From the NCBI RefSeq assembly GCF_001483135.1, contig NZ_LNAL01000003.1:372001-436000 (forward strand): a stretch of DNA of 64,000 nt, read 5' to 3'. The notes below the pieces were generated by a model. The model was given only the letters and a program-made list of their open reading frames with translations. It had not been told where the DNA came from and searched no databases. Source of the stretch: Solirubrum puertoriconensis. GTDB taxonomy: Bacteria > Bacteroidota > Bacteroidia > Cytophagales > Hymenobacteraceae. The translations under genes and the position numbers were made by a program. Shown in pieces: positions 1 through 64,000 of the stretch (position 1 is the stretch's first letter; the number at the start of each line of letters is the position of its first letter).

Positions 1-445
1 GGATGGGCCAGCGCTAACTCAACTGCAAGCAGAATGCGCGACGGAAAAGGATATCCATTTCACGGGCTTCGACGACAACCCTGTTGACTTTGTAACGGTG
101 TTTGACGTAGGAGTTTTGGCTTCATCGTTGCGCGAATGCCTGCCTAACTCCATTGCCGAATACTTGTTTTGCGGCAAAGCCTGCATCTCGACTGATGTGG
201 GAGAGGTGAGAAACATGCTACAGACGAGCACCGGCGAACAGGCTGGCCTGCTAATTCCATTTCCAGAAAGTGGTCTTGCTTCGGCTGATGAGTTGTATCA
301 GGCCATGCGGCGTTATGCGTTGGAGCCAGCGTTATTGCAAAAACATCAGCAACTGGCTTCGGATGCATTCCAGAAATTTGACATGCGACGTTGCGTAGCG
401 GCCTACGAACAACTATACAACGATTGCCTAGCAAAGCGGCAGTAG
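1..445 (+). CDS. GT4 glycosyltransferase, C-terminal part
   Basis: The reading frame is open to the left window edge, so this is the 3' end of a longer gene (about 147 residues seen). The visible part fits the C-terminal nucleotide-sugar-binding half of a GT-B fold, family 4 glycosyltransferase: a DGPAL start typical of the GDGP turn, then HFTGFDDN, then a donor-site block with SLRECLPNSIAEYLFCGKA and a following STDVGEVRNML. The role, inferred from the family and from the sugar genes next to it, is transfer of a sugar from an activated donor onto a surface glycan or lipid carrier. Acceptor and donor cannot be told. A GTG at 98 could be mistaken for a start, but conserved sequence continues upstream of it. 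Confidence 0.85.
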   Translation, partial: DGPALTQLQAECATEKDIHFTGFDDNPVDFVTVFDVGVLASSLRECLPNSIAEYLFCGKACISTDVGEVRNMLQTSTGEQAGLLIPFPESGLASADELYQAMRRYALEPALLQKHQQLASDAFQKFDMRRCVAAYEQLYNDCLAKRQ

Positions 446-523
446 TGCACGTATAGTTGTTGCCTGGTTAATCGAAAATTTGCCTGTATTGGGTAGCTGC
501 CTAGGTAGCATTTACTTCTGCTT

Positions 524-1774
524 ATGACGCCACGTACAGCTAAGCGCGTACTGCTGCTGATACCGAACCTAGGGCTTGGAGGAGCCCAGCGAGTGTTTCA
601 CGACCATAGCGTGGAACTGGCCAAACACTACAACGTAACCGAAGCAGTATTCAACCTTGAGGGAGGCAATCTGTTTCCGAGCAACAATCCGGTAGAAAGC
701 TTAGAAGTAGCTGGCGGCGGCTCGGCCTTCGATAAGGTCCGGAATTTTGCGGCCCGCATTACCCGGCTGCGCGGCCTAAAGCAGCGGCTGCGCGCGGACG
801 TTTGCATCAGCCACTTGGAAGGAGCGGATTATGTGAACCTGCTAAGCAAAGGTTCGGAGAAGGTTATCCTGTGTATACACGGCTCTAAGCTGCACGACCA
901 AAACATTAGGGGAGCCGTGGGCTGGTTGCGCAAGAAGGTGTTAATGCCTAGCCTGTACAATCGCGCCGACAAGATTGTGACGGTTAGCCGCGACATCAAC
1001 CCGGAACTCATCAGCGGTTTCGGCGTGAAGCCCGAGAAAATACAGACGATCAATAACTTCTTCGAAGTAGATCGGATTACGGCGAAAGCGCAGGAGCCGC
1101 TTAGCGCCGAGGAGCAGGCAGTGTATGATTCGGCGCCGGTACTGGTGACTTCGGGCCGGCTTACCATTCAGAAAAACCAGGCGCCGTTGCTGGATAGTTT
1201 TGCCGCGCTGTTGCGACAGCAGACGGCCAAGCTCGTGTTTGTCGGCGACGGTGAACTGCGTGACGACTTAACCGCCCGCGCCCGGGCCCTAGGTCTGCGG
1301 GTATACGAGGCTTGGAACAACCACCAGCTCACGCCCAATTACGACGTGTATTTCGTAGGGCTGCAGCAAAATCCCTTTAAATACATCCGTCCGGCGGCAT
1401 TGTTTGTATTCCCTTCGGCTTGGGAAGGTTTTCCCATGGCCTTGGGAGAAGCTATGATTTGCGGGGTACCGGCAGTAACTACCGATTGCCCCACCGGACC
1501 GCGTGAAATTCTGGCACCCGCATCGACCGCCCCCGCTCAGCCCATTCGCCAAGCCGAAAGGGCCGAATTCGGAATGTTAATGCCCATGTTGAATCAAGCG
1601 GCAACGCTGGCTGCCGATCAGCGGGTATGGACTGAGACCATTGCCGCCTTACTGAACGATGAAGCAGAACGGCAGCGCCTTGGCAAGCTCGCTAGCCAAC
1701 GGATGCAAGACTTCACCCGCGAAAAGATTTTTGGGCAATGGGTGCAAGCCATCAACGAGGTGCTAGGCGCATGA
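524..1774 (+). CDS. Glycosyltransferase family 4
   Basis: 416 residues, a full GT-B enzyme. The N-terminal Rossmann half starts LLLIPNLGLGGAQR, where GGAQR (residues 19-23) is the usual GT4 glycine loop. The C-terminal half has the SGRLTIQKN hinge and a donor-site motif around residues 295-312 (SAWEGFPMALGEAM), whose two glutamates match the E-x7-E pattern of GT4 enzymes. No signal peptide or membrane segment is apparent, so it probably works at the cytoplasmic face. The next gene starts inside its stop codon (ATGA at 1771-1774), so the two are translationally coupled and probably act in the same glycan pathway. The sugar substrate is unknown. Confidence 0.9.
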   Translation: MTPRTAKRVLLLIPNLGLGGAQRVFHDHSVELAKHYNVTEAVFNLEGGNLFPSNNPVESLEVAGGGSAFDKVRNFAARITRLRGLKQRLRADVCISHLEGADYVNLLSKGSEKVILCIHGSKLHDQNIRGAVGWLRKKVLMPSLYNRADKIVTVSRDINPELISGFGVKPEKIQTINNFFEVDRITAKAQEPLSAEEQAVYDSAPVLVTSGRLTIQKNQAPLLDSFAALLRQQTAKLVFVGDGELRDDLTARARALGLRVYEAWNNHQLTPNYDVYFVGLQQNPFKYIRPAALFVFPSAWEGFPMALGEAMICGVPAVTTDCPTGPREILAPASTAPAQPIRQAERAEFGMLMPMLNQAATLAADQRVWTETIAALLNDEAERQRLGKLASQRMQDFTREKIFGQWVQAINEVLGA

Positions 1775-2931
1775 GCGAACAGTTCGTCAACCGACCAGTG
1801 CGCCCGGTCATCCTCATTGCGGATAACTCCACCGCAGTGACTGGAGCCCTAAATGCTATGCGGGGTGCTACAGATCGGTTGCAGCATCAGTTCGAGTTTG
1901 TGTACGTGCTGCCCAGCGGCAGCAAGGGCGTAGCTGTGCTCGAAGCCGCCGGCTACAAAGTGTACCAAGTGCCGTTTGTTGAGATAAGCAAGCGGGTGCG
2001 CAACCTGGTGTTGTATCCGTTTATGCTGCTGCTGAATGGCTGGCGATTGGCACGTATTACCCGCCGCGAAAAGGCCAGCGCGCTGCACATGAACGATTTT
2101 TACAACCTAACAGGAGTTGTTGCCCGAGCTTTTACGGCGCTGCCTTTGATTACGCACGTGCGCTTTCTGCCGCAAACGCAGGTGCAGCCCCTGGCGCGAA
2201 CTTGGCGTTGGCTAGCCGAGCATGTGGCGCAGCGCGTGGTGTGTGTATCGCAGGCTGTATACCGGTATTTTAGTCCGCTGCCGCGCGTGCGGGTAATTGC
2301 CGATCCAATTCCGGGTCAGGAAAAATACCCGCCCACCAGCGTAGCCGCCCGGGCCGACGGGACTGTGCGAATGCTCTACTTGAGCAATTATATACCTGGT
2401 AAAGGCCAGAACTTTGCTCTTGAAGCCTTCGGGCGTGCTTATGCCCAAGACACTCGGCTGCGGCTGCGCTTTATGGGCGGCGATATGGGGCTGGAGAAAA
2501 ACCGCGAATTCAAAGCTCAACTGGTAGCCGCAGTGGCTGATGCTGGGCTAAGCGAAGTAGTAACGTTTGGCGGCTTTGAGGCCGATGTAGAAGCTGTTAT
2601 TAAGCAGGCCGACATTGTGCTGAATTTTTCGGAGTCGGAATCGTTCTCGCTCACTTGCTTAGACGCGCTCTTTTTTGGCACACCGCTGATTGCCTCCGAT
2701 TGTGGCGGACCGGCGGAATTGTTTGAACACGGGCGCTCTGGGCTATTAGTGCCTAACCGCGATGTGCCTGCAATGGCTGAGGCCATGTTGCGTCTCGCCG
2801 CCGATCTGCCTTTGCGCCAACAGTTTGCCGAAGCTGGTCGGGCCTTTGTGCGGCATAAGTTCAGCCCCGAAGCCACTTACCTGCAATTGGGTGCGCTTTA
2901 CGAGGAGGTTTTGCGCAAACGAGCGAAGTAG
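1771..2931 (+). CDS. Glycosyltransferase family 4
   Basis: I chose the ATG at 1771, which overlaps the previous stop as ATGA, giving 386 residues; an upstream in-frame start at 1738 would add 11 residues lying inside the previous gene. The protein is GT-B/GT4: an N-terminal half opening VILIADNSTAVTGAL, a central turn LYLSNYIPGKGQ, and a C-terminal donor site with NFSESESFSLTCLDALFFG followed by DCGGPAEL. Its 3' end overlaps the convergent wecE gene by 34 nt. The gene carries no CCTAGG site, unlike most of its neighbours. Role: sugar transfer in surface polysaccharide assembly, inferred from family and context. Confidence 0.88.
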   Translation: MSEQFVNRPVRPVILIADNSTAVTGALNAMRGATDRLQHQFEFVYVLPSGSKGVAVLEAAGYKVYQVPFVEISKRVRNLVLYPFMLLLNGWRLARITRREKASALHMNDFYNLTGVVARAFTALPLITHVRFLPQTQVQPLARTWRWLAEHVAQRVVCVSQAVYRYFSPLPRVRVIADPIPGQEKYPPTSVAARADGTVRMLYLSNYIPGKGQNFALEAFGRAYAQDTRLRLRFMGGDMGLEKNREFKAQLVAAVADAGLSEVVTFGGFEADVEAVIKQADIVLNFSESESFSLTCLDALFFGTPLIASDCGGPAELFEHGRSGLLVPNRDVPAMAEAMLRLAADLPLRQQFAEAGRAFVRHKFSPEATYLQLGALYEEVLRKRAK

Positions 2932-4055
2932 CTTAGCACTGCCTCAATTACCCGCAACTGATCGTCTTCAGAAAGCTCGAAATACAGCGGCAGGCGCACC
3001 AAGCAATCGGCAAACCGTTGGGCGTTAGGCAAAGGCCGGCCGTCGTGCAGGGCTTGGTAATACGGGCTGTCGTGGAGCGTTTGGTAGTGAAAAACCGCCA
3101 GAATATTCTGCTCGGCTAGGTGCTGAATCAGCCGTTGCCGTTCGGGCAGGTTGCGGCACACCAAGTAGAATATGTGCCAATTGGGCTGCGCGTACGCTGG
3201 TATAACGGGTAGCTCGGCTAGTCCTTCGGTAGCAACTTCCCGAAAGGCATGGTGGTAGCGGTGCCACTGCTGGCGCCGTTGCTCAAGTATTCTAGCCTTT
3301 GCCTCCAGTTGTGCCCAGAGGTATGCGGCGTTCAGCTCCGACGGTAAAAACGACGAGCCTATATCAACCCACTGGTACTTGGCGGCCTCGCCCCGAAAAA
3401 AAGCGGCCCGGTTGGTGCCCTTTTCCCACATAATTTCGGCCCTAGGTGCTAGCTCGGGCGAGTTGATGGCCAGCAGCCCGCCTTCGCCGGCAATCAGGTT
3501 TTTGGTTTCGTGAAAGGAAAATGCGGCTAGCTGACCAAAGCTTCCTAACGGTTTTCCTAGGTGATAACTCTCGACGGCCTGCGCGGCATCCTCAATCACA
3601 GCCAGGTTAAAACGTTCAGCCAGGCTCATGATTGCAGCCATATTGCAGGAAACGCCGGCGTAGTGAACAGGTACAATAGCCCGGGTGCGCGGCGTAATTA
3701 GTGATTCGAGCTGCGAAACGTCGATGTTGGGGTGCTCGGCCGAACTATCGGCAAACACTATGCGCGCACCCCGGAGTACAAAAGCATTGGCGGTTGAGGT
3801 AAACGTAAACGACGGCACTACAACCTCGTCGCCGGGGTGTAAGCTCAGCAGCAGAGCTGCCATTTCGAGAGCCGCCGTGCCGCTGGTAGTCAACAGCGCT
3901 TTGTGGATGTGGTACTGTTGCTCGAAGTACGTTTGGCACTGCTTGGTAAACTGCCCATTACCCGATAATTGCCCTGCCTTAATTGCTTCCTGGATGTACA
4001 GCAACTCGCGGCCCGACTGGTAAGGTTTATTAAAGGGTATGTGCGTCGGCTTCAT
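2898..4055 (-). CDS. wecE: dTDP-4-amino-4,6-dideoxygalactose transaminase (WecE/RffA-like)
   Basis: PLP enzyme of the DegT/DnrJ/EryC1 sugar aminotransferase family. It matches remembered E. coli WecE along its length: IPFNKP at the N-terminus, EMAALLL, GDEVVVPSFTF, STANAFVLRGA, IVPVHYAGVSC, EDAAQ and SFHETKN. The lysine in HETKN (about residue 185) should form the internal aldimine and the Asp of EDAAQ should bind the PLP pyridine nitrogen. The reaction is amino transfer from glutamate to dTDP-4-keto-6-deoxyglucose, giving dTDP-Fuc4N. I chose the ATG at 4055 (MKPTHIPFNKP) over 4082 because family members start just before the IPFN block. It overlaps the upstream GT2 gene by 26 nt, suggesting an operon. 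No other dTDP-sugar gene lies in the window. Confidence 0.9.
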   Translation of the reverse strand: MKPTHIPFNKPYQSGRELLYIQEAIKAGQLSGNGQFTKQCQTYFEQQYHIHKALLTTSGTAALEMAALLLSLHPGDEVVVPSFTFTSTANAFVLRGARIVFADSSAEHPNIDVSQLESLITPRTRAIVPVHYAGVSCNMAAIMSLAERFNLAVIEDAAQAVESYHLGKPLGSFGQLAAFSFHETKNLIAGEGGLLAINSPELAPRAEIMWEKGTNRAAFFRGEAAKYQWVDIGSSFLPSELNAAYLWAQLEAKARILEQRRQQWHRYHHAFREVATEGLAELPVIPAYAQPNWHIFYLVCRNLPERQRLIQHLAEQNILAVFHYQTLHDSPYYQALHDGRPLPNAQRFADCLVRLPLYFELSEDDQLRVIEAVLSYFARLRKTSS

Positions 4056-4998
4056 GTGAGTTACGCGGGGTGGTAGCAGCAACTACGTACAGGGGCCGGT
4101 TGCGCACACCTTCAAATGTTTTACCAACATAAAGCCCCACAATCCCAAGCACCAGAATAACCAGCCCGGAGAAAAAGCTCATGAAAATGAACAAGCTGGC
4201 GTAGCCAGGTACCGTAATTTGGCCTAGGGCAAAACGAATCAGCGTAATCAACCCGAGCAGGAAGGCTACTACCGAGATCAGCAAGCCGGTGTAAACCGTC
4301 AGGCGCAGGGGTTTATCGGAATAGGCCAGCATGATGTCGGTAGCTAAGCGGAGCCTCCTACCTAGGTTGTAGGTAGTAGGGCGTTTGCTCTCTAAGTGCT
4401 GAACGGGTATGCTGCATTGCCGAAACCCAGCCCACCGCACCATGGTGGGGAAGTAGCGAATGCTCTCGCGCAATTGCCGTACAGTGTCAATCACACGTTG
4501 ATGGTAGAGGCCGAAGTTGGCAACTGCTGGGTTTTGTTTTACGCCCGTGAGGTACGACAGCGCCCGATAGAACAAGCTCGAGCTGGCGCGTTTCATCCAG
4601 CTGTCTTGGCGATGCTGGCGGGCCGCCAAGACTACATCGTAACCTTGTTGTGCTTGCTGGTACAACGCCGAAATCTCCTCCGGCCGGTCCTGCAAGTCGC
4701 AGTCCATCACCACAATCCAGGTGCCTTGCGCTATGTCCAAGCCGGCAGTTATAGCGTGGTGCTGACCAAAGTTTCTGCTTAGGCGCAACCCACGTATACG
4801 TGGGTTCCGAGTTGCTAACTCCTCGATGCAAGTCCAACTTGTATCGGTGCTGCCATCATCCACAAGAATGATTTCGTAATTACCTGAGATATGCGGCAGT
4901 TCTGCTACAAGTCGTTCCGCCAACTCGGGCAGCACAGCGGCAGCTTGGTATACCGGGCTGACAACCGAGATGAAAGGATGTTCTGGTGGAGTTGGCAT
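4030..4998 (-). CDS. GT2 glycosyltransferase, GtrB/ArnC type
   Basis: About 322 residues. The N-terminal GT-A domain opens with FISVVSPVYQ, has the nucleotide-binding VDDGSTD, then LSRNFGQHHAI and the metal-site VMDCDLQDRPEE. The C-terminal part has two hydrophobic hairpin segments (LLISVVAFLLGLITLI and FIFMSFFSGLVILVLGIVGLYVG). This layout is that of polyprenyl-phosphate glycosyltransferases (GtrB, ArnC, DPM1 class), which load a sugar onto undecaprenyl phosphate at the inner membrane. An ATG at 5019 is also in frame; 4998 is preferred because a TAnnTTTG promoter box at 5031-5038 would leave almost no leader for 5019. First gene of a two-gene unit with wecE. Confidence 0.88.
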   Translation of the reverse strand: MPTPPEHPFISVVSPVYQAAAVLPELAERLVAELPHISGNYEIILVDDGSTDTSWTCIEELATRNPRIRGLRLSRNFGQHHAITAGLDIAQGTWIVVMDCDLQDRPEEISALYQQAQQGYDVVLAARQHRQDSWMKRASSSLFYRALSYLTGVKQNPAVANFGLYHQRVIDTVRQLRESIRYFPTMVRWAGFRQCSIPVQHLESKRPTTYNLGRRLRLATDIMLAYSDKPLRLTVYTGLLISVVAFLLGLITLIRFALGQITVPGYASLFIFMSFFSGLVILVLGIVGLYVGKTFEGVRNRPLYVVAATTPRNSHEADAHTL

Positions 4999-5030
4999 TG
5001 CTTGCAGGCAGGGAAGCACCTAGGAGTGTT

Positions 5031-5038
5031 CAAAGATA
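5031..5038 (-). promoter_or_regulatory. Bacteroidota -7 box for the GT2-wecE unit
   Basis: On the minus strand the sequence is TATCTTTG, a full match to the Bacteroidota TAnnTTTG element. It lies 33 nt before the chosen start at 4998. I see no clear -33 TTTG. The match is only eight bases, so chance is possible. Confidence 0.45.
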
Positions 5039-5168
5039 GAGGAGCGGGCTACTTGCCACCCAATACAACTGCCAAGCACACCGGCGCTGCCGTTGTTGCC
5101 ATTGGCTGAAAGCGCTACCTAGGGCAGATCAAAACCCGGGAGGTAAGCAACAATCTTGGGCCTTGCCG

Positions 5169-5176
5169 TACCTTTG
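5169..5176 (+). promoter_or_regulatory. Bacteroidota -7 box before the GT4 gene at 5216
   Basis: TACCTTTG fits TAnnTTTG and lies 39 nt before the ATG at 5216, in the gap between divergent transcription units. The same octamer recurs before mutL, bamD and (minus strand) tilS. Confidence 0.45.
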
Positions 5177-5215
5177 CAAGCTGTAGTGTAGCCGCAAGGG
5201 CGGTTGGTTCAAGTT

Positions 5216-6301
5216 ATGCGCATCTTGTTTATAGTGCCGTATCCCATCGGCAAAGCCCCCTCTCAGCGTTTTCGGTTTGAGCAATACTTGGATTTCCTGA
5301 CGGCTCAAGGGCACACTTGGCACCTAGAATCCTTTGTTTCGGACAGCACGTGGGCCATTTTATACAAGCCCGGCCATGCCGTGGCGAAAGTGTTGGGCGT
5401 TTTGGGCGGGTTTTGGAGGCGCATTGTTGCGCTTTTCACGCAAGTGCCTAAAGCCGACTTTGTCTTCATTCACCGCGAGGCTTCGCCGATAGGGCCGCCG
5501 GTATTCGAATGGCTGATTGCCAAAGTGCTGGGCAAGCGCGTTATCTACGATTTCGACGATGCAATTTGGATTCCGAATACCTCTGAGGCCAACAAGATTG
5601 TAGCCGGCATAAAGTGGCATCACAAGGTGGATAGCATCTGCCGATGGGCTTATAAGGTGAGCTGTGGCAATGCTTACCTCCGCGATTATGCCCGGCAATT
5701 CAATGGTAACGCTGTTGTTAATCCAACTACCATCGATACCGAAAACCTGCACAACCAGATTAAGGTGCAAGGCGAGCGTACCACTGAGGGGCGCGTAGTG
5801 ATTGGCTGGACAGGCACGCACTCTACGCTGAAGTACCTCGACCAAGTGGTGCCCGTGCTGCAGCGGTTGGAGCAGCGGCCCGAGCTAAACTTTGAATTCC
5901 GGGTGATTTCCAATCAGCCGCCTCAGTTGCCCTTGCGCAGCTTGGTTTTTCAGCCTTGGCGCAAGGAAACGGAAATTGCCGACTTGCTCGGCTTTCATCT
6001 GGGGCTTATGCCCCTAGAAGACGATTTGTGGGCCAAGGGCAAGTGCGCATTCAAGGCACTGCAGTACATGGCCCTAGGTATGCCAGCGCTGGTTTCGCCG
6101 GTGGGCATGAACACCGAGGTGGTGCAGGACGACGAAAACGGTTACGTGTGCACCACCCCGCAGGAGTGGGAAGCTGCACTGCTACAGGTGCTGCAAGATG
6201 ACAGCCTGCGAACCAACCTAGGCAAAAACGCCCGCCGTACTATTGAAGAGCGTTATTCGGTAGTGGCCAACCGTCCTAACTTTTTAGGCCTGTTTAGCTG
6301 A
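5216..6301 (+). CDS. GT4-like glycosyltransferase
   Basis: 361 residues from the ATG at 5216 (MRILFIVPYPIGKAPSQRFR); an upstream GTG at 5204 is less likely. The N-terminal SQRFRFEQY block, then FIHREASPIGPP and RVIYDFDDAIW, are features of a GT4 subgroup often found in Bacteroidota polysaccharide loci. The C-terminal half has GWTGTHSTLKYL, then LGLMPLEDDLWAKGKCAFKALQYMALGMP, which holds the donor-binding loop. Probably cytoplasmic or peripheral to the membrane. Its last 49 nt overlap the convergent polymerase-like gene. Substrate unknown. Confidence 0.85.
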   Translation: MRILFIVPYPIGKAPSQRFRFEQYLDFLTAQGHTWHLESFVSDSTWAILYKPGHAVAKVLGVLGGFWRRIVALFTQVPKADFVFIHREASPIGPPVFEWLIAKVLGKRVIYDFDDAIWIPNTSEANKIVAGIKWHHKVDSICRWAYKVSCGNAYLRDYARQFNGNAVVNPTTIDTENLHNQIKVQGERTTEGRVVIGWTGTHSTLKYLDQVVPVLQRLEQRPELNFEFRVISNQPPQLPLRSLVFQPWRKETEIADLLGFHLGLMPLEDDLWAKGKCAFKALQYMALGMPALVSPVGMNTEVVQDDENGYVCTTPQEWEAALLQVLQDDSLRTNLGKNARRTIEERYSVVANRPNFLGLFS

Positions 6302-7629
6302 GCACTCCGAGAAGTGCCACGCTTTGCGCCAGCCTTAACCACCTGCATGTGCTGCATGATATACAGGGCGCTTAGATAGAAAGGCATTAGCGGAATCTTG
6401 TAGCGGACCAACGTACCGAAGTTACCGCTGTTGATGCCTACACCTATAGCAAATACGATGGCAAACAGGAAGCTGAACGACAGTATGGGCGTACCGATGA
6501 TTGTGCTCATGCCTTTGACAAAGCCAGCCCGGTAAAACAGCGACAGCGTGAGCCAAATGAACATGGTGGCTTCGATGGCGGAAAGCAACATTACCGGGTT
6601 GCGTACCTCGAACAGGAAGGGGCGAAAAATAGAGACCACAACGGCCTGAGGCGCTACTTTCAGCGTGGAGCCCAAGGAGCCATCGAATTCGCCTATGTCG
6701 TAAACCGAGCCGCTGGCTACGTAGGTGCTTAGGTAAGTATGGGTAATGCGGGCTCGTTCGCCGAGCTTGTCAACGTCGTATTTCTCGTCGCCGGCAGTGA
6801 GATTGGTTGCGCCAATGTATCCTGCAACCACACCTAAGCCTAGGAAAACTGGCTTAAGAAGGGTGCGCAAGGCTGCAGATTTAATACGCCGGTTGTTTTC
6901 GGTAAATACCCAAATGAGGGCTGCTGGCATGAACGACAGCAGAATGTACACCTTAACGGATATGAGGATATACGCGCCCAAGCCACCCAGCAGGGCAGCA
7001 GTGGTTAGGTTCTTCTTGGCAATGAAGAAGTGGTAGAAGCCGTAAAACGTCCAGCCAAGGGCCCCCATACACAAAGAGTCTTTCATGAGGCCAGAGCCCC
7101 AGAAAAATACGGAGGGTAGAAAGAATACGGCAATTGCCAACTTCTTATAAGCCAGCGGGTATATCCTCAGGAACGTAACGTACATCGCCCACATTCCGCA
7201 GAAACTGAGGAAGGCAAAGCACAGCCCAATTACCGCATAGCTGTTAAAGCACAACAGCGAAAAAACACTGGCAACTTGTACGATGAAGTATTCCGTAGGG
7301 GACTCGTACCAGTACATGCGTACCGTGTAACGCAGCATGTCGCCATCGGGCGGTGTTTGGGCCATCAGCAACTTAAGTCCGGTACCGAACGAGTTGCCGA
7401 ATGCTTCGTGCACGATTTTGACGTGGGAGAAGTAATTGAATGTATCTCCGCCCCCGTAATAGAATTGATAAATCAGCCCTAGCCCAATAGCCCCAATAAA
7501 CTTAACCGTTAGGGCAGGAATAAAGTATTTGCGGGTAATGGCATTGGTGTACCGCTTGCGCAGCGCGAAAGCAATGCCATAGAAAATGCCTAGGTACAGA
7601 GGCGTCAAAAAAAGATCTTTCAGCTCCAT
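6253..7629 (-). CDS. Polytopic membrane protein, possible O-antigen/EPS polymerase
   Basis: 458 residues with many hydrophobic segments (about ten by eye), for example LTVKFIGAIGLGLIYQFYY, FFLPSVFFWGSGLMKDS, LLKPVFLGLGVVAGYIG and ILSFSFLFAIVFAIGVGI. Conserved-looking polar loops include YGGGDTFNYF near the N-terminus and FWGSGLMKDS. In EpsG/Wzy-like polymerases, aspartate-rich periplasmic loops of this kind sit between membrane helices, and the location beside five glycosyltransferases fits a polymerase. I cannot assign a family with certainty; a flippase or another exporter is possible. It follows the TPR gene by 27 nt on the same strand. Confidence 0.6.
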   Translation of the reverse strand: MELKDLFLTPLYLGIFYGIAFALRKRYTNAITRKYFIPALTVKFIGAIGLGLIYQFYYGGGDTFNYFSHVKIVHEAFGNSFGTGLKLLMAQTPPDGDMLRYTVRMYWYESPTEYFIVQVASVFSLLCFNSYAVIGLCFAFLSFCGMWAMYVTFLRIYPLAYKKLAIAVFFLPSVFFWGSGLMKDSLCMGALGWTFYGFYHFFIAKKNLTTAALLGGLGAYILISVKVYILLSFMPAALIWVFTENNRRIKSAALRTLLKPVFLGLGVVAGYIGATNLTAGDEKYDVDKLGERARITHTYLSTYVASGSVYDIGEFDGSLGSTLKVAPQAVVVSIFRPFLFEVRNPVMLLSAIEATMFIWLTLSLFYRAGFVKGMSTIIGTPILSFSFLFAIVFAIGVGINSGNFGTLVRYKIPLMPFYLSALYIMQHMQVVKAGAKRGTSRSAQLNRPKKLGRLATTE

Positions 7630-7656
7630 GGCTCCCAGGTAAGCAACAAAAGGGGA

Positions 7657-8928
7657 TTAGCCCTTCTTGTTCTTCTTCAGATAGGCTTTCGCCTCGCGGT
7701 ATTGCTCGCTTTTGTGGTCGGCTTTGGTACGCACTACATCGTAATAGCGTGCGGCCGTTTTTACGTCTTTGGCCTTATCGGCGATGCGGGCAAGGTTTAG
7801 GTTGGAGTAGAGGTAAAACCCCCCGCTGGTTTCGTTGGTGCTTTCGGCAAACACAATGCAGCGCTGGTAATACTCTTTGGCCTTGTTAATGTCTTTGTAC
7901 TTGTTCTGCATCAGCCAACCTAGGAAATAGGTGGCATAACGGCCGCTGATGCCCTCGTATCCCGGAAAGCCCCGGTTGATCTTGTCAAGAATGTCGCGGC
8001 TTACCCGCTCACACTCGCGAAACTCCCCTTCGTTGAAACACAGCAACGCGTAGAAGCGCTGAAAGTAGCCATTGTCGGGGTAATTAACGGCCAAGTTGCG
8101 AGCAATGGGCATGGCCGCCGTTGGGTTGTTCTCCTCGTTGTTGAGGATGCGCATCAGGAACACCTTTGCTTCGGGGCCTACATACACGCCGTTGTCGGCT
8201 ACGTTGCGGAGCTGCTGCAAGCCAAGCTGCTTGTTGCCTTTTGGGAAGAGCAGGAGCACAGGCTTGAGCAGGGGATAGTTCTCGGGTATCCAAACGGCGT
8301 AGTAGTTGAACAGCGCCTGCCCAAAGAGAAACTCGGGACTTAAGCCGTTAGCCTCTTTGCTAAGCTCAAGGTACTTCAGGGAGCGTTTGCTTGAAACGGT
8401 GGCCTTACGCCAATTGGCCCGCTCGGCATTCAGGCGGGCGTCGAACCCATACGAAGCGGCCAAGAAAAAGCAGGCTTCGTAGTTGCGGTTGTCCTGTTCG
8501 TATAGCTTTTCGGCTTTCACGATGGCCGTATCCATGTAAGCAAAGAAGGGCCGATCGTAGAGCGTAGTTTGGATGTTGGTGGGCATGATCTTCCACCATT
8601 GGCTAAGGCCTAGGAGGAAGTAAGGCATAGGGTGATTAGGGTAGCGGCGGCGCAGCGAGCGGAATTGCTTTTCGGCCTTGTCGTACTTAAAGTTATAAAG
8701 GTTGCGCACGGCACCATCCAGCTCCAGCTGAATATCCTTATCGAGCAGCAACCAACCTTTCGTGTCCACTGCTCCGGGCGCCACATCAACGTTCTCCAGC
8801 TGAATATTGCGGATGGGCGCGTTGCGCTTGGTCGTGTCGGTCTGCTGAGCGGCTGCCGAACCAGGCAAGGCTAGCAACAAGCCGATTACCAAGTGCACCG
8901 ACAGGATAAAACGCAGATGGAAAGTCAT
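7657..8928 (-). CDS. Secreted TPR-repeat protein
   Basis: 423 residues with a Sec signal peptide (hydrophobic LSVHLVIGLLLALPGSAAAQQ, cleavage after AAA or AQ). The mature part is helical with TPR-like repeats: NLYNFKYDKAEKQFRSLRRR, PYFLLGLSQWW, FFLAASYGFDARLNAER, and near the end AKEYYQRCIVFAES and AARYYDVVRTKAD. TPR proteins act as protein-interaction scaffolds; here it should lie in the periplasm or at the outer membrane. The gene sits directly upstream of the polymerase-like membrane protein on the same strand with a 27-nt gap, so the two are probably co-transcribed, and a role in glycan assembly or export is an inference from that. Lys-rich C-terminus. Confidence 0.75.
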   Translation of the reverse strand: MTFHLRFILSVHLVIGLLLALPGSAAAQQTDTTKRNAPIRNIQLENVDVAPGAVDTKGWLLLDKDIQLELDGAVRNLYNFKYDKAEKQFRSLRRRYPNHPMPYFLLGLSQWWKIMPTNIQTTLYDRPFFAYMDTAIVKAEKLYEQDNRNYEACFFLAASYGFDARLNAERANWRKATVSSKRSLKYLELSKEANGLSPEFLFGQALFNYYAVWIPENYPLLKPVLLLFPKGNKQLGLQQLRNVADNGVYVGPEAKVFLMRILNNEENNPTAAMPIARNLAVNYPDNGYFQRFYALLCFNEGEFRECERVSRDILDKINRGFPGYEGISGRYATYFLGWLMQNKYKDINKAKEYYQRCIVFAESTNETSGGFYLYSNLNLARIADKAKDVKTAARYYDVVRTKADHKSEQYREAKAYLKKNKKG

Positions 8929-9039
8929 GGAATAAGCTAAAGGAAACGGAAGGCAACAGGATAGCTTGGTGCTCCGCTACCAAACGGAACAGCTAAAATA
9001 CGCTATTTAGGTTAGAATTTGGACGAAACACCCTTTCCT

Positions 9040-9954
9040 ATGGAGTTACTGCACACTCTTTGCCGCACTCCGGCACCCTCCGGGCACGAAGCCCCGCTCA
9101 CTGAATTCGTGCTCCGCTACATTATGGAGCAGGCGCCCAGCTGGCGAGTTCAGCCAACAGTACTGGCTGGCGGAGAGTTTCAGGATTGTATTATTCTGGT
9201 GTTTGGTAATCCTAAAACAGCAGTTTTTGCGCATCTCGATTCCATTGGGTTCACGGTTCGGTACGGCAAACAATTGGTGCGCATAGGTGGGCCGGATGCC
9301 GAAACGGGTTACCGGTTAGTAGGGCAGGACGGGCAGGGCGAAATTGATTGTACGCTAATAGTAGACGAGCAAACGGGAGCATTGGGTTATGAGTTCAACC
9401 GGGAGATTGAGCGGGGCACCGAACTTACCTTCCATTGCGACTTCCGCGAGACCGAGGAAAGCGTACAAAGCTGCTACCTCGACAACCGCCTAGGTGTCTG
9501 GACGGCATTGCGGCTGTGCGAGACGCTGGAGCATGGCATTGTGGCGTTTAGCTGCTGGGAGGAGCACGGCGGCGGCTCGGTAGCTTACCTGGCCGATTAC
9601 ATCTACAAACACTACGGCGTGCGCCAAGCATTGGTGTGCGACATAACTTGGGTGACCGAAGGGGTACATGCTGGCCAAGGCTGCGTCATCTCCTTGCGCG
9701 ACTCGCTTATTCCGCGACGCTCCTATGTGGAGCGCATTCGCCAGATAGCCAAGGCATCGGGCATACCGCACCAGCTGGAAGTAGAGGGCAGCGGCGGCTC
9801 CGATGGCAAGGAGTTGCAGCACGGTGCGCAGCCCTGGGACTGGTGCTTTGTGGGGGCTCCCGAAGACAACGTGCACACCCCAAACGAGATTGTGCATAAA
9901 GCCGACATTGACAGCATGTTGCGCTTGTATCAGGTGCTGATGCGGGAGTTGTAA
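9040..9954 (+). CDS. M42/M20-type zinc aminopeptidase-like protein
   Basis: About 304 residues. The fold is suggested by the order of metal-ligand motifs of co-catalytic zinc peptidases: PAPSGHE near the N-terminus, AHLDSIGF (first His and Asp), CYLDNRLG (bridging Asp), CWEEHGG (catalytic Glu pair), CDITW (Asp ligand) and NVHTPNEIV (last His). This order matches M42 glutamyl aminopeptidases, though the protein is shorter than the usual 340-360 residues. No signal peptide, so cytosolic. I chose the ATG at 9040; a TTG at 9019 would add seven residues. Substrate not predictable. Confidence 0.75.
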
Positions 9955-10064
9955 GCTGGACGTTGGAAGGAAATAGTTGGGCTTGTGCTTAAAACCTCTA
10001 TTTTTCAAGCGCCAAGCTGCGCTATTCTCTCCTTTCACTTCCTTTTCAACCCTAACACCGCCTT

Positions 10065-12326
10065 ATGATTATCCTCTACCTCGCGCCCGTACTCGGGGTG
10101 CTAGCGCTGCTTTACACGGCGCTGCGCTCGGGTTGGGTTGCCCGGCAAGATGCCGGCGACGAACGCATGCGCTCTATTGCTGGCTACATCGCCGACGGCG
10201 CCATTGCTTTTCTGAGAGCTGAATACCGCGTATTGGCCCTGTTCGCGCTTATTGCTTGCGCCTTTCTCGGCTTCTTGAGCTTTGGCAACGAACGCTCGCA
10301 CCCACTCATCATCGGTGCGTTTTTGCTGGGCGCCGTTTTCTCGGCTACTGCAGGCTACATCGGAATGAAGATTGCCACTAAGGCAAACGTGCGCACTGCC
10401 CAGGCCGCGCGCACAAGTTTGTCGCAAGCGCTGAATGTATCGTTTGCGGGCGGCTCCGTAATGGGCATGGGCGTGGCCGGGTTGGCCGTGCTTGGCTTAG
10501 GTGGCTTGTTTATCGCCTTCTACTACCTGTTTGTGGGCAATGCTAGTGCCAACGGCCCCGAAATGGAACGAGCCCTTGAGGTACTCACGGGCTTTTCCTT
10601 AGGTGCCGAAAGCATTGCGCTGTTTGCCCGCGTAGGAGGGGGCATCTATACCAAAGCTGCCGACGTAGGCGCCGACCTAGTGGGTAAGGTGGAGGCCGGC
10701 ATTCCGGAAGATGACCCCCGCAACCCCGCTACCATCGCCGACAACGTAGGCGACAACGTAGGCGACGTAGCCGGCATGGGTGCCGACTTGTTCGGTTCGT
10801 ACGTAGCAACCATTCTGGCTACCATGGTGCTGGGCCGCGAGGTAGTGGCTGCCGGCGACAATTTCAACGGCCTCTCGCCGATACTGCTGCCGATGGTCAT
10901 AGCGGGCCTAGGCATTGTTTTCTCGCTTATCGGTATCCTGTTTGTGCGGGTGAAGGAAGGCGGCAACGTGCAAGGCGCCCTGAACATGGGCAACTGGATT
11001 TCCATCTTGTTAACCGGCGTTGCCTCTTGGTTTGTGATTCATTACATCCTGCCCAGCGGCACCCTAGGTATGAACCGCCTGGGCTCGGCGCCCTTCACGG
11101 CTACGGATGTATTCTGGGCCGTAGCCGTGGGCCTGGTGGTAGGGGCCCTGATGAGCATGATTACCGAGTACTACACGGCCATGGGCAAGCGCCCCGTGCT
11201 CAGCATTGTGCGCCAGAGCAGTACCGGCCACGCCACCACCGTAATTGGTGGCTTGGCAGTGGGGATGGAGTCGACGGTGCTGCCCATTATTGTGCTGGCA
11301 GCGGGCATTGTGCTGTCGTACGAATTTGCCGGGCTCTACGGCGTGGCTATTGCCGCGGCAGGCATGATGGCTACCACCGCTATGCAGTTGGCCATCGATG
11401 CCTTCGGACCAATTGCCGATAACGCCGGTGGTATTGCCGAGATGAGCGAACTGCCCAAGGAAGTACGCGAGCGTACCGATATTCTCGACGCAGTAGGCAA
11501 CACCACGGCCGCTACGGGCAAGGGCTTTGCCATTGCTTCGGCTGCGCTTACCTCGTTGGCGCTGTTTGCCGCCTTCATGGGCACGGCCAACATCAACGCC
11601 ATCGATATCAGCAATGCCCGCGTGTTGGCGGGGCTGTTCATCGGGGCGATGATACCGTTCATCTTCTCAGCACTTGCTATTGCTGCTGTGGGCCGCGCAG
11701 CAATGGCCATGGTGCAGGAGGTGCGGCGTCAGTTCCGCGAAATTCCGGGCATCATGGAGGGCACGGGCCGCCCCGAGTACGAAAAGTGCGTGGCTATTTC
11801 AACCCAAGCCGCCATCCGCGAAATGCTGCTGCCTGGTGCCATCGCCCTGATTTCGCCCATCATCATCGGCTATGCATTTGGTCCCGAAGTATTGGGCGGC
11901 ACGCTGGCTGGCGTTACCGTTTCGGGTGTGCTGATGGCCATGTTCCAGAGCAACGCCGGCGGTGCCTGGGACAATGCCAAAAAGTCGTTTGAAAAGGGCG
12001 TGATGGTAAATGGCAAAATGGAGTACAAAGGCTCCGATGCGCACAAGGCCTCTGTAACCGGCGACACCGTGGGCGACCCGTTCAAAGACACCTCAGGTCC
12101 CTCGATGAACATCCTCATCAAGCTCATGAGCATCGTGTCGCTGGTGATTGCACCGCACATTGCTAAGGAAGGCGAAGTGCCGCCTGAGCGCGGGGTGGCA
12201 CCGGCACCACTGCGCCCGGCTACCGAGCAGGTGCTGCCGGCTGCCAAGCCCCAAGTGCGCTACGCCGACCTAGGCACCGAGGCCAAGCGCATCGTGCTGA
12301 CCTCGTTGCTGAACCAGGCCGAATAA
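10065..12326 (+). CDS. hppA: K+-dependent membrane pyrophosphatase
   Basis: 753 residues with about 16 hydrophobic segments. The substrate loop is clear: DVGADLVGKVEAGIPEDDPR, then NPATIADNVGDNVGD, where the aspartates bind Mg-pyrophosphate. Later NVGDVAGMGADLF, SNAGGAWDNAKK and GDTVGDPFKDTSGPS complete the site. The enzyme hydrolyses pyrophosphate and pumps H+ or Na+ across the inner membrane. The sequence GNTTAATGKG carries Ala where K+-independent enzymes have Lys (GNTTKA), so I infer the K+-dependent class; whether it moves Na+ or H+ I cannot say. Followed by a strong terminator and, 108 nt on, by hpt, whose reaction releases pyrophosphate. Confidence 0.95.
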   Translation: MIILYLAPVLGVLALLYTALRSGWVARQDAGDERMRSIAGYIADGAIAFLRAEYRVLALFALIACAFLGFLSFGNERSHPLIIGAFLLGAVFSATAGYIGMKIATKANVRTAQAARTSLSQALNVSFAGGSVMGMGVAGLAVLGLGGLFIAFYYLFVGNASANGPEMERALEVLTGFSLGAESIALFARVGGGIYTKAADVGADLVGKVEAGIPEDDPRNPATIADNVGDNVGDVAGMGADLFGSYVATILATMVLGREVVAAGDNFNGLSPILLPMVIAGLGIVFSLIGILFVRVKEGGNVQGALNMGNWISILLTGVASWFVIHYILPSGTLGMNRLGSAPFTATDVFWAVAVGLVVGALMSMITEYYTAMGKRPVLSIVRQSSTGHATTVIGGLAVGMESTVLPIIVLAAGIVLSYEFAGLYGVAIAAAGMMATTAMQLAIDAFGPIADNAGGIAEMSELPKEVRERTDILDAVGNTTAATGKGFAIASAALTSLALFAAFMGTANINAIDISNARVLAGLFIGAMIPFIFSALAIAAVGRAAMAMVQEVRRQFREIPGIMEGTGRPEYEKCVAISTQAAIREMLLPGAIALISPIIIGYAFGPEVLGGTLAGVTVSGVLMAMFQSNAGGAWDNAKKSFEKGVMVNGKMEYKGSDAHKASVTGDTVGDPFKDTSGPSMNILIKLMSIVSLVIAPHIAKEGEVPPERGVAPAPLRPATEQVLPAAKPQVRYADLGTEAKRIVLTSLLNQAE

Positions 12327-12349
12327 GGCGTCGATGCCCTGCGATTAGG

Positions 12350-12388
12350 GAGCAGCCTTCCTGCCAACCGGGAGGGCTGCTCTTTTTT
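12350..12388 (+). terminator. Rho-independent terminator after hppA
   Basis: Stem GAGCAGCCTTCC with partner GGGAGGGCTGCTC around a short loop, followed by six T. Lies 24 nt after the hppA stop. Confidence 0.85.
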
Positions 12389-12434
12389 GTCGTACCTTCG
12401 CGGCACTTTCGCCCCGGACCAACCCGCCCCTGGC

Positions 12435-12974
12435 ATGCCTCAGGCTACTATCTCGCTGCATAACAAAGAGTTTGCTCCTTACCTCTCCGAAGATCAGCTG
12501 GCAGCCGCCGTGCGCGCCGTAGCCGAACAAATCAACCGCGACTACGCCGGCCAAAAACCCTTGCTGCTGGCAGTACTCAACGGATCGTTCATGTTCGCTT
12601 CGGATCTGATGAAGGAACTGACCATCGACTGCGAAATTAGCTTTATTCGGGTGGCCTCATACCAGGGCACCAGCAGTACCGGCGAGGTAAAGGAAATCCT
12701 AGGTCTGCAGGAAGCCGTAGAAGGCCGACACCTGGTGGTTCTGGAAGACATTGTCGATACGGGCCACACCATGAAGGCGCTGCTCGAGCAATTGCAGGCC
12801 AAGCAACCGGCATCGGTTGAGGTAGCAACGTTGCTCATCAAGCCCGAATGCCTGCAGCACCAACTCAACATCAAGTACCAAGGCTTGGCCATTCCGAACG
12901 ACTTTGTAGTGGGCTACGGCCTCGACTACGACGGCCTCGGCCGTAACTACCGCGACCTGTACCGCGCTGTCTAG
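12435..12974 (+). CDS. hpt: Hypoxanthine phosphoribosyltransferase
   Basis: 179 residues from the ATG at 12435 (MPQATISLHNKEFAPYLS); an upstream TTG at 12387 lies in the terminator region and is rejected. The PRPP-binding motif is VVLEDIVDTGHTM, preceded by LLAVLNGSFMFASDL and the flexible loop VASYQGTSSTGEVK. The C-terminal DFVVGYGLDYDGLGRNYRDL is typical of bacterial HPRT. It converts hypoxanthine or guanine plus PRPP to IMP or GMP and pyrophosphate in the cytosol. Adenylate kinase follows on the same strand after 78 nt, so purine salvage and nucleotide balance are grouped here. Confidence 0.95.
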   Translation: MPQATISLHNKEFAPYLSEDQLAAAVRAVAEQINRDYAGQKPLLLAVLNGSFMFASDLMKELTIDCEISFIRVASYQGTSSTGEVKEILGLQEAVEGRHLVVLEDIVDTGHTMKALLEQLQAKQPASVEVATLLIKPECLQHQLNIKYQGLAIPNDFVVGYGLDYDGLGRNYRDLYRAV

Positions 12975-13052
12975 CGCGCTCAGACTTGGCTAATCTTTCT
13001 TATATTACACTCGCCCCCGTTTTTCTCACAATCCCTCCCGCTTCCTCGCGTC

Positions 13053-13676
13053 ATGCTTAATATTGTGTTGTTTGGCCCTCCCGGGGCTGGTAAAGGAACG
13101 CAGAGCCAAAACCTCATCCAACGTTATGGCCTGGTACACCTCTCCACCGGCGACTTGCTCCGCTCGCAAATTGCTCAAGGCACCGAGCTTGGCCTTACGG
13201 CCAAAAAACTCATGGATGCCGGCGAGCTGGTGCCCGATGCGGTGGTGATTGGCATGATCGAGTCGCAGCTGGCCAGCAACCGCAACGCCGGTGGTTTCAT
13301 CTTCGATGGTTTCCCGCGTACAATCCCGCAGGCCGTAGCCCTCGACGAGTTGATGCAGCGCTACGACACGGGTATTTCTTGCATGATTGCCCTGGAAGTA
13401 ACCGAAGACGAGCTGGTGAAGCGCCTGCTCGAGCGTGGCAAAACCTCGGGCCGCCCCGACGACCAGAACGAAGACCTGATTCGTCGGCGCGTGGTGGAGT
13501 ACAACACCAAAACCGCTCAGGTAGCTTCGTACTACGCCGAGCAAGACAAGTTTCACGCCGTGAACGGCATTGGCTCCATCGACGGCATCTTCCAGCAGCT
13601 CTGCAACCTGATTGATTCGCATCAGCCCGCCACGGTAATCGATGGCGACCAAGCTGCCGACGAGGTAAAAGCGTAG
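13053..13676 (+). CDS. adk: Adenylate kinase
   Basis: 207 residues. P-loop GPPGAGKGTQ at residues 8-17, AMP-binding segment HLSTGDLLR, then GFIFDGFPRT and the LID region RGKTSGRPDDQNEDLIRRR. The LID is the short form without a zinc-finger insertion. The enzyme interconverts ATP and AMP with two ADP in the cytosol. The C-terminus (SHQPATVIDGDQAADEVKA) runs slightly past the usual end. A perfect 27-bp inverted repeat element follows 47 nt after the stop. Confidence 0.97.
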   Translation: MLNIVLFGPPGAGKGTQSQNLIQRYGLVHLSTGDLLRSQIAQGTELGLTAKKLMDAGELVPDAVVIGMIESQLASNRNAGGFIFDGFPRTIPQAVALDELMQRYDTGISCMIALEVTEDELVKRLLERGKTSGRPDDQNEDLIRRRVVEYNTKTAQVASYYAEQDKFHAVNGIGSIDGIFQQLCNLIDSHQPATVIDGDQAADEVKA

Positions 13677-13723
13677 CTTTGCGGCGTTGGGGTGTTCCGG
13701 CACCGCAACTGCTGACACCAACT

Positions 13724-13819
13724 GTCATCCTGAGCAAAGCAAAGGACCTTATCACGACGGAACGTTGTTTACCCAACTCGTTCTAGCCTGAGAAGGTCCT
13801 TTGCTTTGCTCAGGATGAC
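13724..13819. repeat. MITE/REP-like hairpin, family A, copy 1
   Basis: Two identical 27-nt arms in inverted order (left 13724-13750, right 13793-13819) flank a 42-nt centre. The left arm begins GTCATCCTGAGC and ends AAAGGACCTT. There is no coding sequence, so it is not an IS. A second copy with a few changes lies at 25605-25701 and a third is nested at 47165-47265. It could also end transcription between adk and obg, but it lacks a T tract. Confidence 0.85.
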
Positions 13820-13849
13820 GACTTTTTTCTGAAGACGCCCAACGCGTTC

Positions 13850-13882
13850 CAATTCAGAATTCCACATCTACAATTCAGAATT
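13850..13882. repeat. Short direct repeat upstream of obg
   Basis: CAATTCAGAATT occurs twice, at 13850-13861 and 13871-13882, 21 nt apart (two helical turns), ending 9 nt before the obg GTG. The spacing would suit a protein-binding pair, but it may be debris left by the adjacent hairpin element. Confidence 0.4.
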
Positions 13883-13891
13883 TCAAACGAG

Positions 13892-14995
13892 GTGGCTTCA
13901 AACAACTTCATCGACTACGTAAAAATCTGCTGCCGCTCGGGTAGGGGCGGGGCGGGTTCGCGCCATATGTTCCGTGCCAAGGGCAAGCCCCTAGGTGGCC
14001 CCGACGGGGGCGACGGCGGCCGCGGTGGTCATATTATCCTCAAAGGCAACAAACAACTCTGGACGCTGCTGCACCTGCAGTACAAAAAGCACGTAATTGC
14101 CGGCCACGGCGAAGGCGGCGGCGAAAACCTGCGCACCGGTGCGCAAGGCGAGGACATTATTCTGGAAGTGCCCCTAGGTACGATTGCGCGCGACGCCGAA
14201 ACGGGCGAAATACGAGCGGAAATTACCGAAGACGGGCAGCAGATAATCCTGACGCCGGGCGGCCGCGGCGGCCTCGGCAACGACCATTTTAAGTCGGCTA
14301 CCAACCAGGCGCCAACTTATGCGCAGCCGGGCGAGCCGGGCCAGGAGGTCTGGAATATTCTGGAGCTGAAGCTGCTGGCCGATGTGGGTTTGGTGGGCTT
14401 CCCAAACGCTGGCAAAAGCACATTGCTATCGGTGGTATCGGCCGCTACGCCCAAAATTGCCGACTACGCTTTCACTACCCTGGTGCCCAACCTAGGCGTG
14501 GTGGGCTACCGCGACTACCAGTCGTTTGTGATGGCCGATATTCCGGGTATTATTGAGGGCGCGGCTGAGGGCAAAGGCCTGGGGCTACGTTTTTTGCGGC
14601 ACATCGAACGCAACGCCACGCTGCTGTTCATGATTGCCGCCGACTCGCCGGATATTGCCGCCGAGTACCAGGTGTTGCTCAACGAGCTGGATCAGTTTAA
14701 CCCCGACTTGCTGGAAAAGCGCCGTGTGCTGGCCATCACAAAGGCCGACATGCTGGATGAGGAGTTGGAAGCTGAAATTGAGGCGACTCTGCCTGCTGAC
14801 GTGCCGCACGTGTTCATCTCCAGCATCACGCAGAAGAACATCCAAAAGCTGAAAGACCTGCTCTGGCAACAAATTCAGGAGGCCCGCCGAGAAGATCCGA
14901 AGCCGCTACGGCATAGCATTTGGGTGCAGAAAGGCAACGACGAGGAAGAATTTGAGGACGACGATGCCGAGTTGTCGGAAGACCAGTTCGACTAG
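13892..14995 (+). CDS. obgE: Obg-family GTPase
   Basis: 367 residues starting at a GTG (13892). N-terminal glycine-rich Obg fold with [28 protein letters not shown] and GGRGGLGN. The G domain follows: G1 [10 protein letters not shown]3 [10 protein letters not shown]4 ITKADML and G5 ISSIT. The C-terminal tail is short and acidic ([17 protein letters not shown]). Obg/CgtA binds the large ribosomal subunit and couples GTP level to growth and stress. GTG start and exact 5' end are supported by the conserved NFIDYVKI start of the Obg domain. Confidence 0.96.
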
Positions 14996-15009
14996 TGCTG
15001 CTAACTAAC

Positions 15010-15498
15010 CTAGGAAGCCGCTGGCCTTAGCTGTGCATAAAACAGCTGGGCAGCGGCTTCGAGCAGTGGCAAATCGGTGCTACGCTCCTGGCAGCGCTGC
15101 ATATCGTAGTGGCACAGTGTACCAAAGGGTTGGCCCTGCCCATCGCGAATCAGCACCCCGCAGTACGACACAACGGGCGTATCGATGATGCCTTTTACGC
15201 GCACGTCGGTGGAGGCATCATTTATTTCCAGGGGCTGTTGCTGCCGGCCTACCAACGAGCAGTAAGTTGCTTCCATGGGGGCATCGGCACCTTTCTCCTG
15301 CGAGGGGTTATACCGGTCGAACAAGGCCTCGTTGCGGAGCATGGTGCCATCGAAGCGGAAAATGCCCGTGTAGCGGTGGGGTGTGCGGTTGTTGAGATAT
15401 TTAAGAGCAGCGTGTGTGCCGTGCTGGTGCAGCTCTCTGCTGAACTCGCTTACCTCAAGCTGCATAGTCGAATCTTGTGATTGAGCGGTGCTTGACAT
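15010..15498 (-). CDS. GAF-domain protein
   Basis: 162 residues from the ATG at 15498 (MSSTAQSQDS); an upstream in-frame start at 15573 would overlap a promoter box and has no domain sequence. The central part resembles a small GAF domain: TYCSLVGRQQQPLEINDAS, then GVLIRDGQGQPFGTLCHYD, the pattern seen in free-standing GAF sensors. The C-terminus LPLLEAAAQLFYAQL is a helix. Ligand and partner unknown; probably cytosolic. Its stop codon TAG is part of a CCTAGG site (15009-15014). Confidence 0.7.
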   Translation of the reverse strand: MSSTAQSQDSTMQLEVSEFSRELHQHGTHAALKYLNNRTPHRYTGIFRFDGTMLRNEALFDRYNPSQEKGADAPMEATYCSLVGRQQQPLEINDASTDVRVKGIIDTPVVSYCGVLIRDGQGQPFGTLCHYDMQRCQERSTDLPLLEAAAQLFYAQLRPAAS

Positions 15499-15821
15499 GA
15501 TGAGCTTGTAGGCTAAGTGCGCGTGGGAGGTAGCTGCCTTTGCAGGCGGATGCTGGCGCCGCAAAGATACCAACTAACCAATGGGCCTATAAACATTTTT
15601 AGGACGAAATGGACCGAAAGGGCAGGCAAAAGTATCAGCTGTGGCTGAGTACGCCATTTGGCCGGCCAAGTGTGGCAAGCTGCGTTACTTTGTCTGAACT
15701 AAACCACCTAGGGCTGAGGTTTCTGTGCCACTATGTCACCGTGAAGGCCTTTGGCAGGCTCCTTGTGCCTGTAGGAGTTCTGAATAGGAACACCCATCCC
15801 CTGAAATAGAAGTTGTAAGGA
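15499..15821. other. Intergenic region between GAF gene and grpE
   Basis: Divergent promoter region of 323 bp. On the minus strand TATCTTTG at 15562-15569 fits the -7 box for the GAF gene. On the plus strand a weaker pair, TTTG at 15657-15660 and TTACTTTG at 15685-15692, could serve grpE; the spacing of 24 is a little long. One CCTAGG at 15708. I see no CIRCE element and no small gene. Confidence 0.45.
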
Positions 15822-16406
15822 ATGGCTGACGCACAATACCCGCACGCCGAAGAGTCGCAGCAAACCAATGGTGCGACCAACAATGCCGACCACGTAGCCG
15901 GCGAAATGTTTGACGAGCAACCCACTCAAGAAGCTACCGATAACGGTGCGCCTGCGGCCGATGCTTCGCGTGCCGATCAAGAAATAGCTGATTTGAAAGA
16001 CAAATACCTGCGTCTGGCGGCCGAGTTCGAGAACTACAAGCGCCGCACCACCAAGGAGCGCGCCGACCTGTTCAAGACGGCCAACCAGGAGCTGATGATG
16101 GTGCTGCTGCCTGTGCTCGATGACTTTGAGCGCGCCCGCCAGCATACGCAGAATACCGAAGATGCCAGCATGGTGCGCGAGAGCATCGACATCATTTACG
16201 GCAAACTCACCAAAGCCCTGCAGCAAAAAGGCCTGCAGACGATGGAGACGAAAGGCGGGGACTTCGACCCCGAATTGCACGAGGCCATTACCCAGATTCC
16301 GGCCCCGTCGGAAGATTTGAAGGGCAAAGTGGTCGACGAAGTAGAAAAAGGCTACTACCTCGGCGATAAGGTAATCCGCCACGCCAAGGTGGTGCTAGGT
16401 CAATAA
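15822..16406 (+). CDS. grpE: Nucleotide exchange factor GrpE
   Basis: 194 residues. An acidic, disordered N-terminus (about 55 residues) leads into the long coiled helix ADLKDKYLRLAAEFENYKRR, then the four-helix and beta-domain part with LLPVLDDFERA, GGDFDPELHEAI and the closing GYYLGDKVIRHAKVVLGQ. GrpE releases ADP from DnaK. AAGG precedes the ATG. dnaJ follows after 30 nt on the same strand, so the two form an operon; dnaK is not in the window. Confidence 0.95.
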   Translation: MADAQYPHAEESQQTNGATNNADHVAGEMFDEQPTQEATDNGAPAADASRADQEIADLKDKYLRLAAEFENYKRRTTKERADLFKTANQELMMVLLPVLDDFERARQHTQNTEDASMVRESIDIIYGKLTKALQQKGLQTMETKGGDFDPELHEAITQIPAPSEDLKGKVVDEVEKGYYLGDKVIRHAKVVLGQ

Positions 16407-16436
16407 CAACACAACAAGTAACGCGAGGCGCGTACC

Positions 16437-17579
16437 ATGGCGACGAAGCGAGATTATTACGAAGTACTGGGCGTAGCCAAAAACGCGTCGGCTGATGAAA
16501 TCAAGAAGGCTTACCGCAAGGTGGCCATCAAGTTTCACCCCGACAAGAACCCCGACGACCCCACGGCCGAAGACAAGTTCAAGGAAGCCGCGGAGGCCTA
16601 CGAGGTATTGTCCGACGAGCAGAAGCGTGCCCGTTACGACCGGTTCGGCCACCAAGGCGTGGGCGGTGCCAGCAACGGCCACGGCCCAAGCATGGAAGAT
16701 ATTTTCTCGCAGTTCGGCGACATCTTCGGTGGCGGCGGCTTCGAGGGCTTCTTCGGCGGCGGTGCGCGCAGCCAAGGCCGGCGCATACGCAAAGGCACCA
16801 ACCTGCGCATCAAGCTGAAACTCGACCTGGAGGAAGTGGCCAACGGCGTTGAGAAGAAGATTAAGGTGAAGCGCTACACAGCCTGCAACACTTGCTCGGG
16901 CACGGGTGCCAAAAACGGCACCGAGCTGCAGGATTGCGGCACCTGCCACGGCCAAGGCCAGGTAAAGCGCGTGGTGCAAACCATGCTCGGCCAAATGGTG
17001 AGCAGCAGCACCTGCCCCACCTGCCACGGCGAAGGCAAGGTGGTAACGAGCAAGTGCGACGTGTGCCACGGCGAAGGCCGCCAGCTGCAGGAGGAAATCA
17101 TTCCGATCAACATTCCGGCGGGCGTGGCCGAGGGCATGCAGCTGAGCATGAGCGGCAAGGGCAACTACCCCGAGCGCGGCGGCGTGCCCGGCGACTTGCT
17201 CATTCAAATTGAGGAGGAGCCGCACGAGCTGTTGAAGCGCGACGGCAACAACGTGGTGCTCGATCAGTACATTTCCATCATCGATGCGGCCCTAGGTGCC
17301 AGCGTTGAGGTGCCCACCATTGAGGGCAAGGTGAAGGTGAAGATTGACCCGGGCACGCAAGCGGGCAAAATCCTGCGCCTACGCGGCAAGGGTATTCCCG
17401 ATCTGAACGGCTACGGCAAAGGCGACCAGCTTATTCATATTAATGTCTGGACGCCCAAGAGCGTAACCAACGACGAGCGGGCCCTGCTAGAGAAGCTGCG
17501 TTCGTCGCCGAACTTTACGCCTAGCCCCGGCAAAAACGAGAAAGGCTTCTTCGAGAAAGTGAAGGAGTACTTTCAATAA
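16437..17579 (+). CDS. dnaJ: Chaperone DnaJ (type I)
   Basis: 380 residues. J domain with [20 protein letters not shown] and the HPD motif (FHPDKN), a Gly/Phe linker ([12 protein letters not shown]), then four zinc-binding CxxCxGxG repeats: [24 protein letters not shown] and CDVCHGEG. The two C-terminal peptide-binding domains follow ([31 protein letters not shown]). It delivers unfolded clients to DnaK and stimulates its ATPase. Operon with grpE; a terminator follows. Confidence 0.97.
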
Positions 17580-17604
17580 GTAGCAGGAGGCCTACAGGCC
17601 CTGC

Positions 17605-17640
17605 AAAAGCCCGATCTGTTTGTCAGGTCGGGCTTTTTTG
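17605..17640 (+). terminator. Rho-independent terminator after dnaJ
   Basis: 14-bp stem (AAAAGCCCGATCTG with CAGGTCGGGCTTTT, one G-U pair), 5-nt loop, then T run. 25 nt after the stop of dnaJ. Confidence 0.9.
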
Positions 17641-17739
17641 TTGTTGAATGGGAGTAAAGGTATTGACGATCAAAAAATATTTGACCCAGGCTGTAATGTG
17701 GCGGCGAGTAGTGCGATTAATTCACCGACTTAGCTGCTC

Positions 17740-18240
17740 ATGAGCCCTGCCGCACCCTCATCTGCCGATTTCACTGCTCGCATCACCGAGTATCAGCCCC
17801 TGCTGTGGCGTGTGTGCCGCATGTACTGCCCTGATGCCAACGACCGCCAGGATTTGTACCAGGAAATTGTGCTGCAGCTCTGGCAAGCTTGGCCTCGCTA
17901 TCAGCCCGGCGCGGCCAAGCTTAGCACCTGGCTTTACCGCGTGGCCCTGAACGTGGCAATATCTGACTTGCGCCGCCGCACGCGCCAGCCCAATATCTCC
18001 GCACTCGAGCCCGATGCTCCTTACGCCGCGCCGCCACCCGACGACCTAGGCGACGACCTGGCTCAGCTGTACCGCGCCATCGAACGGTTATCGGAGGTAG
18101 AGAAGGCCTTTGTGCTGCTGTACCTCGAGGAGCGCAGCTACGAGGAAATGGCCGACATCCTGGGTATCACCCAAAACAATGTGCGCGTGAAAATGCACCG
18201 CGTGCAAGAGAAACTCCGCACCCTGTTTGCTCACGCTTAG
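17740..18240 (+). CDS. ECF-type RNA polymerase sigma factor
   Basis: 166 residues. Region 2: YQPLLWRVCRMYCPDANDRQ then DLYQEIVLQLW and STWLYRVALNVAI, the DQD/YQE-type core-binding and -10 recognition helix. Region 4: LSEVEKAFVLLYLEERSYEE, then a helix-turn-helix in MADILGITQNNVRVKMHRV. No region 1.1 or 3, so it is a group 4 sigma factor. It probably directs a small regulon, including itself. The gene for a 4-TM protein starts 2 nt after its stop, so the two are coupled; such partners often restrain ECF factors, but this one lacks a recognisable anti-sigma domain. Confidence 0.92.
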   Translation: MSPAAPSSADFTARITEYQPLLWRVCRMYCPDANDRQDLYQEIVLQLWQAWPRYQPGAAKLSTWLYRVALNVAISDLRRRTRQPNISALEPDAPYAAPPPDDLGDDLAQLYRAIERLSEVEKAFVLLYLEERSYEEMADILGITQNNVRVKMHRVQEKLRTLFAHA

Positions 18241-18242
18241 CC

Positions 18243-18872
18243 ATGGAACTCGACGAGATGCGCCAGCGCTGGCGCCAACAACCAACCGAACCGACTGCTC
18301 GCTTAACACCTGAAGCCATGCAAGCCATCCTTAATCAACCGTCTAGTAGCCCGCTCCAACGCATCCGTCGCAACGCCCAGTGGGAAGTAGGCTTAACGCT
18401 ACTGACCTTGCCCGTGGCGGCCAGCATTATGTTATTCGGCCAGCAGCCCTACACGCGCACCATGGCTGGCTGGCTGCTGCTCGTGGCCGTCGGTTTTCTG
18501 TTTTATATCTACCAGAAATTTCGGGTATTAAACGACGGATTGGCGCCCGGCGTAGGCGACCTGCGGCAGCAGCTGGAACAGCAGAGCCGCAGCCTGCGCC
18601 GCTTGGTGCAGATTTATTACCGCGCCACCATGCTCACGTTATTCGGCTCGTTTGGCATAGGCTTCGTGATGCAGGTGCTGCGATTTGCCCATACCGCGGA
18701 AGGCCTGAAGCTGGCGCTGATGGTAGGCACATTGGTAATAGGCTACTTGATTATCGGCTGGCTTGCTTACCTGGCCTTGCAAAAGTTTACGCGCTGGTAC
18801 CTGCAGCGGCTTTACGGGCAACACCTCGATCGGCTCGAAGGGTACCTGCACGATCTACAAGCTACCAACTAA
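18243..18872 (+). CDS. Four-TM protein coupled to the ECF sigma gene
   Basis: 209 residues, not a family I recognise. An N-terminal cytosolic stretch of about 50 residues (MELDEMRQRWRQQP...) is followed by two pairs of hydrophobic helices (VGLTLLTLPVAASIMLFG, MAGWLLLVAVGFLFYIYQKF; LTLFGSFGIGFVMQVLRF, LMVGTLVIGYLIIGWLAYLA) with a soluble loop between them rich in Gln and Arg (DLRQQLEQQSRSLRRLVQ), probably coiled coil. The short gap to the sigma gene makes a regulatory partnership likely. The first 45 residues would be the place to bind the sigma factor. No zinc-finger (HxxxCxxC) motif is seen. Confidence 0.65.
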   Translation: MELDEMRQRWRQQPTEPTARLTPEAMQAILNQPSSSPLQRIRRNAQWEVGLTLLTLPVAASIMLFGQQPYTRTMAGWLLLVAVGFLFYIYQKFRVLNDGLAPGVGDLRQQLEQQSRSLRRLVQIYYRATMLTLFGSFGIGFVMQVLRFAHTAEGLKLALMVGTLVIGYLIIGWLAYLALQKFTRWYLQRLYGQHLDRLEGYLHDLQATN

Positions 18873-19016
18873 AGCTTGGGCAGGCATGGCAATTCGGGGC
18901 GAATATTTAACGGTTCGGGGCAATGAAACGACCGTTGGTTTAAGATTCGCCCTGGGTATGAACCGCCGTGCGCCCGAAGTTTCTACCTTGTTGTCCACAA
19001 CCATTTCTCAACGGCC

Positions 19017-19970
19017 GTGAAACCAATTTTACAGGCAATCGACGTACGCAAGCAGTACGCCAACCACACCGCCCTCGATGGCGTGAGTCTCGAGGTGCCT
19101 GAAGGCTCCATTTTTGGCCTGCTCGGCCCCAACGGTGCGGGCAAAACCTCGCTGATCCGCATCATCACCCAAATTACCGGGCCTGATGGTGGCGAAATCC
19201 GTTTTCGGGGCGAGCGGCTCAACCCTGCGCACATCGGCCAGATTGGCTACTTGCCCGAAGAACGCGGCCTCTACAAAAAAATGAAAGTAGGGGAGCAGCT
19301 GATGTACCTGGCCCAACTCAAAGGTTTATCAAAAGCCGAAGCCCACCAGAAAATCAAGTACTGGCTCGACCGGTTCGATATTAAAACCTGGGCCAGCAAA
19401 AACGTAGAGGACCTCTCGAAAGGCATGCAGCAAAAGGTACAGTTTGTGGCCACCGTGGTGCACGATCCTGCCTTGCTTATTCTGGATGAGCCGTTCTCGG
19501 GTTTCGACCCCATCAACGCCAACCTACTGAAAGATGAAATCCTGGCCTTGCGCGAGCAGGGTACCACCATCATCTTCTCCACGCACCGCATGGAGTCGGT
19601 TGAGGAACTGTGCGACCACATTGCCCTGATTAACCGTTCGCAAAAAGTACTCGATGGGCAAGTGCGCGACGTGCGCAACGCCTACCGTACCCAAACCTAC
19701 GAGGTGGAGGGCCGCGGCCAACTGATGGTGGTGCACCCCGACTTTGAAGTTATTGAGCAGAAGAAGCGCGAAAACGACCACTTCTACGCCCGCATTCGCA
19801 TTTTGCACGACCTCACGCCCAACGATTTGCTGCGCTACCTCATCGGTGCCGGCGGGGTAGAGGTGCACGCTTTCCGCGAGCGTATCCCGAGCATCAACGA
19901 AATCTTTATCCGGCGCGTGCGCGAAACGCAGCCCGACTACGTGCCCGAAACCGACTCGGTAACGGCATAA
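19017..19970 (+). CDS. ABC transporter ATP-binding protein (NatA-like)
   Basis: 317 residues from a GTG at 19017. Walker A is GPNGAGKTS, the Q-loop region GYLPEERGLYKKM, signature LSKGMQQK, Walker B LLILDEPFSGFD, and the switch His in IFSTHRMES. The LPEERGLY signature and the C-terminal extension of about 85 residues (from FEVIEQKKREN) are features of the NatA/DUF4162 class. It powers the permease encoded next (20099-21460), probably export of Na+ or a small compound. Cytosolic face of the inner membrane. Confidence 0.92.
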   Translation: MKPILQAIDVRKQYANHTALDGVSLEVPEGSIFGLLGPNGAGKTSLIRIITQITGPDGGEIRFRGERLNPAHIGQIGYLPEERGLYKKMKVGEQLMYLAQLKGLSKAEAHQKIKYWLDRFDIKTWASKNVEDLSKGMQQKVQFVATVVHDPALLILDEPFSGFDPINANLLKDEILALREQGTTIIFSTHRMESVEELCDHIALINRSQKVLDGQVRDVRNAYRTQTYEVEGRGQLMVVHPDFEVIEQKKRENDHFYARIRILHDLTPNDLLRYLIGAGGVEVHAFRERIPSINEIFIRRVRETQPDYVPETDSVTA

Positions 19971-20098
19971 AGCAGGCAGCCTTTTGCAGCGGTGCCCTAG
20001 GTGCCATAAGGAATTAGGACACCCAGGGCGCACCCAAGTGCTTGTGCCTGCGGCCTTGCACGGTAGGCACAATTCTTCTCTCAAAACATCTCACGATC

Positions 20099-21460
20099 AT
20101 GTCTAAAATTTGGCTTATCGCGCAGCGCGAGTACCTCACCCGCGTGCGCAAAAAAAGCTTCATCATCATGTCGCTTATCGGCCCGTTGCTCACGGTGGCT
20201 TTGTTTGCCGTGCCGTTGCTGATTGCGAAAATGTCGGACAGTGGCAAGGTGGTGGCCATTGCCGATGCCGCCGGCCTGTTTGCCGAAAAGCTGCCCGAAA
20301 GCAAAGACGATATCAGCTTCACGCGCGTTTCGGCCGATCTGGCTACGGCCAAGCAGGAGTTTCAGAAGGCGAAATACGACGCGCTGCTGTACGTGCCCAA
20401 AATGGACATCGGCAACCCCAACGGGTTTCAGGTGTTTTCGCGCAAGGGCTTAAGCTTGTCGCTCGAAAGCGACATTCGGCGTGCGGCCAATAAGGCCATT
20501 GAGAACCGCCGCCTGCAGCAAGCCGGCATCGACCGCTCGGTGCTCGATAACCTGAAGGCCGACGTTGACTTGCAGACCGTAAGCCTAAGCGAGGAAGGAG
20601 AAAAAAGCTCCAGCACAGGCATTAGCACTGGTGTGGCGTATTTCTTCGGCTTCCTGATCTACATTTTCATCTTCCTCTACGGAGTGCAGATCATGCGCGG
20701 CGTGATGGAGGAGAAAACCAACCGCATTGTGGAGGTGGTAATTTCCTCCGTGAAGCCTTTTCAGTTGATGATGGGCAAGGTGCTGGGCATTGCCGGCGTG
20801 GGCTTTACGCAGCTGGCGTTATGGGTGCTGCTCTCCATGGGTATCAGCTCAGTAGCCTCCACTTTCGTCAGCCCCGATAAGGCCATGGCTAGCCAAACTG
20901 CCAGCGTTTCGGCTACTACCGCCGATGTTGGCGCTTCAGCCATTGCCCGCAAGGATACTCCTGCCGACGAGGCCGCCAAGAAGGAGAACTTCACCGCAAA
21001 GGCCTTTCAGGCCCTGGATAACGCCGACCTGAATATGCCCTTGCTGCTGGGCTGCTTCTTGTTCTATTTCCTGGGCGGCTACCTGTTCTACGGCGCCTTG
21101 TTCGGGGCCATTGGCTCGGCCGTGGATAGCGAAACCGATACGCAGCAATTTATGATGCCCGTGACGATGCCGCTGGTACTCACGTTCGTGGTGTCGCAGG
21201 CTATTCTGACGACTAACCCCAACGGTTCGGTGGCGTTCTGGATGTCGATGATTCCGTTTACCTCGCCCATTGCCATGATGATGCGTTTGCCCTTCGGCGG
21301 TGTGCCGGCCTGGCAAATTGCCATGTCGATGGCGCTGCTAATTGCGGGCTTTATGGGCACGATTTGGCTGGCCGGCCGCATCTACCGCGTGGGTATTCTG
21401 ATGTACGGCAAAAAAGTGACCTACGGGGAGCTGTCGAAGTGGCTGTTTTACAAAGGCTAA
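20099..21460 (+). CDS. ABC transporter permease (NatB-like, ABC-2 type)
   Basis: 453 residues from the ATG at 20099 (MSKIWLIAQREYLTRVRKKSF), the usual opening of NatB-type ABC-2 permeases. TM1 follows (IIMSLIGPLLTVALFAVPLL), then a large extracytoplasmic domain (about residues 45-180), and a C-terminal membrane domain containing YFFGFLIYIFIFLYGVQIMRG, MEEKTNRIVEVVISSVKPFQ and LLGCFLFYFLGGYLFYGALF. An Ala/Thr-rich loop lies near residues 260-310. Its ATPase is the gene just upstream (128-nt gap with a CCTAGG site). Confidence 0.9.
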   Translation: MSKIWLIAQREYLTRVRKKSFIIMSLIGPLLTVALFAVPLLIAKMSDSGKVVAIADAAGLFAEKLPESKDDISFTRVSADLATAKQEFQKAKYDALLYVPKMDIGNPNGFQVFSRKGLSLSLESDIRRAANKAIENRRLQQAGIDRSVLDNLKADVDLQTVSLSEEGEKSSSTGISTGVAYFFGFLIYIFIFLYGVQIMRGVMEEKTNRIVEVVISSVKPFQLMMGKVLGIAGVGFTQLALWVLLSMGISSVASTFVSPDKAMASQTASVSATTADVGASAIARKDTPADEAAKKENFTAKAFQALDNADLNMPLLLGCFLFYFLGGYLFYGALFGAIGSAVDSETDTQQFMMPVTMPLVLTFVVSQAILTTNPNGSVAFWMSMIPFTSPIAMMMRLPFGGVPAWQIAMSMALLIAGFMGTIWLAGRIYRVGILMYGKKVTYGELSKWLFYKG

Positions 21461-21484
21461 CTGCGCACTTACTCCCTTTTACAA

Positions 21485-21517
21485 CCGAAGCCTTTCCTGA
21501 CCTAGGAAAGGCTTCGG
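21485..21517. terminator. Hairpin, likely terminator after the ABC permease
   Basis: Perfect 14-bp stem (CCGAAGCCTTTCCT with its complement) and a 5-nt loop, 24 nt after the permease stop. A CCTAGG site spans the loop and the right arm. There is no long T run, so efficiency is uncertain. Confidence 0.65.
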
Positions 21518-21558
21518 TGCTTTACTGCCGAGGTAGTTTCTAATCATTACTTTGGGGC

Positions 21559-22029
21559 ATGAAACAACTGCTACGCGTGCCCTTGCTGGTGTTGATGTTG
21601 CTGGCTTTGCTGGCGAGCTGCGACGATGAGCCGCTGAAAGACAAGCTGAAATACACCGTAGCACTGCGGGTTACGGGCGAAAACCTCGCCAGCCTGGGCG
21701 CCGAGATGCATTATACCTCGGTGCGTAACACCGCTACCAACCCGCAGCCCGGCCCGAATGGCCATTACACCTACGCTGTACGAGCCGATAGTACCTATAA
21801 CCTAGGTGAGTTTGGCTGGTACGACCACCTGGAGGCCGCAATTGCTCTGCGCAACGTAAGTTGCAGCAGCCCGATACAGCCTGCTTCCAACAGCTGGCTA
21901 AAACTGGAAATGCTGGTAGACGGCCGCGTGGTTGATCGAGTGGAGTTGAACAGTGCTTCGCGCAATACGGTTACTTGTGCACCCTATTGGCTTATTGGCA
22001 TGGGTGCCGAAGGCGACGATTGGGACTAA
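21559..22029 (+). CDS. Small lipoprotein, unknown function
   Basis: 156 residues. Signal peptide with lipobox (VLMLLALLASC), so a lipid-anchored envelope protein with mature Cys at about residue 21 followed by DDEP. The rest is beta-rich with several Tyr and Trp and three more cysteines (CSSPIQ, CAPYW). The opening KYTVALRVTGENLASLGAEM suggests an immunoglobulin-like sandwich. No family recognised. It precedes the ChaN-like gene by 30 nt on the same strand, so the two may be co-expressed. Confidence 0.7.
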   Translation: MKQLLRVPLLVLMLLALLASCDDEPLKDKLKYTVALRVTGENLASLGAEMHYTSVRNTATNPQPGPNGHYTYAVRADSTYNLGEFGWYDHLEAAIALRNVSCSSPIQPASNSWLKLEMLVDGRVVDRVELNSASRNTVTCAPYWLIGMGAEGDDWD

Positions 22030-22059
22030 CCCACAAGCAGCGTCAGGCTGCTCGCTACT

Positions 22060-22956
22060 ATGATTCGAGTTTTGCTTGCTGCTCTGTTGATGTTCGCTTC
22101 GGCAACGGCTTACGGAACCGGCTCTGGCCCCAACAATGACGACCGGCCGGCCTACCGGCTCTTCACCGCCGATGGCAAGCCGGTATCGTTCGGCAAAATG
22201 ACCAAGGAGTTGGCCGGCGCCGACGTGGTGCTCTTCGGCGAGCAGCACAACGACCCTATGGCGCATTGGCTGGAGCTGCAAGTGGCCAAAGAGCTGGCGC
22301 AGCGCAAGGCGGGGCAGGTGGTTCTAGGTCTGGAAATGTTCGAGCGCGACGTGCAGCCCCTGGTAGAGCAGTACAACGTAGGCGAGCTGGACGATAAAGC
22401 GTTTGAGGAGCAAAGCCGCCCTTGGCCCAATTACTCTACCGACTACAAACCGCTCCTGCAGCTAGCCAAGCAGCAGAAGCTGCGCGTAGTAGGCACCAAC
22501 GTACCGCGCCGCTTCGCGCAGCAAGTGGCCAAAGGCAGCTTAGCCGCTCTCGATGCCCTAGGTACCGACGAAAAGCAGTGGCTGGCTCCCTTGCCTATCA
22601 AAGTCGACTACAACCTGCCCGGTTACCAGAACATGTTCAAGATGTTCGGCGGCGATGCAGCCCATGCCGCGGGCGTGCAAAACATTGTGCAAGCGCAGGC
22701 CCTCAAAGACGCCACCATGGCGCACTTCATTCGCCAAAGCCGCCAACCGGGCCAGCTGCTACTGCACGTAAACGGCTCGTACCACTCCGATAATCACGAT
22801 GGAATTGTGTGGTACCTGCGCCAAGCCGAGCCACAATTGCGCATCCTCACAATCAGCACGGTTACGCAGGAGCAACTTGGCAAACTAGATAAGGAGAACC
22901 TAAGGAAAGCCGATTACTTGCTCGTGGTACCGGCCGATATGACGAAGACGTACTAA
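22060..22956 (+). CDS. ChaN-like (Tiki/EreA superfamily) secreted protein
   Basis: 298 residues with an N-terminal signal peptide (VLLAALLMFASATAYG). The ChaN core motifs are clear: VVLFGEQHNDPMAH, then VVLGLEMFERDVQP, then VVGTNVPRRFAQQVA, and near the end LLLHVNGSYHSDNHDGI. ChaN proteins bind haem or act as metal-dependent hydrolases of the Tiki superfamily; the GEQHND and GSYHSDNHDG histidines would be the metal or haem ligands. Envelope location. Which of the two activities applies cannot be decided from the sequence. Confidence 0.85.
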   Translation: MIRVLLAALLMFASATAYGTGSGPNNDDRPAYRLFTADGKPVSFGKMTKELAGADVVLFGEQHNDPMAHWLELQVAKELAQRKAGQVVLGLEMFERDVQPLVEQYNVGELDDKAFEEQSRPWPNYSTDYKPLLQLAKQQKLRVVGTNVPRRFAQQVAKGSLAALDALGTDEKQWLAPLPIKVDYNLPGYQNMFKMFGGDAAHAAGVQNIVQAQALKDATMAHFIRQSRQPGQLLLHVNGSYHSDNHDGIVWYLRQAEPQLRILTISTVTQEQLGKLDKENLRKADYLLVVPADMTKTY

Positions 22957-23022
22957 TCAACCATCAGTAATAGTAATGCGGCGTATGCGGTATGCCCAGG
23001 TAAGCACTAAACTCCCCGACTC

Positions 23023-23667
23023 ATGATATCAACCCGCAACTACGCCACCCTGCCCGATGCCCCAACCCTGCAACGCATTTGCAAAGCGTTGGCGGTGCTC
23101 GATGCTATTAATTCGCAAGAGTGGGAGTACCGCTACCACACCTACGACCCAACCTGGGGCATGGGAGAGGAGCTTTTCGAGATGAACGACGGCGAGGGCG
23201 ACCAGATGTTGGTGCTGTTCCGGAAGGAGGGCTGCTGCATCAACGGCTACCTCGAGGGTTACGACCAACCCGATAAAGCCGAACTGACCCGCGACCTGCC
23301 CGAAGCATTTAAGGAGTTCATGCTCGGCGAGCCAGTCAGCTCCATTGGTACCACGTTTTGCCTGTGGTATACGCCCGAGGCTGGTTGGCAAACCTGCCTG
23401 CCGGGCCACGGTGAAGATGGCTCGGAGGAACTGCTGTACATCTTCGATAACAAGCCCGAAACCTATACCGAATGGGCCAACGAGTACTTTATCGAAGAAA
23501 CCGACCGCAACCCCATTGCCCTAGGTGCCGTGGCGCACATCTATCGCGGGGAGGTACTCACCAAGGAGGTAGTACGCGGCATTATTGATGAGCTGGAGGA
23601 TTGGCCGCAACTGGAAGCCGATCTGCAGGAAATAGGCTACCCCTACGATTTCGGCTCGGAGCGTTGA
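23023..23667 (+). CDS. Acidic hypothetical protein, coupled to a DUF2071 gene
   Basis: 214 residues, no signal peptide or membrane segment, strongly acidic with many Glu, Asp and aromatic residues. The middle contains EWEYRYHTYDPTWGMGEELF and a repeated aromatic-acidic pattern (YTEWANEYFIEETDRN). The length and composition suggest a soluble, two-domain cytosolic protein. I do not recognise a family. Its stop overlaps a TTG start of the next gene (TTGA at 23664-23667), so the two are translationally coupled. Confidence 0.75.
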   Translation: MISTRNYATLPDAPTLQRICKALAVLDAINSQEWEYRYHTYDPTWGMGEELFEMNDGEGDQMLVLFRKEGCCINGYLEGYDQPDKAELTRDLPEAFKEFMLGEPVSSIGTTFCLWYTPEAGWQTCLPGHGEDGSEELLYIFDNKPETYTEWANEYFIEETDRNPIALGAVAHIYRGEVLTKEVVRGIIDELEDWPQLEADLQEIGYPYDFGSER

Positions 23668-24404
23668 AAACGAGTACTGCCCGCCCCACTACTTTCCTCA
23701 CCGCCGAGTGGCACAACCTGCTCATGGCCAACTACGCCGTTGAGCCGAGCATCCTGCAACCCTACGTGCCCTACGGCACCGAGCTCGACGAGTGGAACGG
23801 CACCTACTACGCGAGCATGGTAGGCTTCATGTTTATGCACACGCGCGTACGGGGCTTCAGCGTGCCTTGGCATAAGCACTTCGAGGAGGTAAACCTGCGC
23901 TTCTACGTGCGGCACCGCGACCCGCAACACGGCTGGCGGCGCGGAGTGGTGTTCGTGAAGGAGATTGTACCTAGGCCCATGATTGTGGCCGTGGCCAATA
24001 CGTTTTACGGGGAGAAGTACGCGGCAATGCCTATGCGCCACCATTGGCGCCCAACGGCTGATGGAGCCTTGGAAGTGGAATACGGCTGGAAGGTGGGCGA
24101 GGAGTGGAATTACCTGCGTGCCCACACCAGCCAGCAGGCTACGCCCATAGCAGCTGGCTCCGAGGCCGAGTTCATTACGGAGCACTATTGGGGCTACACC
24201 CGCTTGGGTGAGCGGCGCACCGGGCAGTACGAGGTGGTGCACCCTCGTTGGAACGCGCACGAGGTACACAGTTTCGAGATGAACTGCAGCATTGCCCGGC
24301 TCTACGGAGAAGCGTTTGTCGAGCCTCTTAGCCAAGCGCCTAAGTCGGTATTTATGGCCGATGGCTCGGCAGTGAAAGTAATGGGCGGCGAAAAGATCGG
24401 CTAA
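23664..24404 (+). CDS. DUF2071 (YqjF-like) protein
   Basis: About 246 residues. The DUF2071 pattern is clear: FLTAEWHNLLMANYAVEPSI, then YVPYGTELDEWNGTYYASMV, then VNLRFYVRHRD and YGEKYAAMPMRH. No in-frame ATG lies before the conserved FLTAEW block, so I take the TTG at 23664, which overlaps the previous stop. An ATG at 23724 would cut into the domain. The fold is related to acetoacetate decarboxylase, but the function of DUF2071 proteins is not established. Followed at once by a strong terminator. Confidence 0.8.
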   Translation: MKTSTARPTTFLTAEWHNLLMANYAVEPSILQPYVPYGTELDEWNGTYYASMVGFMFMHTRVRGFSVPWHKHFEEVNLRFYVRHRDPQHGWRRGVVFVKEIVPRPMIVAVANTFYGEKYAAMPMRHHWRPTADGALEVEYGWKVGEEWNYLRAHTSQQATPIAAGSEAEFITEHYWGYTRLGERRTGQYEVVHPRWNAHEVHSFEMNCSIARLYGEAFVEPLSQAPKSVFMADGSAVKVMGGEKIG

Positions 24405-24448
24405 AACAACAAGCCCCGGCAACTGCAGAGTTGCCGGGGCTTGTTGTT
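24405..24448. terminator. Bidirectional terminator between convergent genes
   Basis: Perfect 19-bp stem with a 6-nt loop. Left arm starts AACAACAAGCCCCGG and is A-rich outside, the right arm ends TTGTTGTT, so it can serve both the DUF2071 gene and the HesB/IscA gene. Confidence 0.9.
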
Positions 24449-24475
24449 GATGAACGGTAGGATGACCTAGGGAAC

Positions 24476-24832
24476 TTACGCCGAGAACGACGAGCCACAA
24501 CCGCAGGTACTTTTGGCCTGGGGGTTGCTGAACGTAAAGCCGCGAGCATTCAGGCCGTCCTGGAAGTCAACTTCCATGCCCAGCACGTACATCGCGTGCT
24601 TCTTGTCCATAATCAGCTTTACGCCATCGACATCGAAGGTCTCATCCTGCTCTTTGGCTTTGTCGAAGCCGAGCAGGTAGCTCAGGCCCGAGCAGCCGCC
24701 GCCCTGCACGCCTACGCGCAGGCCGTACTCAGCCGGGACGTTCTTCTCGCGGAGAATGTTTTTCACCTCTTCCAGAGCGCGCGAAGTCAGCGTGATAGGA
24801 GCGGTTTTGGTGGAAGCCGTGGCAGTAGCCAT
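24476..24832 (-). CDS. Iron-sulfur assembly protein (HesB/IscA/ErpA family)
   Basis: 118 residues from the ATG at 24832 (MATATASTKTAPITL). The three conserved cysteines of A-type carriers are present: GGGCSGLSY, and CGCG at the C-terminus (KSTCGCGSSFSA). It accepts an Fe-S cluster from the scaffold and passes it to apo-proteins in the cytosol. Single gene with its own promoter box (24888-24895, minus strand). Longer in-frame starts to 24955 are not supported by family sequence. Which of IscA, ErpA or SufA it corresponds to cannot be told. Confidence 0.93.
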   Translation of the reverse strand: MATATASTKTAPITLTSRALEEVKNILREKNVPAEYGLRVGVQGGGCSGLSYLLGFDKAKEQDETFDVDGVKLIMDKKHAMYVLGMEVDFQDGLNARGFTFSNPQAKSTCGCGSSFSA

Positions 24833-24887
24833 AGTCAGTAGTTGTTGCGTAGAATCTTCGGTTGGGAGGGCTTGCCGCCCTGGGCCA

Positions 24888-24895
24888 CAAAGATA
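24888..24895 (-). promoter_or_regulatory. Bacteroidota -7 box for the HesB/IscA gene
   Basis: TATCTTTG on the minus strand, 56 nt before the ATG at 24832. Good match to TAnnTTTG; no clear -33 TTTG seen. Confidence 0.45.
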
Positions 24896-24960
24896 CAGCC
24901 CAAGTCTCATAAGCCGTAACGATACCTTAACAGCTACCGTAGGCGGCAGGTTCACCGTAC

Positions 24961-24968
24961 TATATTTG
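24961..24968 (+). promoter_or_regulatory. Bacteroidota -7 box for the gene at 25054
   Basis: TATATTTG fits TAnnTTTG; 85 nt before the ATG at 25054. A CCTAGG site follows 5 nt later, near the expected transcription start. Confidence 0.45.
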
Positions 24969-25053
24969 TCGGCCCTAGGTGCGTTGTCACCGGTTTTTAG
25001 GCTATAGTTCGTACCTCAAACTTGTGCCGCAAACGCGGCGTGCTTTCTTCTGC

Positions 25054-25590
25054 ATGGATACCACTGCACTGATCATCGACCTGCTCAAGATTACTTTGCC
25101 CGCGCTTATCGTAGCAGGTACTGTTTACTACCTCATTCAGCAATACCTCGAAAAAGACCAGCAGCGCCGCCTGATTGAGCTGCGCCTGGAAAATGCCAAA
25201 GCGGTGCTGCCCATTCGATTGCAGGCTTACGAGCGCATTACGCTGCTGCTCGAGCGCATGACGCCCAACAACCTACTGGTGCGCCTGAGCTCGGCGGGCC
25301 AAACCGCTACCGAGTACCACCGCTTGCTTGTACAAGAAATTCGGGCCGAGTATGAGCATAACTTGTCGCAGCAACTCTACATGAGCCCCGAAGCGTGGGC
25401 GCAGGTGCGGCAGGCCAAGGAAAACGTGCTTACCATGATCAACAAGGCCTACCAAACCTTGCCCAACCAGCAGCAGGCCCGCGGCACCGAGTTGGCCAAG
25501 CGCGTGCTCGAAACCCTTATTGCCGACGAAATTGACCCCACGGCACCGGCACTGAACGCCATCAAACGCGAAGCTACTGGCCTGTTCTAG
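25054..25590 (+). CDS. Membrane-anchored helical protein, unknown
   Basis: 178 residues from the ATG at 25054. One N-terminal membrane helix (LLKITLPALIVAGTVYYLI) followed by a charged helical region (LEKDQQRRLIELRLENAK, RLQAYERITLLLERMTP) that looks like coiled coil, then a helical C-terminal domain (LVQEIRAEYEHNLSQQLYMS). Proteins of this shape occur widely in Bacteroidota as conserved hypothetical genes, but I cannot name the function. The cytoplasmic side is the more likely location of the helical part. A family A hairpin element follows 14 nt after the stop. Confidence 0.75.
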   Translation: MDTTALIIDLLKITLPALIVAGTVYYLIQQYLEKDQQRRLIELRLENAKAVLPIRLQAYERITLLLERMTPNNLLVRLSSAGQTATEYHRLLVQEIRAEYEHNLSQQLYMSPEAWAQVRQAKENVLTMINKAYQTLPNQQQARGTELAKRVLETLIADEIDPTAPALNAIKREATGLF

Positions 25591-25604
25591 GTCACCAAAA
25601 AGCT

Positions 25605-25701
25605 GTCATCCTAAGCGCAGCGAAGGACCTTATCACGGCTGAACAACTGACGTAACAACGTCTTGTTCTTGCGTGGTAAGGTCCTTCGCCCTTAGGATGA
25701 C
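25605..25701. repeat. MITE/REP-like hairpin, family A, copy 2
   Basis: Same family as 13724-13819: left arm 25605-25631 begins GTCATCCTAAGC and ends GAAGGACCTT; right arm 25678-25701 is its complement with a 3-nt deletion. Inside lies a smaller palindrome, GACGTAACAACGTC. Lies between convergent genes. Confidence 0.85.
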
Positions 25702-25717
25702 CGTGAAAAGAACCGGT

Positions 25718-26854
25718 TTACACCGTGGCTAGCACTACATCAATGGCGCGCTGGTAGCAGGCTTCGTAGCGGGGTACGATCTTCTCAACGGCAAACTCTT
25801 CGGCGTGCGTGCGGGCCGCGGCCTTAAAGCGGGGTAGGTTTTCGTCGTTGAGCACGTAGAGGGCATTTTTTACCATGTCTTCTACGTCGCCGATGTTGCT
25901 CACCATGCCCGTGAGTCCGTGCACGTTTAGCTCCGGAATGCCGCCCGCATTGGTGCTGATAACCGGCACTTCGCAAGCCATGGCTTCGAGTGCGGCCAAA
26001 CCAAAGCTTTCCTTCTCCGAGGGCATCAGGAACAAGTCGGAAATGCTGAGCACTTCCTCCACGGCTTCCATTTTGCCTAGGAAGCGCACATCCTGGCAGT
26101 GGCCCAGTTCGCGGCACAGCTTTTCAATGCGCGGGCGGTCGGGCCCGTCGCCGACAAGCAGGAGCTTAACGGGCATTTGCTCGCGCACACCGGCAAAAAT
26201 CCGCACCACGTCGTCCACACGCTTAACAGAGCGGAAGTTGGAAGTGTGGATCAGCAGCTTTTCGCCCTCGGGCGCAATGGCCGCCCGGAAGTGCTCCTTG
26301 CGCTGCTTCTTGAAACGCTCCAGGTTGATGAAGTTGGGGATAACCTCGATGTCCTTTTCCACCGCAAAGTAGCGGTACGTCTCCTCCTTCAGGTCGGCCG
26401 ACACGGAGGTTACGGCGTCGGACTGATTGATGCTGAACGTTACCACGGGCTCGTACGAAGCATCCTTCCCCACGAGGGTAATGTCGGTGCCGTGCAGCGT
26501 GGTAATTACCGGGATCTGAATGCCCTTGGTACGTAGGATTTGCTTGGCCATGTACGCGGCCGAGGCATGCGGAATGGCGTAGTGTACGTGCAGCACATCA
26601 AGCTTCTCATTCTGCACGATGTCTACCATTTTGCTGGCCAAGGCTAGCTCGTAGGGCGGAAACTGAAACAGCGGATACGGCGGAATAAAAACCTCGTGGT
26701 AAAAGAGGTTTTCGTTGAAGAAATCGAGCCGTACGGGTTGGCTGTAGGTGATGAAGTGCACACGATGGCCTTTCAGCGCCAAGGCTTTGCCAAGTTCGGT
26801 GGCTACCACGCCCGAGCCGCCGAAGGTGGGGTAACAGACAATGCCAATATTCAT
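25718..26854 (-). CDS. bshA: N-acetyl-alpha-D-glucosaminyl L-malate synthase BshA
   Basis: 378 residues, GT4 family. It matches BshA along its length: NIGIVCYPTFGGSGVVATEL at the start, HVHYAIPHASAAYMAKQIL, ITTLHGTDITLVG, then VIPNFINLERF, LVGDGPDR and LMPSEKESFGLAALEAMA. BshA joins GlcNAc to L-malate, the first step of bacillithiol synthesis, the low-molecular-weight thiol of Bacillota and many Bacteroidota. bshB and bshC are not in the window. Cytosolic. Confidence 0.95.
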   Translation of the reverse strand: MNIGIVCYPTFGGSGVVATELGKALALKGHRVHFITYSQPVRLDFFNENLFYHEVFIPPYPLFQFPPYELALASKMVDIVQNEKLDVLHVHYAIPHASAAYMAKQILRTKGIQIPVITTLHGTDITLVGKDASYEPVVTFSINQSDAVTSVSADLKEETYRYFAVEKDIEVIPNFINLERFKKQRKEHFRAAIAPEGEKLLIHTSNFRSVKRVDDVVRIFAGVREQMPVKLLLVGDGPDRPRIEKLCRELGHCQDVRFLGKMEAVEEVLSISDLFLMPSEKESFGLAALEAMACEVPVISTNAGGIPELNVHGLTGMVSNIGDVEDMVKNALYVLNDENLPRFKAAARTHAEEFAVEKIVPRYEACYQRAIDVVLATV

Positions 26855-26988
26855 AGTAGATGTGTGCAGCGGGGGCGGAAGGAGTAAAGGTTTTGCTGCC
26901 TAACAACGCAAGCGGCGGCAAGTTGGAAAAACCCGAAGAATTATGCGTGCTGCCCTAGGTGGCATCAGCTGTTAAGATTGGTTTACGC

Positions 26989-27027
26989 AAAAAAAAAGAA
27001 CGCGCCGTCCTGGTCAGGGACGACGCG
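26989..27027 (-). terminator. Rho-independent terminator of the NagZ/beta-lactamase fusion gene
   Basis: Stem 27001-27027 with a 7-nt loop, followed on the minus strand by a run of nine T (26989-26997). The single mismatch on the plus strand is a G-U pair in minus-strand RNA, which fits use by the gene ending at 27081. Confidence 0.85.
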
Positions 27028-27080
27028 CCGGTCAAGGGGTTGCTTGTTCCACACCACATAGAAGTACGCTTCCCCTCATA

Positions 27081-30059
27081 TCAACTTTTGCCCTTGTCGG
27101 CGTCGGTAAGAATAGACTTGTAGATAACATCGTGAATGCGCGTACGGATGTTGTACTGGCGCAGTTTGTTGTTGCCGGCATCGGGGTACACCCGGTTCGA
27201 CAAGAAAATATACAGAATCTTGTTGTCCGGATCCATCCATACGCAGGTACCCGTGAAGCCGGTATGGCCGAAGGTGCTGGCCGGCGACAGGTTGCTGGTA
27301 GGGCCTTCGGGCTTCGTAGGGTCGCCGTGGTCCCAACCTAGGCCGCGGCGGTTGGTAGTACTAGCCGACCGAGCAAACTCCGCTACTACGGGCGTGTTGA
27401 AGAACCGACGTCCGCCGTAACGGCCATTCTGCAGGTTCATCTGCATCAGGATAGCCAAGTCGTTGGCGTTGGAAAACAAGCCGGCGTGGCCCGCTACGCC
27501 ACCCATTAGGGCAGCGGCCTGGTCGTGCACGGTACCTTGCAGCTGGGTATGGCGGTAGTAGTTATCGTTTTCGGTGGGCGCAATGCACGACTTCGGGAAC
27601 CGCTGCAGCGGGTTGTAAGTCATGGTATTCAGGCCCAGCGGCGCGTAGAAATTGCGCTGCAGGAAAGCCTCAATCGGCTGATTTATTACTTTTTCGGCCA
27701 AGCGCTTCAGAATGATGAAGCTCAAATCGGAGTACTCGGTGGGGTACACCCCGCCTTTGCCTTTGGGCAACATCGAGCTGCGCTTGATCCACGTCCAGAC
27801 GGAGTCTTCGGCCGAACGGGATACGTAAGTGCCCGGAATTACTTCGCGGGCGAAGTCATCGGTGCGGGTGCTGGCGTAGAAGGTCGGCTTAAGGCCGCCC
27901 GTGCGCGTTACGGTTCGCTCCCAGGTAGGAATACCCGCTTTCAGGCCGGCTTGGTGCAGCAGCACCTGCCGCACAGTCATGTCCTTCTTGTTGGTGCCCT
28001 TCAGGTCGGGGAGGTAATCCGATACCTTGCTGTCGAGGTTCAGCTTGCCTTCGTCCTTCAGCCACATAATGGACTGCAGGGTGCCCGCTACTTTCGATAT
28101 CGAAGCCAGGTCGTAGAGGGTTTCGTTGGTTACAGGCTGGTTCTTGTCGTAGGTGCAATAACCAAAGCTCTTGTCGTAAACTACGGCGCCGTCTTTGGCC
28201 ACCAGTACTTGGCAACCAGGGGTAGCCGCGTAAGCAATGGCTTCGGTAGCAATGTTGTCAATCTGGGTTAGCACGCGCGAGTCGAGTCCAACGGCTTCGG
28301 GCGTAGCGTAGCGCAGGCGGCGGAAATCGGCAGTGGGCAACCCGGTACCGGCTAGCAGTTTCTCGGATACCGTAATAGGCAAACGACCCTTTGCCGGCAG
28401 CGCCCCGAAAAGAATTTGCGGCACCACCATTTGGGAGGTGAAATTGTCTTCGTAGCCGCATACCAGCGTGCGCGCTTCCTCTACATGCTTCAAGGCGTAA
28501 GCATTGCCCATCAGCACCACCACGGTTTTCTGCTTTTTGTTTTCCTGCAGCTTCTTGATAAACCGGAGGGCGCCGTCACCTAGGCCGTAGTTATGGGCCG
28601 GGGTGTTGTTCATGTTATGGAAGCTGACGACTACCGTGTTGTAGAGGCTCAGCTTCGGCAGCAGGTTGTCAAAGGTCGAATCGGGGGCGTAACGATTCGG
28701 AATGGCATAGGTAGCGCAAGGCATGTAGCGCTGCATGGCCTTGCCAAACGAGTTGCCATTGGGCGCGCCAATCGTAATCGAAGCGAGGCGCAGCGTATCC
28801 AGATTGGCAAAGGGAATGAGGTCGTCTTCGTTTTTCACGACCGTGGTGGCGTGCTCGTAGATGCTCTGCTGCACCACCCGGCTTAAGGGGCGGTTCAGGT
28901 TGTTCATCAGGTTTGGCACATCCACGCTAGGCTTGCGGTTAAGGCCAGCCCAAAACTTGGCGCGCAGCACTTTGCGCACTCGGTAGTCAATTTCTTCCTG
29001 AGAAATCTTGTTGGCCGCTACCATGCCCTTAATCTTCTGAACGGCCATGGGTACGTCCTCCGAAAACAGCAGAACATCATTGCCCGCCAACAGCGCAAGG
29101 GCATCAAGTTCGCCGGGCTTGTATAGGTCGGATACGCTCTTCATGTTGAGTGCATCTGTAAATACAAGCCCTTTATAGGCCATTTTTTCCTTCAGAAGCC
29201 CCGTTACTAGGTTGCGCGACAACGTTGCCGATTGGTTACGCACGGTGTCGAACAGAGGCATGTAAAGGTGTCCAACCATCACACCCATTACGCCCTGTTC
29301 AAAAGCTTTTTGGAAGGGGTATAGGTCGACGTTAGTGAGGCGCACCATGTCGGTGTTGATTACCGGCAAGGCAATGTGCGAGTCGGTGTCGGTGTCGCCG
29401 TGCCCGGGGAAGTGCTTGGCGACGGCAATTACGCCGTGGTCCTGCAAACCGCGAATGTAAGCCGAACCTAGTTTGGCTACTTGCTCCTTGTTTTCGCCGA
29501 ACGAGCGGTTGCCGATAACCGGGTTGTTAGGATTGGAGTTGACATCGACTACGGGCGAAAAGCTCACGTGCACACCTAGGGTGCGCATCTTCAGGGCAAT
29601 TTCGCGGCCCATCTGGTACACGAACCGGTCATCGTCCATGGCGCCGAGCGTCATTTGCTTGGCGAAGTGCGTGGAAGAGTCGAGGCGCATGTTCAGGCCC
29701 CACTCAGCATCCATGGCAATGAGCAAGGGCGTGCGGGCCGCCGCTTGGTAGCGGTTGGTAAGGATAGCCTGCCGACGCGGACCGCCCTGCAAAAACATCA
29801 GGCCGCCGATGTTGTACTCGCGCACCAAAAACTCGGTGTAGTTGGTGTGCTTCTTATCCTTGTTGGAGTAGGCCGCTACCATGAAGAGCTGACCTAGGCG
29901 CTGATCGGGAGTAAGGGAGGCAAATACCGAGTCGACCCACTGTTGCTCGGCCACGGAGCTGGGCCGCGCACCATCGTCGTGCGGAGTCGAAAACGACACG
30001 ATCAGACCCGTAACGGCCAACAGCAGCAGTACCAATCCGATCCGAAATTCCTTGCCCAT
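27081..30059 (-). CDS. GH3 beta-N-acetylhexosaminidase fused to serine beta-lactamase-type hydrolase
   Basis: 992 residues. A single N-terminal hydrophobic helix (GLVLLLLAVTGLIVSF) is a signal or anchor. Residues about 45-400 are glycoside hydrolase family 3 of NagZ type: FMVAAYSNKD, LLIAMDAEWGLNMRL and KHFPGHGDTDTDSH, whose Asp-His pair is the acid/base of NagZ. A linker domain (about 400-590) precedes a class C beta-lactamase/DD-peptidase fold with the Ser-x-x-Lys in YDLASISKVAG (about residue 654), a YSD in place of the usual YxN (about 773) and GHTGFTG (about 931). Likely job: trimming peptidoglycan or muropeptides in the periplasm. The fusion is known in Bacteroidota. Confidence 0.9.
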   Translation of the reverse strand: MGKEFRIGLVLLLLAVTGLIVSFSTPHDDGARPSSVAEQQWVDSVFASLTPDQRLGQLFMVAAYSNKDKKHTNYTEFLVREYNIGGLMFLQGGPRRQAILTNRYQAAARTPLLIAMDAEWGLNMRLDSSTHFAKQMTLGAMDDDRFVYQMGREIALKMRTLGVHVSFSPVVDVNSNPNNPVIGNRSFGENKEQVAKLGSAYIRGLQDHGVIAVAKHFPGHGDTDTDSHIALPVINTDMVRLTNVDLYPFQKAFEQGVMGVMVGHLYMPLFDTVRNQSATLSRNLVTGLLKEKMAYKGLVFTDALNMKSVSDLYKPGELDALALLAGNDVLLFSEDVPMAVQKIKGMVAANKISQEEIDYRVRKVLRAKFWAGLNRKPSVDVPNLMNNLNRPLSRVVQQSIYEHATTVVKNEDDLIPFANLDTLRLASITIGAPNGNSFGKAMQRYMPCATYAIPNRYAPDSTFDNLLPKLSLYNTVVVSFHNMNNTPAHNYGLGDGALRFIKKLQENKKQKTVVVLMGNAYALKHVEEARTLVCGYEDNFTSQMVVPQILFGALPAKGRLPITVSEKLLAGTGLPTADFRRLRYATPEAVGLDSRVLTQIDNIATEAIAYAATPGCQVLVAKDGAVVYDKSFGYCTYDKNQPVTNETLYDLASISKVAGTLQSIMWLKDEGKLNLDSKVSDYLPDLKGTNKKDMTVRQVLLHQAGLKAGIPTWERTVTRTGGLKPTFYASTRTDDFAREVIPGTYVSRSAEDSVWTWIKRSSMLPKGKGGVYPTEYSDLSFIILKRLAEKVINQPIEAFLQRNFYAPLGLNTMTYNPLQRFPKSCIAPTENDNYYRHTQLQGTVHDQAAALMGGVAGHAGLFSNANDLAILMQMNLQNGRYGGRRFFNTPVVAEFARSASTTNRRGLGWDHGDPTKPEGPTSNLSPASTFGHTGFTGTCVWMDPDNKILYIFLSNRVYPDAGNNKLRQYNIRTRIHDVIYKSILTDADKGKS

Positions 30060-30464
30060 TGGCCTCTGTGTCGTGTCGCGTAGATGAAATGGCTAAGTCG
30101 ACCGCCTGCATATGCGCCCTTCTTCGGAGGCCTAAACCAACGCGGAAGGGCGCCAAAACAGACGGAGCGGAAATAACCGGCCGAAGCCCGTAAGACGTCG
30201 ACCGACCAACTTACGAGCAAGCTCGCAAGCAAAAGCTGGCCACAAACTTACGCATTATTTCCGGTGGCAGATGAGTGCTAATTTGGGACCAATTACACCC
30301 GGAACCGGCTTGCCGTTCATTTTCAGGAAATGTTACGACACAGGTACGGGTAAAATCCCATGTTGAGTCCGGCCAACTCAAACAGGTGGCGCAAGCCGTC
30401 GGGGAGTGACGTACCTTTGCCCTTCATCAGAACAAACGCAACCCCCGTTGAGGTTCGTATTGCT
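30060..30464. other. Divergent intergenic region, fusion gene / mutL
   Basis: 405 bp without a gene I can support. Two promoter boxes point outward: TAAGTTTG on the minus strand (30243-30250) towards the GH3 fusion gene, giving a leader of about 180 nt, and TACCTTTG on the plus strand (30412-30419) towards mutL. Upstream in-frame starts for mutL from 30360 have no conserved sequence. Confidence 0.45.
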
Positions 30465-32480
30465 ATGTCCGATATCATTCAACTGCTGCCCGAGTACCTC
30501 GCCAACCAAATTGCTGCCGGCGAAGTAGTGCAACGCCCCGCTTCGGTGGTTAAAGAGTTGTTGGAAAACGCGGTAGACGCCGGCGCTACCCAGATTCAGC
30601 TAATCGTGAAGGAGGCTGGCAAACAACTGGTGCAGGTGGTTGATAACGGCTCGGGCATGTCGGCTACGGATGCTCGCATGAGCCTGGAGCGGCATGCCAC
30701 GAGTAAAATTCGTACGACGGAGGACCTGTTTCAGATTCGTACCCTGGGTTTTCGCGGCGAAGCCCTGGCCTCGATTGCGGCCGTGGCACAGGTTGAAATT
30801 AAATCGAAGTTGCAGGCGCAGGAAACTGGAACGCAGCTGATTGTGGAAGGCTCGCAGGTAGTAAGCCAGCAGCCCACGGCCTGCACCGATGGCACCAGCA
30901 TTGCCGTCAAAAATTTGTTCTTCAACGTACCGGCGCGGCGCAATTTCCTTAAGAGCAATGCGGTGGAAATGCGTCACATCCTCGACGAATTTCAGCACGT
31001 AGCGCTTTCTAAATCGAACATCAGCTTTTCGCTGTACCAGAACGATCTGGAGGTGTTTAACCTGCCCGCCGGTAAGCTAAGCCAGCGGGTGGTGGCACTG
31101 CTCGGCAACAGCTACAAAGAGCAATTGGCCTTGGTGGAGGAGGTAACGCCTTTTATCTCCGTCAAAGGTTACATCGGCAAGCCGGAGTCGGCCAAAAAGA
31201 GCCGTGGCGACCAGTTCTTCTTCGTGAACGGGCGCTTTATCCGCTCGGCCTACCTCAACCACGCGGTGCTGGCGGCTTACGAGGGGCTGCTGCCCAAAGA
31301 GACGCACCCGTTCTACGTGCTGTTCCTGGAGCTTGATCCCAAGACCATTGACATCAACGTACACCCCACCAAAACGGAAATCAAGTTCGAGGACGAGAAG
31401 ACCGTGTATGCTATTGTGCGGGCGGCCGTGAAGCAAGCCCTAGGTCTGCACAACATGGCCCCGTCGCTGGACTTCGAGAGCAACATAAATTTCGCTCCGT
31501 TGGCTGGTTTGCGCACCGGTAGCCGCTCCGATTTTGCCGACCCCAACGACGACTCGCACCACAACCTAGGAAACGAAGGGGGCGCCTTGGCAGCAGCCAT
31601 GGCAGCCGCTGCGGCCCCCGCCCGACCCACACGTGAAGCATCGCGCTGGACCGACGAAAAACCCCTAACGCCGCGCCCCACCGAGCAAGCCCGCAAGGCC
31701 CTCGAAGATTTTTACAAAACCCTAAGCCAACCCGGCGCGCTCGACGACATTGAGGCCGAAGCGCCCGATGCGAAGCCCGAACCGTTGCCGGCTATTCCGG
31801 TGCTGCCGCCAACGCCGCTGATGCAAGCCGCGCCGCCAGCGCCTGCAACTCCCGAACTGCCCCTTACGCATGGCCCCACCACCGGAACAGCCGAAGGTGG
31901 CGCAGCCGCCATGCCAAGCCGCCGGGTAGTGCAGGTGCAGCAATACGTGCTGGTGCCCGTAAAATCGGGGCTGATGATGATCGACCACATTGCGGCCCGC
32001 GAGCGAATTTTGTACGAGCAGTACCAGCAGCAAATTGCGGAGGAAAGCAGCGCCTCGCAGACATTGCTGTTTCCGCGCACGGTGGCTTTCTCGCCCGGCG
32101 ACTTTGCCGTGTTGCGCGAGGTAACTGCCGAGCTGCACGACCTAGGATTTCGCTTTTCGGAGTTTGGCCCCAACACCATCGTGGTGGAGGGCTTGCCCTC
32201 AGACGTGCCGAGCCGGGCCAACGAGAAAGAATTGCTCGAAGGGCTGTTGGAGCAATTTCGGATGCCAGGTGCCCGGGCCCGCCTCGACCGCCGCGAGCAG
32301 CTCGCGCGCGGCCTCGCCCGCCGGGTAGCTGCTTCGGGCACCGCCCGCCTCAGCGAAGTCGAAATGACAGCGCTGATAGACAAGCTGTTCGCTTGCCAAA
32401 CGCCTGGCTATACACCCGACGGGCAGCGCACCCTCGTGATGCTGGAGCTCGATCAGTTGCAGGCGTTTTTCCGAAGCTGA
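30465..32480 (+). CDS. mutL: DNA mismatch repair protein MutL
   Basis: 671 residues from the ATG at 30465 (MSDIIQLLPEYLANQIAAGE). GHKL ATPase motifs: ELLENAVDAGAT, DNGSGM, RHATSKI and GFRGEALASI. The transducer domain follows, then a low-complexity Ala/Pro linker (about 375-500) and a C-terminal dimerisation domain. The endonuclease motif DQHA-x2-E-x4-E appears as DHIAARERILYE, with the two Glu in place but the His shifted, and the usual CPHGRP is replaced by TPDGQR. So the ATPase half is standard, while nuclease activity is doubtful. It couples MutS recognition to strand removal. Confidence 0.96.
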   Translation: MSDIIQLLPEYLANQIAAGEVVQRPASVVKELLENAVDAGATQIQLIVKEAGKQLVQVVDNGSGMSATDARMSLERHATSKIRTTEDLFQIRTLGFRGEALASIAAVAQVEIKSKLQAQETGTQLIVEGSQVVSQQPTACTDGTSIAVKNLFFNVPARRNFLKSNAVEMRHILDEFQHVALSKSNISFSLYQNDLEVFNLPAGKLSQRVVALLGNSYKEQLALVEEVTPFISVKGYIGKPESAKKSRGDQFFFVNGRFIRSAYLNHAVLAAYEGLLPKETHPFYVLFLELDPKTIDINVHPTKTEIKFEDEKTVYAIVRAAVKQALGLHNMAPSLDFESNINFAPLAGLRTGSRSDFADPNDDSHHNLGNEGGALAAAMAAAAAPARPTREASRWTDEKPLTPRPTEQARKALEDFYKTLSQPGALDDIEAEAPDAKPEPLPAIPVLPPTPLMQAAPPAPATPELPLTHGPTTGTAEGGAAAMPSRRVVQVQQYVLVPVKSGLMMIDHIAARERILYEQYQQQIAEESSASQTLLFPRTVAFSPGDFAVLREVTAELHDLGFRFSEFGPNTIVVEGLPSDVPSRANEKELLEGLLEQFRMPGARARLDRREQLARGLARRVAASGTARLSEVEMTALIDKLFACQTPGYTPDGQRTLVMLELDQLQAFFRS

Positions 32481-32696
32481 TACCTAGGTCTATTTGACGC
32501 GGTGCCTGGCTTGGCCGAGTTGCTGAGCCTAGGTGCCAAACCGTGGAGTTTGCGCAGCAGTTATACCTTCGTTCCTGGTGGTAGCTGGGTAGCGGCACCG
32601 CTATGCCTGGTTGTTTTCCGTAAGCAGGCGTATTGCCCATGGCTGGTAAGCCTCTTGCGCTAGCCAGCGTTATTTCATCAGCTTAATCTGTCCTGT

Positions 32697-33485
32697 ATGT
32701 TCAATGTCACCCCAATGGTGCGCAACCTGCTCCTTATCAACATAGGGCTGTTGCTGCTCGAAGGCATGGGTGCGCTTGGGGTGGTGCCGCGCCTGTTGGC
32801 CCTTTACCCCTGGACTTCCGACCTGTTTCAGCCCTACCAGCACGTTACGTACATGTTTTTGCATGCTGGTTGGGGGCACTTGCTGTCCAACATGTTCGGT
32901 CTGTTCTCGTTCGGGCCGATGCTGGAAATGCGTTGGGGCGCACAGCGCTTCCTTGTGTTCTGGCTGATATGCGGCGTGGGCGCAGGCATCTTGTACTCCG
33001 GTATTCGGGAGTATGAGTTGACGCAGATGCGCGAAGATCGTAACGCGTTCTTGTCGCAGCCAACGGCCGTAGGCTACAGCGACTATTTCCGGGATTATCT
33101 GCCGCAAGCCCGAGGCTACGAGGAGCTAGCGCGAGCCATACAGCAGGATCCTGGCAATCAGCGCTACATCCAGGCGGCTACCGCTACCGTTAACGAAATC
33201 TACAAAGGGGCGCTCAACTCGCCTATGGTAGGCGCCTCAGGGGCGCTGTTCGGCATTCTGCTGGCTTTTGCCTATCTTTTCCCCAATACGGAGCTCATGC
33301 TCTTATTCTTTCCGTTCCCCATCAAGGCCAAGTATTTTGTGGCGCTGTATGGGCTCTATGAGCTATACGCGGGTGTGGAGCGCAATCCAGGCGACAACGT
33401 GGCCCACTTCGCCCACCTAGGCGGAATGTTGTTCGGCTTCCTCCTGTTGAAATACTGGGAACGGCACCACTCGCGCTTCTACTAA
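32697..33485 (+). CDS. Rhomboid-family serine protease 1
   Basis: 262 residues with six hydrophobic helices. The nucleophile is Ser181 in GASGALFG and the general base His240 in HFAHLGG; HAGWGHLLSNMFGLF carries the conserved His and Asn of helix 2. An insert of about 75 residues (about 97-170, TQMREDRNAF to ATVNEIYKGALN) lies between the third helix and the catalytic helix, longer than in GlpG. Rhomboids cut single-pass membrane proteins inside the bilayer. The second rhomboid gene starts 13 nt downstream. Substrates unknown. Confidence 0.92.
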   Translation: MFNVTPMVRNLLLINIGLLLLEGMGALGVVPRLLALYPWTSDLFQPYQHVTYMFLHAGWGHLLSNMFGLFSFGPMLEMRWGAQRFLVFWLICGVGAGILYSGIREYELTQMREDRNAFLSQPTAVGYSDYFRDYLPQARGYEELARAIQQDPGNQRYIQAATATVNEIYKGALNSPMVGASGALFGILLAFAYLFPNTELMLLFFPFPIKAKYFVALYGLYELYAGVERNPGDNVAHFAHLGGMLFGFLLLKYWERHHSRFY

Positions 33486-33498
33486 CCCACCCATTGCC

Positions 33499-34389
33499 AT
33501 GAGCATCTTCGCCGATATTCAAACCACCTTTACGCGCCGCGACAACGCGCTGAATCAGCTGTTGGTCATCAACGTGCTGGTGTTTGCGGTGCTGGTGGTG
33601 CTGGGCGCCGTGTTGTACCTCACTGGGTCCTCGTCGGCCTATGACATCCTGTTGCGGCAATTGGCTTTGCCCTCTGATGTACCCGGCTTGCTGCGCCACC
33701 CCTGGACGGTGCTCACCTATGCTTTTACGCACGAGAAGTTCTTTCACATCCTCTTCAACATGCTCAACCTCTACTGGTTTGGCATGCTGGTGCGCGAGTA
33801 CCTAGGCGACCGTCGTTTGGTAAGCCTGTACATCCTTGGTGCGCTGGTGGGGGCGCTGTTCTTCGTGCTGAGCTACAATTTGCTGCCGGTATTGCGTCCC
33901 GGTTTGGGCGTACCGATGGTTGGTGCTTCGGGTGCCGTAACGGCAGTTATCGTAGCAGCGGCTACACTTCTGCCCGATTACACCTTCAATCTGTTCCTCA
34001 TTGGGCCGGTACGCATCAAGTACATTGCTGCGGCCGTGGTGCTCATTTCAATTGCCGGTATCAACGGTGCCAACCCTGGCGGGCAAATTGCTCACCTAGG
34101 CGGCGCTTTTCTGGGTTTTCTCTATATCAACCAGTTGCAGCGTGGCCGCGACCTTGGCCGTCCGGTAATTGCCGTGGGGGAGTGGGTTAATGGGCTGCTG
34201 CACGGCCGGCCGCGCCTGCGCGTAACGCACCGCAGCCCGCAGGCCAATGCCGCAGCTAGTAAGCGCGGCGGGTTGGCTCAGCCGCCGCAAGAAGAAATTG
34301 ACTTGATCCTCGACAAGATTTCGCGTTCCGGTTACGAAAGCCTCTCGAAGGAGGAAAAGCAGAAGCTGTTTCGGGCCAGCCAGCAGTAG
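33499..34389 (+). CDS. Rhomboid-family serine protease 2
   Basis: 296 residues. Catalytic Ser144 in GASGAVT and His199 in QIAHLGG; HEKFFHILFNMLNLYWF is the helix-2 motif. After the sixth helix a soluble tail of about 85 residues ends in a predicted helical motif (EEIDLILDKISRSGYESLS, KEEKQKLF), which looks like the C-terminal domain (DUF6576-type) found on many Bacteroidota rhomboids. Forms a two-gene unit with the rhomboid just upstream (13-nt gap). A shared substrate or division of labour is possible but not shown. Confidence 0.92.
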   Translation: MSIFADIQTTFTRRDNALNQLLVINVLVFAVLVVLGAVLYLTGSSSAYDILLRQLALPSDVPGLLRHPWTVLTYAFTHEKFFHILFNMLNLYWFGMLVREYLGDRRLVSLYILGALVGALFFVLSYNLLPVLRPGLGVPMVGASGAVTAVIVAAATLLPDYTFNLFLIGPVRIKYIAAAVVLISIAGINGANPGGQIAHLGGAFLGFLYINQLQRGRDLGRPVIAVGEWVNGLLHGRPRLRVTHRSPQANAAASKRGGLAQPPQEEIDLILDKISRSGYESLSKEEKQKLFRASQQ

Positions 34390-34412
34390 TGCTTGGCTGA
34401 GCTGCCATCAAG

Positions 34413-34448
34413 GGCCCCGCTGGTAGTAACTGGCGGGGCTGTTTATTT
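34413..34448. terminator. Terminator between rhomboid 2 and alkD-like gene
   Basis: Short GC-rich hairpin (GCCCCGC with GCGGGGC, 12-nt loop) followed by TGTTTATTT, between convergent genes. The right side runs into the last codons of the minus-strand gene. Confidence 0.6.
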
Positions 34449-35144
34449 CTGCATGTACAAGCGCCGTTTGGCCGGCTCTAGCCGCTCGATGGCGTAGCGC
34501 AGCATAGTGCGCGGCATCTGCCGAGCATTATCGGCCAGAAATTCCTCCAAAGCATCTTCGTTGCGTTTGCCCACTTCGCGCAGCATCCAGCCAACCGCTT
34601 TGTGGATCAGGTCGTGGGTATGCGGCATCAGCAGCTCGGCCAAGGCAAGCGTATCGGCAAACTGGCCTTTGCGAATAAATGCTAGCGTAGAAACCACGGC
34701 CATGCGCTGGCTCCAAAGACAAGGCTCAGCAGCTAGGTCGTAGAGCGGGGTGCGGTCTTGTTTCAGCAGGTGCGCGCCCAAAATGTGGGTGCACGTTACG
34801 TCTACTAAATCCCAGTTATTCACGAAGCGGCGGTTAGCTAGGTATGCCTCGTAAATAGCCTGCCGACCAGCCGGGCCAGCTTTGGGATATTGCAGCGTCC
34901 AGATAATCAGCCCCACGGCCCGGCACTCATGCCAGGGGTTTTGCACTAGCTGCTCTGCCTCCGGCATGGGCAAGTGGCGGTACTCGCGCGCCAACGCCCG
35001 CTGCTGCGGCATGGTGAGCCCCAAAAACTGGTCGCCTTCGCTGTACTGGCCTGGGCCAGTTTTGAAGAAGCGCGCTACCGAGGTGGCCCGTTCGGGATTG
35101 GCAAGCGCATGAATGCGGGTAAGCAGTTCGGCGGCAGTAGGCAT
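34443..35144 (-). CDS. DNA alkylation repair protein (AlkD-like glycosylase)
   Basis: 233 residues of HEAT-like helical repeats. The AlkD active-site residues are visible: NNWDLVD (Trp and Asp), SQRMAVVSTLAFI (Arg) and HKAVGWMLREVGKR. AlkD removes N3- and N7-alkylated bases by recognising backbone distortion. Cytosolic. Single gene between a convergent rhomboid pair and mdh; mutL lies 2 kb away, so two repair genes are close but not in one operon. Confidence 0.93.
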   Translation of the reverse strand: MPTAAELLTRIHALANPERATSVARFFKTGPGQYSEGDQFLGLTMPQQRALAREYRHLPMPEAEQLVQNPWHECRAVGLIIWTLQYPKAGPAGRQAIYEAYLANRRFVNNWDLVDVTCTHILGAHLLKQDRTPLYDLAAEPCLWSQRMAVVSTLAFIRKGQFADTLALAELLMPHTHDLIHKAVGWMLREVGKRNEDALEEFLADNARQMPRTMLRYAIERLEPAKRRLYMQK

Positions 35145-35186
35145 AGCAGGTGTTGGCGGTGCCGAAAGGTAGTATCACTTAGGGGC

Positions 35187-35228
35187 CACAAACAAACGGG
35201 CCGCTACGCCCGATGGCATAGCGGCCCG
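35187..35228 (-). terminator. Terminator after mdh
   Basis: Ten-bp stem (CGGGCCGCTA with its complement) and a 12-nt loop; on the minus strand it is followed by TTTGTTTGTG. 25 nt after the mdh stop. Confidence 0.75.
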
Positions 35229-35252
35229 AACAGCCTTGACGGCTAGTTATGC

Positions 35253-36203
35253 TTACGCGCTGGCAGGCTGCGCTTGGCCCATTTTGTCCAGCGCATCCAT
35301 TACTTCTTTCACATGGCCGCGCGAGGTTTCGAGCAGTGCCTTTTCCTCGTCGTTCAGCTGCAGCTCGATGATGCGCTCGATGCCGTTTTTGCCCAGGATT
35401 ACCGGAGCACCCAGGTACACGCCGTCGATGCCGTATTCGCCTTTCAGCTCTACGCACACCGGGAACACGCGGCGCTGGTCGCGTACGATGGCCTCAACCA
35501 TTTGCGCAGCAGCTGCACCCGGAGCGTACCAAGCCGAGGTGCCCATCAATTTCACCAACTCGCCGCCGCCTACAGCGGTGCGCTGTACAATGGCGTCGAG
35601 CTTGTCTTTCTCGATCAGCTCCGTAACCGGAATACCGCCCACGGTGGTGTAGCGGGGCAGGGGTACCATGGTGTCGCCGTGGCCACCCATCAGTACGGCC
35701 TGAATGTCTTTGGGGCTCACGTTCAGGGCTTCAGCCAAGAAAGCACGGTAGCGGGCCGTGTCGAGGATACCGGCCATGCCGAACACCTTCATGCGGTCCA
35801 TACCCGAGGTGAGGTGTGCCTGATAGGTCATCACGTCGAGCGGGTTCGACACAACAATGATGATGGCGTTGGGCGAGTACTTCACCACTTGCTCCGTTAC
35901 CGACTTCACGATGCCGGCGTTTACCGAAATAAGGTCGTCGCGGCTCATGCCGGGCTTGCGGGGCAGGCCCGAGGTAATTACCACCACGTCCGAATCAGCG
36001 GTGCGGCTGTAATCGTTGGTTACGCCGATGGTACGCGAGTCGTAACCGATGATGGGAGCCTTCTGCCAAATGTCGAGGGCTTTGCCTTCGGCAATACCTT
36101 CTTTGATGTCGACCAGAACAATTTCGTTGGCGATTTCGCGGGTAGCGAGTACGTCGGCGCAGGTAGCGCCCACGTTACCTGCCCCTACAACGGTTACTTT
36201 CAT
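35253..36203 (-). CDS. mdh: Malate dehydrogenase (LDH-like type)
   Basis: 316 residues. NAD-binding GAGNVGA at residues 7-13, Asp after the second strand (VLVDIKEG) for NAD specificity, substrate Arg in LPRKPGMSRDDL, NPLDVMTY, and the catalytic His in GGHGDTMVP. The two Arg before GMS mark malate rather than lactate as substrate. It interconverts malate and oxaloacetate in the citric acid cycle. Cytosolic. Stand-alone gene with its own terminator. Confidence 0.96.
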   Translation of the reverse strand: MKVTVVGAGNVGATCADVLATREIANEIVLVDIKEGIAEGKALDIWQKAPIIGYDSRTIGVTNDYSRTADSDVVVITSGLPRKPGMSRDDLISVNAGIVKSVTEQVVKYSPNAIIIVVSNPLDVMTYQAHLTSGMDRMKVFGMAGILDTARYRAFLAEALNVSPKDIQAVLMGGHGDTMVPLPRYTTVGGIPVTELIEKDKLDAIVQRTAVGGGELVKLMGTSAWYAPGAAAAQMVEAIVRDQRRVFPVCVELKGEYGIDGVYLGAPVILGKNGIERIIELQLNDEEKALLETSRGHVKEVMDALDKMGQAQPASA

Positions 36204-36280
36204 GGGGTACGAAATGGGAATTGAAAGATGGGGTTACGCGCTTGCAATGTAGAAAGACTGGCGCGAAGTAGCACCTCCAA

Positions 36281-36333
36281 CAACGAAGTAGCGCGGACTT
36301 TGTGGCCTACGCTACCTAAGTATTACTTCGTTG
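36281..36333. repeat. Hairpin after tilS with part of family B repeat
   Basis: Outer 10-bp stem (CAACGAAGTA, 36281-36290, with 36324-36333) overlapping the end of tilS. Inside lies GTAGCGCGGACTTTG, identical to the arm ends of the hairpin at 46024-46124. Could end tilS transcription. Confidence 0.55.
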
Positions 36334-37666
36334 GTTGCCTTTGCAGGCGCACCTCCAGCACCCGCTGCGTTTCTTCCGTCACCTTAAACCGATCGTCGGG
36401 GCGCATGCCTACCACCCACGTTACTTTGCCATCGGGCGTAACGAGCAGTGGCACTTGCGGCTTCAGGTTCAGGGGCACTTTTTCATCGATCAGAAAATCG
36501 CTGAGCTTCTTTTTCCCCTTCAGGCCGATGGGCATAAACCAGTCGCCCTCGCGCCACTTGCGCAGCATCAGCGGAAACTTCAGCTTGTCGGCATCGAAGG
36601 CGGCCACCTCGCGCGACCTAGGGATTTTATAGCCTTCGGCCGGGCGCTCGGTTACCGTTAGGCGCAGGCCTTCGGCTACGAGCTCGGGTTGGCCTTGCTG
36701 CAACTGGTAGGTGCCAAAGCTACCTAGGTTTTTGGGCGTAATGACGAGCTGGTCGCGGTCTTTCACCAGCAGGTGCGTGGGCGACTCAAACTGCCGCCCC
36801 GAGGTGGCCCGGAACGACGCCACAATATCCTTTACCACCAGCCACGAGAAGTGAAAGGGCCGCAGCATTTCCTGCAGCACCACGGCCGTGGCCGGCGTGT
36901 TCTGCAGTACGCCAATGTTAATGTACACTGCCTCGTTTTCGTCGCGGCGCGCTTGCTGAGTGGCTTGTTCCACCATGTGCTGCACCAACAACTCGGCGCC
37001 TTGTACGCGCTCGGCGGTGTGCCGCAGGGTTTCGTCGAGGTTGGGGTTTAGCTCGCGGAGGGTGGGCAGCACATCATGGCGCAGCTTGTTGCGCTGGTAC
37101 GCGGTGCTTTCGTTCGAAGAGTCTTCGCGCCACACCAAGCGGCGCTCCACTACGTAGTCGAACATATCTTCCTTGCCGATGCCCAGCAGCGGGCGTACCA
37201 CGTGGCCTTGCCGGGCCGGTATGCCGTGCAAGCCGCGCAACCCGGTGCCATGCGTCAGGTTCAGGAGCATGGTTTCGGCGGCGTCGCGGCGGTGGTGGGC
37301 GGTGGCGATGTAACCGAGCTGTTGGGTGCGGCGCACCTGCTCGAACCACTGGTAACGCAGCACGCGGGCGGCCATTTGGGTTGACAGACCTTCTTGTGCG
37401 GCAAAACCCTTCGTGTCGAAGAACTCGGCGAAGTAAGGGGCGTCGTACTTCTTGGCCAGCTTGCGCACAAACTCCTCGTCGGCGTCTGCCTCCTCGCCGC
37501 GTAAGCCAAAGTGGCAATGCGCCACCGCTACGCCCACACCTAGGCAGTGCAGCACATCAAGCAGCACCACCGAGTCCATGCCGCCGCTCACGGCTACCAG
37601 CAGTTGGTCGGTTTCGGGGTTGAAGAGGTTGTTTTCGGCGATAAACTCACGAACGCGGTCGAGCAT
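36323..37666 (-). CDS. tilS: tRNA(Ile)-lysidine synthase TilS
   Basis: 447 residues. PP-loop SGGMDSVV at residues 29-36, then AHCHFGLRGEEAD and ATAHHRRDAAET, the ATP and tRNA contacts of the N-terminal domain. The C-terminal TilS domain follows (KLPLMLRKWREGDWFMP-like block, KGKKKLSDFLIDEKVP). It adds lysine to C34 of tRNA-Ile(CAU), so that AUA is read as Ile. An essential enzyme in most bacteria. Promoter box TACCTTTG at 37691-37698 on the minus strand, 25 nt before the ATG. Confidence 0.96.
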   Translation of the reverse strand: MLDRVREFIAENNLFNPETDQLLVAVSGGMDSVVLLDVLHCLGVGVAVAHCHFGLRGEEADADEEFVRKLAKKYDAPYFAEFFDTKGFAAQEGLSTQMAARVLRYQWFEQVRRTQQLGYIATAHHRRDAAETMLLNLTHGTGLRGLHGIPARQGHVVRPLLGIGKEDMFDYVVERRLVWREDSSNESTAYQRNKLRHDVLPTLRELNPNLDETLRHTAERVQGAELLVQHMVEQATQQARRDENEAVYINIGVLQNTPATAVVLQEMLRPFHFSWLVVKDIVASFRATSGRQFESPTHLLVKDRDQLVITPKNLGSFGTYQLQQGQPELVAEGLRLTVTERPAEGYKIPRSREVAAFDADKLKFPLMLRKWREGDWFMPIGLKGKKKLSDFLIDEKVPLNLKPQVPLLVTPDGKVTWVVGMRPDDRFKVTEETQRVLEVRLQRQPTK

Positions 37667-37690
37667 ACAAGCACACTACTAAGGGAGGAG

Positions 37691-37698
37691 CAAAGGTA
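37691..37698 (-). promoter_or_regulatory. Bacteroidota -7 box for tilS
   Basis: TACCTTTG on the minus strand. With transcription starting 6-8 nt later the leader would be about 18 nt. Confidence 0.5.
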
Positions 37699-37789
37699 GC
37701 GCCTGCTTGCCCCGCACCGAAACTGCCCCGCAGCTAAACATAAGGCACTGCATATCAGTACTGCATTTGTCAAGTATAACCTTAGTTAT

Positions 37790-38749
37790 ATGCCCGAACC
37801 TTACGCTGTTGTGCGCCGCGTCTGCTGGCTGATCGGTGTGCTTTGTTGGGCTATGGCAGCTTGCAGCCGCCAAGTTGGCGGCAGCAGTGCCAACCGTGCC
37901 ACCAACCAAGCGGCAGTTCAGGTGATCGGCCACGCGGGCTCTGGCTTCTTCACGCCTATAAACCCCTTCAACCCGTTGCCGCCAAGCAGTTTGGCCGGCG
38001 TAGCAAAAGCCCTAGGTGCCGGGGCCGATGGGGTAGAAGTGGACGTGCAGCTTAGCCACGACAGCATACCTGTGCTGTACCACGATGCCGAGCTGCAGAG
38101 CATGACCAACGGCCAAGGCTGCGTAAGCCAACACACCGCCGCTGCCCTGAAACAGCTAAGCTACCGCGGCGGCCCGCCTTACGACTGGTTTCAGAAGGAG
38201 CGCGTTGCTACGCTCGAGCAGTTGCTGCAGGAGCTAAGCAAGCGGCCAACTTTTCCGCATCTGCACCTCGATTTGCACGAAGGCGACGCTTGCCAACCCC
38301 AGCAGCCTTATGTCCGCTCGCCCGTGTTGGTGCGCGCCCTAGGTCGGTTGCTGCGGCAGTACCAGGTGCCAGCCGAGCGGGTGCTGATCGTGACTGAGCA
38401 CGTGCCCTCGCTTCGGCAATTCAAAACCGAGTTGCCCGATGTAGCCCTAGGTCTGGAAATCACCGATGAGTTCAGGGAGCGGCTGCCGGTAGCAGCCGTG
38501 GAAGGCGTGCAGGCGGTGGTGCTGCCTAAGCGCTTGGGCACGCCTGAGCACGTGGCCCTGGCGCGGTCGGCGGGCCTGCAGGTGGTGCTGTTTGGCGGAC
38601 GTTCGCCCAAAACAATGAGGCGCTTACTGGCGCTGCAGCCCGATGCCGTTGAGGTAGACAACGTGCCGCAAATGCTGAAGCAATTGGGCCGCAGCCGAGT
38701 TCAGCATACCAACACCGCAAATGCACCAAACCTGACGAGTGTGCGTTAG
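37790..38749 (+). CDS. Glycerophosphodiester phosphodiesterase-like lipoprotein
   Basis: 319 residues. Lipoprotein-type signal (LIGVLCWAMAAC), so envelope-anchored. GDPD fold: VIGHAGSG (catalytic His), GADGVEVDVQLSHD (Glu and Asp for the metal), VLYHD (second His), then LHLDLHEGD. In the family the first motif is usually HRG; here HAG lacks the Arg, as in a Bacteroidota subgroup. It would cleave glycerophosphodiesters to glycerol 3-phosphate and an alcohol. Independent of the OstA-like gene 26 nt downstream only if that gene uses its own promoter box. Confidence 0.85.
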   Translation: MPEPYAVVRRVCWLIGVLCWAMAACSRQVGGSSANRATNQAAVQVIGHAGSGFFTPINPFNPLPPSSLAGVAKALGAGADGVEVDVQLSHDSIPVLYHDAELQSMTNGQGCVSQHTAAALKQLSYRGGPPYDWFQKERVATLEQLLQELSKRPTFPHLHLDLHEGDACQPQQPYVRSPVLVRALGRLLRQYQVPAERVLIVTEHVPSLRQFKTELPDVALGLEITDEFRERLPVAAVEGVQAVVLPKRLGTPEHVALARSAGLQVVLFGGRSPKTMRRLLALQPDAVEVDNVPQMLKQLGRSRVQHTNTANAPNLTSVR

Positions 38750-38762
38750 GGCTGGGGTTCTG

Positions 38763-38770
38763 TACTTTTG
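38763..38770 (+). promoter_or_regulatory. -7 box very close to the OstA-like gene start
   Basis: TACTTTTG fits TAnnTTTG and ends 6 nt before the ATG at 38776. If used, transcription would start at or within a few nt of the ATG. No -33 TTTG seen. Confidence 0.4.
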
Positions 38771-38775
38771 CGCCG

Positions 38776-40518
38776 ATGCGCCTTCGTTTTTTCTTATTCT
38801 GCTTTTTGTTGCTGCTGACCACGCCGCTGGTATGGGCTCAGCGCCGCCCTGCCCAAACCGCTCCTCCCCAAAAAGGCCAGCGCATCGAGTTGCTGCCGGG
38901 CGCGGGTGAGCTGATAGGTGGCGTGTTCAACGGCCGGCAAATCCGGAAGCTAATCGGCAACGTGAGTTTTCGGCAGGGCGATACGTACCTGTACTGCGAC
39001 TCGGCCTATCAATACGCCGACCGCAACGCCATCGAGGCCTTTAGCAACGTGCGCGTGGTGCAAAACGATACGGTTACCATCACCGGCGACCGGGGCTTTT
39101 ACGACGGCGACGCTCGCTTGGCTCGCATGACGGGCAACGTAACGCTGCGCGACCCGCGCATCACGCTCACCACGCCCGCGCTCGATTACGACCTCAACCG
39201 CCGCATCGCCTTTTACCGCGACGGCGGCCACATCGTCGACCCCGAAAACACGCTTGATTCGCAGCGCGGCTACTACAACACCGAAACGCAGGTGTTCAGC
39301 TTTCGGGGGAATGTGCGCCTGCAAAGCCGCGACTACACCATCACCAACGATACGCTGCAGTTCAACACCCAAACCAAGGTGGCGTACTTCTTCGGGCCTA
39401 CGCGCATCACGGGCCAGCAGGGCAACCTCTACGCCGAAAAGGGTACTTACAACACCCGTACGCGGGTGTCCGACTTTCAGCGTAATGCCAAGATCGAAAC
39501 ACCGAACTACCTTCTGGGCGGCGACCAACTGATTTACGATGAGGCCCGGCAGTACGGCGTGGCCCGCGGCAACGTGTCGATGACGGCTAAAAAGGACAAC
39601 GTGGTAATCCGCGGCGACGTGGGCCGCTACTGGCGCACCCTAGGTCGGGCCAAAGTGTACGGCTCGCCAGTGATGCGCAGCATCGCCGACCGCGACACGC
39701 TGTACCTCGCCGCCGATACGCTGATGAGTGTGGAGCGCCGCGCCGCCAACGACCCGGGCATCATCTACGCCTACCGGCGCGTAAAGATCTACCGCGGCGA
39801 GCTGCAGGGCCGTTGCGACTCGCTTACCTACAACCGCCGCGACTCGGTAATTTACCTGAACACCAAGCCGGTACTCTGGAACCAGAAAAATCAGCTCACG
39901 GCCGACTCCATGGAAATTCGGCTGCGGCGGCAGAAAATCGACCAAATGCGCCTGTACGCCAACTCCTTCATCGTTGGCCAGGATACGCTGCTGAACTTCA
40001 ACCAAGTGAAAGGCCGCAACATGGTGGCCTATTTCACCAATAGCAAGCTGCGCAAGGTTGATGTGCTAGGCAATGCCGAAAGCTTGTACTACGCCCTCGA
40101 AAACGACACTGCCACCACGGGCCTGAACAAGGCAGTATCGGCCAACATGGCTTTGCGCTTTGCCGAGAACAAGCTGCAAACCATTACCTTCCTTACCAAC
40201 CCCGACGCCAGCTTTATTCCGCCGCACGAACTGAAGGAGGAAGACAAACAGCTGAAAGGATTTCAGTGGCTGATTGCGCAAAAACCTACCCGCCGCGCCG
40301 TATTGGGCAAGCACTTTGCTCCTGCGGCCAAGCCCAAAGGGAAACCCGCCAAGAAGGTAGCTACAAAGAAAGCCGCTCCAAAGGGCAAAGCAACTGCTAA
40401 GCCAGCAGCTAGGCCCTCTAAACCGGCCGCTAAGCCGGCCAAGGCCCCGGCGCCAGCGGCCAGAACAACTCCTACCCAAAAGCCCGCTACCTTGGGGAGC
40501 ACCAAACCCAAGCTTTAA
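38776..40518 (+). CDS. OstA-like (LptA/LptD N-terminal type) protein
   Basis: 580 residues. Signal peptide (FFLFCFLLLLTTPLVWAQ). The body is a beta-jellyroll repeat of the OstA/LptA type: GNVSFRQGDTYLYCDSAYQY, FSNVRVVQNDTVTITGDRG, MTGNVTLRDPRITLTTPAL and further units to about residue 460. Such proteins bridge the periplasm and carry LPS. The last ~70 residues are Ala/Lys/Pro-rich (KPKGKPAKKVATKKAAPKGK), like the tail of histone H1, an unusual addition. Lies before bamD, so two outer membrane assembly genes are adjacent. Confidence 0.88.
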   Translation: MRLRFFLFCFLLLLTTPLVWAQRRPAQTAPPQKGQRIELLPGAGELIGGVFNGRQIRKLIGNVSFRQGDTYLYCDSAYQYADRNAIEAFSNVRVVQNDTVTITGDRGFYDGDARLARMTGNVTLRDPRITLTTPALDYDLNRRIAFYRDGGHIVDPENTLDSQRGYYNTETQVFSFRGNVRLQSRDYTITNDTLQFNTQTKVAYFFGPTRITGQQGNLYAEKGTYNTRTRVSDFQRNAKIETPNYLLGGDQLIYDEARQYGVARGNVSMTAKKDNVVIRGDVGRYWRTLGRAKVYGSPVMRSIADRDTLYLAADTLMSVERRAANDPGIIYAYRRVKIYRGELQGRCDSLTYNRRDSVIYLNTKPVLWNQKNQLTADSMEIRLRRQKIDQMRLYANSFIVGQDTLLNFNQVKGRNMVAYFTNSKLRKVDVLGNAESLYYALENDTATTGLNKAVSANMALRFAENKLQTITFLTNPDASFIPPHELKEEDKQLKGFQWLIAQKPTRRAVLGKHFAPAAKPKGKPAKKVATKKAAPKGKATAKPAARPSKPAAKPAKAPAPAARTTPTQKPATLGSTKPKL

Positions 40519-40580
40519 GTGTTATGGCCTGCACGAGCGCAACCTTTGCGGCAGTGCTGGGCTCCTGTGGCTGAGCGGCT

Positions 40581-40611
40581 TTTGCGTTGGGCCGCCAAAC
40601 CCTTACCTTTG
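40581..40611 (+). promoter_or_regulatory. Full Bacteroidota promoter before bamD
   Basis: TTTG (40581-40584), 19-nt spacer, TACCTTTG (40604-40611): an exact fit to TTTG-N19-TAnnTTTG. The ATG follows 8 nt after the box, so the expected transcript has a leader of only a few nt. Confidence 0.65.
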
Positions 40612-40619
40612 TCCCCCTT

Positions 40620-41468
40620 ATGTCCGTATTCCGCCTTCGCGTCGTCGCCCTGCTGATGAGCACCTTGCTGCTCGGTGCCTGCAGCTCTTACCAGAAGCTG
40701 CTGAAAAGCACCGACGTAAACAAGAAGTACACGGCGGCCATCGACTACTACGAGAACAAGCAAGACTACTACAAGGCCGGTGCCTTGTTGGAGCCGCTAA
40801 TCCCGCTGCTGAAGGGGCGACCCGAAGCCGAGAAGGCCGAGTTCTACTTCGCCAACACCAATTACCGCCAGCGTAACTACACGCTAAGCGCGTACTACTT
40901 CGATCAGTTTGCGGCTACGTACCCGGCTTCGCCCTTTGCCGAAGAAGCCGAGTTCATGCACGCCAAGTCGCTGTTCAAGGATTCGCCCGAGTTTGAGCTT
41001 GACCAGACCAACACTTTGGCAGCACTCGAGTCCATTCAGGAGTTTCTGAACCGTCGCCCCGAGAGCAAATTCCGCCCCGAAGCCGAGGGTATGTCGAACG
41101 AGCTGCAGAAGAAGCTGGATGTAAAAGCCTTTGAAGCGGCCAAGCTCTACTACTCGCTGCGCTACTACCAATCGGCCGTGGTGGCCTTGAGTGGTTTTCA
41201 GCAGCAATACCCCTCTTCGCCCTACGGCGAGCAGGTAGCTTACCTCAAGTTTGTGTCGCAGTACGAGCTGGCCCGCGAGAGCGTGGAAAACAAGCAGCGC
41301 GAGCGTTATGCCGAAGCCGTTGCGTTTTATCAGGCCTTTGTTGATGCTTTCCCGCAAAGCAAAAACCTGAAAGAAGCCGAGCAGCTGTACGACGCCGCTC
41401 AGAAATTCCTAAAAGAAAACCAGCCGGCCAGCGAGGGCGCAACCGCAACCACGCCAAAGGCTCAGTAA
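40620..41468 (+). CDS. bamD: Outer membrane assembly lipoprotein BamD
   Basis: 282 residues from the ATG at 40620. Lipobox LLLGAC with mature Cys at about residue 21. Five TPR-like helix pairs follow: KYTAAIDYYENKQDYYKAGA, AEFYFANTNYRQRNYTLSAY, FAEEAEFMHAKSLF, YYSLRYYQSAVVALSGF and the closing EAEQLYDAAQKFL. BamD is the essential lipoprotein of the BAM complex that inserts beta-barrels into the outer membrane. I rejected an upstream in-frame start at 40587, which lies inside the promoter. First gene of a conserved Bacteroidota cluster running to recN. Confidence 0.93.
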   Translation: MSVFRLRVVALLMSTLLLGACSSYQKLLKSTDVNKKYTAAIDYYENKQDYYKAGALLEPLIPLLKGRPEAEKAEFYFANTNYRQRNYTLSAYYFDQFAATYPASPFAEEAEFMHAKSLFKDSPEFELDQTNTLAALESIQEFLNRRPESKFRPEAEGMSNELQKKLDVKAFEAAKLYYSLRYYQSAVVALSGFQQQYPSSPYGEQVAYLKFVSQYELARESVENKQRERYAEAVAFYQAFVDAFPQSKNLKEAEQLYDAAQKFLKENQPASEGATATTPKAQ

Positions 41469-41521
41469 CCAAACCGCCGCGTTTGGTATAATTGTCAAGA
41501 TTCCTCAACCATCACTTGGTT

Positions 41522-41863
41522 ATGAAAGTACCTAGCAACGTTCCTGCTTCCATCGTTACCCGCAACCTGTCGGACTTCGTGAACGAAACCGGCAACGTGT
41601 ACGAGTCGATTGCCATCATCTCGAAGCGCGCCAACCAGATTTCGGTGAAGCTCAAAGAAGAGCTGAACGGTAAGCTGGCAGAGTTTGCAACCACCGTCGA
41701 CAACCTCGAGGAGGTATTCGAAAACCGCGAGCAGATCGAGATTTCGAAGCACTACGAGCGTCTGCCTAAGCCCACTAACCTCGCTATCGAGGAGTTCTTG
41801 GAAGGCAAAGTAACCTTCCGGATGCCCGAGCCGGAGGAGCCCACGGCTGAGAAAGCCGAGTAG
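41522..41863 (+). CDS. rpoZ: RNA polymerase omega subunit (Rpb6-like)
   Basis: 113 residues from the ATG at 41522 (MKVPSNVPASIVTRN). The omega/Rpb6 pattern is visible in NVYESIAIISKRANQIS, which contacts the beta' subunit, followed by a charged helix (KLAEFATTVDNLEEVFENRE) and an acidic tail. It helps assemble RNA polymerase. Position between bamD and the coa genes is the usual one in Bacteroidota and supports the call. No separate promoter seen; probably in the bamD transcript. Confidence 0.88.
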   Translation: MKVPSNVPASIVTRNLSDFVNETGNVYESIAIISKRANQISVKLKEELNGKLAEFATTVDNLEEVFENREQIEISKHYERLPKPTNLAIEEFLEGKVTFRMPEPEEPTAEKAE

Positions 41864-41885
41864 TTTTAGCTTAGCCTAGGCTGTG

Positions 41886-42476
41886 ATGCTGGCCAACCGC
41901 CGCATATTGCTGGGCGTGAGTGGCAGCATTGCCGCTTACAAATCGGCCGCATTGGTGCGGCTGCTGATAAAAGCCGAAGCCGAGGTGCAGGTAATCCTGA
42001 CGCCCTCGGCTTCGGCTTTTGTTACGCCCATCACCCTCGCCACGCTCTCGAAGCGGCCCGTGTTGCAGGGCTTCATCAAGGACGAGCAGTCGGGCGTGTG
42101 GCACAACCACGTGGACCTAGGGCTGTGGGCCGATGTGCTCCTGATTGCTCCTGCCAGCGCCAATACCGTAGGTGCCTTGGCCAACGGCTTGTGCCCAAAC
42201 CTGCTCACGGCCGTGTACCTCTCGGCACGGTGCCCCACCATGGTAGCCCCAGCCATGGACCTCGACATGTACCAGCACCCAGCTACGCAGCGCAACCTAG
42301 AGCGCCTGCGGCTGGATGGAGTGCGGGTGCTGGAGTCGCCGGCCGGCGAACTGGCCAGCGGGCTTAGCGGCCCCGGCCGCATGCAGGAACCTGAGGAAAT
42401 TGTGCGTGAGCTGGAACAACTGTTTGCTAACGAGGCCGGCACTTCTGAAGGGAAGAAGGCTGAGGTCAAATCTTAA
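41886..42476 (+). CDS. coaC: Phosphopantothenoylcysteine decarboxylase half (CoaC)
   Basis: 196 residues. Flavoprotein fold of the HFCD family: LLGVSGSIAAYKSAALVR, the active His in VWHNHVDLGLWAD, IAPASANTVGALANGLCPN (FMN site) and PAMDLDMYQHP, where Asp replaces the Asn of the usual PAMN motif. It decarboxylates 4'-phosphopantothenoylcysteine in CoA synthesis. In most bacteria CoaC and CoaB are one protein; here a TAA at 42474-42476 separates it from coaB, which lies in the same frame 24 nt later. The C-terminal tail (ANEAGTSEGKKAEVKS) is the linker region of a normal CoaBC. Confidence 0.93.
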   Translation: MLANRRILLGVSGSIAAYKSAALVRLLIKAEAEVQVILTPSASAFVTPITLATLSKRPVLQGFIKDEQSGVWHNHVDLGLWADVLLIAPASANTVGALANGLCPNLLTAVYLSARCPTMVAPAMDLDMYQHPATQRNLERLRLDGVRVLESPAGELASGLSGPGRMQEPEEIVRELEQLFANEAGTSEGKKAEVKS

Positions 42477-42500
42477 TTTATCTGTTCTTCCTTGAAGAAG

Positions 42501-43160
42501 ATGCGCGTTCTGCTCACCGCCGGTCCTACCTACGAGCCCATTGATCCGGTGCGGTTTATTGGCAACCACTCTACCGGCAAAATGGGTTATGCCTTGGCGG
42601 AAGAGTTTGCCAGCGCCGGGTTTGAGGTAACGCTGGTGAGCGGGCCAACCAACCTAGGCATTGAGCACCCAGCCGTGCAGGTAATACGGGTGCAAACTGC
42701 GCACGAAATGTACGACGCCGCTGCAGCCGTAGCGCCGCACGCCGACATTTGGGTGTTTGCCGCCGCCGTGGCCGATTACCGGCCTAGTACCGTTGCTACG
42801 GAAAAGATCAAGAAGCGCGACGACGGCACCGACGAAACCTTGGTACTGGAGCTCGTCAAGAACATCGACATTGCCGCTACGCTTGGCCAAACCAAGCGAC
42901 CCGAACAATTTTCTGTAGGTTTTGCGTTGGAGACGCAGGACGAGCTGCGCCACGCCCAGGATAAGCTGCGGCGCAAGAACTTCGACCTCGTGGTACTGAA
43001 CTCGCTGCGCGATGCCGGTGCAGGTTTCCGCCACGACACCAACAAAATCACCCTCGTGGATGCCAACGGCGCCACGGCTTTTGAGTTGAAACCCAAGGCC
43101 GCCGTAGCTCACGATATTGTTTCTGCCATTGTTGCTCGCCTTCAGCCCCATGTTGCGTAA
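42501..43160 (+). CDS. coaB: Phosphopantothenate-cysteine ligase half (CoaB)
   Basis: 219 residues from the ATG at 42501 (MRVLLTAGPTYEPIDPVRF). CoaB motifs: AGPTYEPIDPVRFIGNHSTG and KMGYALAEE, the dimer/nucleotide region AAAVADYRP, KIKKRD, SVGFALET and the closing DIVSAIVARL. It joins cysteine to 4'-phosphopantothenate using CTP. A TTG at 42492 is a possible alternative start. Same reading frame as coaC. Its end overlaps the DUF4835 gene by 11 nt. Confidence 0.94.
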   Translation: MRVLLTAGPTYEPIDPVRFIGNHSTGKMGYALAEEFASAGFEVTLVSGPTNLGIEHPAVQVIRVQTAHEMYDAAAAVAPHADIWVFAAAVADYRPSTVATEKIKKRDDGTDETLVLELVKNIDIAATLGQTKRPEQFSVGFALETQDELRHAQDKLRRKNFDLVVLNSLRDAGAGFRHDTNKITLVDANGATAFELKPKAAVAHDIVSAIVARLQPHVA

Positions 43161-44082
43161 CGGTGTTATTTACTGCCTAGGTCTGTTGCTACTGCTGCTC
43201 GGCGGCAGCCGGCAAGCTGTGGCCCAAGAGCTGCAGGCTGAAGTAGAAATTACAACCCAGAACGTAGCCATTACCGACCCGCAGCTGATTTCCCGCATGC
43301 AGTCGGATATCAGGGAATTCCTGAATAACCGCCGCTGGACCAACGAGGTATACAAGCCGAATGAGCGCATTCGGTGCCGCATCTTCATTGGCATCAACGC
43401 CATTCCGCAGAACGGTACTTACCAAGCCACGGCGCGCATTTTCAGCACGCGGCCGGTGTACGGCACTGCCTACGAAACCAACCTGATGAGCTACGCCGAG
43501 TCGTGGCGGTTTAATTACTTACCCGGCCAGCCGCTCGACTTTTCGGAGAACTCCTACGTCAATAACCTGTCGTCGATTCTGGGCTTTTACGCCTACATGA
43601 TCATCGGCATGGACCAGGACAGCTTCTCGCCCCTAGGTGGTTCGCGCTACTTCGACCGCGCCCGCAACATTCTGCAGGTGGCGGCCGGCCAAAATGCCGA
43701 CGGCGACGACGGCTGGAAAGACAATGGCAAGCGCGACCAACGCAGCCGCTACTGGTTGCTCAACGGCATGCAGGATCCGCAGCTCGAAGCCTTGCGCTCG
43801 GCCGTGTATGCCTACTACCGCCAAGGCCTCGACATTTTTATTCAGAAGCCTGACGATGCCCGTACCAGCATTTTCACGGCTTTGCAGGGCATTCAGCAGG
43901 CCAACCAGCGCCGGCCGGGCTCTACGCTCATTCGCGCGTTTTTCGAGACTAAGGCCGATGAAATTGCCAACATCTACCGCAGCAGCCAATCCGCCGATCA
44001 GAAGCAAGGCGTAGTGGCATTGTTGCAAGAAGTGGACCCCACCAACTCGGCTAAGTACCAAGCCATTTTGCAGCAACGCTGA
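43150..44082 (+). CDS. DUF4835 family secreted protein
   Basis: 310 residues from the ATG at 43150. Signal peptide (VIYCLGLLLLLLGGSRQAVAQ) and then a mature domain opening ELQAEVEITTQNVAITD, with RMQSDIREFLNNRRWTNEVY and IRCRIFIGINAIPQNGTYQA. The family is found in Bacteroidota in this same position between coaBC and recN; its function is not established. The conserved position next to bamD suggests an envelope job, which is an inference. A strong terminator follows 31 nt after the stop. Confidence 0.88.
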   Translation: MLRNGVIYCLGLLLLLLGGSRQAVAQELQAEVEITTQNVAITDPQLISRMQSDIREFLNNRRWTNEVYKPNERIRCRIFIGINAIPQNGTYQATARIFSTRPVYGTAYETNLMSYAESWRFNYLPGQPLDFSENSYVNNLSSILGFYAYMIIGMDQDSFSPLGGSRYFDRARNILQVAAGQNADGDDGWKDNGKRDQRSRYWLLNGMQDPQLEALRSAVYAYYRQGLDIFIQKPDDARTSIFTALQGIQQANQRRPGSTLIRAFFETKADEIANIYRSSQSADQKQGVVALLQEVDPTNSAKYQAILQQR

Positions 44083-44113
44083 GGCCTACCTAGGCGGCTA
44101 GAATACCACTCGT

Positions 44114-44158
44114 TAGCAGCGGCAACCCAGCATTGGATTGTCGCTGCTAATTTTTTTA
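44114..44158 (+). terminator. Rho-independent terminator after DUF4835 gene
   Basis: 12-bp stem (TAGCAGCGGCAA with TTGTCGCTGCTA, one G-U pair) followed by ATTTTTTTAT. It would end the bamD-DUF4835 unit before recN. Confidence 0.9.
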
Positions 44159-44247
44159 TCTGCATCAGGATGGCTGCAAAGCGACTTTTGCTTATAATTT
44201 GCTAAATAGGTTAGATGCTATGCTTGCGGATGGGCTAAACGTTTTAG

Positions 44248-44255
44248 TAAGTTTG
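44248..44255 (+). promoter_or_regulatory. Bacteroidota -7 box before recN
   Basis: TAAGTTTG fits TAnnTTTG; 71 nt before the recN ATG and after the terminator, so recN probably has its own promoter. A CCTAGG lies between the two (44281). Confidence 0.45.
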
Positions 44256-44326
44256 TGAGTATCCACTTAGCAGCCGCTTAGCCTAGGTGGCATTTGTCAT
44301 CATCTATCCACGCAACCATCAGCCTT

Positions 44327-46006
44327 ATGCTGGTTGACCTCCGCATACAGAACTACGCCCTCATTGAATCGTTGGAGCTGCGGCCTTCGTCGTTGCTGAA
44401 CATCATCACGGGCGAAACCGGCGCCGGTAAGTCCATCATGCTCGGTGCTATTGGCTTGCTTTTGGGCAACCGGGCCGATTCGAAGCTGCTCTTTAACACG
44501 GCCAAGAAGTGCGTGATTGAGGGCCAGTTCGATATTTCGGGCTACCAGCTACAGGATATCTTCGAGGCCGAAGACATTGATTACGATGCGCAATGCATTC
44601 TGCGTCGTGAGATAAGCCCGAATGGCAAGTCGCGCGCCTTTGTAAACGATACTCCCGTGACGGTGGAAACGCTGCGCAGAGTTGGTGCCAACCTCATGGA
44701 CATCCACTCGCAGCACGACACGTTGCTGCTCGGCGACCCGGTGTTTCAGCTGAACCTGATAGACCTATACGCCGGCCTAGTGCCCACCCGCACGCAGTAC
44801 GGCAATGCCTACCGGCAATTCCGCAAACTCGCCGCCGACCTTAAGCACCTCGAAGACCAAGTAGCCCAAGCCAATAAGGAGCTCGACTACCACAGCTTTT
44901 TGCTAAACGAGCTGGAGGAGGCCCGCCTCGATGGTGAAAACCAGGAGGCCCTAGAGCAGGAGCTGAAAGAACTGGAGCACGCCGAGGAAATCAAGCAAAA
45001 GCTTACGTACGCACTGCAAAGCCTGTCGGAAGGGGAGTATTGCGCTACCTCGTCGCTCAAAGAGGCCAGTATTATGCTGGGGCACATTGCCGGGTATTCC
45101 GAGTCGGTGCGCCAGCTGAAGGAGCGGCTCGACTCGTGCCTGATTGAGCTGCGCGATATTGCCGACGAAACCGAAATGGCCGAGCAGCGCACCGAGGCTG
45201 ACCCTAGGCGCCTCGATGAGCTGCAAGCCCGCCTGACGGTGCTCTACAACCTGCAGCGCAAGCACCAAGTGCGCGACCTGCCGGGGCTGCTGGCCGTGCG
45301 CGACGAGCTGCAGCAAAAAGTAGGCTCGGTGCTGAACCTCGACAAGGAAATTGCCTGCCTGCGCAAGGATGCCGAGGGCGCACTGGCTACCGTGAACAAG
45401 CGCGCGGCGCACCTTTCGGAGCAGCGCCGCAAAGCATTCCCGCAGTTTGAGCGCGAGCTGGCCGAACTGCTCTTCGACCTAGGGATGCCCAACGCCCGCT
45501 TGGTGGTGCAGCACAGCACCGGCCAGCCAACAGCCAGCGGTACCGATGTTATCAGCCTGCTATTTACGGCTAACAAAGGTGCGCACCCGCAAACGCTCAG
45601 CAAAGCCGCTTCGGGTGGCGAATTCTCGCGCCTAATGCTGTGCGTGAAGTATCTGCTGGCCGATAAGACCGCGCTGCCCACCATCGTGTTCGACGAAATC
45701 GACACGGGTATTTCGGGCGAAATTGCCGTGAAGGTGGGCCGCATGATGCAGCAGATGGCCAAGAAGCACCAGCTCATCACCATTTCGCACTTGCCGCAAA
45801 TGGCCGCCGCCGGCGACGCACATTTCTTCGTGTACAAGGAAGACCGCGCCGACCGTACCATCAGCCGCATCCGCCGCCTCACGGAAGAGGAGCGTATCCA
45901 TGAAATCGCGCAGATGATTTCGGGTGCCCGCGTTACGGAGAATGCCGTGCAGAGCGCCCGTGAGCTGCTCTCGATGCGCGGCGAAAGCGAGTTGGTAGCG
46001 GCGTAG
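44327..46006 (+). CDS. recN: DNA repair protein RecN
   Basis: 559 residues from the ATG at 44327 (MLVDLRIQNYALIES). SMC-like ATPase: Walker A GETGAGKSIM, RREISPNGKSRAFVNDTPV and the DIHSQHD motif, a central antiparallel coiled coil (about residues 150-370), then signature KAASGGEFSRLML and Walker B IVFDEIDTGISGE with ISHLPQMAA. RecN holds DNA ends together during double-strand break repair. Usual length. Two hairpin repeats follow the stop. Confidence 0.96.
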   Translation: MLVDLRIQNYALIESLELRPSSLLNIITGETGAGKSIMLGAIGLLLGNRADSKLLFNTAKKCVIEGQFDISGYQLQDIFEAEDIDYDAQCILRREISPNGKSRAFVNDTPVTVETLRRVGANLMDIHSQHDTLLLGDPVFQLNLIDLYAGLVPTRTQYGNAYRQFRKLAADLKHLEDQVAQANKELDYHSFLLNELEEARLDGENQEALEQELKELEHAEEIKQKLTYALQSLSEGEYCATSSLKEASIMLGHIAGYSESVRQLKERLDSCLIELRDIADETEMAEQRTEADPRRLDELQARLTVLYNLQRKHQVRDLPGLLAVRDELQQKVGSVLNLDKEIACLRKDAEGALATVNKRAAHLSEQRRKAFPQFERELAELLFDLGMPNARLVVQHSTGQPTASGTDVISLLFTANKGAHPQTLSKAASGGEFSRLMLCVKYLLADKTALPTIVFDEIDTGISGEIAVKVGRMMQQMAKKHQLITISHLPQMAAAGDAHFFVYKEDRADRTISRIRRLTEEERIHEIAQMISGARVTENAVQSARELLSMRGESELVAA

Positions 46007-46023
46007 TATCCGTTCTCAGATGT

Positions 46024-46124
46024 GTAGCGCGGACTTTGCAGTCCGCGTCCTAGGATAGTAATTTCTGATCAGCTTAACGATTGAGACTACTATCTGCGGA
46101 CGCGGACTACAAAGTCCGCGCTAC
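46024..46124. repeat. Long imperfect hairpin, family B
   Basis: Arms of about 36 nt: left 46024-46059, right 46089-46124, with few mismatches. The outer ends read GTAGCGCGGACTTTG on both strands, and each arm holds its own small palindrome (GCGGACT with AGTCCGC). A partial copy of the end lies at 36288-36302. A CCTAGG lies in the left arm. No coding sequence. Confidence 0.85.
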
Positions 46125-46153
46125 TGCGTTCTGTGCCGTTCGGGCCGAAACCC

Positions 46154-46161
46154 TATTTTTG
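46154..46161 (+). promoter_or_regulatory. Bacteroidota -7 box for fabI
   Basis: TATTTTTG fits TAnnTTTG, 42 nt before the fabI ATG. Confidence 0.45.
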
Positions 46162-46203
46162 CCCATTCCATATTCCTTCCTCCGACTCGACTCAACCGTT
46201 TTT

Positions 46204-47031
46204 ATGGCCAACAACCTACTTGCCGGTAAGCGCGGCATCATCTTCGGTGCCCTCAACGAACAATCCATTGCCTGGAAGGTAGCCCAGCGCTGCCACGAAG
46301 AAGGCGCTACGTTCGTGCTCAGCAATGCGCCGCTTGCCATGCGCATGGGCGAAATCAATAAGCTGGCGGAGCAGTGCAACGCCCCGATTATCCCGGCCGA
46401 TGCTACCGTGGTAGAAGACCTGGAGAAAGTATTCAGCGGCGCGGTGGAGCAACTAGGCGGCAAAATCGACTTCGTGCTGCACTCCATTGGCATGAGCCCG
46501 AACATCCGCAAAGGCAAGCACTACGGCGAGCTGAACTACGACTGGTTCCAGAAGACGCTCGACATCTCGGCGTTGTCGTTCCACAAGATGCTGCACGTGG
46601 CCGAGAAGCAGGACGCCCTGAACGAGTGGGGCTCGGTGGTGGCTCTGTCGTACATCGCGGCACAGCGCGCGTTCCTCGACTACACCGATATGTCGCAGGC
46701 CAAGGCCGTGCTCGAAAGCATTGCCCGCAGCTACGGCCAGCGCCTAGGTACCCAAAAGAAGGTGCGCGTAAACACCATCTCGCAGTCGCCCACCAAAACC
46801 ACGGCCGGCACCGGCATCAGCGGTTTCGATGCATTCTACGAGTACGCCGACCGCCTCTCGCCGCTGGGCAACGCCCCGGCCGAGGCTTGCGCCGATTACT
46901 GCGTGTCGCTGTTCTCGGACCTGACGCGCTACGTAACCATGCAGAACCTGATGCACGACGGCGGCTTCAGCACCACGGGCATTTCGGAGGCGATGGTAGA
47001 AGCAATTACCCACGCTACCAAGGAGGCTTAA
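46204..47031 (+). CDS. fabI: Enoyl-[acyl-carrier-protein] reductase (NADH), FabI
   Basis: 275 residues from the ATG at 46204 (MANNLLAGKRGIIFGA). SDR fold of FabI type: IIFGALNEQSIAW in place of GxxxGxG, VLHSIGMSP, and the active site Tyr-x6-Lys in YTDMSQAK. The C-terminal HDGGFSTTGIS is typical. FabI carries out the last reduction in each round of fatty acid elongation and is the triclosan target. An in-frame upstream start at 46081 falls in a repeat and is rejected. Own promoter box and terminator. Confidence 0.96.
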   Translation: MANNLLAGKRGIIFGALNEQSIAWKVAQRCHEEGATFVLSNAPLAMRMGEINKLAEQCNAPIIPADATVVEDLEKVFSGAVEQLGGKIDFVLHSIGMSPNIRKGKHYGELNYDWFQKTLDISALSFHKMLHVAEKQDALNEWGSVVALSYIAAQRAFLDYTDMSQAKAVLESIARSYGQRLGTQKKVRVNTISQSPTKTTAGTGISGFDAFYEYADRLSPLGNAPAEACADYCVSLFSDLTRYVTMQNLMHDGGFSTTGISEAMVEAITHATKEA

Positions 47032-47053
47032 GCTTCTGGAGGTTTGATAAAGT

Positions 47054-47084
47054 AAAAAGCCCGGCCGGTTAGGTCGGGCTTTTT
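47054..47084 (+). terminator. Rho-independent terminator after fabI
   Basis: Perfect 10-bp stem AAAAAGCCCG / CGGGCTTTTT with an 11-nt loop, followed by GCTTG. 23 nt after the stop. Confidence 0.85.
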
Positions 47085-47113
47085 GCTTGAATCCAACCGC
47101 GGTTCCCAGAACG

Positions 47114-47314
47114 GTCATGCTGAGTTTGCCGAAGCATCTCTACTGCTTTGTTCTTGCTCCTCGTGTCATCCTGATGCGCTAGAGCCAAAGAACCTTCTCA
47201 CGGCAGATGGTAACTACCTCAGGGTGTTCAGGCATAAAATGGTGATTCGTTTTGCTGAGGGTGACAGAGAAAACAACATCAGCATGAGAAATGCTTCGCT
47301 GCCGTCTGCATGAC
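47114..47314. repeat. Nested MITE/REP-like element (family A inside a related element)
   Basis: Outer ends are inverted: 47114 starts GTCATGCTGAG and runs to GAAGCATCTC; the right end runs GAGAAATGCTTCG to GCATGAC at 47314. Inside, 47165-47265 is a diverged family A copy (GTCATCCTGATGC, AAGAACCTTCTCACGGC, right end GCTGAGGGTGAC). A further half copy with CGCTCAGCATGAGG lies at about 47380. The whole gap to the next gene, 47085-47412, holds no gene I can support. Confidence 0.75.
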
Positions 47315-47412
47315 GTTTCGTTAGTGCAGGCTAATCAGTAGAGGTGCTTGGCTGCGCCGAGCTGCGGTTCTACTTCGCTCAGCATGAGGTTAGAACCGGT
47401 TGCAAATTCTAC

Positions 47413-48348
47413 TTAATATCCCCGCGCCACATCGACCAAACTTTCCAGCGGCTTGCCATTTCTGAAGCGCCTTAGGTTCAGCAGAATCATATCCACCTTG
47501 CCACCATCTTCATCGGGCTGGCCGCCGGCCGAGTGTTGAGTAAGAATGACGTTGGGCATGCTCCAAAGCGAGCTGTCCACGGGTAGGGGCTCCACGGCCG
47601 TTACATCGAGCACGGCGCCGCCTAGGTGGCCAACCTGCAGCGCGGCAATGAGGGCGGGCTCGTCGGTGGTGTTGCCGCGGCCTACGCTGGCGTACACGCT
47701 GCCGGGCTTCATGGCCTCAATTAGCTCGGCGGAGTAGAAGCCTTCGGCGGTGCCGGGCAGGCAATTGATAACCAAATCGGTTTCGGGCAACACGGCCTTT
47801 AGCTCTTCGGGCGAGCGAAGCTGGGCTTCGGGGCTGGTGCGGGCCAGCAGCTGCGTGTGGCATTGAAAGCCCGAGAGCTGTTGCCGCACTGCCAGGCCAA
47901 TGTAGCCGGCGCCTAGGATTACCACGCGCTTGTGGCGCATCAGCTGCATGTTAGCGCGCACGGGCGGGCCCACCCAACGCTTTTCGGCCTGCAGCAATGC
48001 CAACTGTGGCAAGTTGCGGTACAGCGCCATAATGCCCGCCACAATGCTTTCGGCGCAAGGCCAGGCAAAATAGTCGCCCATGTTGGCTACGGGCACGGGC
48101 AGCTGCAGGCCCGTGTACTGCTCGAAGCCCGACGAATCGATTTGCCAGAACTGCAGGTTGGGCAGCGTGCCCTCGTTAAACCATGCGGCCGGCGGGTTGC
48201 CAAGGATAATGTTGGCCGACTGGAAGGTTGGTAACTGCTGATCGGCGGTAAGCTCGTTGCGGAAAGACACCTGCACATCGGGGGGCAGCTGAGCCCGGAG
48301 GCGGGCGCGGAGCGTGTCGTTGAGCAGGGTATAAATGTAGAGGTGCAT
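47413..48348 (-). CDS. D-2-hydroxyacid dehydrogenase
   Basis: 311 residues from the ATG at 48348 (MHLYIYTLLNDTLRARLRAQ); the upstream in-frame start at 48540 would run through the next gene and its promoter region. NAD-binding motif GAGYIGLAV, then INCLPGTAEGFYS, the catalytic Arg in SVGRGNTTDEPAL, Glu in DVTAVEPLP and His in LTQHSAGG. The family oxidises D-2-hydroxy acids such as glycerate, lactate or phosphoglycerate derivatives; the true substrate is unknown. Cytosolic. Separate from its neighbours. Confidence 0.88.
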   Translation of the reverse strand: MHLYIYTLLNDTLRARLRAQLPPDVQVSFRNELTADQQLPTFQSANIILGNPPAAWFNEGTLPNLQFWQIDSSGFEQYTGLQLPVPVANMGDYFAWPCAESIVAGIMALYRNLPQLALLQAEKRWVGPPVRANMQLMRHKRVVILGAGYIGLAVRQQLSGFQCHTQLLARTSPEAQLRSPEELKAVLPETDLVINCLPGTAEGFYSAELIEAMKPGSVYASVGRGNTTDEPALIAALQVGHLGGAVLDVTAVEPLPVDSSLWSMPNVILTQHSAGGQPDEDGGKVDMILLNLRRFRNGKPLESLVDVARGY

Positions 48349-48513
48349 GCAGAAGTGAAATGGTGGGCGCAAGTTACGTGCATCGGTGCGGGTGCCTAGG
48401 TAGCGCCAGGGTAATGCGGGCGAATACCCGGCCGCAGCACTCGCCACGTATAGCCACCACATACGCTTGGCAGGAGCCCGCGGTGGGTACCTGGCCGGTG
48501 GCTTGCCGCACCC

Positions 48514-49395
48514 ATGAACGCACCAACTCCTGTTGCCCACTGGCTGCGCCGCTTCGATAAGTGGGCTGCGCCGGTGCTTGCTGCCACTGCCTTGGGACTG
48601 CTGCTGGCCGAAACGCTGCGCCCGCTACGCCGCCGCACCCGCCCACGCAAAGAGCGGTGGCCGCGCAACGTGGGCGTGGCAGTTCCTTCGTCGGTGGGGA
48701 TGCGGCTTGCCTTGCTGCCGAGCATGCTTGGGTTGGCTTGGTTGGCGCAGCGGCGGCACCTAGGGCTGCACCGCGAGGGCTTGCCGGTCGGAGTGCGCCT
48801 TGGCCTCGAGCTGCTGCTACTCGACTACGTGGCGTATACCTGGCACCGGCTGCTGCACTCGCCGGTGCTCTGGCGCCTGCACCGCGTGCACCACATCGAT
48901 TTGGACATGGATGTAACTACTGCCTGGCGCTTCCACTTCGGCGAAATGCTGGCGAGCATCCCTTACCGCGGCGGCATTCCGGCCTTATTGGGCGTACGGC
49001 CCGGCACCGTAGTCGCTTACGAGGGCGTGTTTGAGCTGTGTACGGCTTTTCACCACAGCAACTGGCGCTTACCGTTTGGGCTGGAGCGCAGCTTGGTGCA
49101 GGTGCTTGTTACCCCAAGGGCGCACGGCATTCACCACTCCATTGTGCACCGCGAAACCCAGAGCAACTTTGGCGTGGTGCTCACCCTCTGGGATATATTG
49201 CACCGCACCCTGCGCCTGAATGTGCCGCAGCAGCAAATAACCATTGGCGTGCCCAGCTACCCCAGTGCCCGGGAGCAAACCATTGCAAACTTGCTGCTGA
49301 TGCCCCTGCAGCCGCCTCGGCCCTGGGAGCGGCCCAATGGGGCTGTACCCAGCCGCCCCGAGCCGCCACGGCCGCTGCACCAACTGGCTGAGTAG
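48514..49395 (+). CDS. Sterol desaturase / fatty acid hydroxylase family protein
   Basis: 293 residues. Two hydrophobic regions and the di-iron histidine pattern of the family: HRLLH, HRVHHID, HHSN and HGIHHS. The enzymes use O2 and an Fe-Fe centre to hydroxylate or desaturate lipid chains at the membrane. The start at 48514 may lie a few residues too far upstream, as the first block (ATALGLLLAETLRPLRRRTR) is poorly conserved. Substrates in Bacteroidota include carotenoids and fatty acids; none can be chosen here. The ACT-domain gene is convergent, 1 nt after the stop. Confidence 0.85.
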   Translation: MNAPTPVAHWLRRFDKWAAPVLAATALGLLLAETLRPLRRRTRPRKERWPRNVGVAVPSSVGMRLALLPSMLGLAWLAQRRHLGLHREGLPVGVRLGLELLLLDYVAYTWHRLLHSPVLWRLHRVHHIDLDMDVTTAWRFHFGEMLASIPYRGGIPALLGVRPGTVVAYEGVFELCTAFHHSNWRLPFGLERSLVQVLVTPRAHGIHHSIVHRETQSNFGVVLTLWDILHRTLRLNVPQQQITIGVPSYPSAREQTIANLLLMPLQPPRPWERPNGAVPSRPEPPRPLHQLAE

Positions 49396-49396
49396 C

Positions 49397-49804
49397 CTAG
49401 GCTTGTTCCGCCTCGGCCGAGAGCTGCCGCAGCACACCTAGGGCGCGTTCAGCATCGGCTTGGGTTACAAACAGGTGGTCGTGGTAGTAGGCCGCTACCA
49501 CGTTGCAGCTGATGTTGGCTTGGGTAAGCGCCGTGGCAAACGCCGCCGTGAGGCCTACCGCCTCCAGGGCCGAGTGCACCGTAAGGGTTATCCAGCTAGC
49601 CACGAAGGAGTAGGAGAGACCTAGGACATCGGCCGCGGCTTGCGGCAGGATAACGGTTAGGCTCTCTTGCTCACGGAATAGGCAGAGCACATCGTCGGGG
49701 TTGATGCCGCTGAGGCTGCGTACGGTGCAAAACACGTAGCTACCGGGCTGCAACTCGGGCTGCAGGGTGCGGAGTAGTTGCCGAAGGTCGGTTTGGCCGG
49801 GCAT
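49397..49804 (-). CDS. ACT-domain protein (tandem ACT-like)
   Basis: 135 residues from the ATG at 49804 (MPGQTDLRQLLRTLQPELQP). Two ACT-like halves: YVFCTVRSLSGINPDDVLCL with FREQESLTVILP, and ITLTVHSALEAVGLTAAFAT with ISCNVVAAYYHDHLFV. Free-standing ACT_3/ACT_7 proteins are thought to bind amino acids; the target is unknown. Its stop codon TAG is part of a CCTAGG site (49396-49401). Alternative start at 49840 less likely. Confidence 0.8.
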   Translation of the reverse strand: MPGQTDLRQLLRTLQPELQPGSYVFCTVRSLSGINPDDVLCLFREQESLTVILPQAAADVLGLSYSFVASWITLTVHSALEAVGLTAAFATALTQANISCNVVAAYYHDHLFVTQADAERALGVLRQLSAEAEQA

Positions 49805-50045
49805 AGCAAATGGTTGGTTATCAGTAACAGATAGCACCACCTAGGGCCAGAGCCGAAAACTAACGGGGCTGCTTGGGGGCGAATACCGCTGCCGGTTGCA
49901 TATTGTGCGGCCCACGCGTGCAACTGAGGTTGGCAACGCGTGTTCTTGATGGCAAAGCCCAAAGGTACAGCTTGCTCGGCGGCCCATACCCTTTGCCAAA
50001 GCAACTTCGGGGCTGCTTTCTCACGCTTTAGCTACGCTCTTGATT

Positions 50046-52178
50046 ATGGCGTTTCGTTCTTCTGTAAGTCTGTACTCGGCTTTGCTGCCGGGTTTCTTGT
50101 TTTTTCTGCCTCCGGGCTCGGAGCGCCTCGCCGGCGACGTGCCGCCCCAAAAAAAGGGAATCCTGCTGAGCACGGTGGTTCAGGGCCTGGGCCTGGCGCA
50201 CGTGCAGCCCAACCAGCTCGACGACGAACTCTCGCGCAAGGTGTACGCGCTGTACCTCAAGCGCCTCGACGGCAGCAAAAAGTTTTTGCTGCAGCCCGAC
50301 GTAAAGCAGCTGCAAGCCTACGAAAAGCTCATCGATAACGAGATTAAGCAGGGCAAGCACGAGTTTCTTGACCTCAGCACCAAGCTCATCGATCAGCGCA
50401 CCCGCGAGGCGCAAGTGCTGTACCGCGAGCTGCTGAGCAAGCCCTTCGAGTTCACGGCCAACGAAACCTTCGAAACCGACTCGGATAAGCTTGGCTACCC
50501 CGCCGACGAAGCCGCCCGCCGCGACATGTGGCGCCGCCTGCTGAAGTACCAAACCATGGTGCGCGTGGCCGAAATGATGGACGAGCAAGACCGGCAGCAA
50601 ACCAAATCGTTGGCCTCTACCAAAGTAGAGCCCTCTGGCGCGGTTATCTCGAAGCCCGTGCGTACGCCCGCCGAGATGGAAGCCGAAGCCCGCAAGCAGG
50701 TGCTGAAGTACTACGACGAGCGGTTCAATGACTTGCTGCAAACCGACGAAGCCGACCGCCTGGCCGAGTTTGCCAACACCGTGGCCAATACCTTCGACCC
50801 GCACTCGGAGTATTTCGCGCCGCAGGACAAAACCAACTTCGACCTGGCCGTAACGGGCCGCCTTGAGGGCACCGGCGCCCAGTTGAGCGAGCGTGACGGC
50901 CAGATTGTGGTGGCTTACATCGTGCCCGGCTCGGCCGCGTACCGCCAGGGCGAGCTAAAGGCCGGCGACGTGATTCAGCGCGTGGCGCAGGGCGCGGGCG
51001 AGCCAGTAGCCGTGGATGGCATGCGCTTCGACAAAGTAGTAGGCCTGATTCGGGGCAAAAAGGGCACCGAAGTGCGCCTGACGGTGAAAAAGCCCGACGC
51101 CACCGTGAAGGTTATCCCCATTATCCGCGACGTGGTGGTGATTGAGGAAACCTACGCCCAATCGGCCGTCATCAACGAGGGCGGCAAGAAGTTCGGCTAC
51201 ATTCTGCTGCCCAGCTTCTATGCCGACTTCAACCAGAACGGCGGCCGCAACTCGGCCGAAGACGTGAAGAAAGAGTTGCTGAAGCTGAAGGCCGAAAACG
51301 TGCAGGGCGTTGTGCTCGATTTGCGCTTCAACGGCGGCGGCTCGCTCTACGATGCCGCCGAAATGGCCGGCTTGTTTATGGAAAGCGGCCCCATGGTGCA
51401 GGTAAAAGGCCGGCAGCGCACGCCCGAAGTTGTATCCGACCCCGACCCCAAAGTACAATACGGCGGCCCGCTGGTGGTGCTGGTAAACCGCTACAGCGCC
51501 TCGGCGTCGGAAATCCTAGCTGGTGCCATTCAGGATTACAAGCGCGGCGTTGTGCTCGGCAACACTACCTACGGCAAAGGCACCGTGCAGCGCGTGTTCG
51601 AACTGGATAACATCATGAACCCCGAATTGGCGGCGCTTAAGCCCTTCGGCTCGCTCAAGATGACCATCCAGAAGTACTACCGCGTAAATGGCTCCTCCAC
51701 GCAGTTCAAGGGCGTAACGCCCGACATTGTGGTGCCCGATGCCTACAGCACCTTGGCCGAAGGCGAGCAAGACACTGACTACCCACTGCCCTGGGATGAA
51801 ATTGCGCCGGCAAGCTACCGGCCGTGGTCGGTGGCGCCGCCCGTGGCTAAGCTAGCCGCCGCCAGCAAGCAGCGCGTAGCTTCCAACCAAGCCTTCCGCC
51901 TGCTCAACGATGCCGTGCAGAACATGGCCAAGCGCGAGAAGGTCACGCTGGCTTCGCTGAACCTAGCCACGTACCGCACCGAGCAGAAAGCCCTGCAAGA
52001 AGCTACCGAGCGCTACAAGCAAGTGCAGCAGCAAGCCCCCGTGCTGGCCGTGGCGCCCCTAGGTACAGCTACCTCAACGGACAGCGTGCAGACCAACCGC
52101 ACCAACCGCTTTGTACAGCCACTGCGCAAAGACCTGACTTTGCGCGAGGCCGTAGCCGTGCTGAGCGACGAGGTGTAA
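50046..52178 (+). CDS. prc: Tail-specific protease (Prc/CtpA, S41)
   Basis: 710 residues from the ATG at 50046. Weak N-terminal signal (LYSALLPGFLFFLP). An N-terminal helical domain (DUF3340-like) leads to a PDZ domain (about residues 270-360, GTGAQLSERDGQIVVAYIVP) and the S41 protease core: Ser486 in SASASE, Asp497 in IQDYKRG and Lys511 in TTYGKGTVQ, at the same spacing as E. coli Prc Ser430/Asp441/Lys455. It degrades misfolded or tagged periplasmic proteins. The terminator after it also serves the convergent YiaA-like gene. Confidence 0.95.
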   Translation: MAFRSSVSLYSALLPGFLFFLPPGSERLAGDVPPQKKGILLSTVVQGLGLAHVQPNQLDDELSRKVYALYLKRLDGSKKFLLQPDVKQLQAYEKLIDNEIKQGKHEFLDLSTKLIDQRTREAQVLYRELLSKPFEFTANETFETDSDKLGYPADEAARRDMWRRLLKYQTMVRVAEMMDEQDRQQTKSLASTKVEPSGAVISKPVRTPAEMEAEARKQVLKYYDERFNDLLQTDEADRLAEFANTVANTFDPHSEYFAPQDKTNFDLAVTGRLEGTGAQLSERDGQIVVAYIVPGSAAYRQGELKAGDVIQRVAQGAGEPVAVDGMRFDKVVGLIRGKKGTEVRLTVKKPDATVKVIPIIRDVVVIEETYAQSAVINEGGKKFGYILLPSFYADFNQNGGRNSAEDVKKELLKLKAENVQGVVLDLRFNGGGSLYDAAEMAGLFMESGPMVQVKGRQRTPEVVSDPDPKVQYGGPLVVLVNRYSASASEILAGAIQDYKRGVVLGNTTYGKGTVQRVFELDNIMNPELAALKPFGSLKMTIQKYYRVNGSSTQFKGVTPDIVVPDAYSTLAEGEQDTDYPLPWDEIAPASYRPWSVAPPVAKLAAASKQRVASNQAFRLLNDAVQNMAKREKVTLASLNLATYRTEQKALQEATERYKQVQQQAPVLAVAPLGTATSTDSVQTNRTNRFVQPLRKDLTLREAVAVLSDEV

Positions 52179-52204
52179 TTTCCCTAAGTGCTATTGTCAA
52201 CGAC

Positions 52205-52235
52205 AAGGCCCGCTGCACAGTGTGCAGCGGGCCTT
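52205..52235. terminator. Bidirectional terminator after prc
   Basis: 14-bp perfect stem (AAGGCCCGCTGCAC and complement) with a 3-nt loop, between convergent genes; A-rich and T-rich ends are short. Confidence 0.8.
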
Positions 52236-52266
52236 ATTGCTGTTGGCGGGTAGGTATGGGATTAAC

Positions 52267-52710
52267 CTAGGCTTCTTGCTCGATGCGGGGACGCTCTTCT
52301 ACGCGCGGCTTGGGCTGCTGTGCGGCTGGCTCTTGGTTGTCGCGGGTGTTTTTTTGCACGGCAATAGCGGCAAACAGGCTTAGTGTAAACGACATGGCGT
52401 AAAACCCTTTTTCGCTCAGGGTGAGCGTTGCGTTCCAGAGGCCTACCACCAGCAGCAACACGGCCATGATGGTACACAACCAACTGATGCCGAAGTACAG
52501 ATTGGTTACCGGAATGCCCTCCATCCGGTCGCGCACGCTCTTTTGCACCGAAATGGCCGCAAACAGCCCGAACATGAGGATAGTGAAGTAGTACCCCTTC
52601 TCGTTCAGGGCCATTTGGGCGTTCCAGAGCCCTACGTTGTAGGCCATAATGCCAATGAGCAGCGCAGCCCAGGAGGCACCGATGAAAGCAGTTGAAGGTT
52701 GTCGGTTCAT
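52267..52710 (-). CDS. YiaA/YiaB-type inner membrane protein
   Basis: 147 residues with two copies of a two-helix unit: [19 protein letters not shown] with [19 protein letters not shown], and [20 protein letters not shown] with [18 protein letters not shown]. This is the YiaAB two-helix domain; function unknown. The C-terminal 25 residues are polar and charged (cytosolic tail). Stop codon TAG is part of CCTAGG (52266-52271). Confidence 0.88.
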
Positions 52711-53057
52711 GGCGGCGGTAAAGGAATAAAGTGGGTTGGTGTGGAGGTGCTTAGAGAGTATTCAATATTACTACTATTCGCCGCGCGTTCGGCTCACATA
52801 AATGGGTGTATTCAGACTTTACAAAGTCGGTTGAATTCGCTGAAAACGTGTAAGTATTTCGGGCTAGTTATCAGTATACAAGTAAAATATGCTTTCAGTA
52901 TCTGATAGAAGTCAGACTTTTAGGAGCCCTATTTTGTAAGTGTCGAGCTTGGGGGGCCGAGGTCAACCTTCCGGGTAGGGGCGCGTTGAATGATATGCCG
53001 CTAAGCCGCTAGCAGGCATCAATTCAGTTCCCCCAACACTCCTGACTACGCATAGCT
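52711..53057. other. AT-rich intergenic region before the TerB-like gene
   Basis: 347 bp, visibly richer in A and T than the flanks over 52760-52940. Contains a small hairpin (GACTTTACAAAGTC, 52817-52830) and a near-match to a -7 box (TATTTTG, about 52930). I see no reading frame with family sequence; a short RNA is possible but unsupported. Confidence 0.4.
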
Positions 53058-53477
53058 ATGCAGCATCCGAAAGAGCTTGAACAGCTGCTCGATACCCAAC
53101 AGAAAAAATTGGCCTTCTTTCAGAACCTTGTGCTGGTAGCCGCCGCCGATGGCCGCCTCGACAAAGAAGAAGGCGACTTTTTGGTGCAGATTGGCAAACG
53201 CTTGGGCCTCACGCCCGACGACGTAAACCCCATTGCCGACAACCTCAACGTGCTCAGTTTCATCGTGGCCTCCGAAGGCCTGCAGCGCACCCTCGAGCTG
53301 CAAACCTTGGTGCAGATGATGCTGCAAGACGGCCAGATTGACCCGCGCGAGTACGGCCTGTGCCTGGAGTACGCCAACCGCATCGGCTACGGCAAGGACA
53401 TCCTCGACGATATGGTAACGCAACTGGCCGGCGGTGCGCCGGCCGGTACGCCCCGCAACCCGCCCAAGGTTAGCTAA
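53058..53477 (+). CDS. TerB-like (tellurite resistance domain) protein
   Basis: 139 residues. All-helical: FFQNLVLVAAADGRLDKEEG is the TerB hallmark, with acidic residues for metal binding after ADGRLD. LMLQDGQIDPREYGLCLEYA-like text is a second copy of the pattern (DGQIDPREYG). Cytosolic; function of single-domain TerB proteins in Bacteroidota is not known. C-terminal tail is Gly/Pro-rich. Followed by a perfect 38-bp palindrome. Confidence 0.8.
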   Translation: MQHPKELEQLLDTQQKKLAFFQNLVLVAAADGRLDKEEGDFLVQIGKRLGLTPDDVNPIADNLNVLSFIVASEGLQRTLELQTLVQMMLQDGQIDPREYGLCLEYANRIGYGKDILDDMVTQLAGGAPAGTPRNPPKVS

Positions 53478-53488
53478 CCAAGGCTGCG

Positions 53489-53526
53489 GTAAAGGGCCGC
53501 TGAACCATGGTTCAGCGGCCCTTTAC
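53489..53526. terminator. Perfect 38-bp palindrome, bidirectional terminator
   Basis: Left arm 53489-53506 (GTAAAGGGCCGCTGAACC) and its exact complement 53509-53526, with only AT at the centre. It lies between convergent genes and contains the last codons and the stop of the phosphoesterase gene. The loop in RNA will form from the central bases. Confidence 0.8.
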
Positions 53527-54192
53527 GCCGGGGTATAATTCACGCACCACGTCGCTCTGCACAAAGGCTTTGGTGCGCACGTTCAGCAGGCTTAGGCGCC
53601 CGCCGTACGCGGCGCCTTGGTCGAGGTTCCAGACGTTGGCGCGCTGCGTAGGCACCGGGCTATCGGGCCAGGTAGGGGTGTGGCCGATAAAGCACTCCTG
53701 ATAACCTAGGGCTTGCTGATGCTGGCGCCATAAGTCGCGCGTCCAGATAAGGTCGCGCGTGGGCTGCTCGGCAACGGGCTGCTTCGGGTTGTAACCGGCG
53801 TGCACGTACAGGTTGCCTAGGTCGTCTTCGAAGTAGGGGCGCTGCTGGGCAAAAAAGGCTTGGTAGTGCTGCTGTGGGCGTTCGGTGGGGCCTTGCAGGT
53901 AGGCATCGTAGGTGGCTTTACCGCCTTGCAGGAACCAGCTCATGTTTACCTCGTCGGGCGAGGCGCCGCTGGCCAGCCACTCGGCTGCCCAGGCATCGTG
54001 GTTGCCTTGCAGCCAAATGCTGTTGGGTATGCTCAGCAGCAGCTCCACGCACGCGGGCGTTTCGGGCCAGCCATCGGCCACGTCGCCTAGGTGGATAAGC
54101 CTATCCACGCCGGGCCGGAACGGGCTGCGCTCCAGCACCTGCACCAAGGCCCGGTAAGCACCGTGTATGTCGCCGAGCACGTAGGTTTCCAT
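53512..54192 (-). CDS. Metallophosphoesterase (Ser/Thr phosphatase / ApaH-like)
   Basis: 226 residues. Metal site motifs of the calcineurin-like family: YVLGDIHGAYRAL, LIHLGDVADGW and WLQGNHDAW, with a later HAGYNP and GHTPTW for the last histidines. The second motif is GDVADG rather than the common GDxxDRG. It could act on phosphoprotein or on diadenosine polyphosphate. Cytosolic. Stop codon lies inside the terminator palindrome. Confidence 0.88.
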   Translation of the reverse strand: METYVLGDIHGAYRALVQVLERSPFRPGVDRLIHLGDVADGWPETPACVELLLSIPNSIWLQGNHDAWAAEWLASGASPDEVNMSWFLQGGKATYDAYLQGPTERPQQHYQAFFAQQRPYFEDDLGNLYVHAGYNPKQPVAEQPTRDLIWTRDLWRQHQQALGYQECFIGHTPTWPDSPVPTQRANVWNLDQGAAYGGRLSLLNVRTKAFVQSDVVRELYPGVKGR

Positions 54193-54279
54193 AGCTATTG
54201 GCTACGGCTGCCGGCGCACGAAGATGCACCCTAGGTAGCGGCGTCAGCCGGAGACAGGCCACTTGTTTATTTTACTTGC

Positions 54280-54915
54280 ATGAATGTTCAGCAAGCCTAC
54301 AACGCTTGGTCGGGCAGCTACGATACGGTAGAAAACAAAACCCGCGACCTGGAAGCCCGCGCCATTCGGGCCATGGTGCCCGGTGCTCGGGTAGCAAACG
54401 CGCTTGAACTGGGCTGCGGCACCGGCAAAAACACCGAGTGGCTAGCCGGCGTGGCGCAGCAGCTCACCGCCGTCGATTTTTCGGCTGACATGATGCAGCA
54501 AGCCCAGCAAAAGCTGTCGCTGCCGCACATCACGTTTCAGCAAGCCAACATCGTCGAGCCGTGGCACTTCGCCGCCGATGCTGCCTTCAACCTCGTTACC
54601 TGCAGCCTCATCCTGGAGCACATTGCCGACCTAGGGCACGTGTTTGCCGAGGCACAGCGCGTGCTGCGGCCGGGCGGCCTATTTTACGTGGGCGAGCTGC
54701 ACCCCTACAAGCAATACACCGGCAGCAAAGCCCGCTTCGATACGGGTGCGGGTCAGGTGTTCGAGCTGGAGTGCTACGTGCACCACCTTTCCGACTTCAC
54801 CGAGGCGGCCTGCCAACACGGCTTGCGCTGCCAACGCCTGCAGGAGTGGTTCGATGCCGACGCCCGCGGCACACCGCCGCGCATCGTGTCGTTTCTGTTC
54901 GAAAAAGTCGGTTAA
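54280..54915 (+). CDS. Class I SAM-dependent methyltransferase
   Basis: 211 residues. SAM site NALELGCGTGKNTEWLA (motif I), then VDFSADMM, FNLVTCSLILEHI and ARVLRPGGLFYVGEL-type text for the later motifs. The YNAWSGSYDTVENKTR opening is typical of small methyltransferases of the UbiE/BioC class. Substrate unknown. Convergent with another methyltransferase, overlapping it by 4 nt. Confidence 0.88.
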   Translation: MNVQQAYNAWSGSYDTVENKTRDLEARAIRAMVPGARVANALELGCGTGKNTEWLAGVAQQLTAVDFSADMMQQAQQKLSLPHITFQQANIVEPWHFAADAAFNLVTCSLILEHIADLGHVFAEAQRVLRPGGLFYVGELHPYKQYTGSKARFDTGAGQVFELECYVHHLSDFTEAACQHGLRCQRLQEWFDADARGTPPRIVSFLFEKVG

Positions 54916-55559
54916 GCTGCCGGGGCGGCTTTCCGGGTAATGAAAATTAGGTGTACCGAGGGCGTGCCATCGGGCTTGTTAAAGTGCTTGCGCATCAGCT
55001 CGGCCACGGCAAACCCACTGCGGGTCAGGTGCTCGCGCAGGTAAGCCTCTTGGTGGTAGTGCACGTAGGCTTTGTGCTGCCCGTTGCTCGAGCTTTCGAA
55101 GCCCGACTGCTGGTAGTCGCCCTCGATGGCACTGAGGTATAGCACGCCCGCATCGGAGAGTCGGGCGGCGCAATCGTGTATCAGCTTGGCGCAATCGGCT
55201 TGCGAGAGGTAGGGCAGGCAAAAGCCGCACACAATGCCGTCGTACTGCTCGGTTAGCTGGTCGAGGGCGCGGCAATCAAGCAGCTGGCACGTGGCCGTGG
55301 GGTTGTTTTGCTGGGCCAGCTGCACCATGGCCGGTGCCACGTCGGTGGCGGTAATGCGGTAATCGGGGCGCTGGGCTAGCAAGTAGCGCGTAATGTTGCC
55401 GGGGCCGCAACCCAGCTCCAGAATGCGTGCGTGGGGCTGGGGCAGCAAGGCGCAAAACGCATCGTAGGTGTCGTTGTACAGATCAAGATCCATGTACCGA
55501 TCCTGATAAGCCTGCGCCATCTTATCGAAGGCATCGAAAGTTAGGGCGTACTGATCCAT
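54912..55559 (-). CDS. Class I SAM-dependent methyltransferase
   Basis: 215 residues. Motif I is RILELGCGPGNITRYLL, with TATDVAPAMV and YDGIVCGFCLPYLSQADC later. Not close in sequence to its convergent neighbour at 54280-54915, so not a recent duplicate. Substrate unknown; cytosolic. Confidence 0.87.
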   Translation of the reverse strand: MDQYALTFDAFDKMAQAYQDRYMDLDLYNDTYDAFCALLPQPHARILELGCGPGNITRYLLAQRPDYRITATDVAPAMVQLAQQNNPTATCQLLDCRALDQLTEQYDGIVCGFCLPYLSQADCAKLIHDCAARLSDAGVLYLSAIEGDYQQSGFESSSNGQHKAYVHYHQEAYLREHLTRSGFAVAELMRKHFNKPDGTPSVHLIFITRKAAPAA

Positions 55560-55608
55560 GCAGCGCGTGTGTTACCTGTTGCGGGCCATCGGTTACCTCT
55601 CTCGGCAC

Positions 55609-56610
55609 CTAGGGCCGAAGGTACAGCAGCGTCGATTGGTTGGAGGGGCCGTACTTGTCGTTGATCAGGAAATAGCCGCCCCGGTACGCCGCTATGCCTT
55701 CCCAGTTGTAAGTCATGTACTCGGCGGGCAGCTCGAACAGCGGTTTCCAAGTAATGCGGTTGCGCTTGTACTGCAGCGTAATCAGGCGGCAGTAGTTTTT
55801 GTAGGTGCTGCCTTGCTGCACCAGGCGGATGTTGGCATCGGTGGAGGCGGGGCGATATACCCGGTCGTCGTCGCCGCTGTAGAAGTAGTTGATGGCCGCA
55901 AACCGGTTGCGCCCTAGGTGCACCATGTCGGTTATGCGAAAGGGCAGCCGGGCCATGGGCACGTAGCGCGGTACATCGGCTGCGTTGGCGGCTTGAGGCA
56001 GCTCAAACCCGTAGTTATCGTGCCCGAAGTAGTTGTATTCGAAGAGCAGCAGCAGGTTTTGGTTGTACGCAGCCAGGGCCTCGAAGCCGGCATTGTGGAT
56101 GTGCGTGTTGTTGGCAAGCGCGGGCTTGGCCACGGGCACCAGGTAGCGGGTATCAATGGTGATGGTAGCCGCGGCGTCATCAACCTGCCCTTTGATGAGG
56201 TAGCAGTAGGCTGAGGGCGTGGTGGTTTCGATGGAGAAATACGCCACGTCGCCTAGCATCGTCAGGGCCTCTAGGCCTTCGTACACCTGGCAGGCGCTGT
56301 CAATCCGGGCCCGTATGGTTTCGAGGTTGCGGATGGTGTACTTGCGGTACGTCAGCTCCTGGGTTTTCTGTGCCAGCTGGTTGCTGATGCTCCCTAGGTC
56401 GAGGGCGTACACCTTAGCCTCGGCACCCTCTTGCAGGCGGCTTTCGGCTAGTAGCAGCAGTTGGTTGCCTCGCACATGCAGTCCCGAAAACTGGTTGTTG
56501 CGGTCGGCTATTTCTTTGGGTAGGGTGATAGAAACGGTGGCAACAGTAGTTTTTTGAGCTTGGGCGGCGTAACTGATGCTCAGCCAAAGAGCCAAGAAGA
56601 AATATTTCAT
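55609..56610 (-). CDS. Secreted beta-rich protein, possibly phytase-like propeller
   Basis: 333 residues from the ATG at 56610 (MKYFFLALWLSISYAAQAQ), which gives a proper signal peptide; 56628 adds six residues before it. Mature part is beta-strand rich with a repeated structure, LHVRGNQLLLLAESR, LEALTMLGDVAYFSIE, FEALAAYNQNLLLLFEYN and NWEGIAAYRGGYFLINDK. The WEGIA and INDK pair resembles the esterase-like phytase domain family, but this is a weak assignment. Stop codon TAG is part of CCTAGG (55608-55613). Confidence 0.7.
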   Translation of the reverse strand: MKYFFLALWLSISYAAQAQKTTVATVSITLPKEIADRNNQFSGLHVRGNQLLLLAESRLQEGAEAKVYALDLGSISNQLAQKTQELTYRKYTIRNLETIRARIDSACQVYEGLEALTMLGDVAYFSIETTTPSAYCYLIKGQVDDAAATITIDTRYLVPVAKPALANNTHIHNAGFEALAAYNQNLLLLFEYNYFGHDNYGFELPQAANAADVPRYVPMARLPFRITDMVHLGRNRFAAINYFYSGDDDRVYRPASTDANIRLVQQGSTYKNYCRLITLQYKRNRITWKPLFELPAEYMTYNWEGIAAYRGGYFLINDKYGPSNQSTLLYLRP

Positions 56611-56667
56611 ATATGCAGGACAATCCACCCTGAAGGTACCTTTTGAGTTATATCAAACAATGAAATA

Positions 56668-56943
56668 TCAGGCTACGGCTAAACCTAATTCAATATGCTT
56701 CGGGGTCATTGCAATGTTGTAGTCCTGAATCAACCGCTGTAGAATCTGCATGTCGCGCGGACAGTGACGGGCGAAATCCTCCCAGTTAATTATGTTTAGG
56801 TGTTCCGGTAGCTCCACAACTGCTACGATAGAGTCCCAGAAAGCGTCCCAATTTTCTCCGTACCATTCAGGAAAATCAAGCTTCTCTTTGAACAATTGAT
56901 GAATGGCTGCTTCATTAGTTATCCCAGAAAGATCAATAATCAT
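56668..56943 (-). CDS. Barstar-family protein (ribonuclease inhibitor-like)
   Basis: 91 residues. Fits barstar: IIDLSGITNEAAIHQLFKE, then the key loop-helix FPEWYGENWDAFWDSI, which in barstar binds the active site of barnase, then LNIINWEDF. Barstar proteins block a cognate ribonuclease toxin. No barnase-like gene lies next to it, so it may protect against an incoming toxin or control a host RNase. The gene sits in an AT-rich islet (45% GC in one 60-base line counted) unlike its neighbours, which points to transfer. Confidence 0.85.
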   Translation of the reverse strand: MIIDLSGITNEAAIHQLFKEKLDFPEWYGENWDAFWDSIVAVVELPEHLNIINWEDFARHCPRDMQILQRLIQDYNIAMTPKHIELGLAVA

Positions 56944-57180
56944 ACTTGTATGATATCCACAGGTGCGTAAAGAGCTGTTTTACTATGTCAAATCGAGGCA
57001 GTATAGGTTAACGTTATAAACATCGTATATGCTTTCTATTGAACGTCTTTATGTGGTGGCGAAGTAGTTCTTCGGCTTAGCCCGGATTATATAGGTCGAA
57101 TTGCTCTAGCCAAGTGAACCCAAAATTGGATGGTAATAGTAAAGCAGGTATAGTGCCTATATCTGTATTGACTATCAAAC

Positions 57181-57551
57181 CTAGGCTACCAGAGTAATTC
57201 CGTCCTCATTAGTTTGAAGGTTAGTTAGGATATTATCAGGAAATATATGGCCTGTTTCAATGGTTTTGATAGAACTAATCTTGGTGTTTGATGCTACTGT
57301 TCTAAACCAATAGCCTGGCTCTGGATCATTGAACTTTATAATTTGTTAAGCTTGCAAAATCTGCAAAAAAATACTTCGTCGAATCTATTGTCAGAACCTT
57401 CTGGCTGGGTATCATAGCACTCTAGCTTGAACGTTGCGTTTGCTGTATTGAAGTAAAATGCGTTTACATCCCATATAATTGAGATGTTGTCATAGTTTAG
57501 TAAGGATGCAATTAGTTTGGTCTCCGTTGAAGTGAATCTCAGATCTGTCAT
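57181..57551 (-). pseudogene. Frameshifted small gene in the AT-rich islet
   Basis: A 71-codon frame (57336-57551, opening MTDLRFTSTETKLIASLLNY) ends CKLNKL. Directly after it another frame without a stop continues about 52 codons, including FNDPEPGYWFRTVASNTKIS and IFPDNILTNLQTNEDG, to a TAG at 57181-57183. The 371-nt total is 3n+2, so one inserted base near 57345 would join the two into a protein of about 124 residues. Both parts look like real coding sequence. No family recognised. The islet context (33-35% GC in two 60-base lines counted) suggests an imported immunity-like gene that has decayed, or a sequencing error. The TAG is part of CCTAGG. Confidence 0.6.
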
Positions 57552-57633
57552 AGATAGAAATTATTTAGTGCTCTGCTCTTTTGCGATAAAACTGAGCAAG
57601 CGCACCAAGTACGGCTACTAAGTTAGTGCAACC

Positions 57634-59445
57634 TCACGCCGCCGTATCCTCCACCTCATCCCCATCATCCACCAGCACCTTCGCCAGCTTCTCAATATTG
57701 AGGCTGCGGGCCGAGGCGTCGAAGATTTCGCGGTAGGTGCCGCGCAGGTCGTAGAGCTGCTCGTGGGTGCCGCTTTCCACCATGCGGCCCTGCTTCATCA
57801 CGTAAATGCAATCGGCGTCGACAATCTGGGCCAGCGAGTGAGAGATGATGACCACTGTGCGGCCTTGCTTGATGGCATCGAGCGAGTTTTTGATTTGCTC
57901 GGTGGCAATGGCATCGAGCGAGGCGGTGGGCTCGTCGAGGAAGATGATGGGCGGGTTTTTCAGGAACAGGCGCGCAATGGCAATGCGCTGCTGCTGCCCG
58001 CCCGAGAGCTGCTGCGCATCGGACTGGTAGCCCTTAGGTAGCTGCATAATTTGCTCGTGCAGGTAGGCCTGTTTGGCGGCGGCCTGTATCTGCTCGAGGG
58101 TGGCGTCCATCACGCCGTAGCGGATGTTCTCTTCGATGGTGCCTTTGAAGATGTGGTTTTTCTGCAGCACCAGGCCAATTTGCTGGCGCAGGGCGTGCGT
58201 GTCGTAGTCGGCTAGGGGTTTGCCATCGAGCAGTAGGCGGCCGCTATCGGGCTGGTAAAACTTGCACAGCAGGTTGATGATGGTGCTCTTGCCCGCGCCT
58301 GAAAGGCCCACCAGCGCCGTGGTTTTGCCCGCCTCAATGGTGAGGCACACATCGTGTAGGGCTTGGGTGCCACTGGGGTAGGTAAAATCGACGTTGCAGA
58401 TATCGAAGGTGCCTTGCAGGTGCTGGGGCTGGAGCGGGCCGGTGGGCTCCTGGGCTTCCCGGGCGTCGAGGATGTCGAAGAAGCCCTCGGAGTAAGTGAG
58501 GGCGTCGTTCATTTCGTCGTAGATGCGGTGCAGCTGCCGGATGGGCGCCGATACATTGTTGAACAGCAGAATATGGAACATGATGGCCCCGATACTGATC
58601 TGCCGATCGAGCACCAGGTAAGCCGTAAGGATGATGATCAGCACCACCCCGATTTGCTCCACAAATGTTTTGAGGCCGTCGTACAGAAAGTTGAGCTTGC
58701 GGGTTTGCAGCTGCGTCTCCTGCAGGTTGTGTTGCAGGGCGGCTTGCTTTTGCTCCTCGTAATCTTCGCGCACAAAGCTCTTGATGACCACCGCCGAATC
58801 GATGACGTTGACGAGGCCTTGGCTGCGCGCCTCGCGCAAACCCCGCAGGGCGCGGCGCGTGCCGTTGAGGCGGTCGGCTTGCCGGTAGCTGAGCCAGAAG
58901 TACGCCGGCAGCACGGCAACGGCTACCAAGCCCACATACACGTTGGCCGAAAACATAATCACCAAAGCCACCACGGCATTGGCAAACAGCGGCAGGATGT
59001 CGATAAAGAAGTTTTGCACCAGCTTCATGAGGCTTTCCACGCCGCGGTCGATGCGGGTTTGCAGCTTGCCTGTTTGGTTGCCGGTATCGGCGTAGAAACC
59101 CAGCTGGTAGCTGAGCACCTGGTGCACGGCCTGCTGGTGCAGGGCGGTGGCTACGTTGATGCGGATTTTCTCGCCGAAGAACTTCTGCCCGAACTGGATA
59201 AAGGTGTTGACGATTTCCTTACCTAAGAGCAGCGCACTCACCACCGCCAGCATGGGCATACCAGCCGCCAACGAGGCGTTGCGGTTGAGCAAACTCTGCA
59301 CGGTATCCACGGTGTAGCGCAGCACGAAGGGGTTTACCTGCGCCGCCAACGAGCCCACCAGCGTGAGCAGCAATGTGGCAATTACCAGCCCGCGGTAAGG
59401 CCGAACATAGGGGAAGAGGCGTTGAATAATCTGCCAGAGGCTCAT
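57634..59445 (-). CDS. ABC transporter, fused membrane and ATPase domains (MsbA-like)
   Basis: 603 residues. Six hydrophobic helices in the first ~320 residues (VIATLLLTLVGSLAAQVNPF, LVKLVQNFFIDILPLFANAV-like and AVVALVIMFSANVYVGLVAV), then an ATPase domain with Walker A GLSGAGKST, Q-loop LVLQKNHIF, signature LSGGQQQR and Walker B IIFLDEPTAS with the His of VIISHSL. Half transporter that works as a dimer. The substrate could be lipid, drug or peptide. No CCTAGG site in 1.8 kb. Confidence 0.93.
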   Translation of the reverse strand: MSLWQIIQRLFPYVRPYRGLVIATLLLTLVGSLAAQVNPFVLRYTVDTVQSLLNRNASLAAGMPMLAVVSALLLGKEIVNTFIQFGQKFFGEKIRINVATALHQQAVHQVLSYQLGFYADTGNQTGKLQTRIDRGVESLMKLVQNFFIDILPLFANAVVALVIMFSANVYVGLVAVAVLPAYFWLSYRQADRLNGTRRALRGLREARSQGLVNVIDSAVVIKSFVREDYEEQKQAALQHNLQETQLQTRKLNFLYDGLKTFVEQIGVVLIIILTAYLVLDRQISIGAIMFHILLFNNVSAPIRQLHRIYDEMNDALTYSEGFFDILDAREAQEPTGPLQPQHLQGTFDICNVDFTYPSGTQALHDVCLTIEAGKTTALVGLSGAGKSTIINLLCKFYQPDSGRLLLDGKPLADYDTHALRQQIGLVLQKNHIFKGTIEENIRYGVMDATLEQIQAAAKQAYLHEQIMQLPKGYQSDAQQLSGGQQQRIAIARLFLKNPPIIFLDEPTASLDAIATEQIKNSLDAIKQGRTVVIISHSLAQIVDADCIYVMKQGRMVESGTHEQLYDLRGTYREIFDASARSLNIEKLAKVLVDDGDEVEDTAA

Positions 59446-59652
59446 TGTGTGGTAAGCGGCTACAGTAGGCGTGTAGCCGGTTAGACGAGCTCTACAGCGG
59501 CGGGGTTATCAACGGTAGGCTGCTCCTAGGTGGCGCAAGCAACCAGGCTCACCTAGGGCCGAGCCGAACGCCCCGGCGCAACTGCCGTACAGCCAATGCT
59601 AAGCCGAGCCGCGGGCAGGTGGTCCGCAGGGCATCGGCGGCTCCATTGCCGC

Positions 59653-61881
59653 ATGGAACCGCAAACCCCCACCATTGGCCAAGCCCTGAACCGGGTTGAT
59701 GGCTACCAGAAAGTAACGGGCCAGGCGCGCTATGCCGCCGAACACCCGGTAGGCAACGTGGCGTACGGCGTGCTGGTAACCAGTACGGTTGCCCGCGGCC
59801 GCATCAGCACCCTCGATACGCAAGCCGCCGAGCAGGCGCCCGGCGTACTGGCCGTGCTCACGTACCGCAACTCGCCCGGTGTGCCCAGCTACCGGCAAAC
59901 CAAAGCCAACAACAACCCGCGCCTCGAAGGGCAGGAGCTGCGCGTGTTCCACGACGATGAAATTCACTTCAGCAACCAGCCGGTAGCCCTGGCCATTGCC
60001 GATACCCTGGAGCGGGCCCAACACGCGGCCTCGTTGGTGCGCGTGGCGTACGCCACCACTGGCCCCGCGCAAACCGAGCTAAGCGCCCACCTAGGGCGCA
60101 GCATCGAGCCCAAAAAAACCGAAGACCACCTGCGCGGCCGCCCCGATGCCTGGCGCAGCGCCCCCGTACGCCTCGAGCAGGAGTACCGCACGCCCGTGCA
60201 GGTGCACAACCCGCTGGAGCCCCACGCCGCCATTGCCCAGTGGCAGGGCAACAAGCTGGTGGTGTACAACAAAACGCAGGCGCCCAGCGTGGCCAAGCGC
60301 GATTTGATGCGCATGTTTCAGTTGCCGCCCGAAAACGTGCAGGTGTACTCGCCGTTTGTGGGCGGGGCGTTTGGCGGTGCTTCGCGGATATGGCCGCAGG
60401 AGGTTGCCGCCATTTTGGGGGCGCGGCTCGTAGGCCGCCCCGTAAAGGTGGTGCTGGCCCGCGAGCAAATGTTTAACCTGGTGGGCTACCGCCCGCACGC
60501 CATCCAAAAAATCAGCCTAGGTGCCACCGCCACCGGGCAACTGGTGGGCATGCGGCACGAGGCCTGCGGGCAAACCTCGCGCTACGAGCAGTTTGTGGAG
60601 CGCATTGTGCACCCGAGCAAATCGGCCTACCGCTGCCCCAACATGCAGGCCATTTACCGCATCGTGCCCCTCGACCTCAGCACCCCGGCCTGGACGCGCG
60701 GCCCCGGCGAAACCAGCGGCTCCTTCGCCCTCGAGTCGGCCATGGATGAGCTGGCCTACGCCCTGAACATGGACCCCCTAACCCTGCGCCTGCAAAATTT
60801 TGCCGATGCCGACCCCGCCAGCAACAAGCCGTGGTCGAGCAACCAGCTGCGCCGCTGCTACGCGCTGGGGGCCGAGCGGTTCGGCTGGAGCAAGCGCCCG
60901 GCGCAGCCCCGCAGCCTGCGCGAGGGCGAGTGGCTGATTGGCTACGGCATGGCCATGGGTATTTACAAAGCTGAGCGCAGCAAAGCTGCGGCGCGCGCCC
61001 AGCTTACCCCCGATGGCACCCTGCTGGTGCAAAGCGCCACCGCCGATGTGGGCCCCGGCACGGGCACCATCATGTCGCAGATTGCGGCCGATGCCAGCGG
61101 CGTGCCGGTAGCGCAGGTGCGCTTTGAGCTGGGCAACTCGTCGTTGCCGCCTGCGCCGGGGCAGTACGGCTCGCACACGGCGGCCTCGGTGGGCTCGGCG
61201 GTGCACGCGGTTTGCCAAGCCCTGCAGCAAGAGCTTCTGGCCCTGGCCGTACGCACCCCTGCCTGGGCCAATCGTAACCTAGGGCCCGCCGATGTAGTGG
61301 CCCGCAACGGCCGCGTGCATCTCGCCATCGATGCCGACACCCAGCTTAGCTACGCCGATATCCTGCGCCAGCACAACCTGCCCAAGCTCGAGCTGACGCG
61401 CGAAGTAGACACCAACCCTGAGCAGGAGAAGTACTCGGGCAAGTCGTTTTGCGCCAACTTTGTGGAGGTGCGCGTGCACGAGCCCACCGGCGAGGTGCGC
61501 CTGAGCCGCGTGGTATCGGCGTTGGATGTGGGCCGCGTGCTAAACCCAAAAACGGCTCGTTCGCAGGTGTATGGCTCCATTGTGTGGGGCATTGGGTTGG
61601 CGCTGATGGAGGACGCCCGCCTCGACCACCGCTACGGCCGCTTCATCAACCCCGATCTGGCCGAGTACCACGTGCCCGTGTGCGCCGATGTGCCCGCCAT
61701 CGAGGTGCACTTTGTGGAAGAACCCGACCTGCGCCTCGACCCTATGGGCGCCAAGGGTCTGGGTGAAATAGGACTGATTGGCTTTACGGCGGCCATTGCC
61801 AACGCCGTGTACCACGCCACCGGCAAGCGCATCCGCGAGCTGCCTATTACTCCCGATAAGCTGCTCGAGGAAACGACCTAG
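59653..61881 (+). CDS. Molybdopterin-binding aldehyde oxidoreductase/xanthine dehydrogenase large subunit
   Basis: 742 residues from the ATG at 59653 (MEPQTPTIGQALNRVDGYQK), just before the conserved VDGYQKVTGQARYAAE. Family blocks: PLEPHAAIAQW, GGAFGGASR, RGPGETSGSFALESAMDELA, ATADVGPGTGT, GQYGSHTAASVG and the catalytic Glu (about residue 705) in GAKGLGEIG. It oxidises aldehydes or purines at a Mo centre. The usual 2Fe-2S and FAD subunit genes do not lie beside it (upstream is a divergent ABC transporter, downstream a convergent hydrolase). No signal or Tat motif seen. Stop TAG is part of CCTAGG. Confidence 0.92.
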   Translation: MEPQTPTIGQALNRVDGYQKVTGQARYAAEHPVGNVAYGVLVTSTVARGRISTLDTQAAEQAPGVLAVLTYRNSPGVPSYRQTKANNNPRLEGQELRVFHDDEIHFSNQPVALAIADTLERAQHAASLVRVAYATTGPAQTELSAHLGRSIEPKKTEDHLRGRPDAWRSAPVRLEQEYRTPVQVHNPLEPHAAIAQWQGNKLVVYNKTQAPSVAKRDLMRMFQLPPENVQVYSPFVGGAFGGASRIWPQEVAAILGARLVGRPVKVVLAREQMFNLVGYRPHAIQKISLGATATGQLVGMRHEACGQTSRYEQFVERIVHPSKSAYRCPNMQAIYRIVPLDLSTPAWTRGPGETSGSFALESAMDELAYALNMDPLTLRLQNFADADPASNKPWSSNQLRRCYALGAERFGWSKRPAQPRSLREGEWLIGYGMAMGIYKAERSKAAARAQLTPDGTLLVQSATADVGPGTGTIMSQIAADASGVPVAQVRFELGNSSLPPAPGQYGSHTAASVGSAVHAVCQALQQELLALAVRTPAWANRNLGPADVVARNGRVHLAIDADTQLSYADILRQHNLPKLELTREVDTNPEQEKYSGKSFCANFVEVRVHEPTGEVRLSRVVSALDVGRVLNPKTARSQVYGSIVWGIGLALMEDARLDHRYGRFINPDLAEYHVPVCADVPAIEVHFVEEPDLRLDPMGAKGLGEIGLIGFTAAIANAVYHATGKRIRELPITPDKLLEETT

Positions 61882-61933
61882 GGCTGCGCCTTAACTTGTC
61901 GGAAACCCGGTTGCGCTATCCGAGTCGCACAAG

Positions 61934-62977
61934 CTAGCCTTTGCGCTCGGTTTTGCGCAGAAACTTAATCAGGGTTGGGAAGTAATGCTGCGGGTCGTCC
62001 CACATGGCGTAGTGCGAGCCTTCGGGGCAGATGTAGTGCTGACTGTTGGGGATGCGCCGCTGCATAAACTCAATGTCGGCTACCGGAATGAAGTCGTGCT
62101 TGGAGCCGATGATAAGCGTAGGCGGTTTGATGCCAGCCAGCCGCTCGCTGAAATCCCAAGCCAGCATGTAGGGCATAAAATAGCCGGCGTAGGTGCGGGT
62201 AATGTGCGCTTGGCTGCGCGTAAACGTGGGCGGCTCTTGCGGCAGGCGCATCATGTGCAGGCTTCGGAACTCCTTGGTTACGGCCGGCGTGATGTACGGC
62301 GAAAGCGCTACCAAACCCATGGTATCGAGGCCGGCTATGGTTTTGCCATCCTTGGCCGTGTGCCGCCGAATGATATCGGCATATTGGCTGTAGCGGTGCT
62401 TGTTGAATACCGTGGCTTTGTAGCCGATGTTGGAGGTAATCAGCCCTTTGATGTGTTGCGGGTATTTGGTTGCGTATTCCAGCGCCAGCATGCCGCCCCA
62501 CGAGTGCCCGAGCAGGTAAAAGCTTTCCAGACCTAGGGCTTGGCGCACTTGCTCTACCTCCTCCACAAAGCGGTCAATGCGCCATACCTCTTTGTCAGGG
62601 GTTTTGTCGGAATGGTACGAGTTGAGCTGGTCGTAGTAGTACAGCTCTACGCCTTCTTTGGCCAGGTGCTCCGGAAAGTTCTCGAAGTACTCATGGGTGT
62701 TGCCGGGGCCGCCGTGCAGCACCAGCAGCTTAATCTTGCCTTGCCCCACGCGCTGCGTCCAAACCTTGTACTTGCCATCGATGGTAACCATTTGCACACC
62801 CGGCGCGCGCATTTTGGCGGCGTAGCTGCTGTCGGGTGCTTGGGCTTGCGCCCAGGCACAGGGCATGCTGAACAGGAGGAGGAGCAGGGCTAGGCAGTGC
62901 TTCAAAATACAGGAGTTAGGAATGCTGGGCACAAATAAAAAACCGTGGAAAGATAGGCAGCCGAGTGGGCTACGCAA
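61934..62977 (-). CDS. Secreted proline iminopeptidase-like alpha/beta hydrolase
   Basis: 347 residues if read from 62977; a TTG start at about 62902 would give a cleaner signal peptide (KHCLALLLLLFSMPCAWAQ). Alpha/beta hydrolase: oxyanion HGGPGNTHEYF, nucleophile GHSWGGMLALEYA, catalytic Asp in IGSKHDFIPV and His in EGSHYAMWDD. HGGPG marks the S33 peptidase group, which releases N-terminal proline. The signal peptide places it in the periplasm, unlike the cytosolic classic enzyme. Confidence 0.9.
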   Translation of the reverse strand: MRSPLGCLSFHGFLFVPSIPNSCILKHCLALLLLLFSMPCAWAQAQAPDSSYAAKMRAPGVQMVTIDGKYKVWTQRVGQGKIKLLVLHGGPGNTHEYFENFPEHLAKEGVELYYYDQLNSYHSDKTPDKEVWRIDRFVEEVEQVRQALGLESFYLLGHSWGGMLALEYATKYPQHIKGLITSNIGYKATVFNKHRYSQYADIIRRHTAKDGKTIAGLDTMGLVALSPYITPAVTKEFRSLHMMRLPQEPPTFTRSQAHITRTYAGYFMPYMLAWDFSERLAGIKPPTLIIGSKHDFIPVADIEFMQRRIPNSQHYICPEGSHYAMWDDPQHYFPTLIKFLRKTERKG

Positions 62978-63051
62978 CGGTTAGCTGGAAACCTCGTCCA
63001 TATCCTGTTTCTTTAGCCCGTCTCTATCCAACCCCTTCACTCACTGTACTG

Positions 63052-64000
63052 ATGCAGAAACTCGTGTACCTGGCCGTTGCTTACGGCCTCAGCACGGCCG
63101 CGCCGGCGCTGGCCCAGCAAGCCGAAAAGGTCGATCAGGCCATGATTGCCAAAATCAAGGACGAAGGCCTGAACCGCTCGCAGGTGATGAAAACCGCTTT
63201 TTACCTCACCGATGTGAGCGGTCCGCGCCTGGCTGGTTCCGAGGGCCTGAAGCGCGCCCACGAGTGGACGCAAAAGCAAATGGCGCAGTGGGGCTTGGTG
63301 AACTCAAAAATTGATCCGTGGGGCACCTTTGGCCGCGGCTGGGACATCGAGAAGTCGTACGTAGCCATGACGGCGCCGTACTACCACAACATGATTGGCG
63401 CGCCCAAAGCCTGGACGCCCGGCACCAACGGTGCCATCAAGAAGCAGATTGTGCTGGTGAAAGCCACCACCGAAGCCGACCTCGACAAGTACAAAGGCCA
63501 GCTGCGCGATAAAATCGTGCTGACGGAAGTAGCCTCGGAGCCGAAAACCACCTTCGCCGCCGACGCCAAGCGCTACACCGACGAAGAGCTGCTGAAAATG
63601 GCCGCTCCGGCCGAAGCCCGCCCTGCCCGCCAAGGCAACGACGACGCCATGGCTGCTTACCGCGCCCGCCTCGCGCTGCGCACCAAAATGGCCGAGCTGT
63701 TTATGCAAGAAGGCGCCGCTGCTGTACTCAGCACCCGCGGCGGCTCGCATGGCACGTTCTTCACCTCCAACGGTGCGCCCTACGCCGCCGATGCCAAGCC
63801 CGTGCTGCCCGAAATCGAAATGGCCCCCGAAGACCAGCTGCGCCTGATTCGTTTGGTAGAAGCCGGCATTCCGGTTGAGGTGGAAATGGACACCAAAACC
63901 AAGTTCCAAACCCAAGACCTGCGGGGTTACAACGTAATTGCCGAAATCCCCGGCACCGACAAAAAGCTCAAGAACGAGGTAGTTATGCTCGGCGCCCACA
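63052..64000 (+). CDS. M28-family metallopeptidase, N-terminal part
   Basis: Starts at the ATG 63052 and is open to the right window edge (316 residues seen). Sec signal peptide (VYLAVAYGLSTAAPALAQQ). The mature region SGPRLAGSEGLKRAHEWTQK is the usual start of carboxypeptidase Q-like M28 enzymes, followed by a PA-type insert (residues about 130-260; AEARPARQGNDDA, EGAAAVLSTRGGS) and VIAEIPGTD with VVMLGAH, where the metal-binding His should begin. Zinc peptidase acting outside the cytosol. Confidence 0.85.
   Translation, partial: MQKLVYLAVAYGLSTAAPALAQQAEKVDQAMIAKIKDEGLNRSQVMKTAFYLTDVSGPRLAGSEGLKRAHEWTQKQMAQWGLVNSKIDPWGTFGRGWDIEKSYVAMTAPYYHNMIGAPKAWTPGTNGAIKKQIVLVKATTEADLDKYKGQLRDKIVLTEVASEPKTTFAADAKRYTDEELLKMAAPAEARPARQGNDDAMAAYRARLALRTKMAELFMQEGAAAVLSTRGGSHGTFFTSNGAPYAADAKPVLPEIEMAPEDQLRLIRLVEAGIPVEVEMDTKTKFQTQDLRGYNVIAEIPGTDKKLKNEVVMLGAH

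Follow-up and report, generated by a model that had tools for sequence, protein, structure and literature searches.

CCTAGG in a Hymenobacter genome is the core of a directional word, one dialect among lineage-specific iterated words

Introduction

The octamers Chi and KOPS are short, directional, and over-represented, and the USS of the Pasteurellaceae are short, non-palindromic words that occur in thousands of copies on both strands. Vsr exemplifies a sequence-reading local repair with a context-dependent bias, which shifts the word frequencies of genomes. For the Neisseriaceae, eight DUS dialects with a 5'-CTG-3' core are distinguished (PMC3630211). HIP1 (GCGATCGC) and the alternate HIPs of cyanobacteria are described by Elhai (2015; PMC4390886) as genome-wide words with about one copy per kb, a sporadic presence among relatives, and a shared core, and the HIP model given there rests on methyltransferases. 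The cause of the flooding of genomes by one short word, as in the case of HIP1, is unsettled.

The Hymenobacter word analyzed here resembles HIP in its density of about one copy per kb, its genome-wide occurrence, its sporadic presence among relatives, and its palindromic core CCTAGG. Unlike HIP, its effective form is the directional ACCTAGG(G), other lineages use the non-palindromic words TGGCCTAG and CCTACCCC, and no methyltransferase is shared among the six families tested. With DUS and USS it has in common a non-palindromic word on both strands, also at about one copy per kb, and dialects around a common core, if CCTA is accepted as the core of six words. However, the rich Hymenobacter genomes have no full-strength PF00437 motor, and redundancy between sites is mainly confined to less than 80 bp. 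The original prediction, which had pointed to HIP1 and uptake sequences, was in the right neighborhood, although the rich genomes showed neither a common methyltransferase, as in the former, among six families nor a full-strength pilus motor (PF00437), as in the latter. It had further compared the word with a segregation or recombination motif; in contrast to Chi and KOPS, there is no strong strand skew in dialects D1-D4, and close relatives lack the word. Hymenobacter offers the phenomenon in another phylum, with a clear presence or absence between related species and with several dialects, and a gene that tracks the word can be sought by a comparison of sister species.

Results and Discussion

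The window, i.e., the whole stretch of 64,000 nucleotides that was analyzed, contains exactly 93 copies of CCTAGG (500..62537, no strand; starts 500, 568, 1288, 3441, 3556, 4223, 4361, 5019, 5118, 6073, 6217, 6839, 7589, 7919, 8609, 9489, 10907, 11063, 12269, 12698, 13990, 14173, 14491, 15009, 15707, 17291, 18045, 19996, 21501, 21801, 22557, 23520, 23970, 24466, 24974, 26076, 26954, 27337, 28579, 29575, 29893, 31439, 31565, 32141, 32483, 32528, 33416, 33801, 34095, 36617, 36723, 37539, 38011, 38338, 38446, 39639, 41875, 42116, 42653, 43176, 43632, 44089, 44282, 45203, 45478, 46049, 46743, 47621, 47912, 48395, 48759, 49396, 49437, 49620, 49840, 52058, 52266, 53705, 53816, 54086, 54230, 54630, 55608, 55913, 56393, 57180, 59525, 59552, 60090, 60516, 61278, 61877, and 62532). 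The first copy occupies 500-505 and the last 62532-62537; the extent predicted originally (502-62535) was right, with both ends two bases off. The predicted excess, about 93 copies versus about 20 expected, agrees with expectations of 19.8, 13.6, 13.3, and 19.8 under Markov models of orders 0, 1, 2, and 3, respectively, and CCTAGG is the top-ranked 6-mer of the window at orders 1-3. At order 4, the model that had been proposed for the count, CCTAGG drops out of the top 6-mers with 71.8 copies expected, but this figure is circular: most occurrences of the 5-mers CCTAG and CTAGG come from CCTAGG itself. Other CTAG hexamers do not reach comparable numbers (GCTAGC 20, ACTAGT 1, TCTAGA 0), while GCCCTAGGT and ACCTAGGGC occur 14 and 15 times, with at most 0.6 expected for each at orders 0-3. 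The whole genome (G000, 4.80 Mb) contains 6,212 copies of CCTAGG versus 136 of GGATCC, its reversed control hexamer, and 663 copies were found in 464 kb of G000, whereas syntenic DNA amounting to 400 kb in a CCTAGG-low genome of the same genus contains 8.

A simple in-house gene caller left 12.6% of the window outside called genes, and 27 of the 93 copies lie there or at a gene edge, which upholds the predicted excess between genes (about 26 of 93). In 464 kb of G000 the density is 2.28/kb outside genes versus 1.21/kb inside, and 424 of 447 genic copies have the phase xxC CTA GGx. The nearly uniform codon phase is the one observation in favor of an explanation by codon usage, base composition, a repeat element, or an assembly artefact, which is hardly credible. 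The density is about twofold higher outside genes, and CTA is not kept outside the motif context: between two species CTA codons were retained at 207 of 232 positions in the motif context, compared to 78 of 295 elsewhere. The flanks hold little information past two to three bases (at most 0.033 bit per position outside -3 to +7 for the oriented sites of G000 and of G200, a second genome with the same dialect, D1), so that no homology typical of a dispersed repeat element extends past the word, and an artefact is at odds with a CCTAGG excess in thirteen genomes.

The flanks of CCTAGG are not random, as had been predicted. Exactly one of A(-1) and T(+6) is present at 79 of the 93 window sites, both at four, and neither at ten. 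The unit in G000 is a directional heptamer or octamer, ACCTAGG(G), best as ACCTAGGG. The palindrome CCTAGG, which the original prediction took for the iterated unit, is only a core; as the functional unit it is out, since a single flank matters strongly and non-palindromic CCTA dialects exist in other lineages. ACCTAGGG occurs in 19 copies on the forward strand (567..62538; starts 567, 5117, 15706, 24465, 29574, 36616, 42115, 45477, 48758, 49436, 49839, 53704, 54629, 55607, 59551, 60089, 61277, 61876, and 62531) and in 22 copies on the reverse strand, where it reads CCCTAGGT on the forward strand (1287..56399; starts 1287, 3440, 6072, 11062, 13989, 14172, 17290, 19995, 22556, 23519, 24973, 26953, 31438, 38010, 38337, 38445, 39638, 43631, 52057, 54229, 55912, and 56392). 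Within 5018..57186 the forward strand also carries 16 copies of ACCTAGGC (starts 6216, 12268, 14490, 18044, 23969, 27336, 28578, 29892, 33415, 33800, 34094, 37538, 42652, 44088, 52265, and 57179) and seven of ACCTAGGA (starts 5018, 7918, 15008, 21500, 31564, 32140, and 49619). On the reverse strand, within 499..60522, there are 12 copies of ACCTAGGC, which read GCCTAGGT on the forward strand (starts 499, 7588, 9488, 32527, 43175, 44281, 46742, 47620, 48394, 53815, 54085, and 60515), and three copies of TCCTAGGT are listed with this set (starts 3555, 12697, and 59524). The four copies with both flanks, ACCTAGGT, span 4360..36729 (no strand; starts 4360, 21800, 32482, and 36722).

The either-or pattern of the flanks had suggested avoidance of the 8-mer ACCTAGGT, but this was dismissed as the principal cause. 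Largely, the pattern is due to the choice of the Gly codon, which moves from GGC to GGT at sites that lack the flanking A; at other sites GGT is not common. AC-CTN-GGT sites still have CTA in 76% (n = 17) and 62% (n = 8) of cases, under the values of the best contexts.

Among 204 genomes of Hymenobacteraceae, 13 are rich in CCTAGG, with 1,209-8,806 copies per genome, while the other 191, five of them from the same genus, have 54-888. Other Hymenobacter clades have iterated words of their own, i.e., ACCTAGST, CCCTAGG, TGGCCTAG, and CCTACCCC; all contain CCTA, and the last two are non-palindromic. That CCTA is the core common to all six words is our reading of them and not the outcome of a statistical test. 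CCTACCCC reaches 1,019-5,122 copies in 14 of the 204 genomes, none of which is rich in CCTAGG. In a MutL tree four dialects each correspond to one clade, and the fifth does not. From G023 and G097, a 13.6-kb contig and 40 kb of a 102-kb contig were covered. The window represents one dialect among a family of lineage-specific, genome-wide iterated words in Hymenobacter, and some sister species have none.

The pressure on the word is strong and current, and it brings the best synonymous contexts near to saturation. In the context AC-CTN-GGG the share of CTA among the Leu codons is 98% in G000 (n = 49) and 93% in G200 (n = 59), compared to 0 of 7 in G197, a relative from the same genus; for CC-CTN-GGT it is 89% (n = 158), 94% (n = 124), and 0 of 4, and for all C-CTN-GG contexts 73.7%, 66.6%, and 1.3%, respectively. 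Changes from CTG to CTA between two species were found at 12 of 19 positions in the motif context versus 97 of 2468 elsewhere. CCTAGG is also present in G200 at 52 of 71 alignable window sites, and in G197 at 0 of 46. In a comparison of three species comprising 72 sites, 21 were present in one species and 16 in two. The sequences of G197 at 272 sites of G000 are varied, with CCCAGG (43), CCCAGC (37), and CCGAGG (34), and 77 oriented G000 sites that are one core base off in G197 comprise 43 transitions and 34 transversions. The latter distinguish the word from the effects of Vsr, as transversions also lead into it; moreover, Vsr (PF03852) was found in only 3 of the 13 motif-rich genomes and is absent from the other 10, and it was found in 3 of 11 others.

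Interference between neighboring sites occurs mainly over distances of up to about 80 bp, and there is a weaker crowding effect on the kilobase scale. Judged against 300 shuffles, sites whose nearest copy is 8-40 bp away have a saturation of 0.578 (n = 45), compared to 0.795 (sd 0.056) in the shuffled null, and none of the 300 shuffles is as low; at 40-80 bp it is 0.753 (n = 85; 12 of 300 as low). Between 80 and 400 bp all bins are inside the null, and that of 400-800 bp lies slightly over it. In the two D1 genomes, saturation beyond 80 bp is 0.886 (n = 429) where 0-2 copies lie within 1 kb versus 0.817 (n = 317) where there are at least three, a difference matched by 2 of 300 shuffles, and the effect of fewer neighbors is also seen by neighbor count. 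Pooled over five genomes it is weaker (0.863 versus 0.830; 29 of 300 shuffles). Close neighbors (8-120 bp) have no clear orientation preference (same orientation 80 of 102, divergent 22 of 29, convergent 25 of 35).

Interference over less than 80 bp resembles the footprint of a protein, and the weak 1-kb effect resembles diminishing returns. Both would fit a scenario in which sites are selected because they bind an abundant chromosomal protein that acts in nucleoid structure, segregation, or the control of recombination, with a tiny benefit per site that shrinks when sites are crowded, and a small constant selection per site can produce the observed saturation. However, close relatives manage without such a word, near saturation would seem to go far beyond the needs of a spacing function, and the word is not KOPS-like. 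The copies of D1 are distributed 296/324 and 247/284 on the forward and reverse strands, the two strands differ by at most 11 copies in any 50-kb bin of these genomes (G000 and G200), and the largest difference per bin in three other genomes tested is 17 (G116, 421 copies in 200 kb). The strand bias of the directional form, which the original prediction had suggested examining, is thus not strong in D1-D4. D6 is less clear, with 35 forward and 33 reverse copies in four loci and mildly unequal whole-genome totals in some genomes (G046 974/1367, G037 2039/2563). Taken together, we regard selection for binding sites as rather unlikely.

An origin as a DNA uptake sequence would require a surface receptor that prefers word-bearing DNA and recombination that spreads the word by molecular drive, with dialects as receptor variants as in the Neisseriaceae. 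The density, the use of both strands, and the non-palindromic, mostly clade-specific dialects with a common core all fit, as does the weak kilobase-scale redundancy in D1, and natural transformation is reported for a member of the Bacteroidota, Riemerella. On the other hand, a full-strength match to the type IV pilus motor PF00437 was found in only 4 of the 204 genomes, none of them rich in CCTAGG or CCTACCCC; weak partial matches occur in 72 more, and these include a CCTACCCC-rich genome (G012) but not any of the 13 CCTAGG-rich ones. Furthermore, redundancy between sites acts mainly within 80 bp, and saturation in genes unmatched in the compared stretches of relatives (0.923, n = 52) is no lower than in shared genes (0.862, n = 275). 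We consider uptake unlikely.

In the cyanobacterial model a resident DNA methyltransferase would recognize the word, which would accumulate via methylation-directed repair (Elhai, 2015). The similar density, the sporadic presence, and alternative words with a shared core are in line with it, but at least two dialects are non-palindromic, and a methylase that tracks the word, as the original prediction envisaged, did not emerge among six families. None of these (PF00145 and PF01555 in 18 genomes each; PF02086, PF02384, PF07669, and PF20473 in 24 each) is present in all 13 rich genomes. G000 has a single match among them, PF01555 on contig C4, while G200 lacks PF01555 and has PF02384 and PF20473 with a weak PF07669, all absent from G000, so that the two genomes share no methyltransferase family of the six. 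This explanation is very improbable. An MmeI-like gene of G200 was also rejected as a candidate; its stretch has no counterpart at the same place in G000.

The explanation that we favor, with a probability of roughly one in three, is an agent of repair or conversion that reads the sequence, works locally, and maintains the word. Such an agent would be gained and lost between lineages, vary in its flank preference, and act locally on DNA. Its substrate would be strands that differ by one base in a near-match, following a replication error or in a recombination heteroduplex, and it would favor the strand that spells the word, e.g., by nicking or resynthesizing a short patch of the opposite strand. 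One-off sequences would become the word and mutations away from it would be reversed, a biased conversion in which individual sites need not be beneficial. Apart from the lack of a shared DNA methyltransferase, the mechanism would resemble the biased-repair model proposed for cyanobacterial HIP sites, and it would have in common with Vsr a sequence-reading local repair. The split distribution, the near saturation, the varied changes into the word, its current maintenance, the action within less than 80 bp, the like saturation of unmatched and shared genes, and the CCTA dialects point in this direction. Against it stands that the agent is a hypothetical one and that no gene among the families tested was seen to track the word. 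Furthermore, an additive small benefit per site under selection would yield the same saturation and turnover, and the footprint of a bound protein would account for short-range interference no less well than would a repair patch. A kilobase effect, here a weak one, should arise under uptake or selection for binding sites, as well as with mismatch-repair marks, but not with a purely local writer, and it therefore lowers our confidence in a local agent.

A more specific version is doubtful, namely, that Hymenobacter lineages gain and lose a methylation-independent family of word-writing agents in which the part that reads CCTA is fixed and the part that reads the flanks is variable. These agents would convert near-matches into their own octamer throughout the genome, and lineages could switch or lose their dialect. 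If a protein does rewrite near-matches, codon choice would be under a strong molecular drive, and the sequence-directed conversion activity would merit isolation. In the open-licence literature searched, CCTAGG and Hymenobacter did not occur together, and no iterated word of Bacteroidota was recognized among the matches listed.

The window also contains a dispersed hairpin of about 105 bp with one CCTAGG. It has few copies per 400 kb, and the core is not preserved in most of the copies seen.

Abundance of the Hexamer CCTAGG

The original prediction of a large excess of CCTAGG holds: the window contains exactly 93 copies, compared to 13-20 expected from Markov models of orders 0-3. The order-4 expectation, 71.8, cannot serve as an independent check, because CCTAG and CTAGG mostly come from the palindrome itself. 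Other CTAG hexamers show no comparable excess and are ordinary or rare in the window (GCTAGC 20, ACTAGT 1, TCTAGA 0). The whole genome of S. puertoriconensis (G000, 4.80 Mb; the window corresponds to C3:372001-436000) has 6,212 copies, versus 136 of the reversed control GGATCC. The density per 100 kb is 142.9 in G000 (464 kb) and 141.0 in G200 (400 kb), versus 2.0 in syntenic DNA of the close relative G197 from the same genus (400 kb). Alignable G000 sites are also CCTAGG in G200 in 348 of 492 cases (87.7% identity), and in G197 in 2 of 272. One-off neighbors of the hexamer occur in G000 and G200 at 0.98-2.63 times the G197 level, with the exception of CCCAGG/CCTGGG (0.57 and 0.69) and CCGAGG/CCTCGG (0.75 and 0.95).

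A Directional Word Under Current Pressure

The flanks had been described as non-random, and indeed 566 of 663 sites in G000 and 511 of 564 sites in G200 carry either A at -1 or T at +6 but not both (both at 27 and 10 sites, neither at 70 and 43). This either-or pattern arises largely because the glycine codon GGT is frequent only at sites that lack the A. Outside -3 to +7 the flanks of these sites hold at most 0.033 bit per position; therefore, a repeat element is ruled out as the source of the copies. With genes predicted by a simple purpose-made caller, the density in G000 is 2.28 per kb outside versus 1.21 inside genes, and 424 of 447 genic copies (464 kb) are in the phase xxC CTA GGx.

The leucine codon in xC-CTN-GGy, which is free among CTA, CTC, CTG, and CTT, was used as readout of the pressure. 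CTA makes up 73.7% of these codons in G000, 66.6% in G200, and 1.3% in G197. Its share varies with the flanks in G000 and G200, from 98% (n=49) and 93% (n=59) for A...G and 89% (n=158) and 94% (n=124) for C...T to 15% in both for G...C (n=53 and 52). Therefore, the effective word, dialect D1, is ACCTAGG in either direction, with G preferred over C and T as the next base.

The pressure toward the word is current. Between G000 and G200, at identical flanks, CTA was retained at 207 of 232 positions in motif context versus 78 of 295 elsewhere, and CTG was replaced by CTA at 12 of 19 versus 97 of 2468. A three-species alignment (52.7 kb aligned to G203, also D1) comprised 72 sites, 35 common to all three species, 16 to two, and 21 present in one.

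Range of Action

Were a single word in each kb enough, sites near other copies should be clearly less saturated, i.e., less often spelled CTA. For five genomes pooled, saturation 8-40 bp from the next copy was 0.578 (n=45; shuffled null 0.795, sd 0.056; 0 of 300 shuffles as low) and at 40-80 bp 0.753 (n=85; null 0.819; 12 of 300 shuffles). It was within the null in the bins from 80 to 400 bp and slightly above it at 400-800 bp (0.864 versus 0.835; a value not exceeded in 291 of 300 shuffles). When copies within 1 kb were counted and sites whose next copy lay within 80 bp were excluded, a weak crowding effect was found in D1 (0.886 with 0-2 copies, n=429, versus 0.817 with at least three, n=317; 2 of 300 shuffles); the five genomes gave 0.863 versus 0.830 (29 of 300 shuffles). 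Because of the interference within about 80 bp and the weak 1-kb effect, the action is mainly local, yet the sites do not behave in a strictly independent way.

Genes that had no match in the retrieved stretches of G200 and G197 were no less saturated (0.923, n=52) than shared genes (clade only 0.831, n=118; core 0.862, n=275). In G000, the three 5-kb stretches poorest in the word (contig C3, 172001-177000, 357001-362000, and 367001-372000), with 0-1 CCTAGG each, are AT-rich (GC 0.456-0.458) and do not align to these retrieved stretches; they are probably recently acquired DNA. The latter two lie just upstream of the window.

Distribution and Dialects in Hymenobacteraceae

The 204 family genomes are sharply split: 13 contain 1,209-8,806 CCTAGG (G000, G200, G203, G023, G029, G034, G036, G065, G081, G097, G116, G122, and G130), the remaining 191 contain 54-888. 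Within the genus of the window, five of eight genomes have merely 123-249. Among 80 named loci, mostly from Hymenobacter and drawn from a scan with the window's MutL, six exceed 0.5 CCTAGG per kb (Hymenobacter sp. BT559, H. setariae, H. cavernae, H. crusticola, H. fodinae, and H. wooponensis). The control word GGATCC is also sharply split, with 0-10 copies in 32 of 204 genomes and up to 645 in others, which looks like restriction-site avoidance.

Word counts revealed that the motif-rich genomes differ in their words. D1, ACCTAGG(G), is used by G000, G200, and G203; D2, ACCTAGST, by G116, H. cavernae, H. crusticola, and G029 (from 20 kb); D3, CCCTAGG, by G065; D4, TGGCCTAG, by G036, G034/H. fodinae, H. 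wooponensis, G130, and tentatively G122 (3 of 11 sites GCCTAGGC); D5, [AC]CCTAGG, by G081, BT559, and H. setariae; and D6, CCTACCCC, by Hymenobacter sp. UV11, H. citatus, H. ginkgonis, and H. profundi. All six contain CCTA. Apart from D1, at least 200 kb each were available for G116, G065, G081, and G036, and about 17-62 kb for each of the others. The D4 word occurs 180 times versus 10.3 expected (200 kb of G036), the D6 word 68 times versus 5.2 (82.6 kb). Whole-genome counts of the latter are 1,019-5,122 in 14 of 204 genomes, none of them CCTAGG-rich, and at most 536 in all others. Its strand totals in these 14 are within 41-59%, not always equal (974/1367 in G046). The same word in G000 (48 forward, 152 reverse) is far more lopsided than in most other genomes counted. 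No strong strand skew was found in D1-D4.

On a MutL tree (62 rows) D1, D2, D4, and D5 form one clade each and D6 takes three changes, seven changes in total compared to 12.8 on average after shuffling. In H. edaphi and H. jeollabukensis, the closest sisters of D1 on this tree, no strong word was apparent in 22 kb.

Possible Causes

For the cyanobacterial HIP words a methyltransferase-based model has been described (Elhai, PMC4390886). None of six methyltransferase families covers all 13 rich genomes (18 or 24 genomes searched per family). G000 has a single match, PF01555 on contig C4; G200 lacks PF01555, and its own families are absent from G000. Two genomes of the same dialect thus have none of the six in common, and tracking by these families was rejected as the cause. 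Vsr does not track the word either (3 of 13 rich genomes versus 3 of 11 others). An MmeI-like restriction-modification gene with an open frame of 1,204 residues (L087, G200:C1:2004862-2005722) is not matched by any gene at the corresponding position of G000.

A candidate agent that would read the word on one strand and make the other strand agree is the best explanation, with a probability of roughly one in three, because the bias is uniform, strong, mainly local, current, and directional, and has dialects. The weak kilobase effect makes such an agent slightly less likely and slightly raises the odds of two alternatives, selection for protein binding sites and uptake of word-bearing DNA, both of which nevertheless seem unlikely. 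The Neisseria DUS is linked to a type IV pilus, whereas the motif-rich genomes lack the pilus motor (full-strength matches in 4 of 204 genomes), which argues against uptake of the Neisseria kind. The idea that Hymenobacter lineages would gain and lose a methylation-independent word-writing system is also made slightly less likely by the kilobase effect, and may be called somewhat unlikely.

Additional Features

A dispersed element of about 105 bp (window 46024-46129) with long, near-complementary arms has a predicted DNA fold of -37.8 kcal/mol (z -10.4). Copies are present in the G000 and G200 stretches and absent from 400 kb of G197; in a search of eight genomes, the matches listed were solely from the D1 genomes G000, G200, and G203. 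The 7-mer TCGCGCA is in moderate excess in motif-rich and motif-poor genomes alike (G000, G200, G197, and several dialect sets), and so is CATTGCC in G000, G200, and G197. The window also encodes a fusion protein in which a glycoside hydrolase family 3 domain is combined with a beta-lactamase-type serine hydrolase domain (27081-30059, minus strand, 992 residues).
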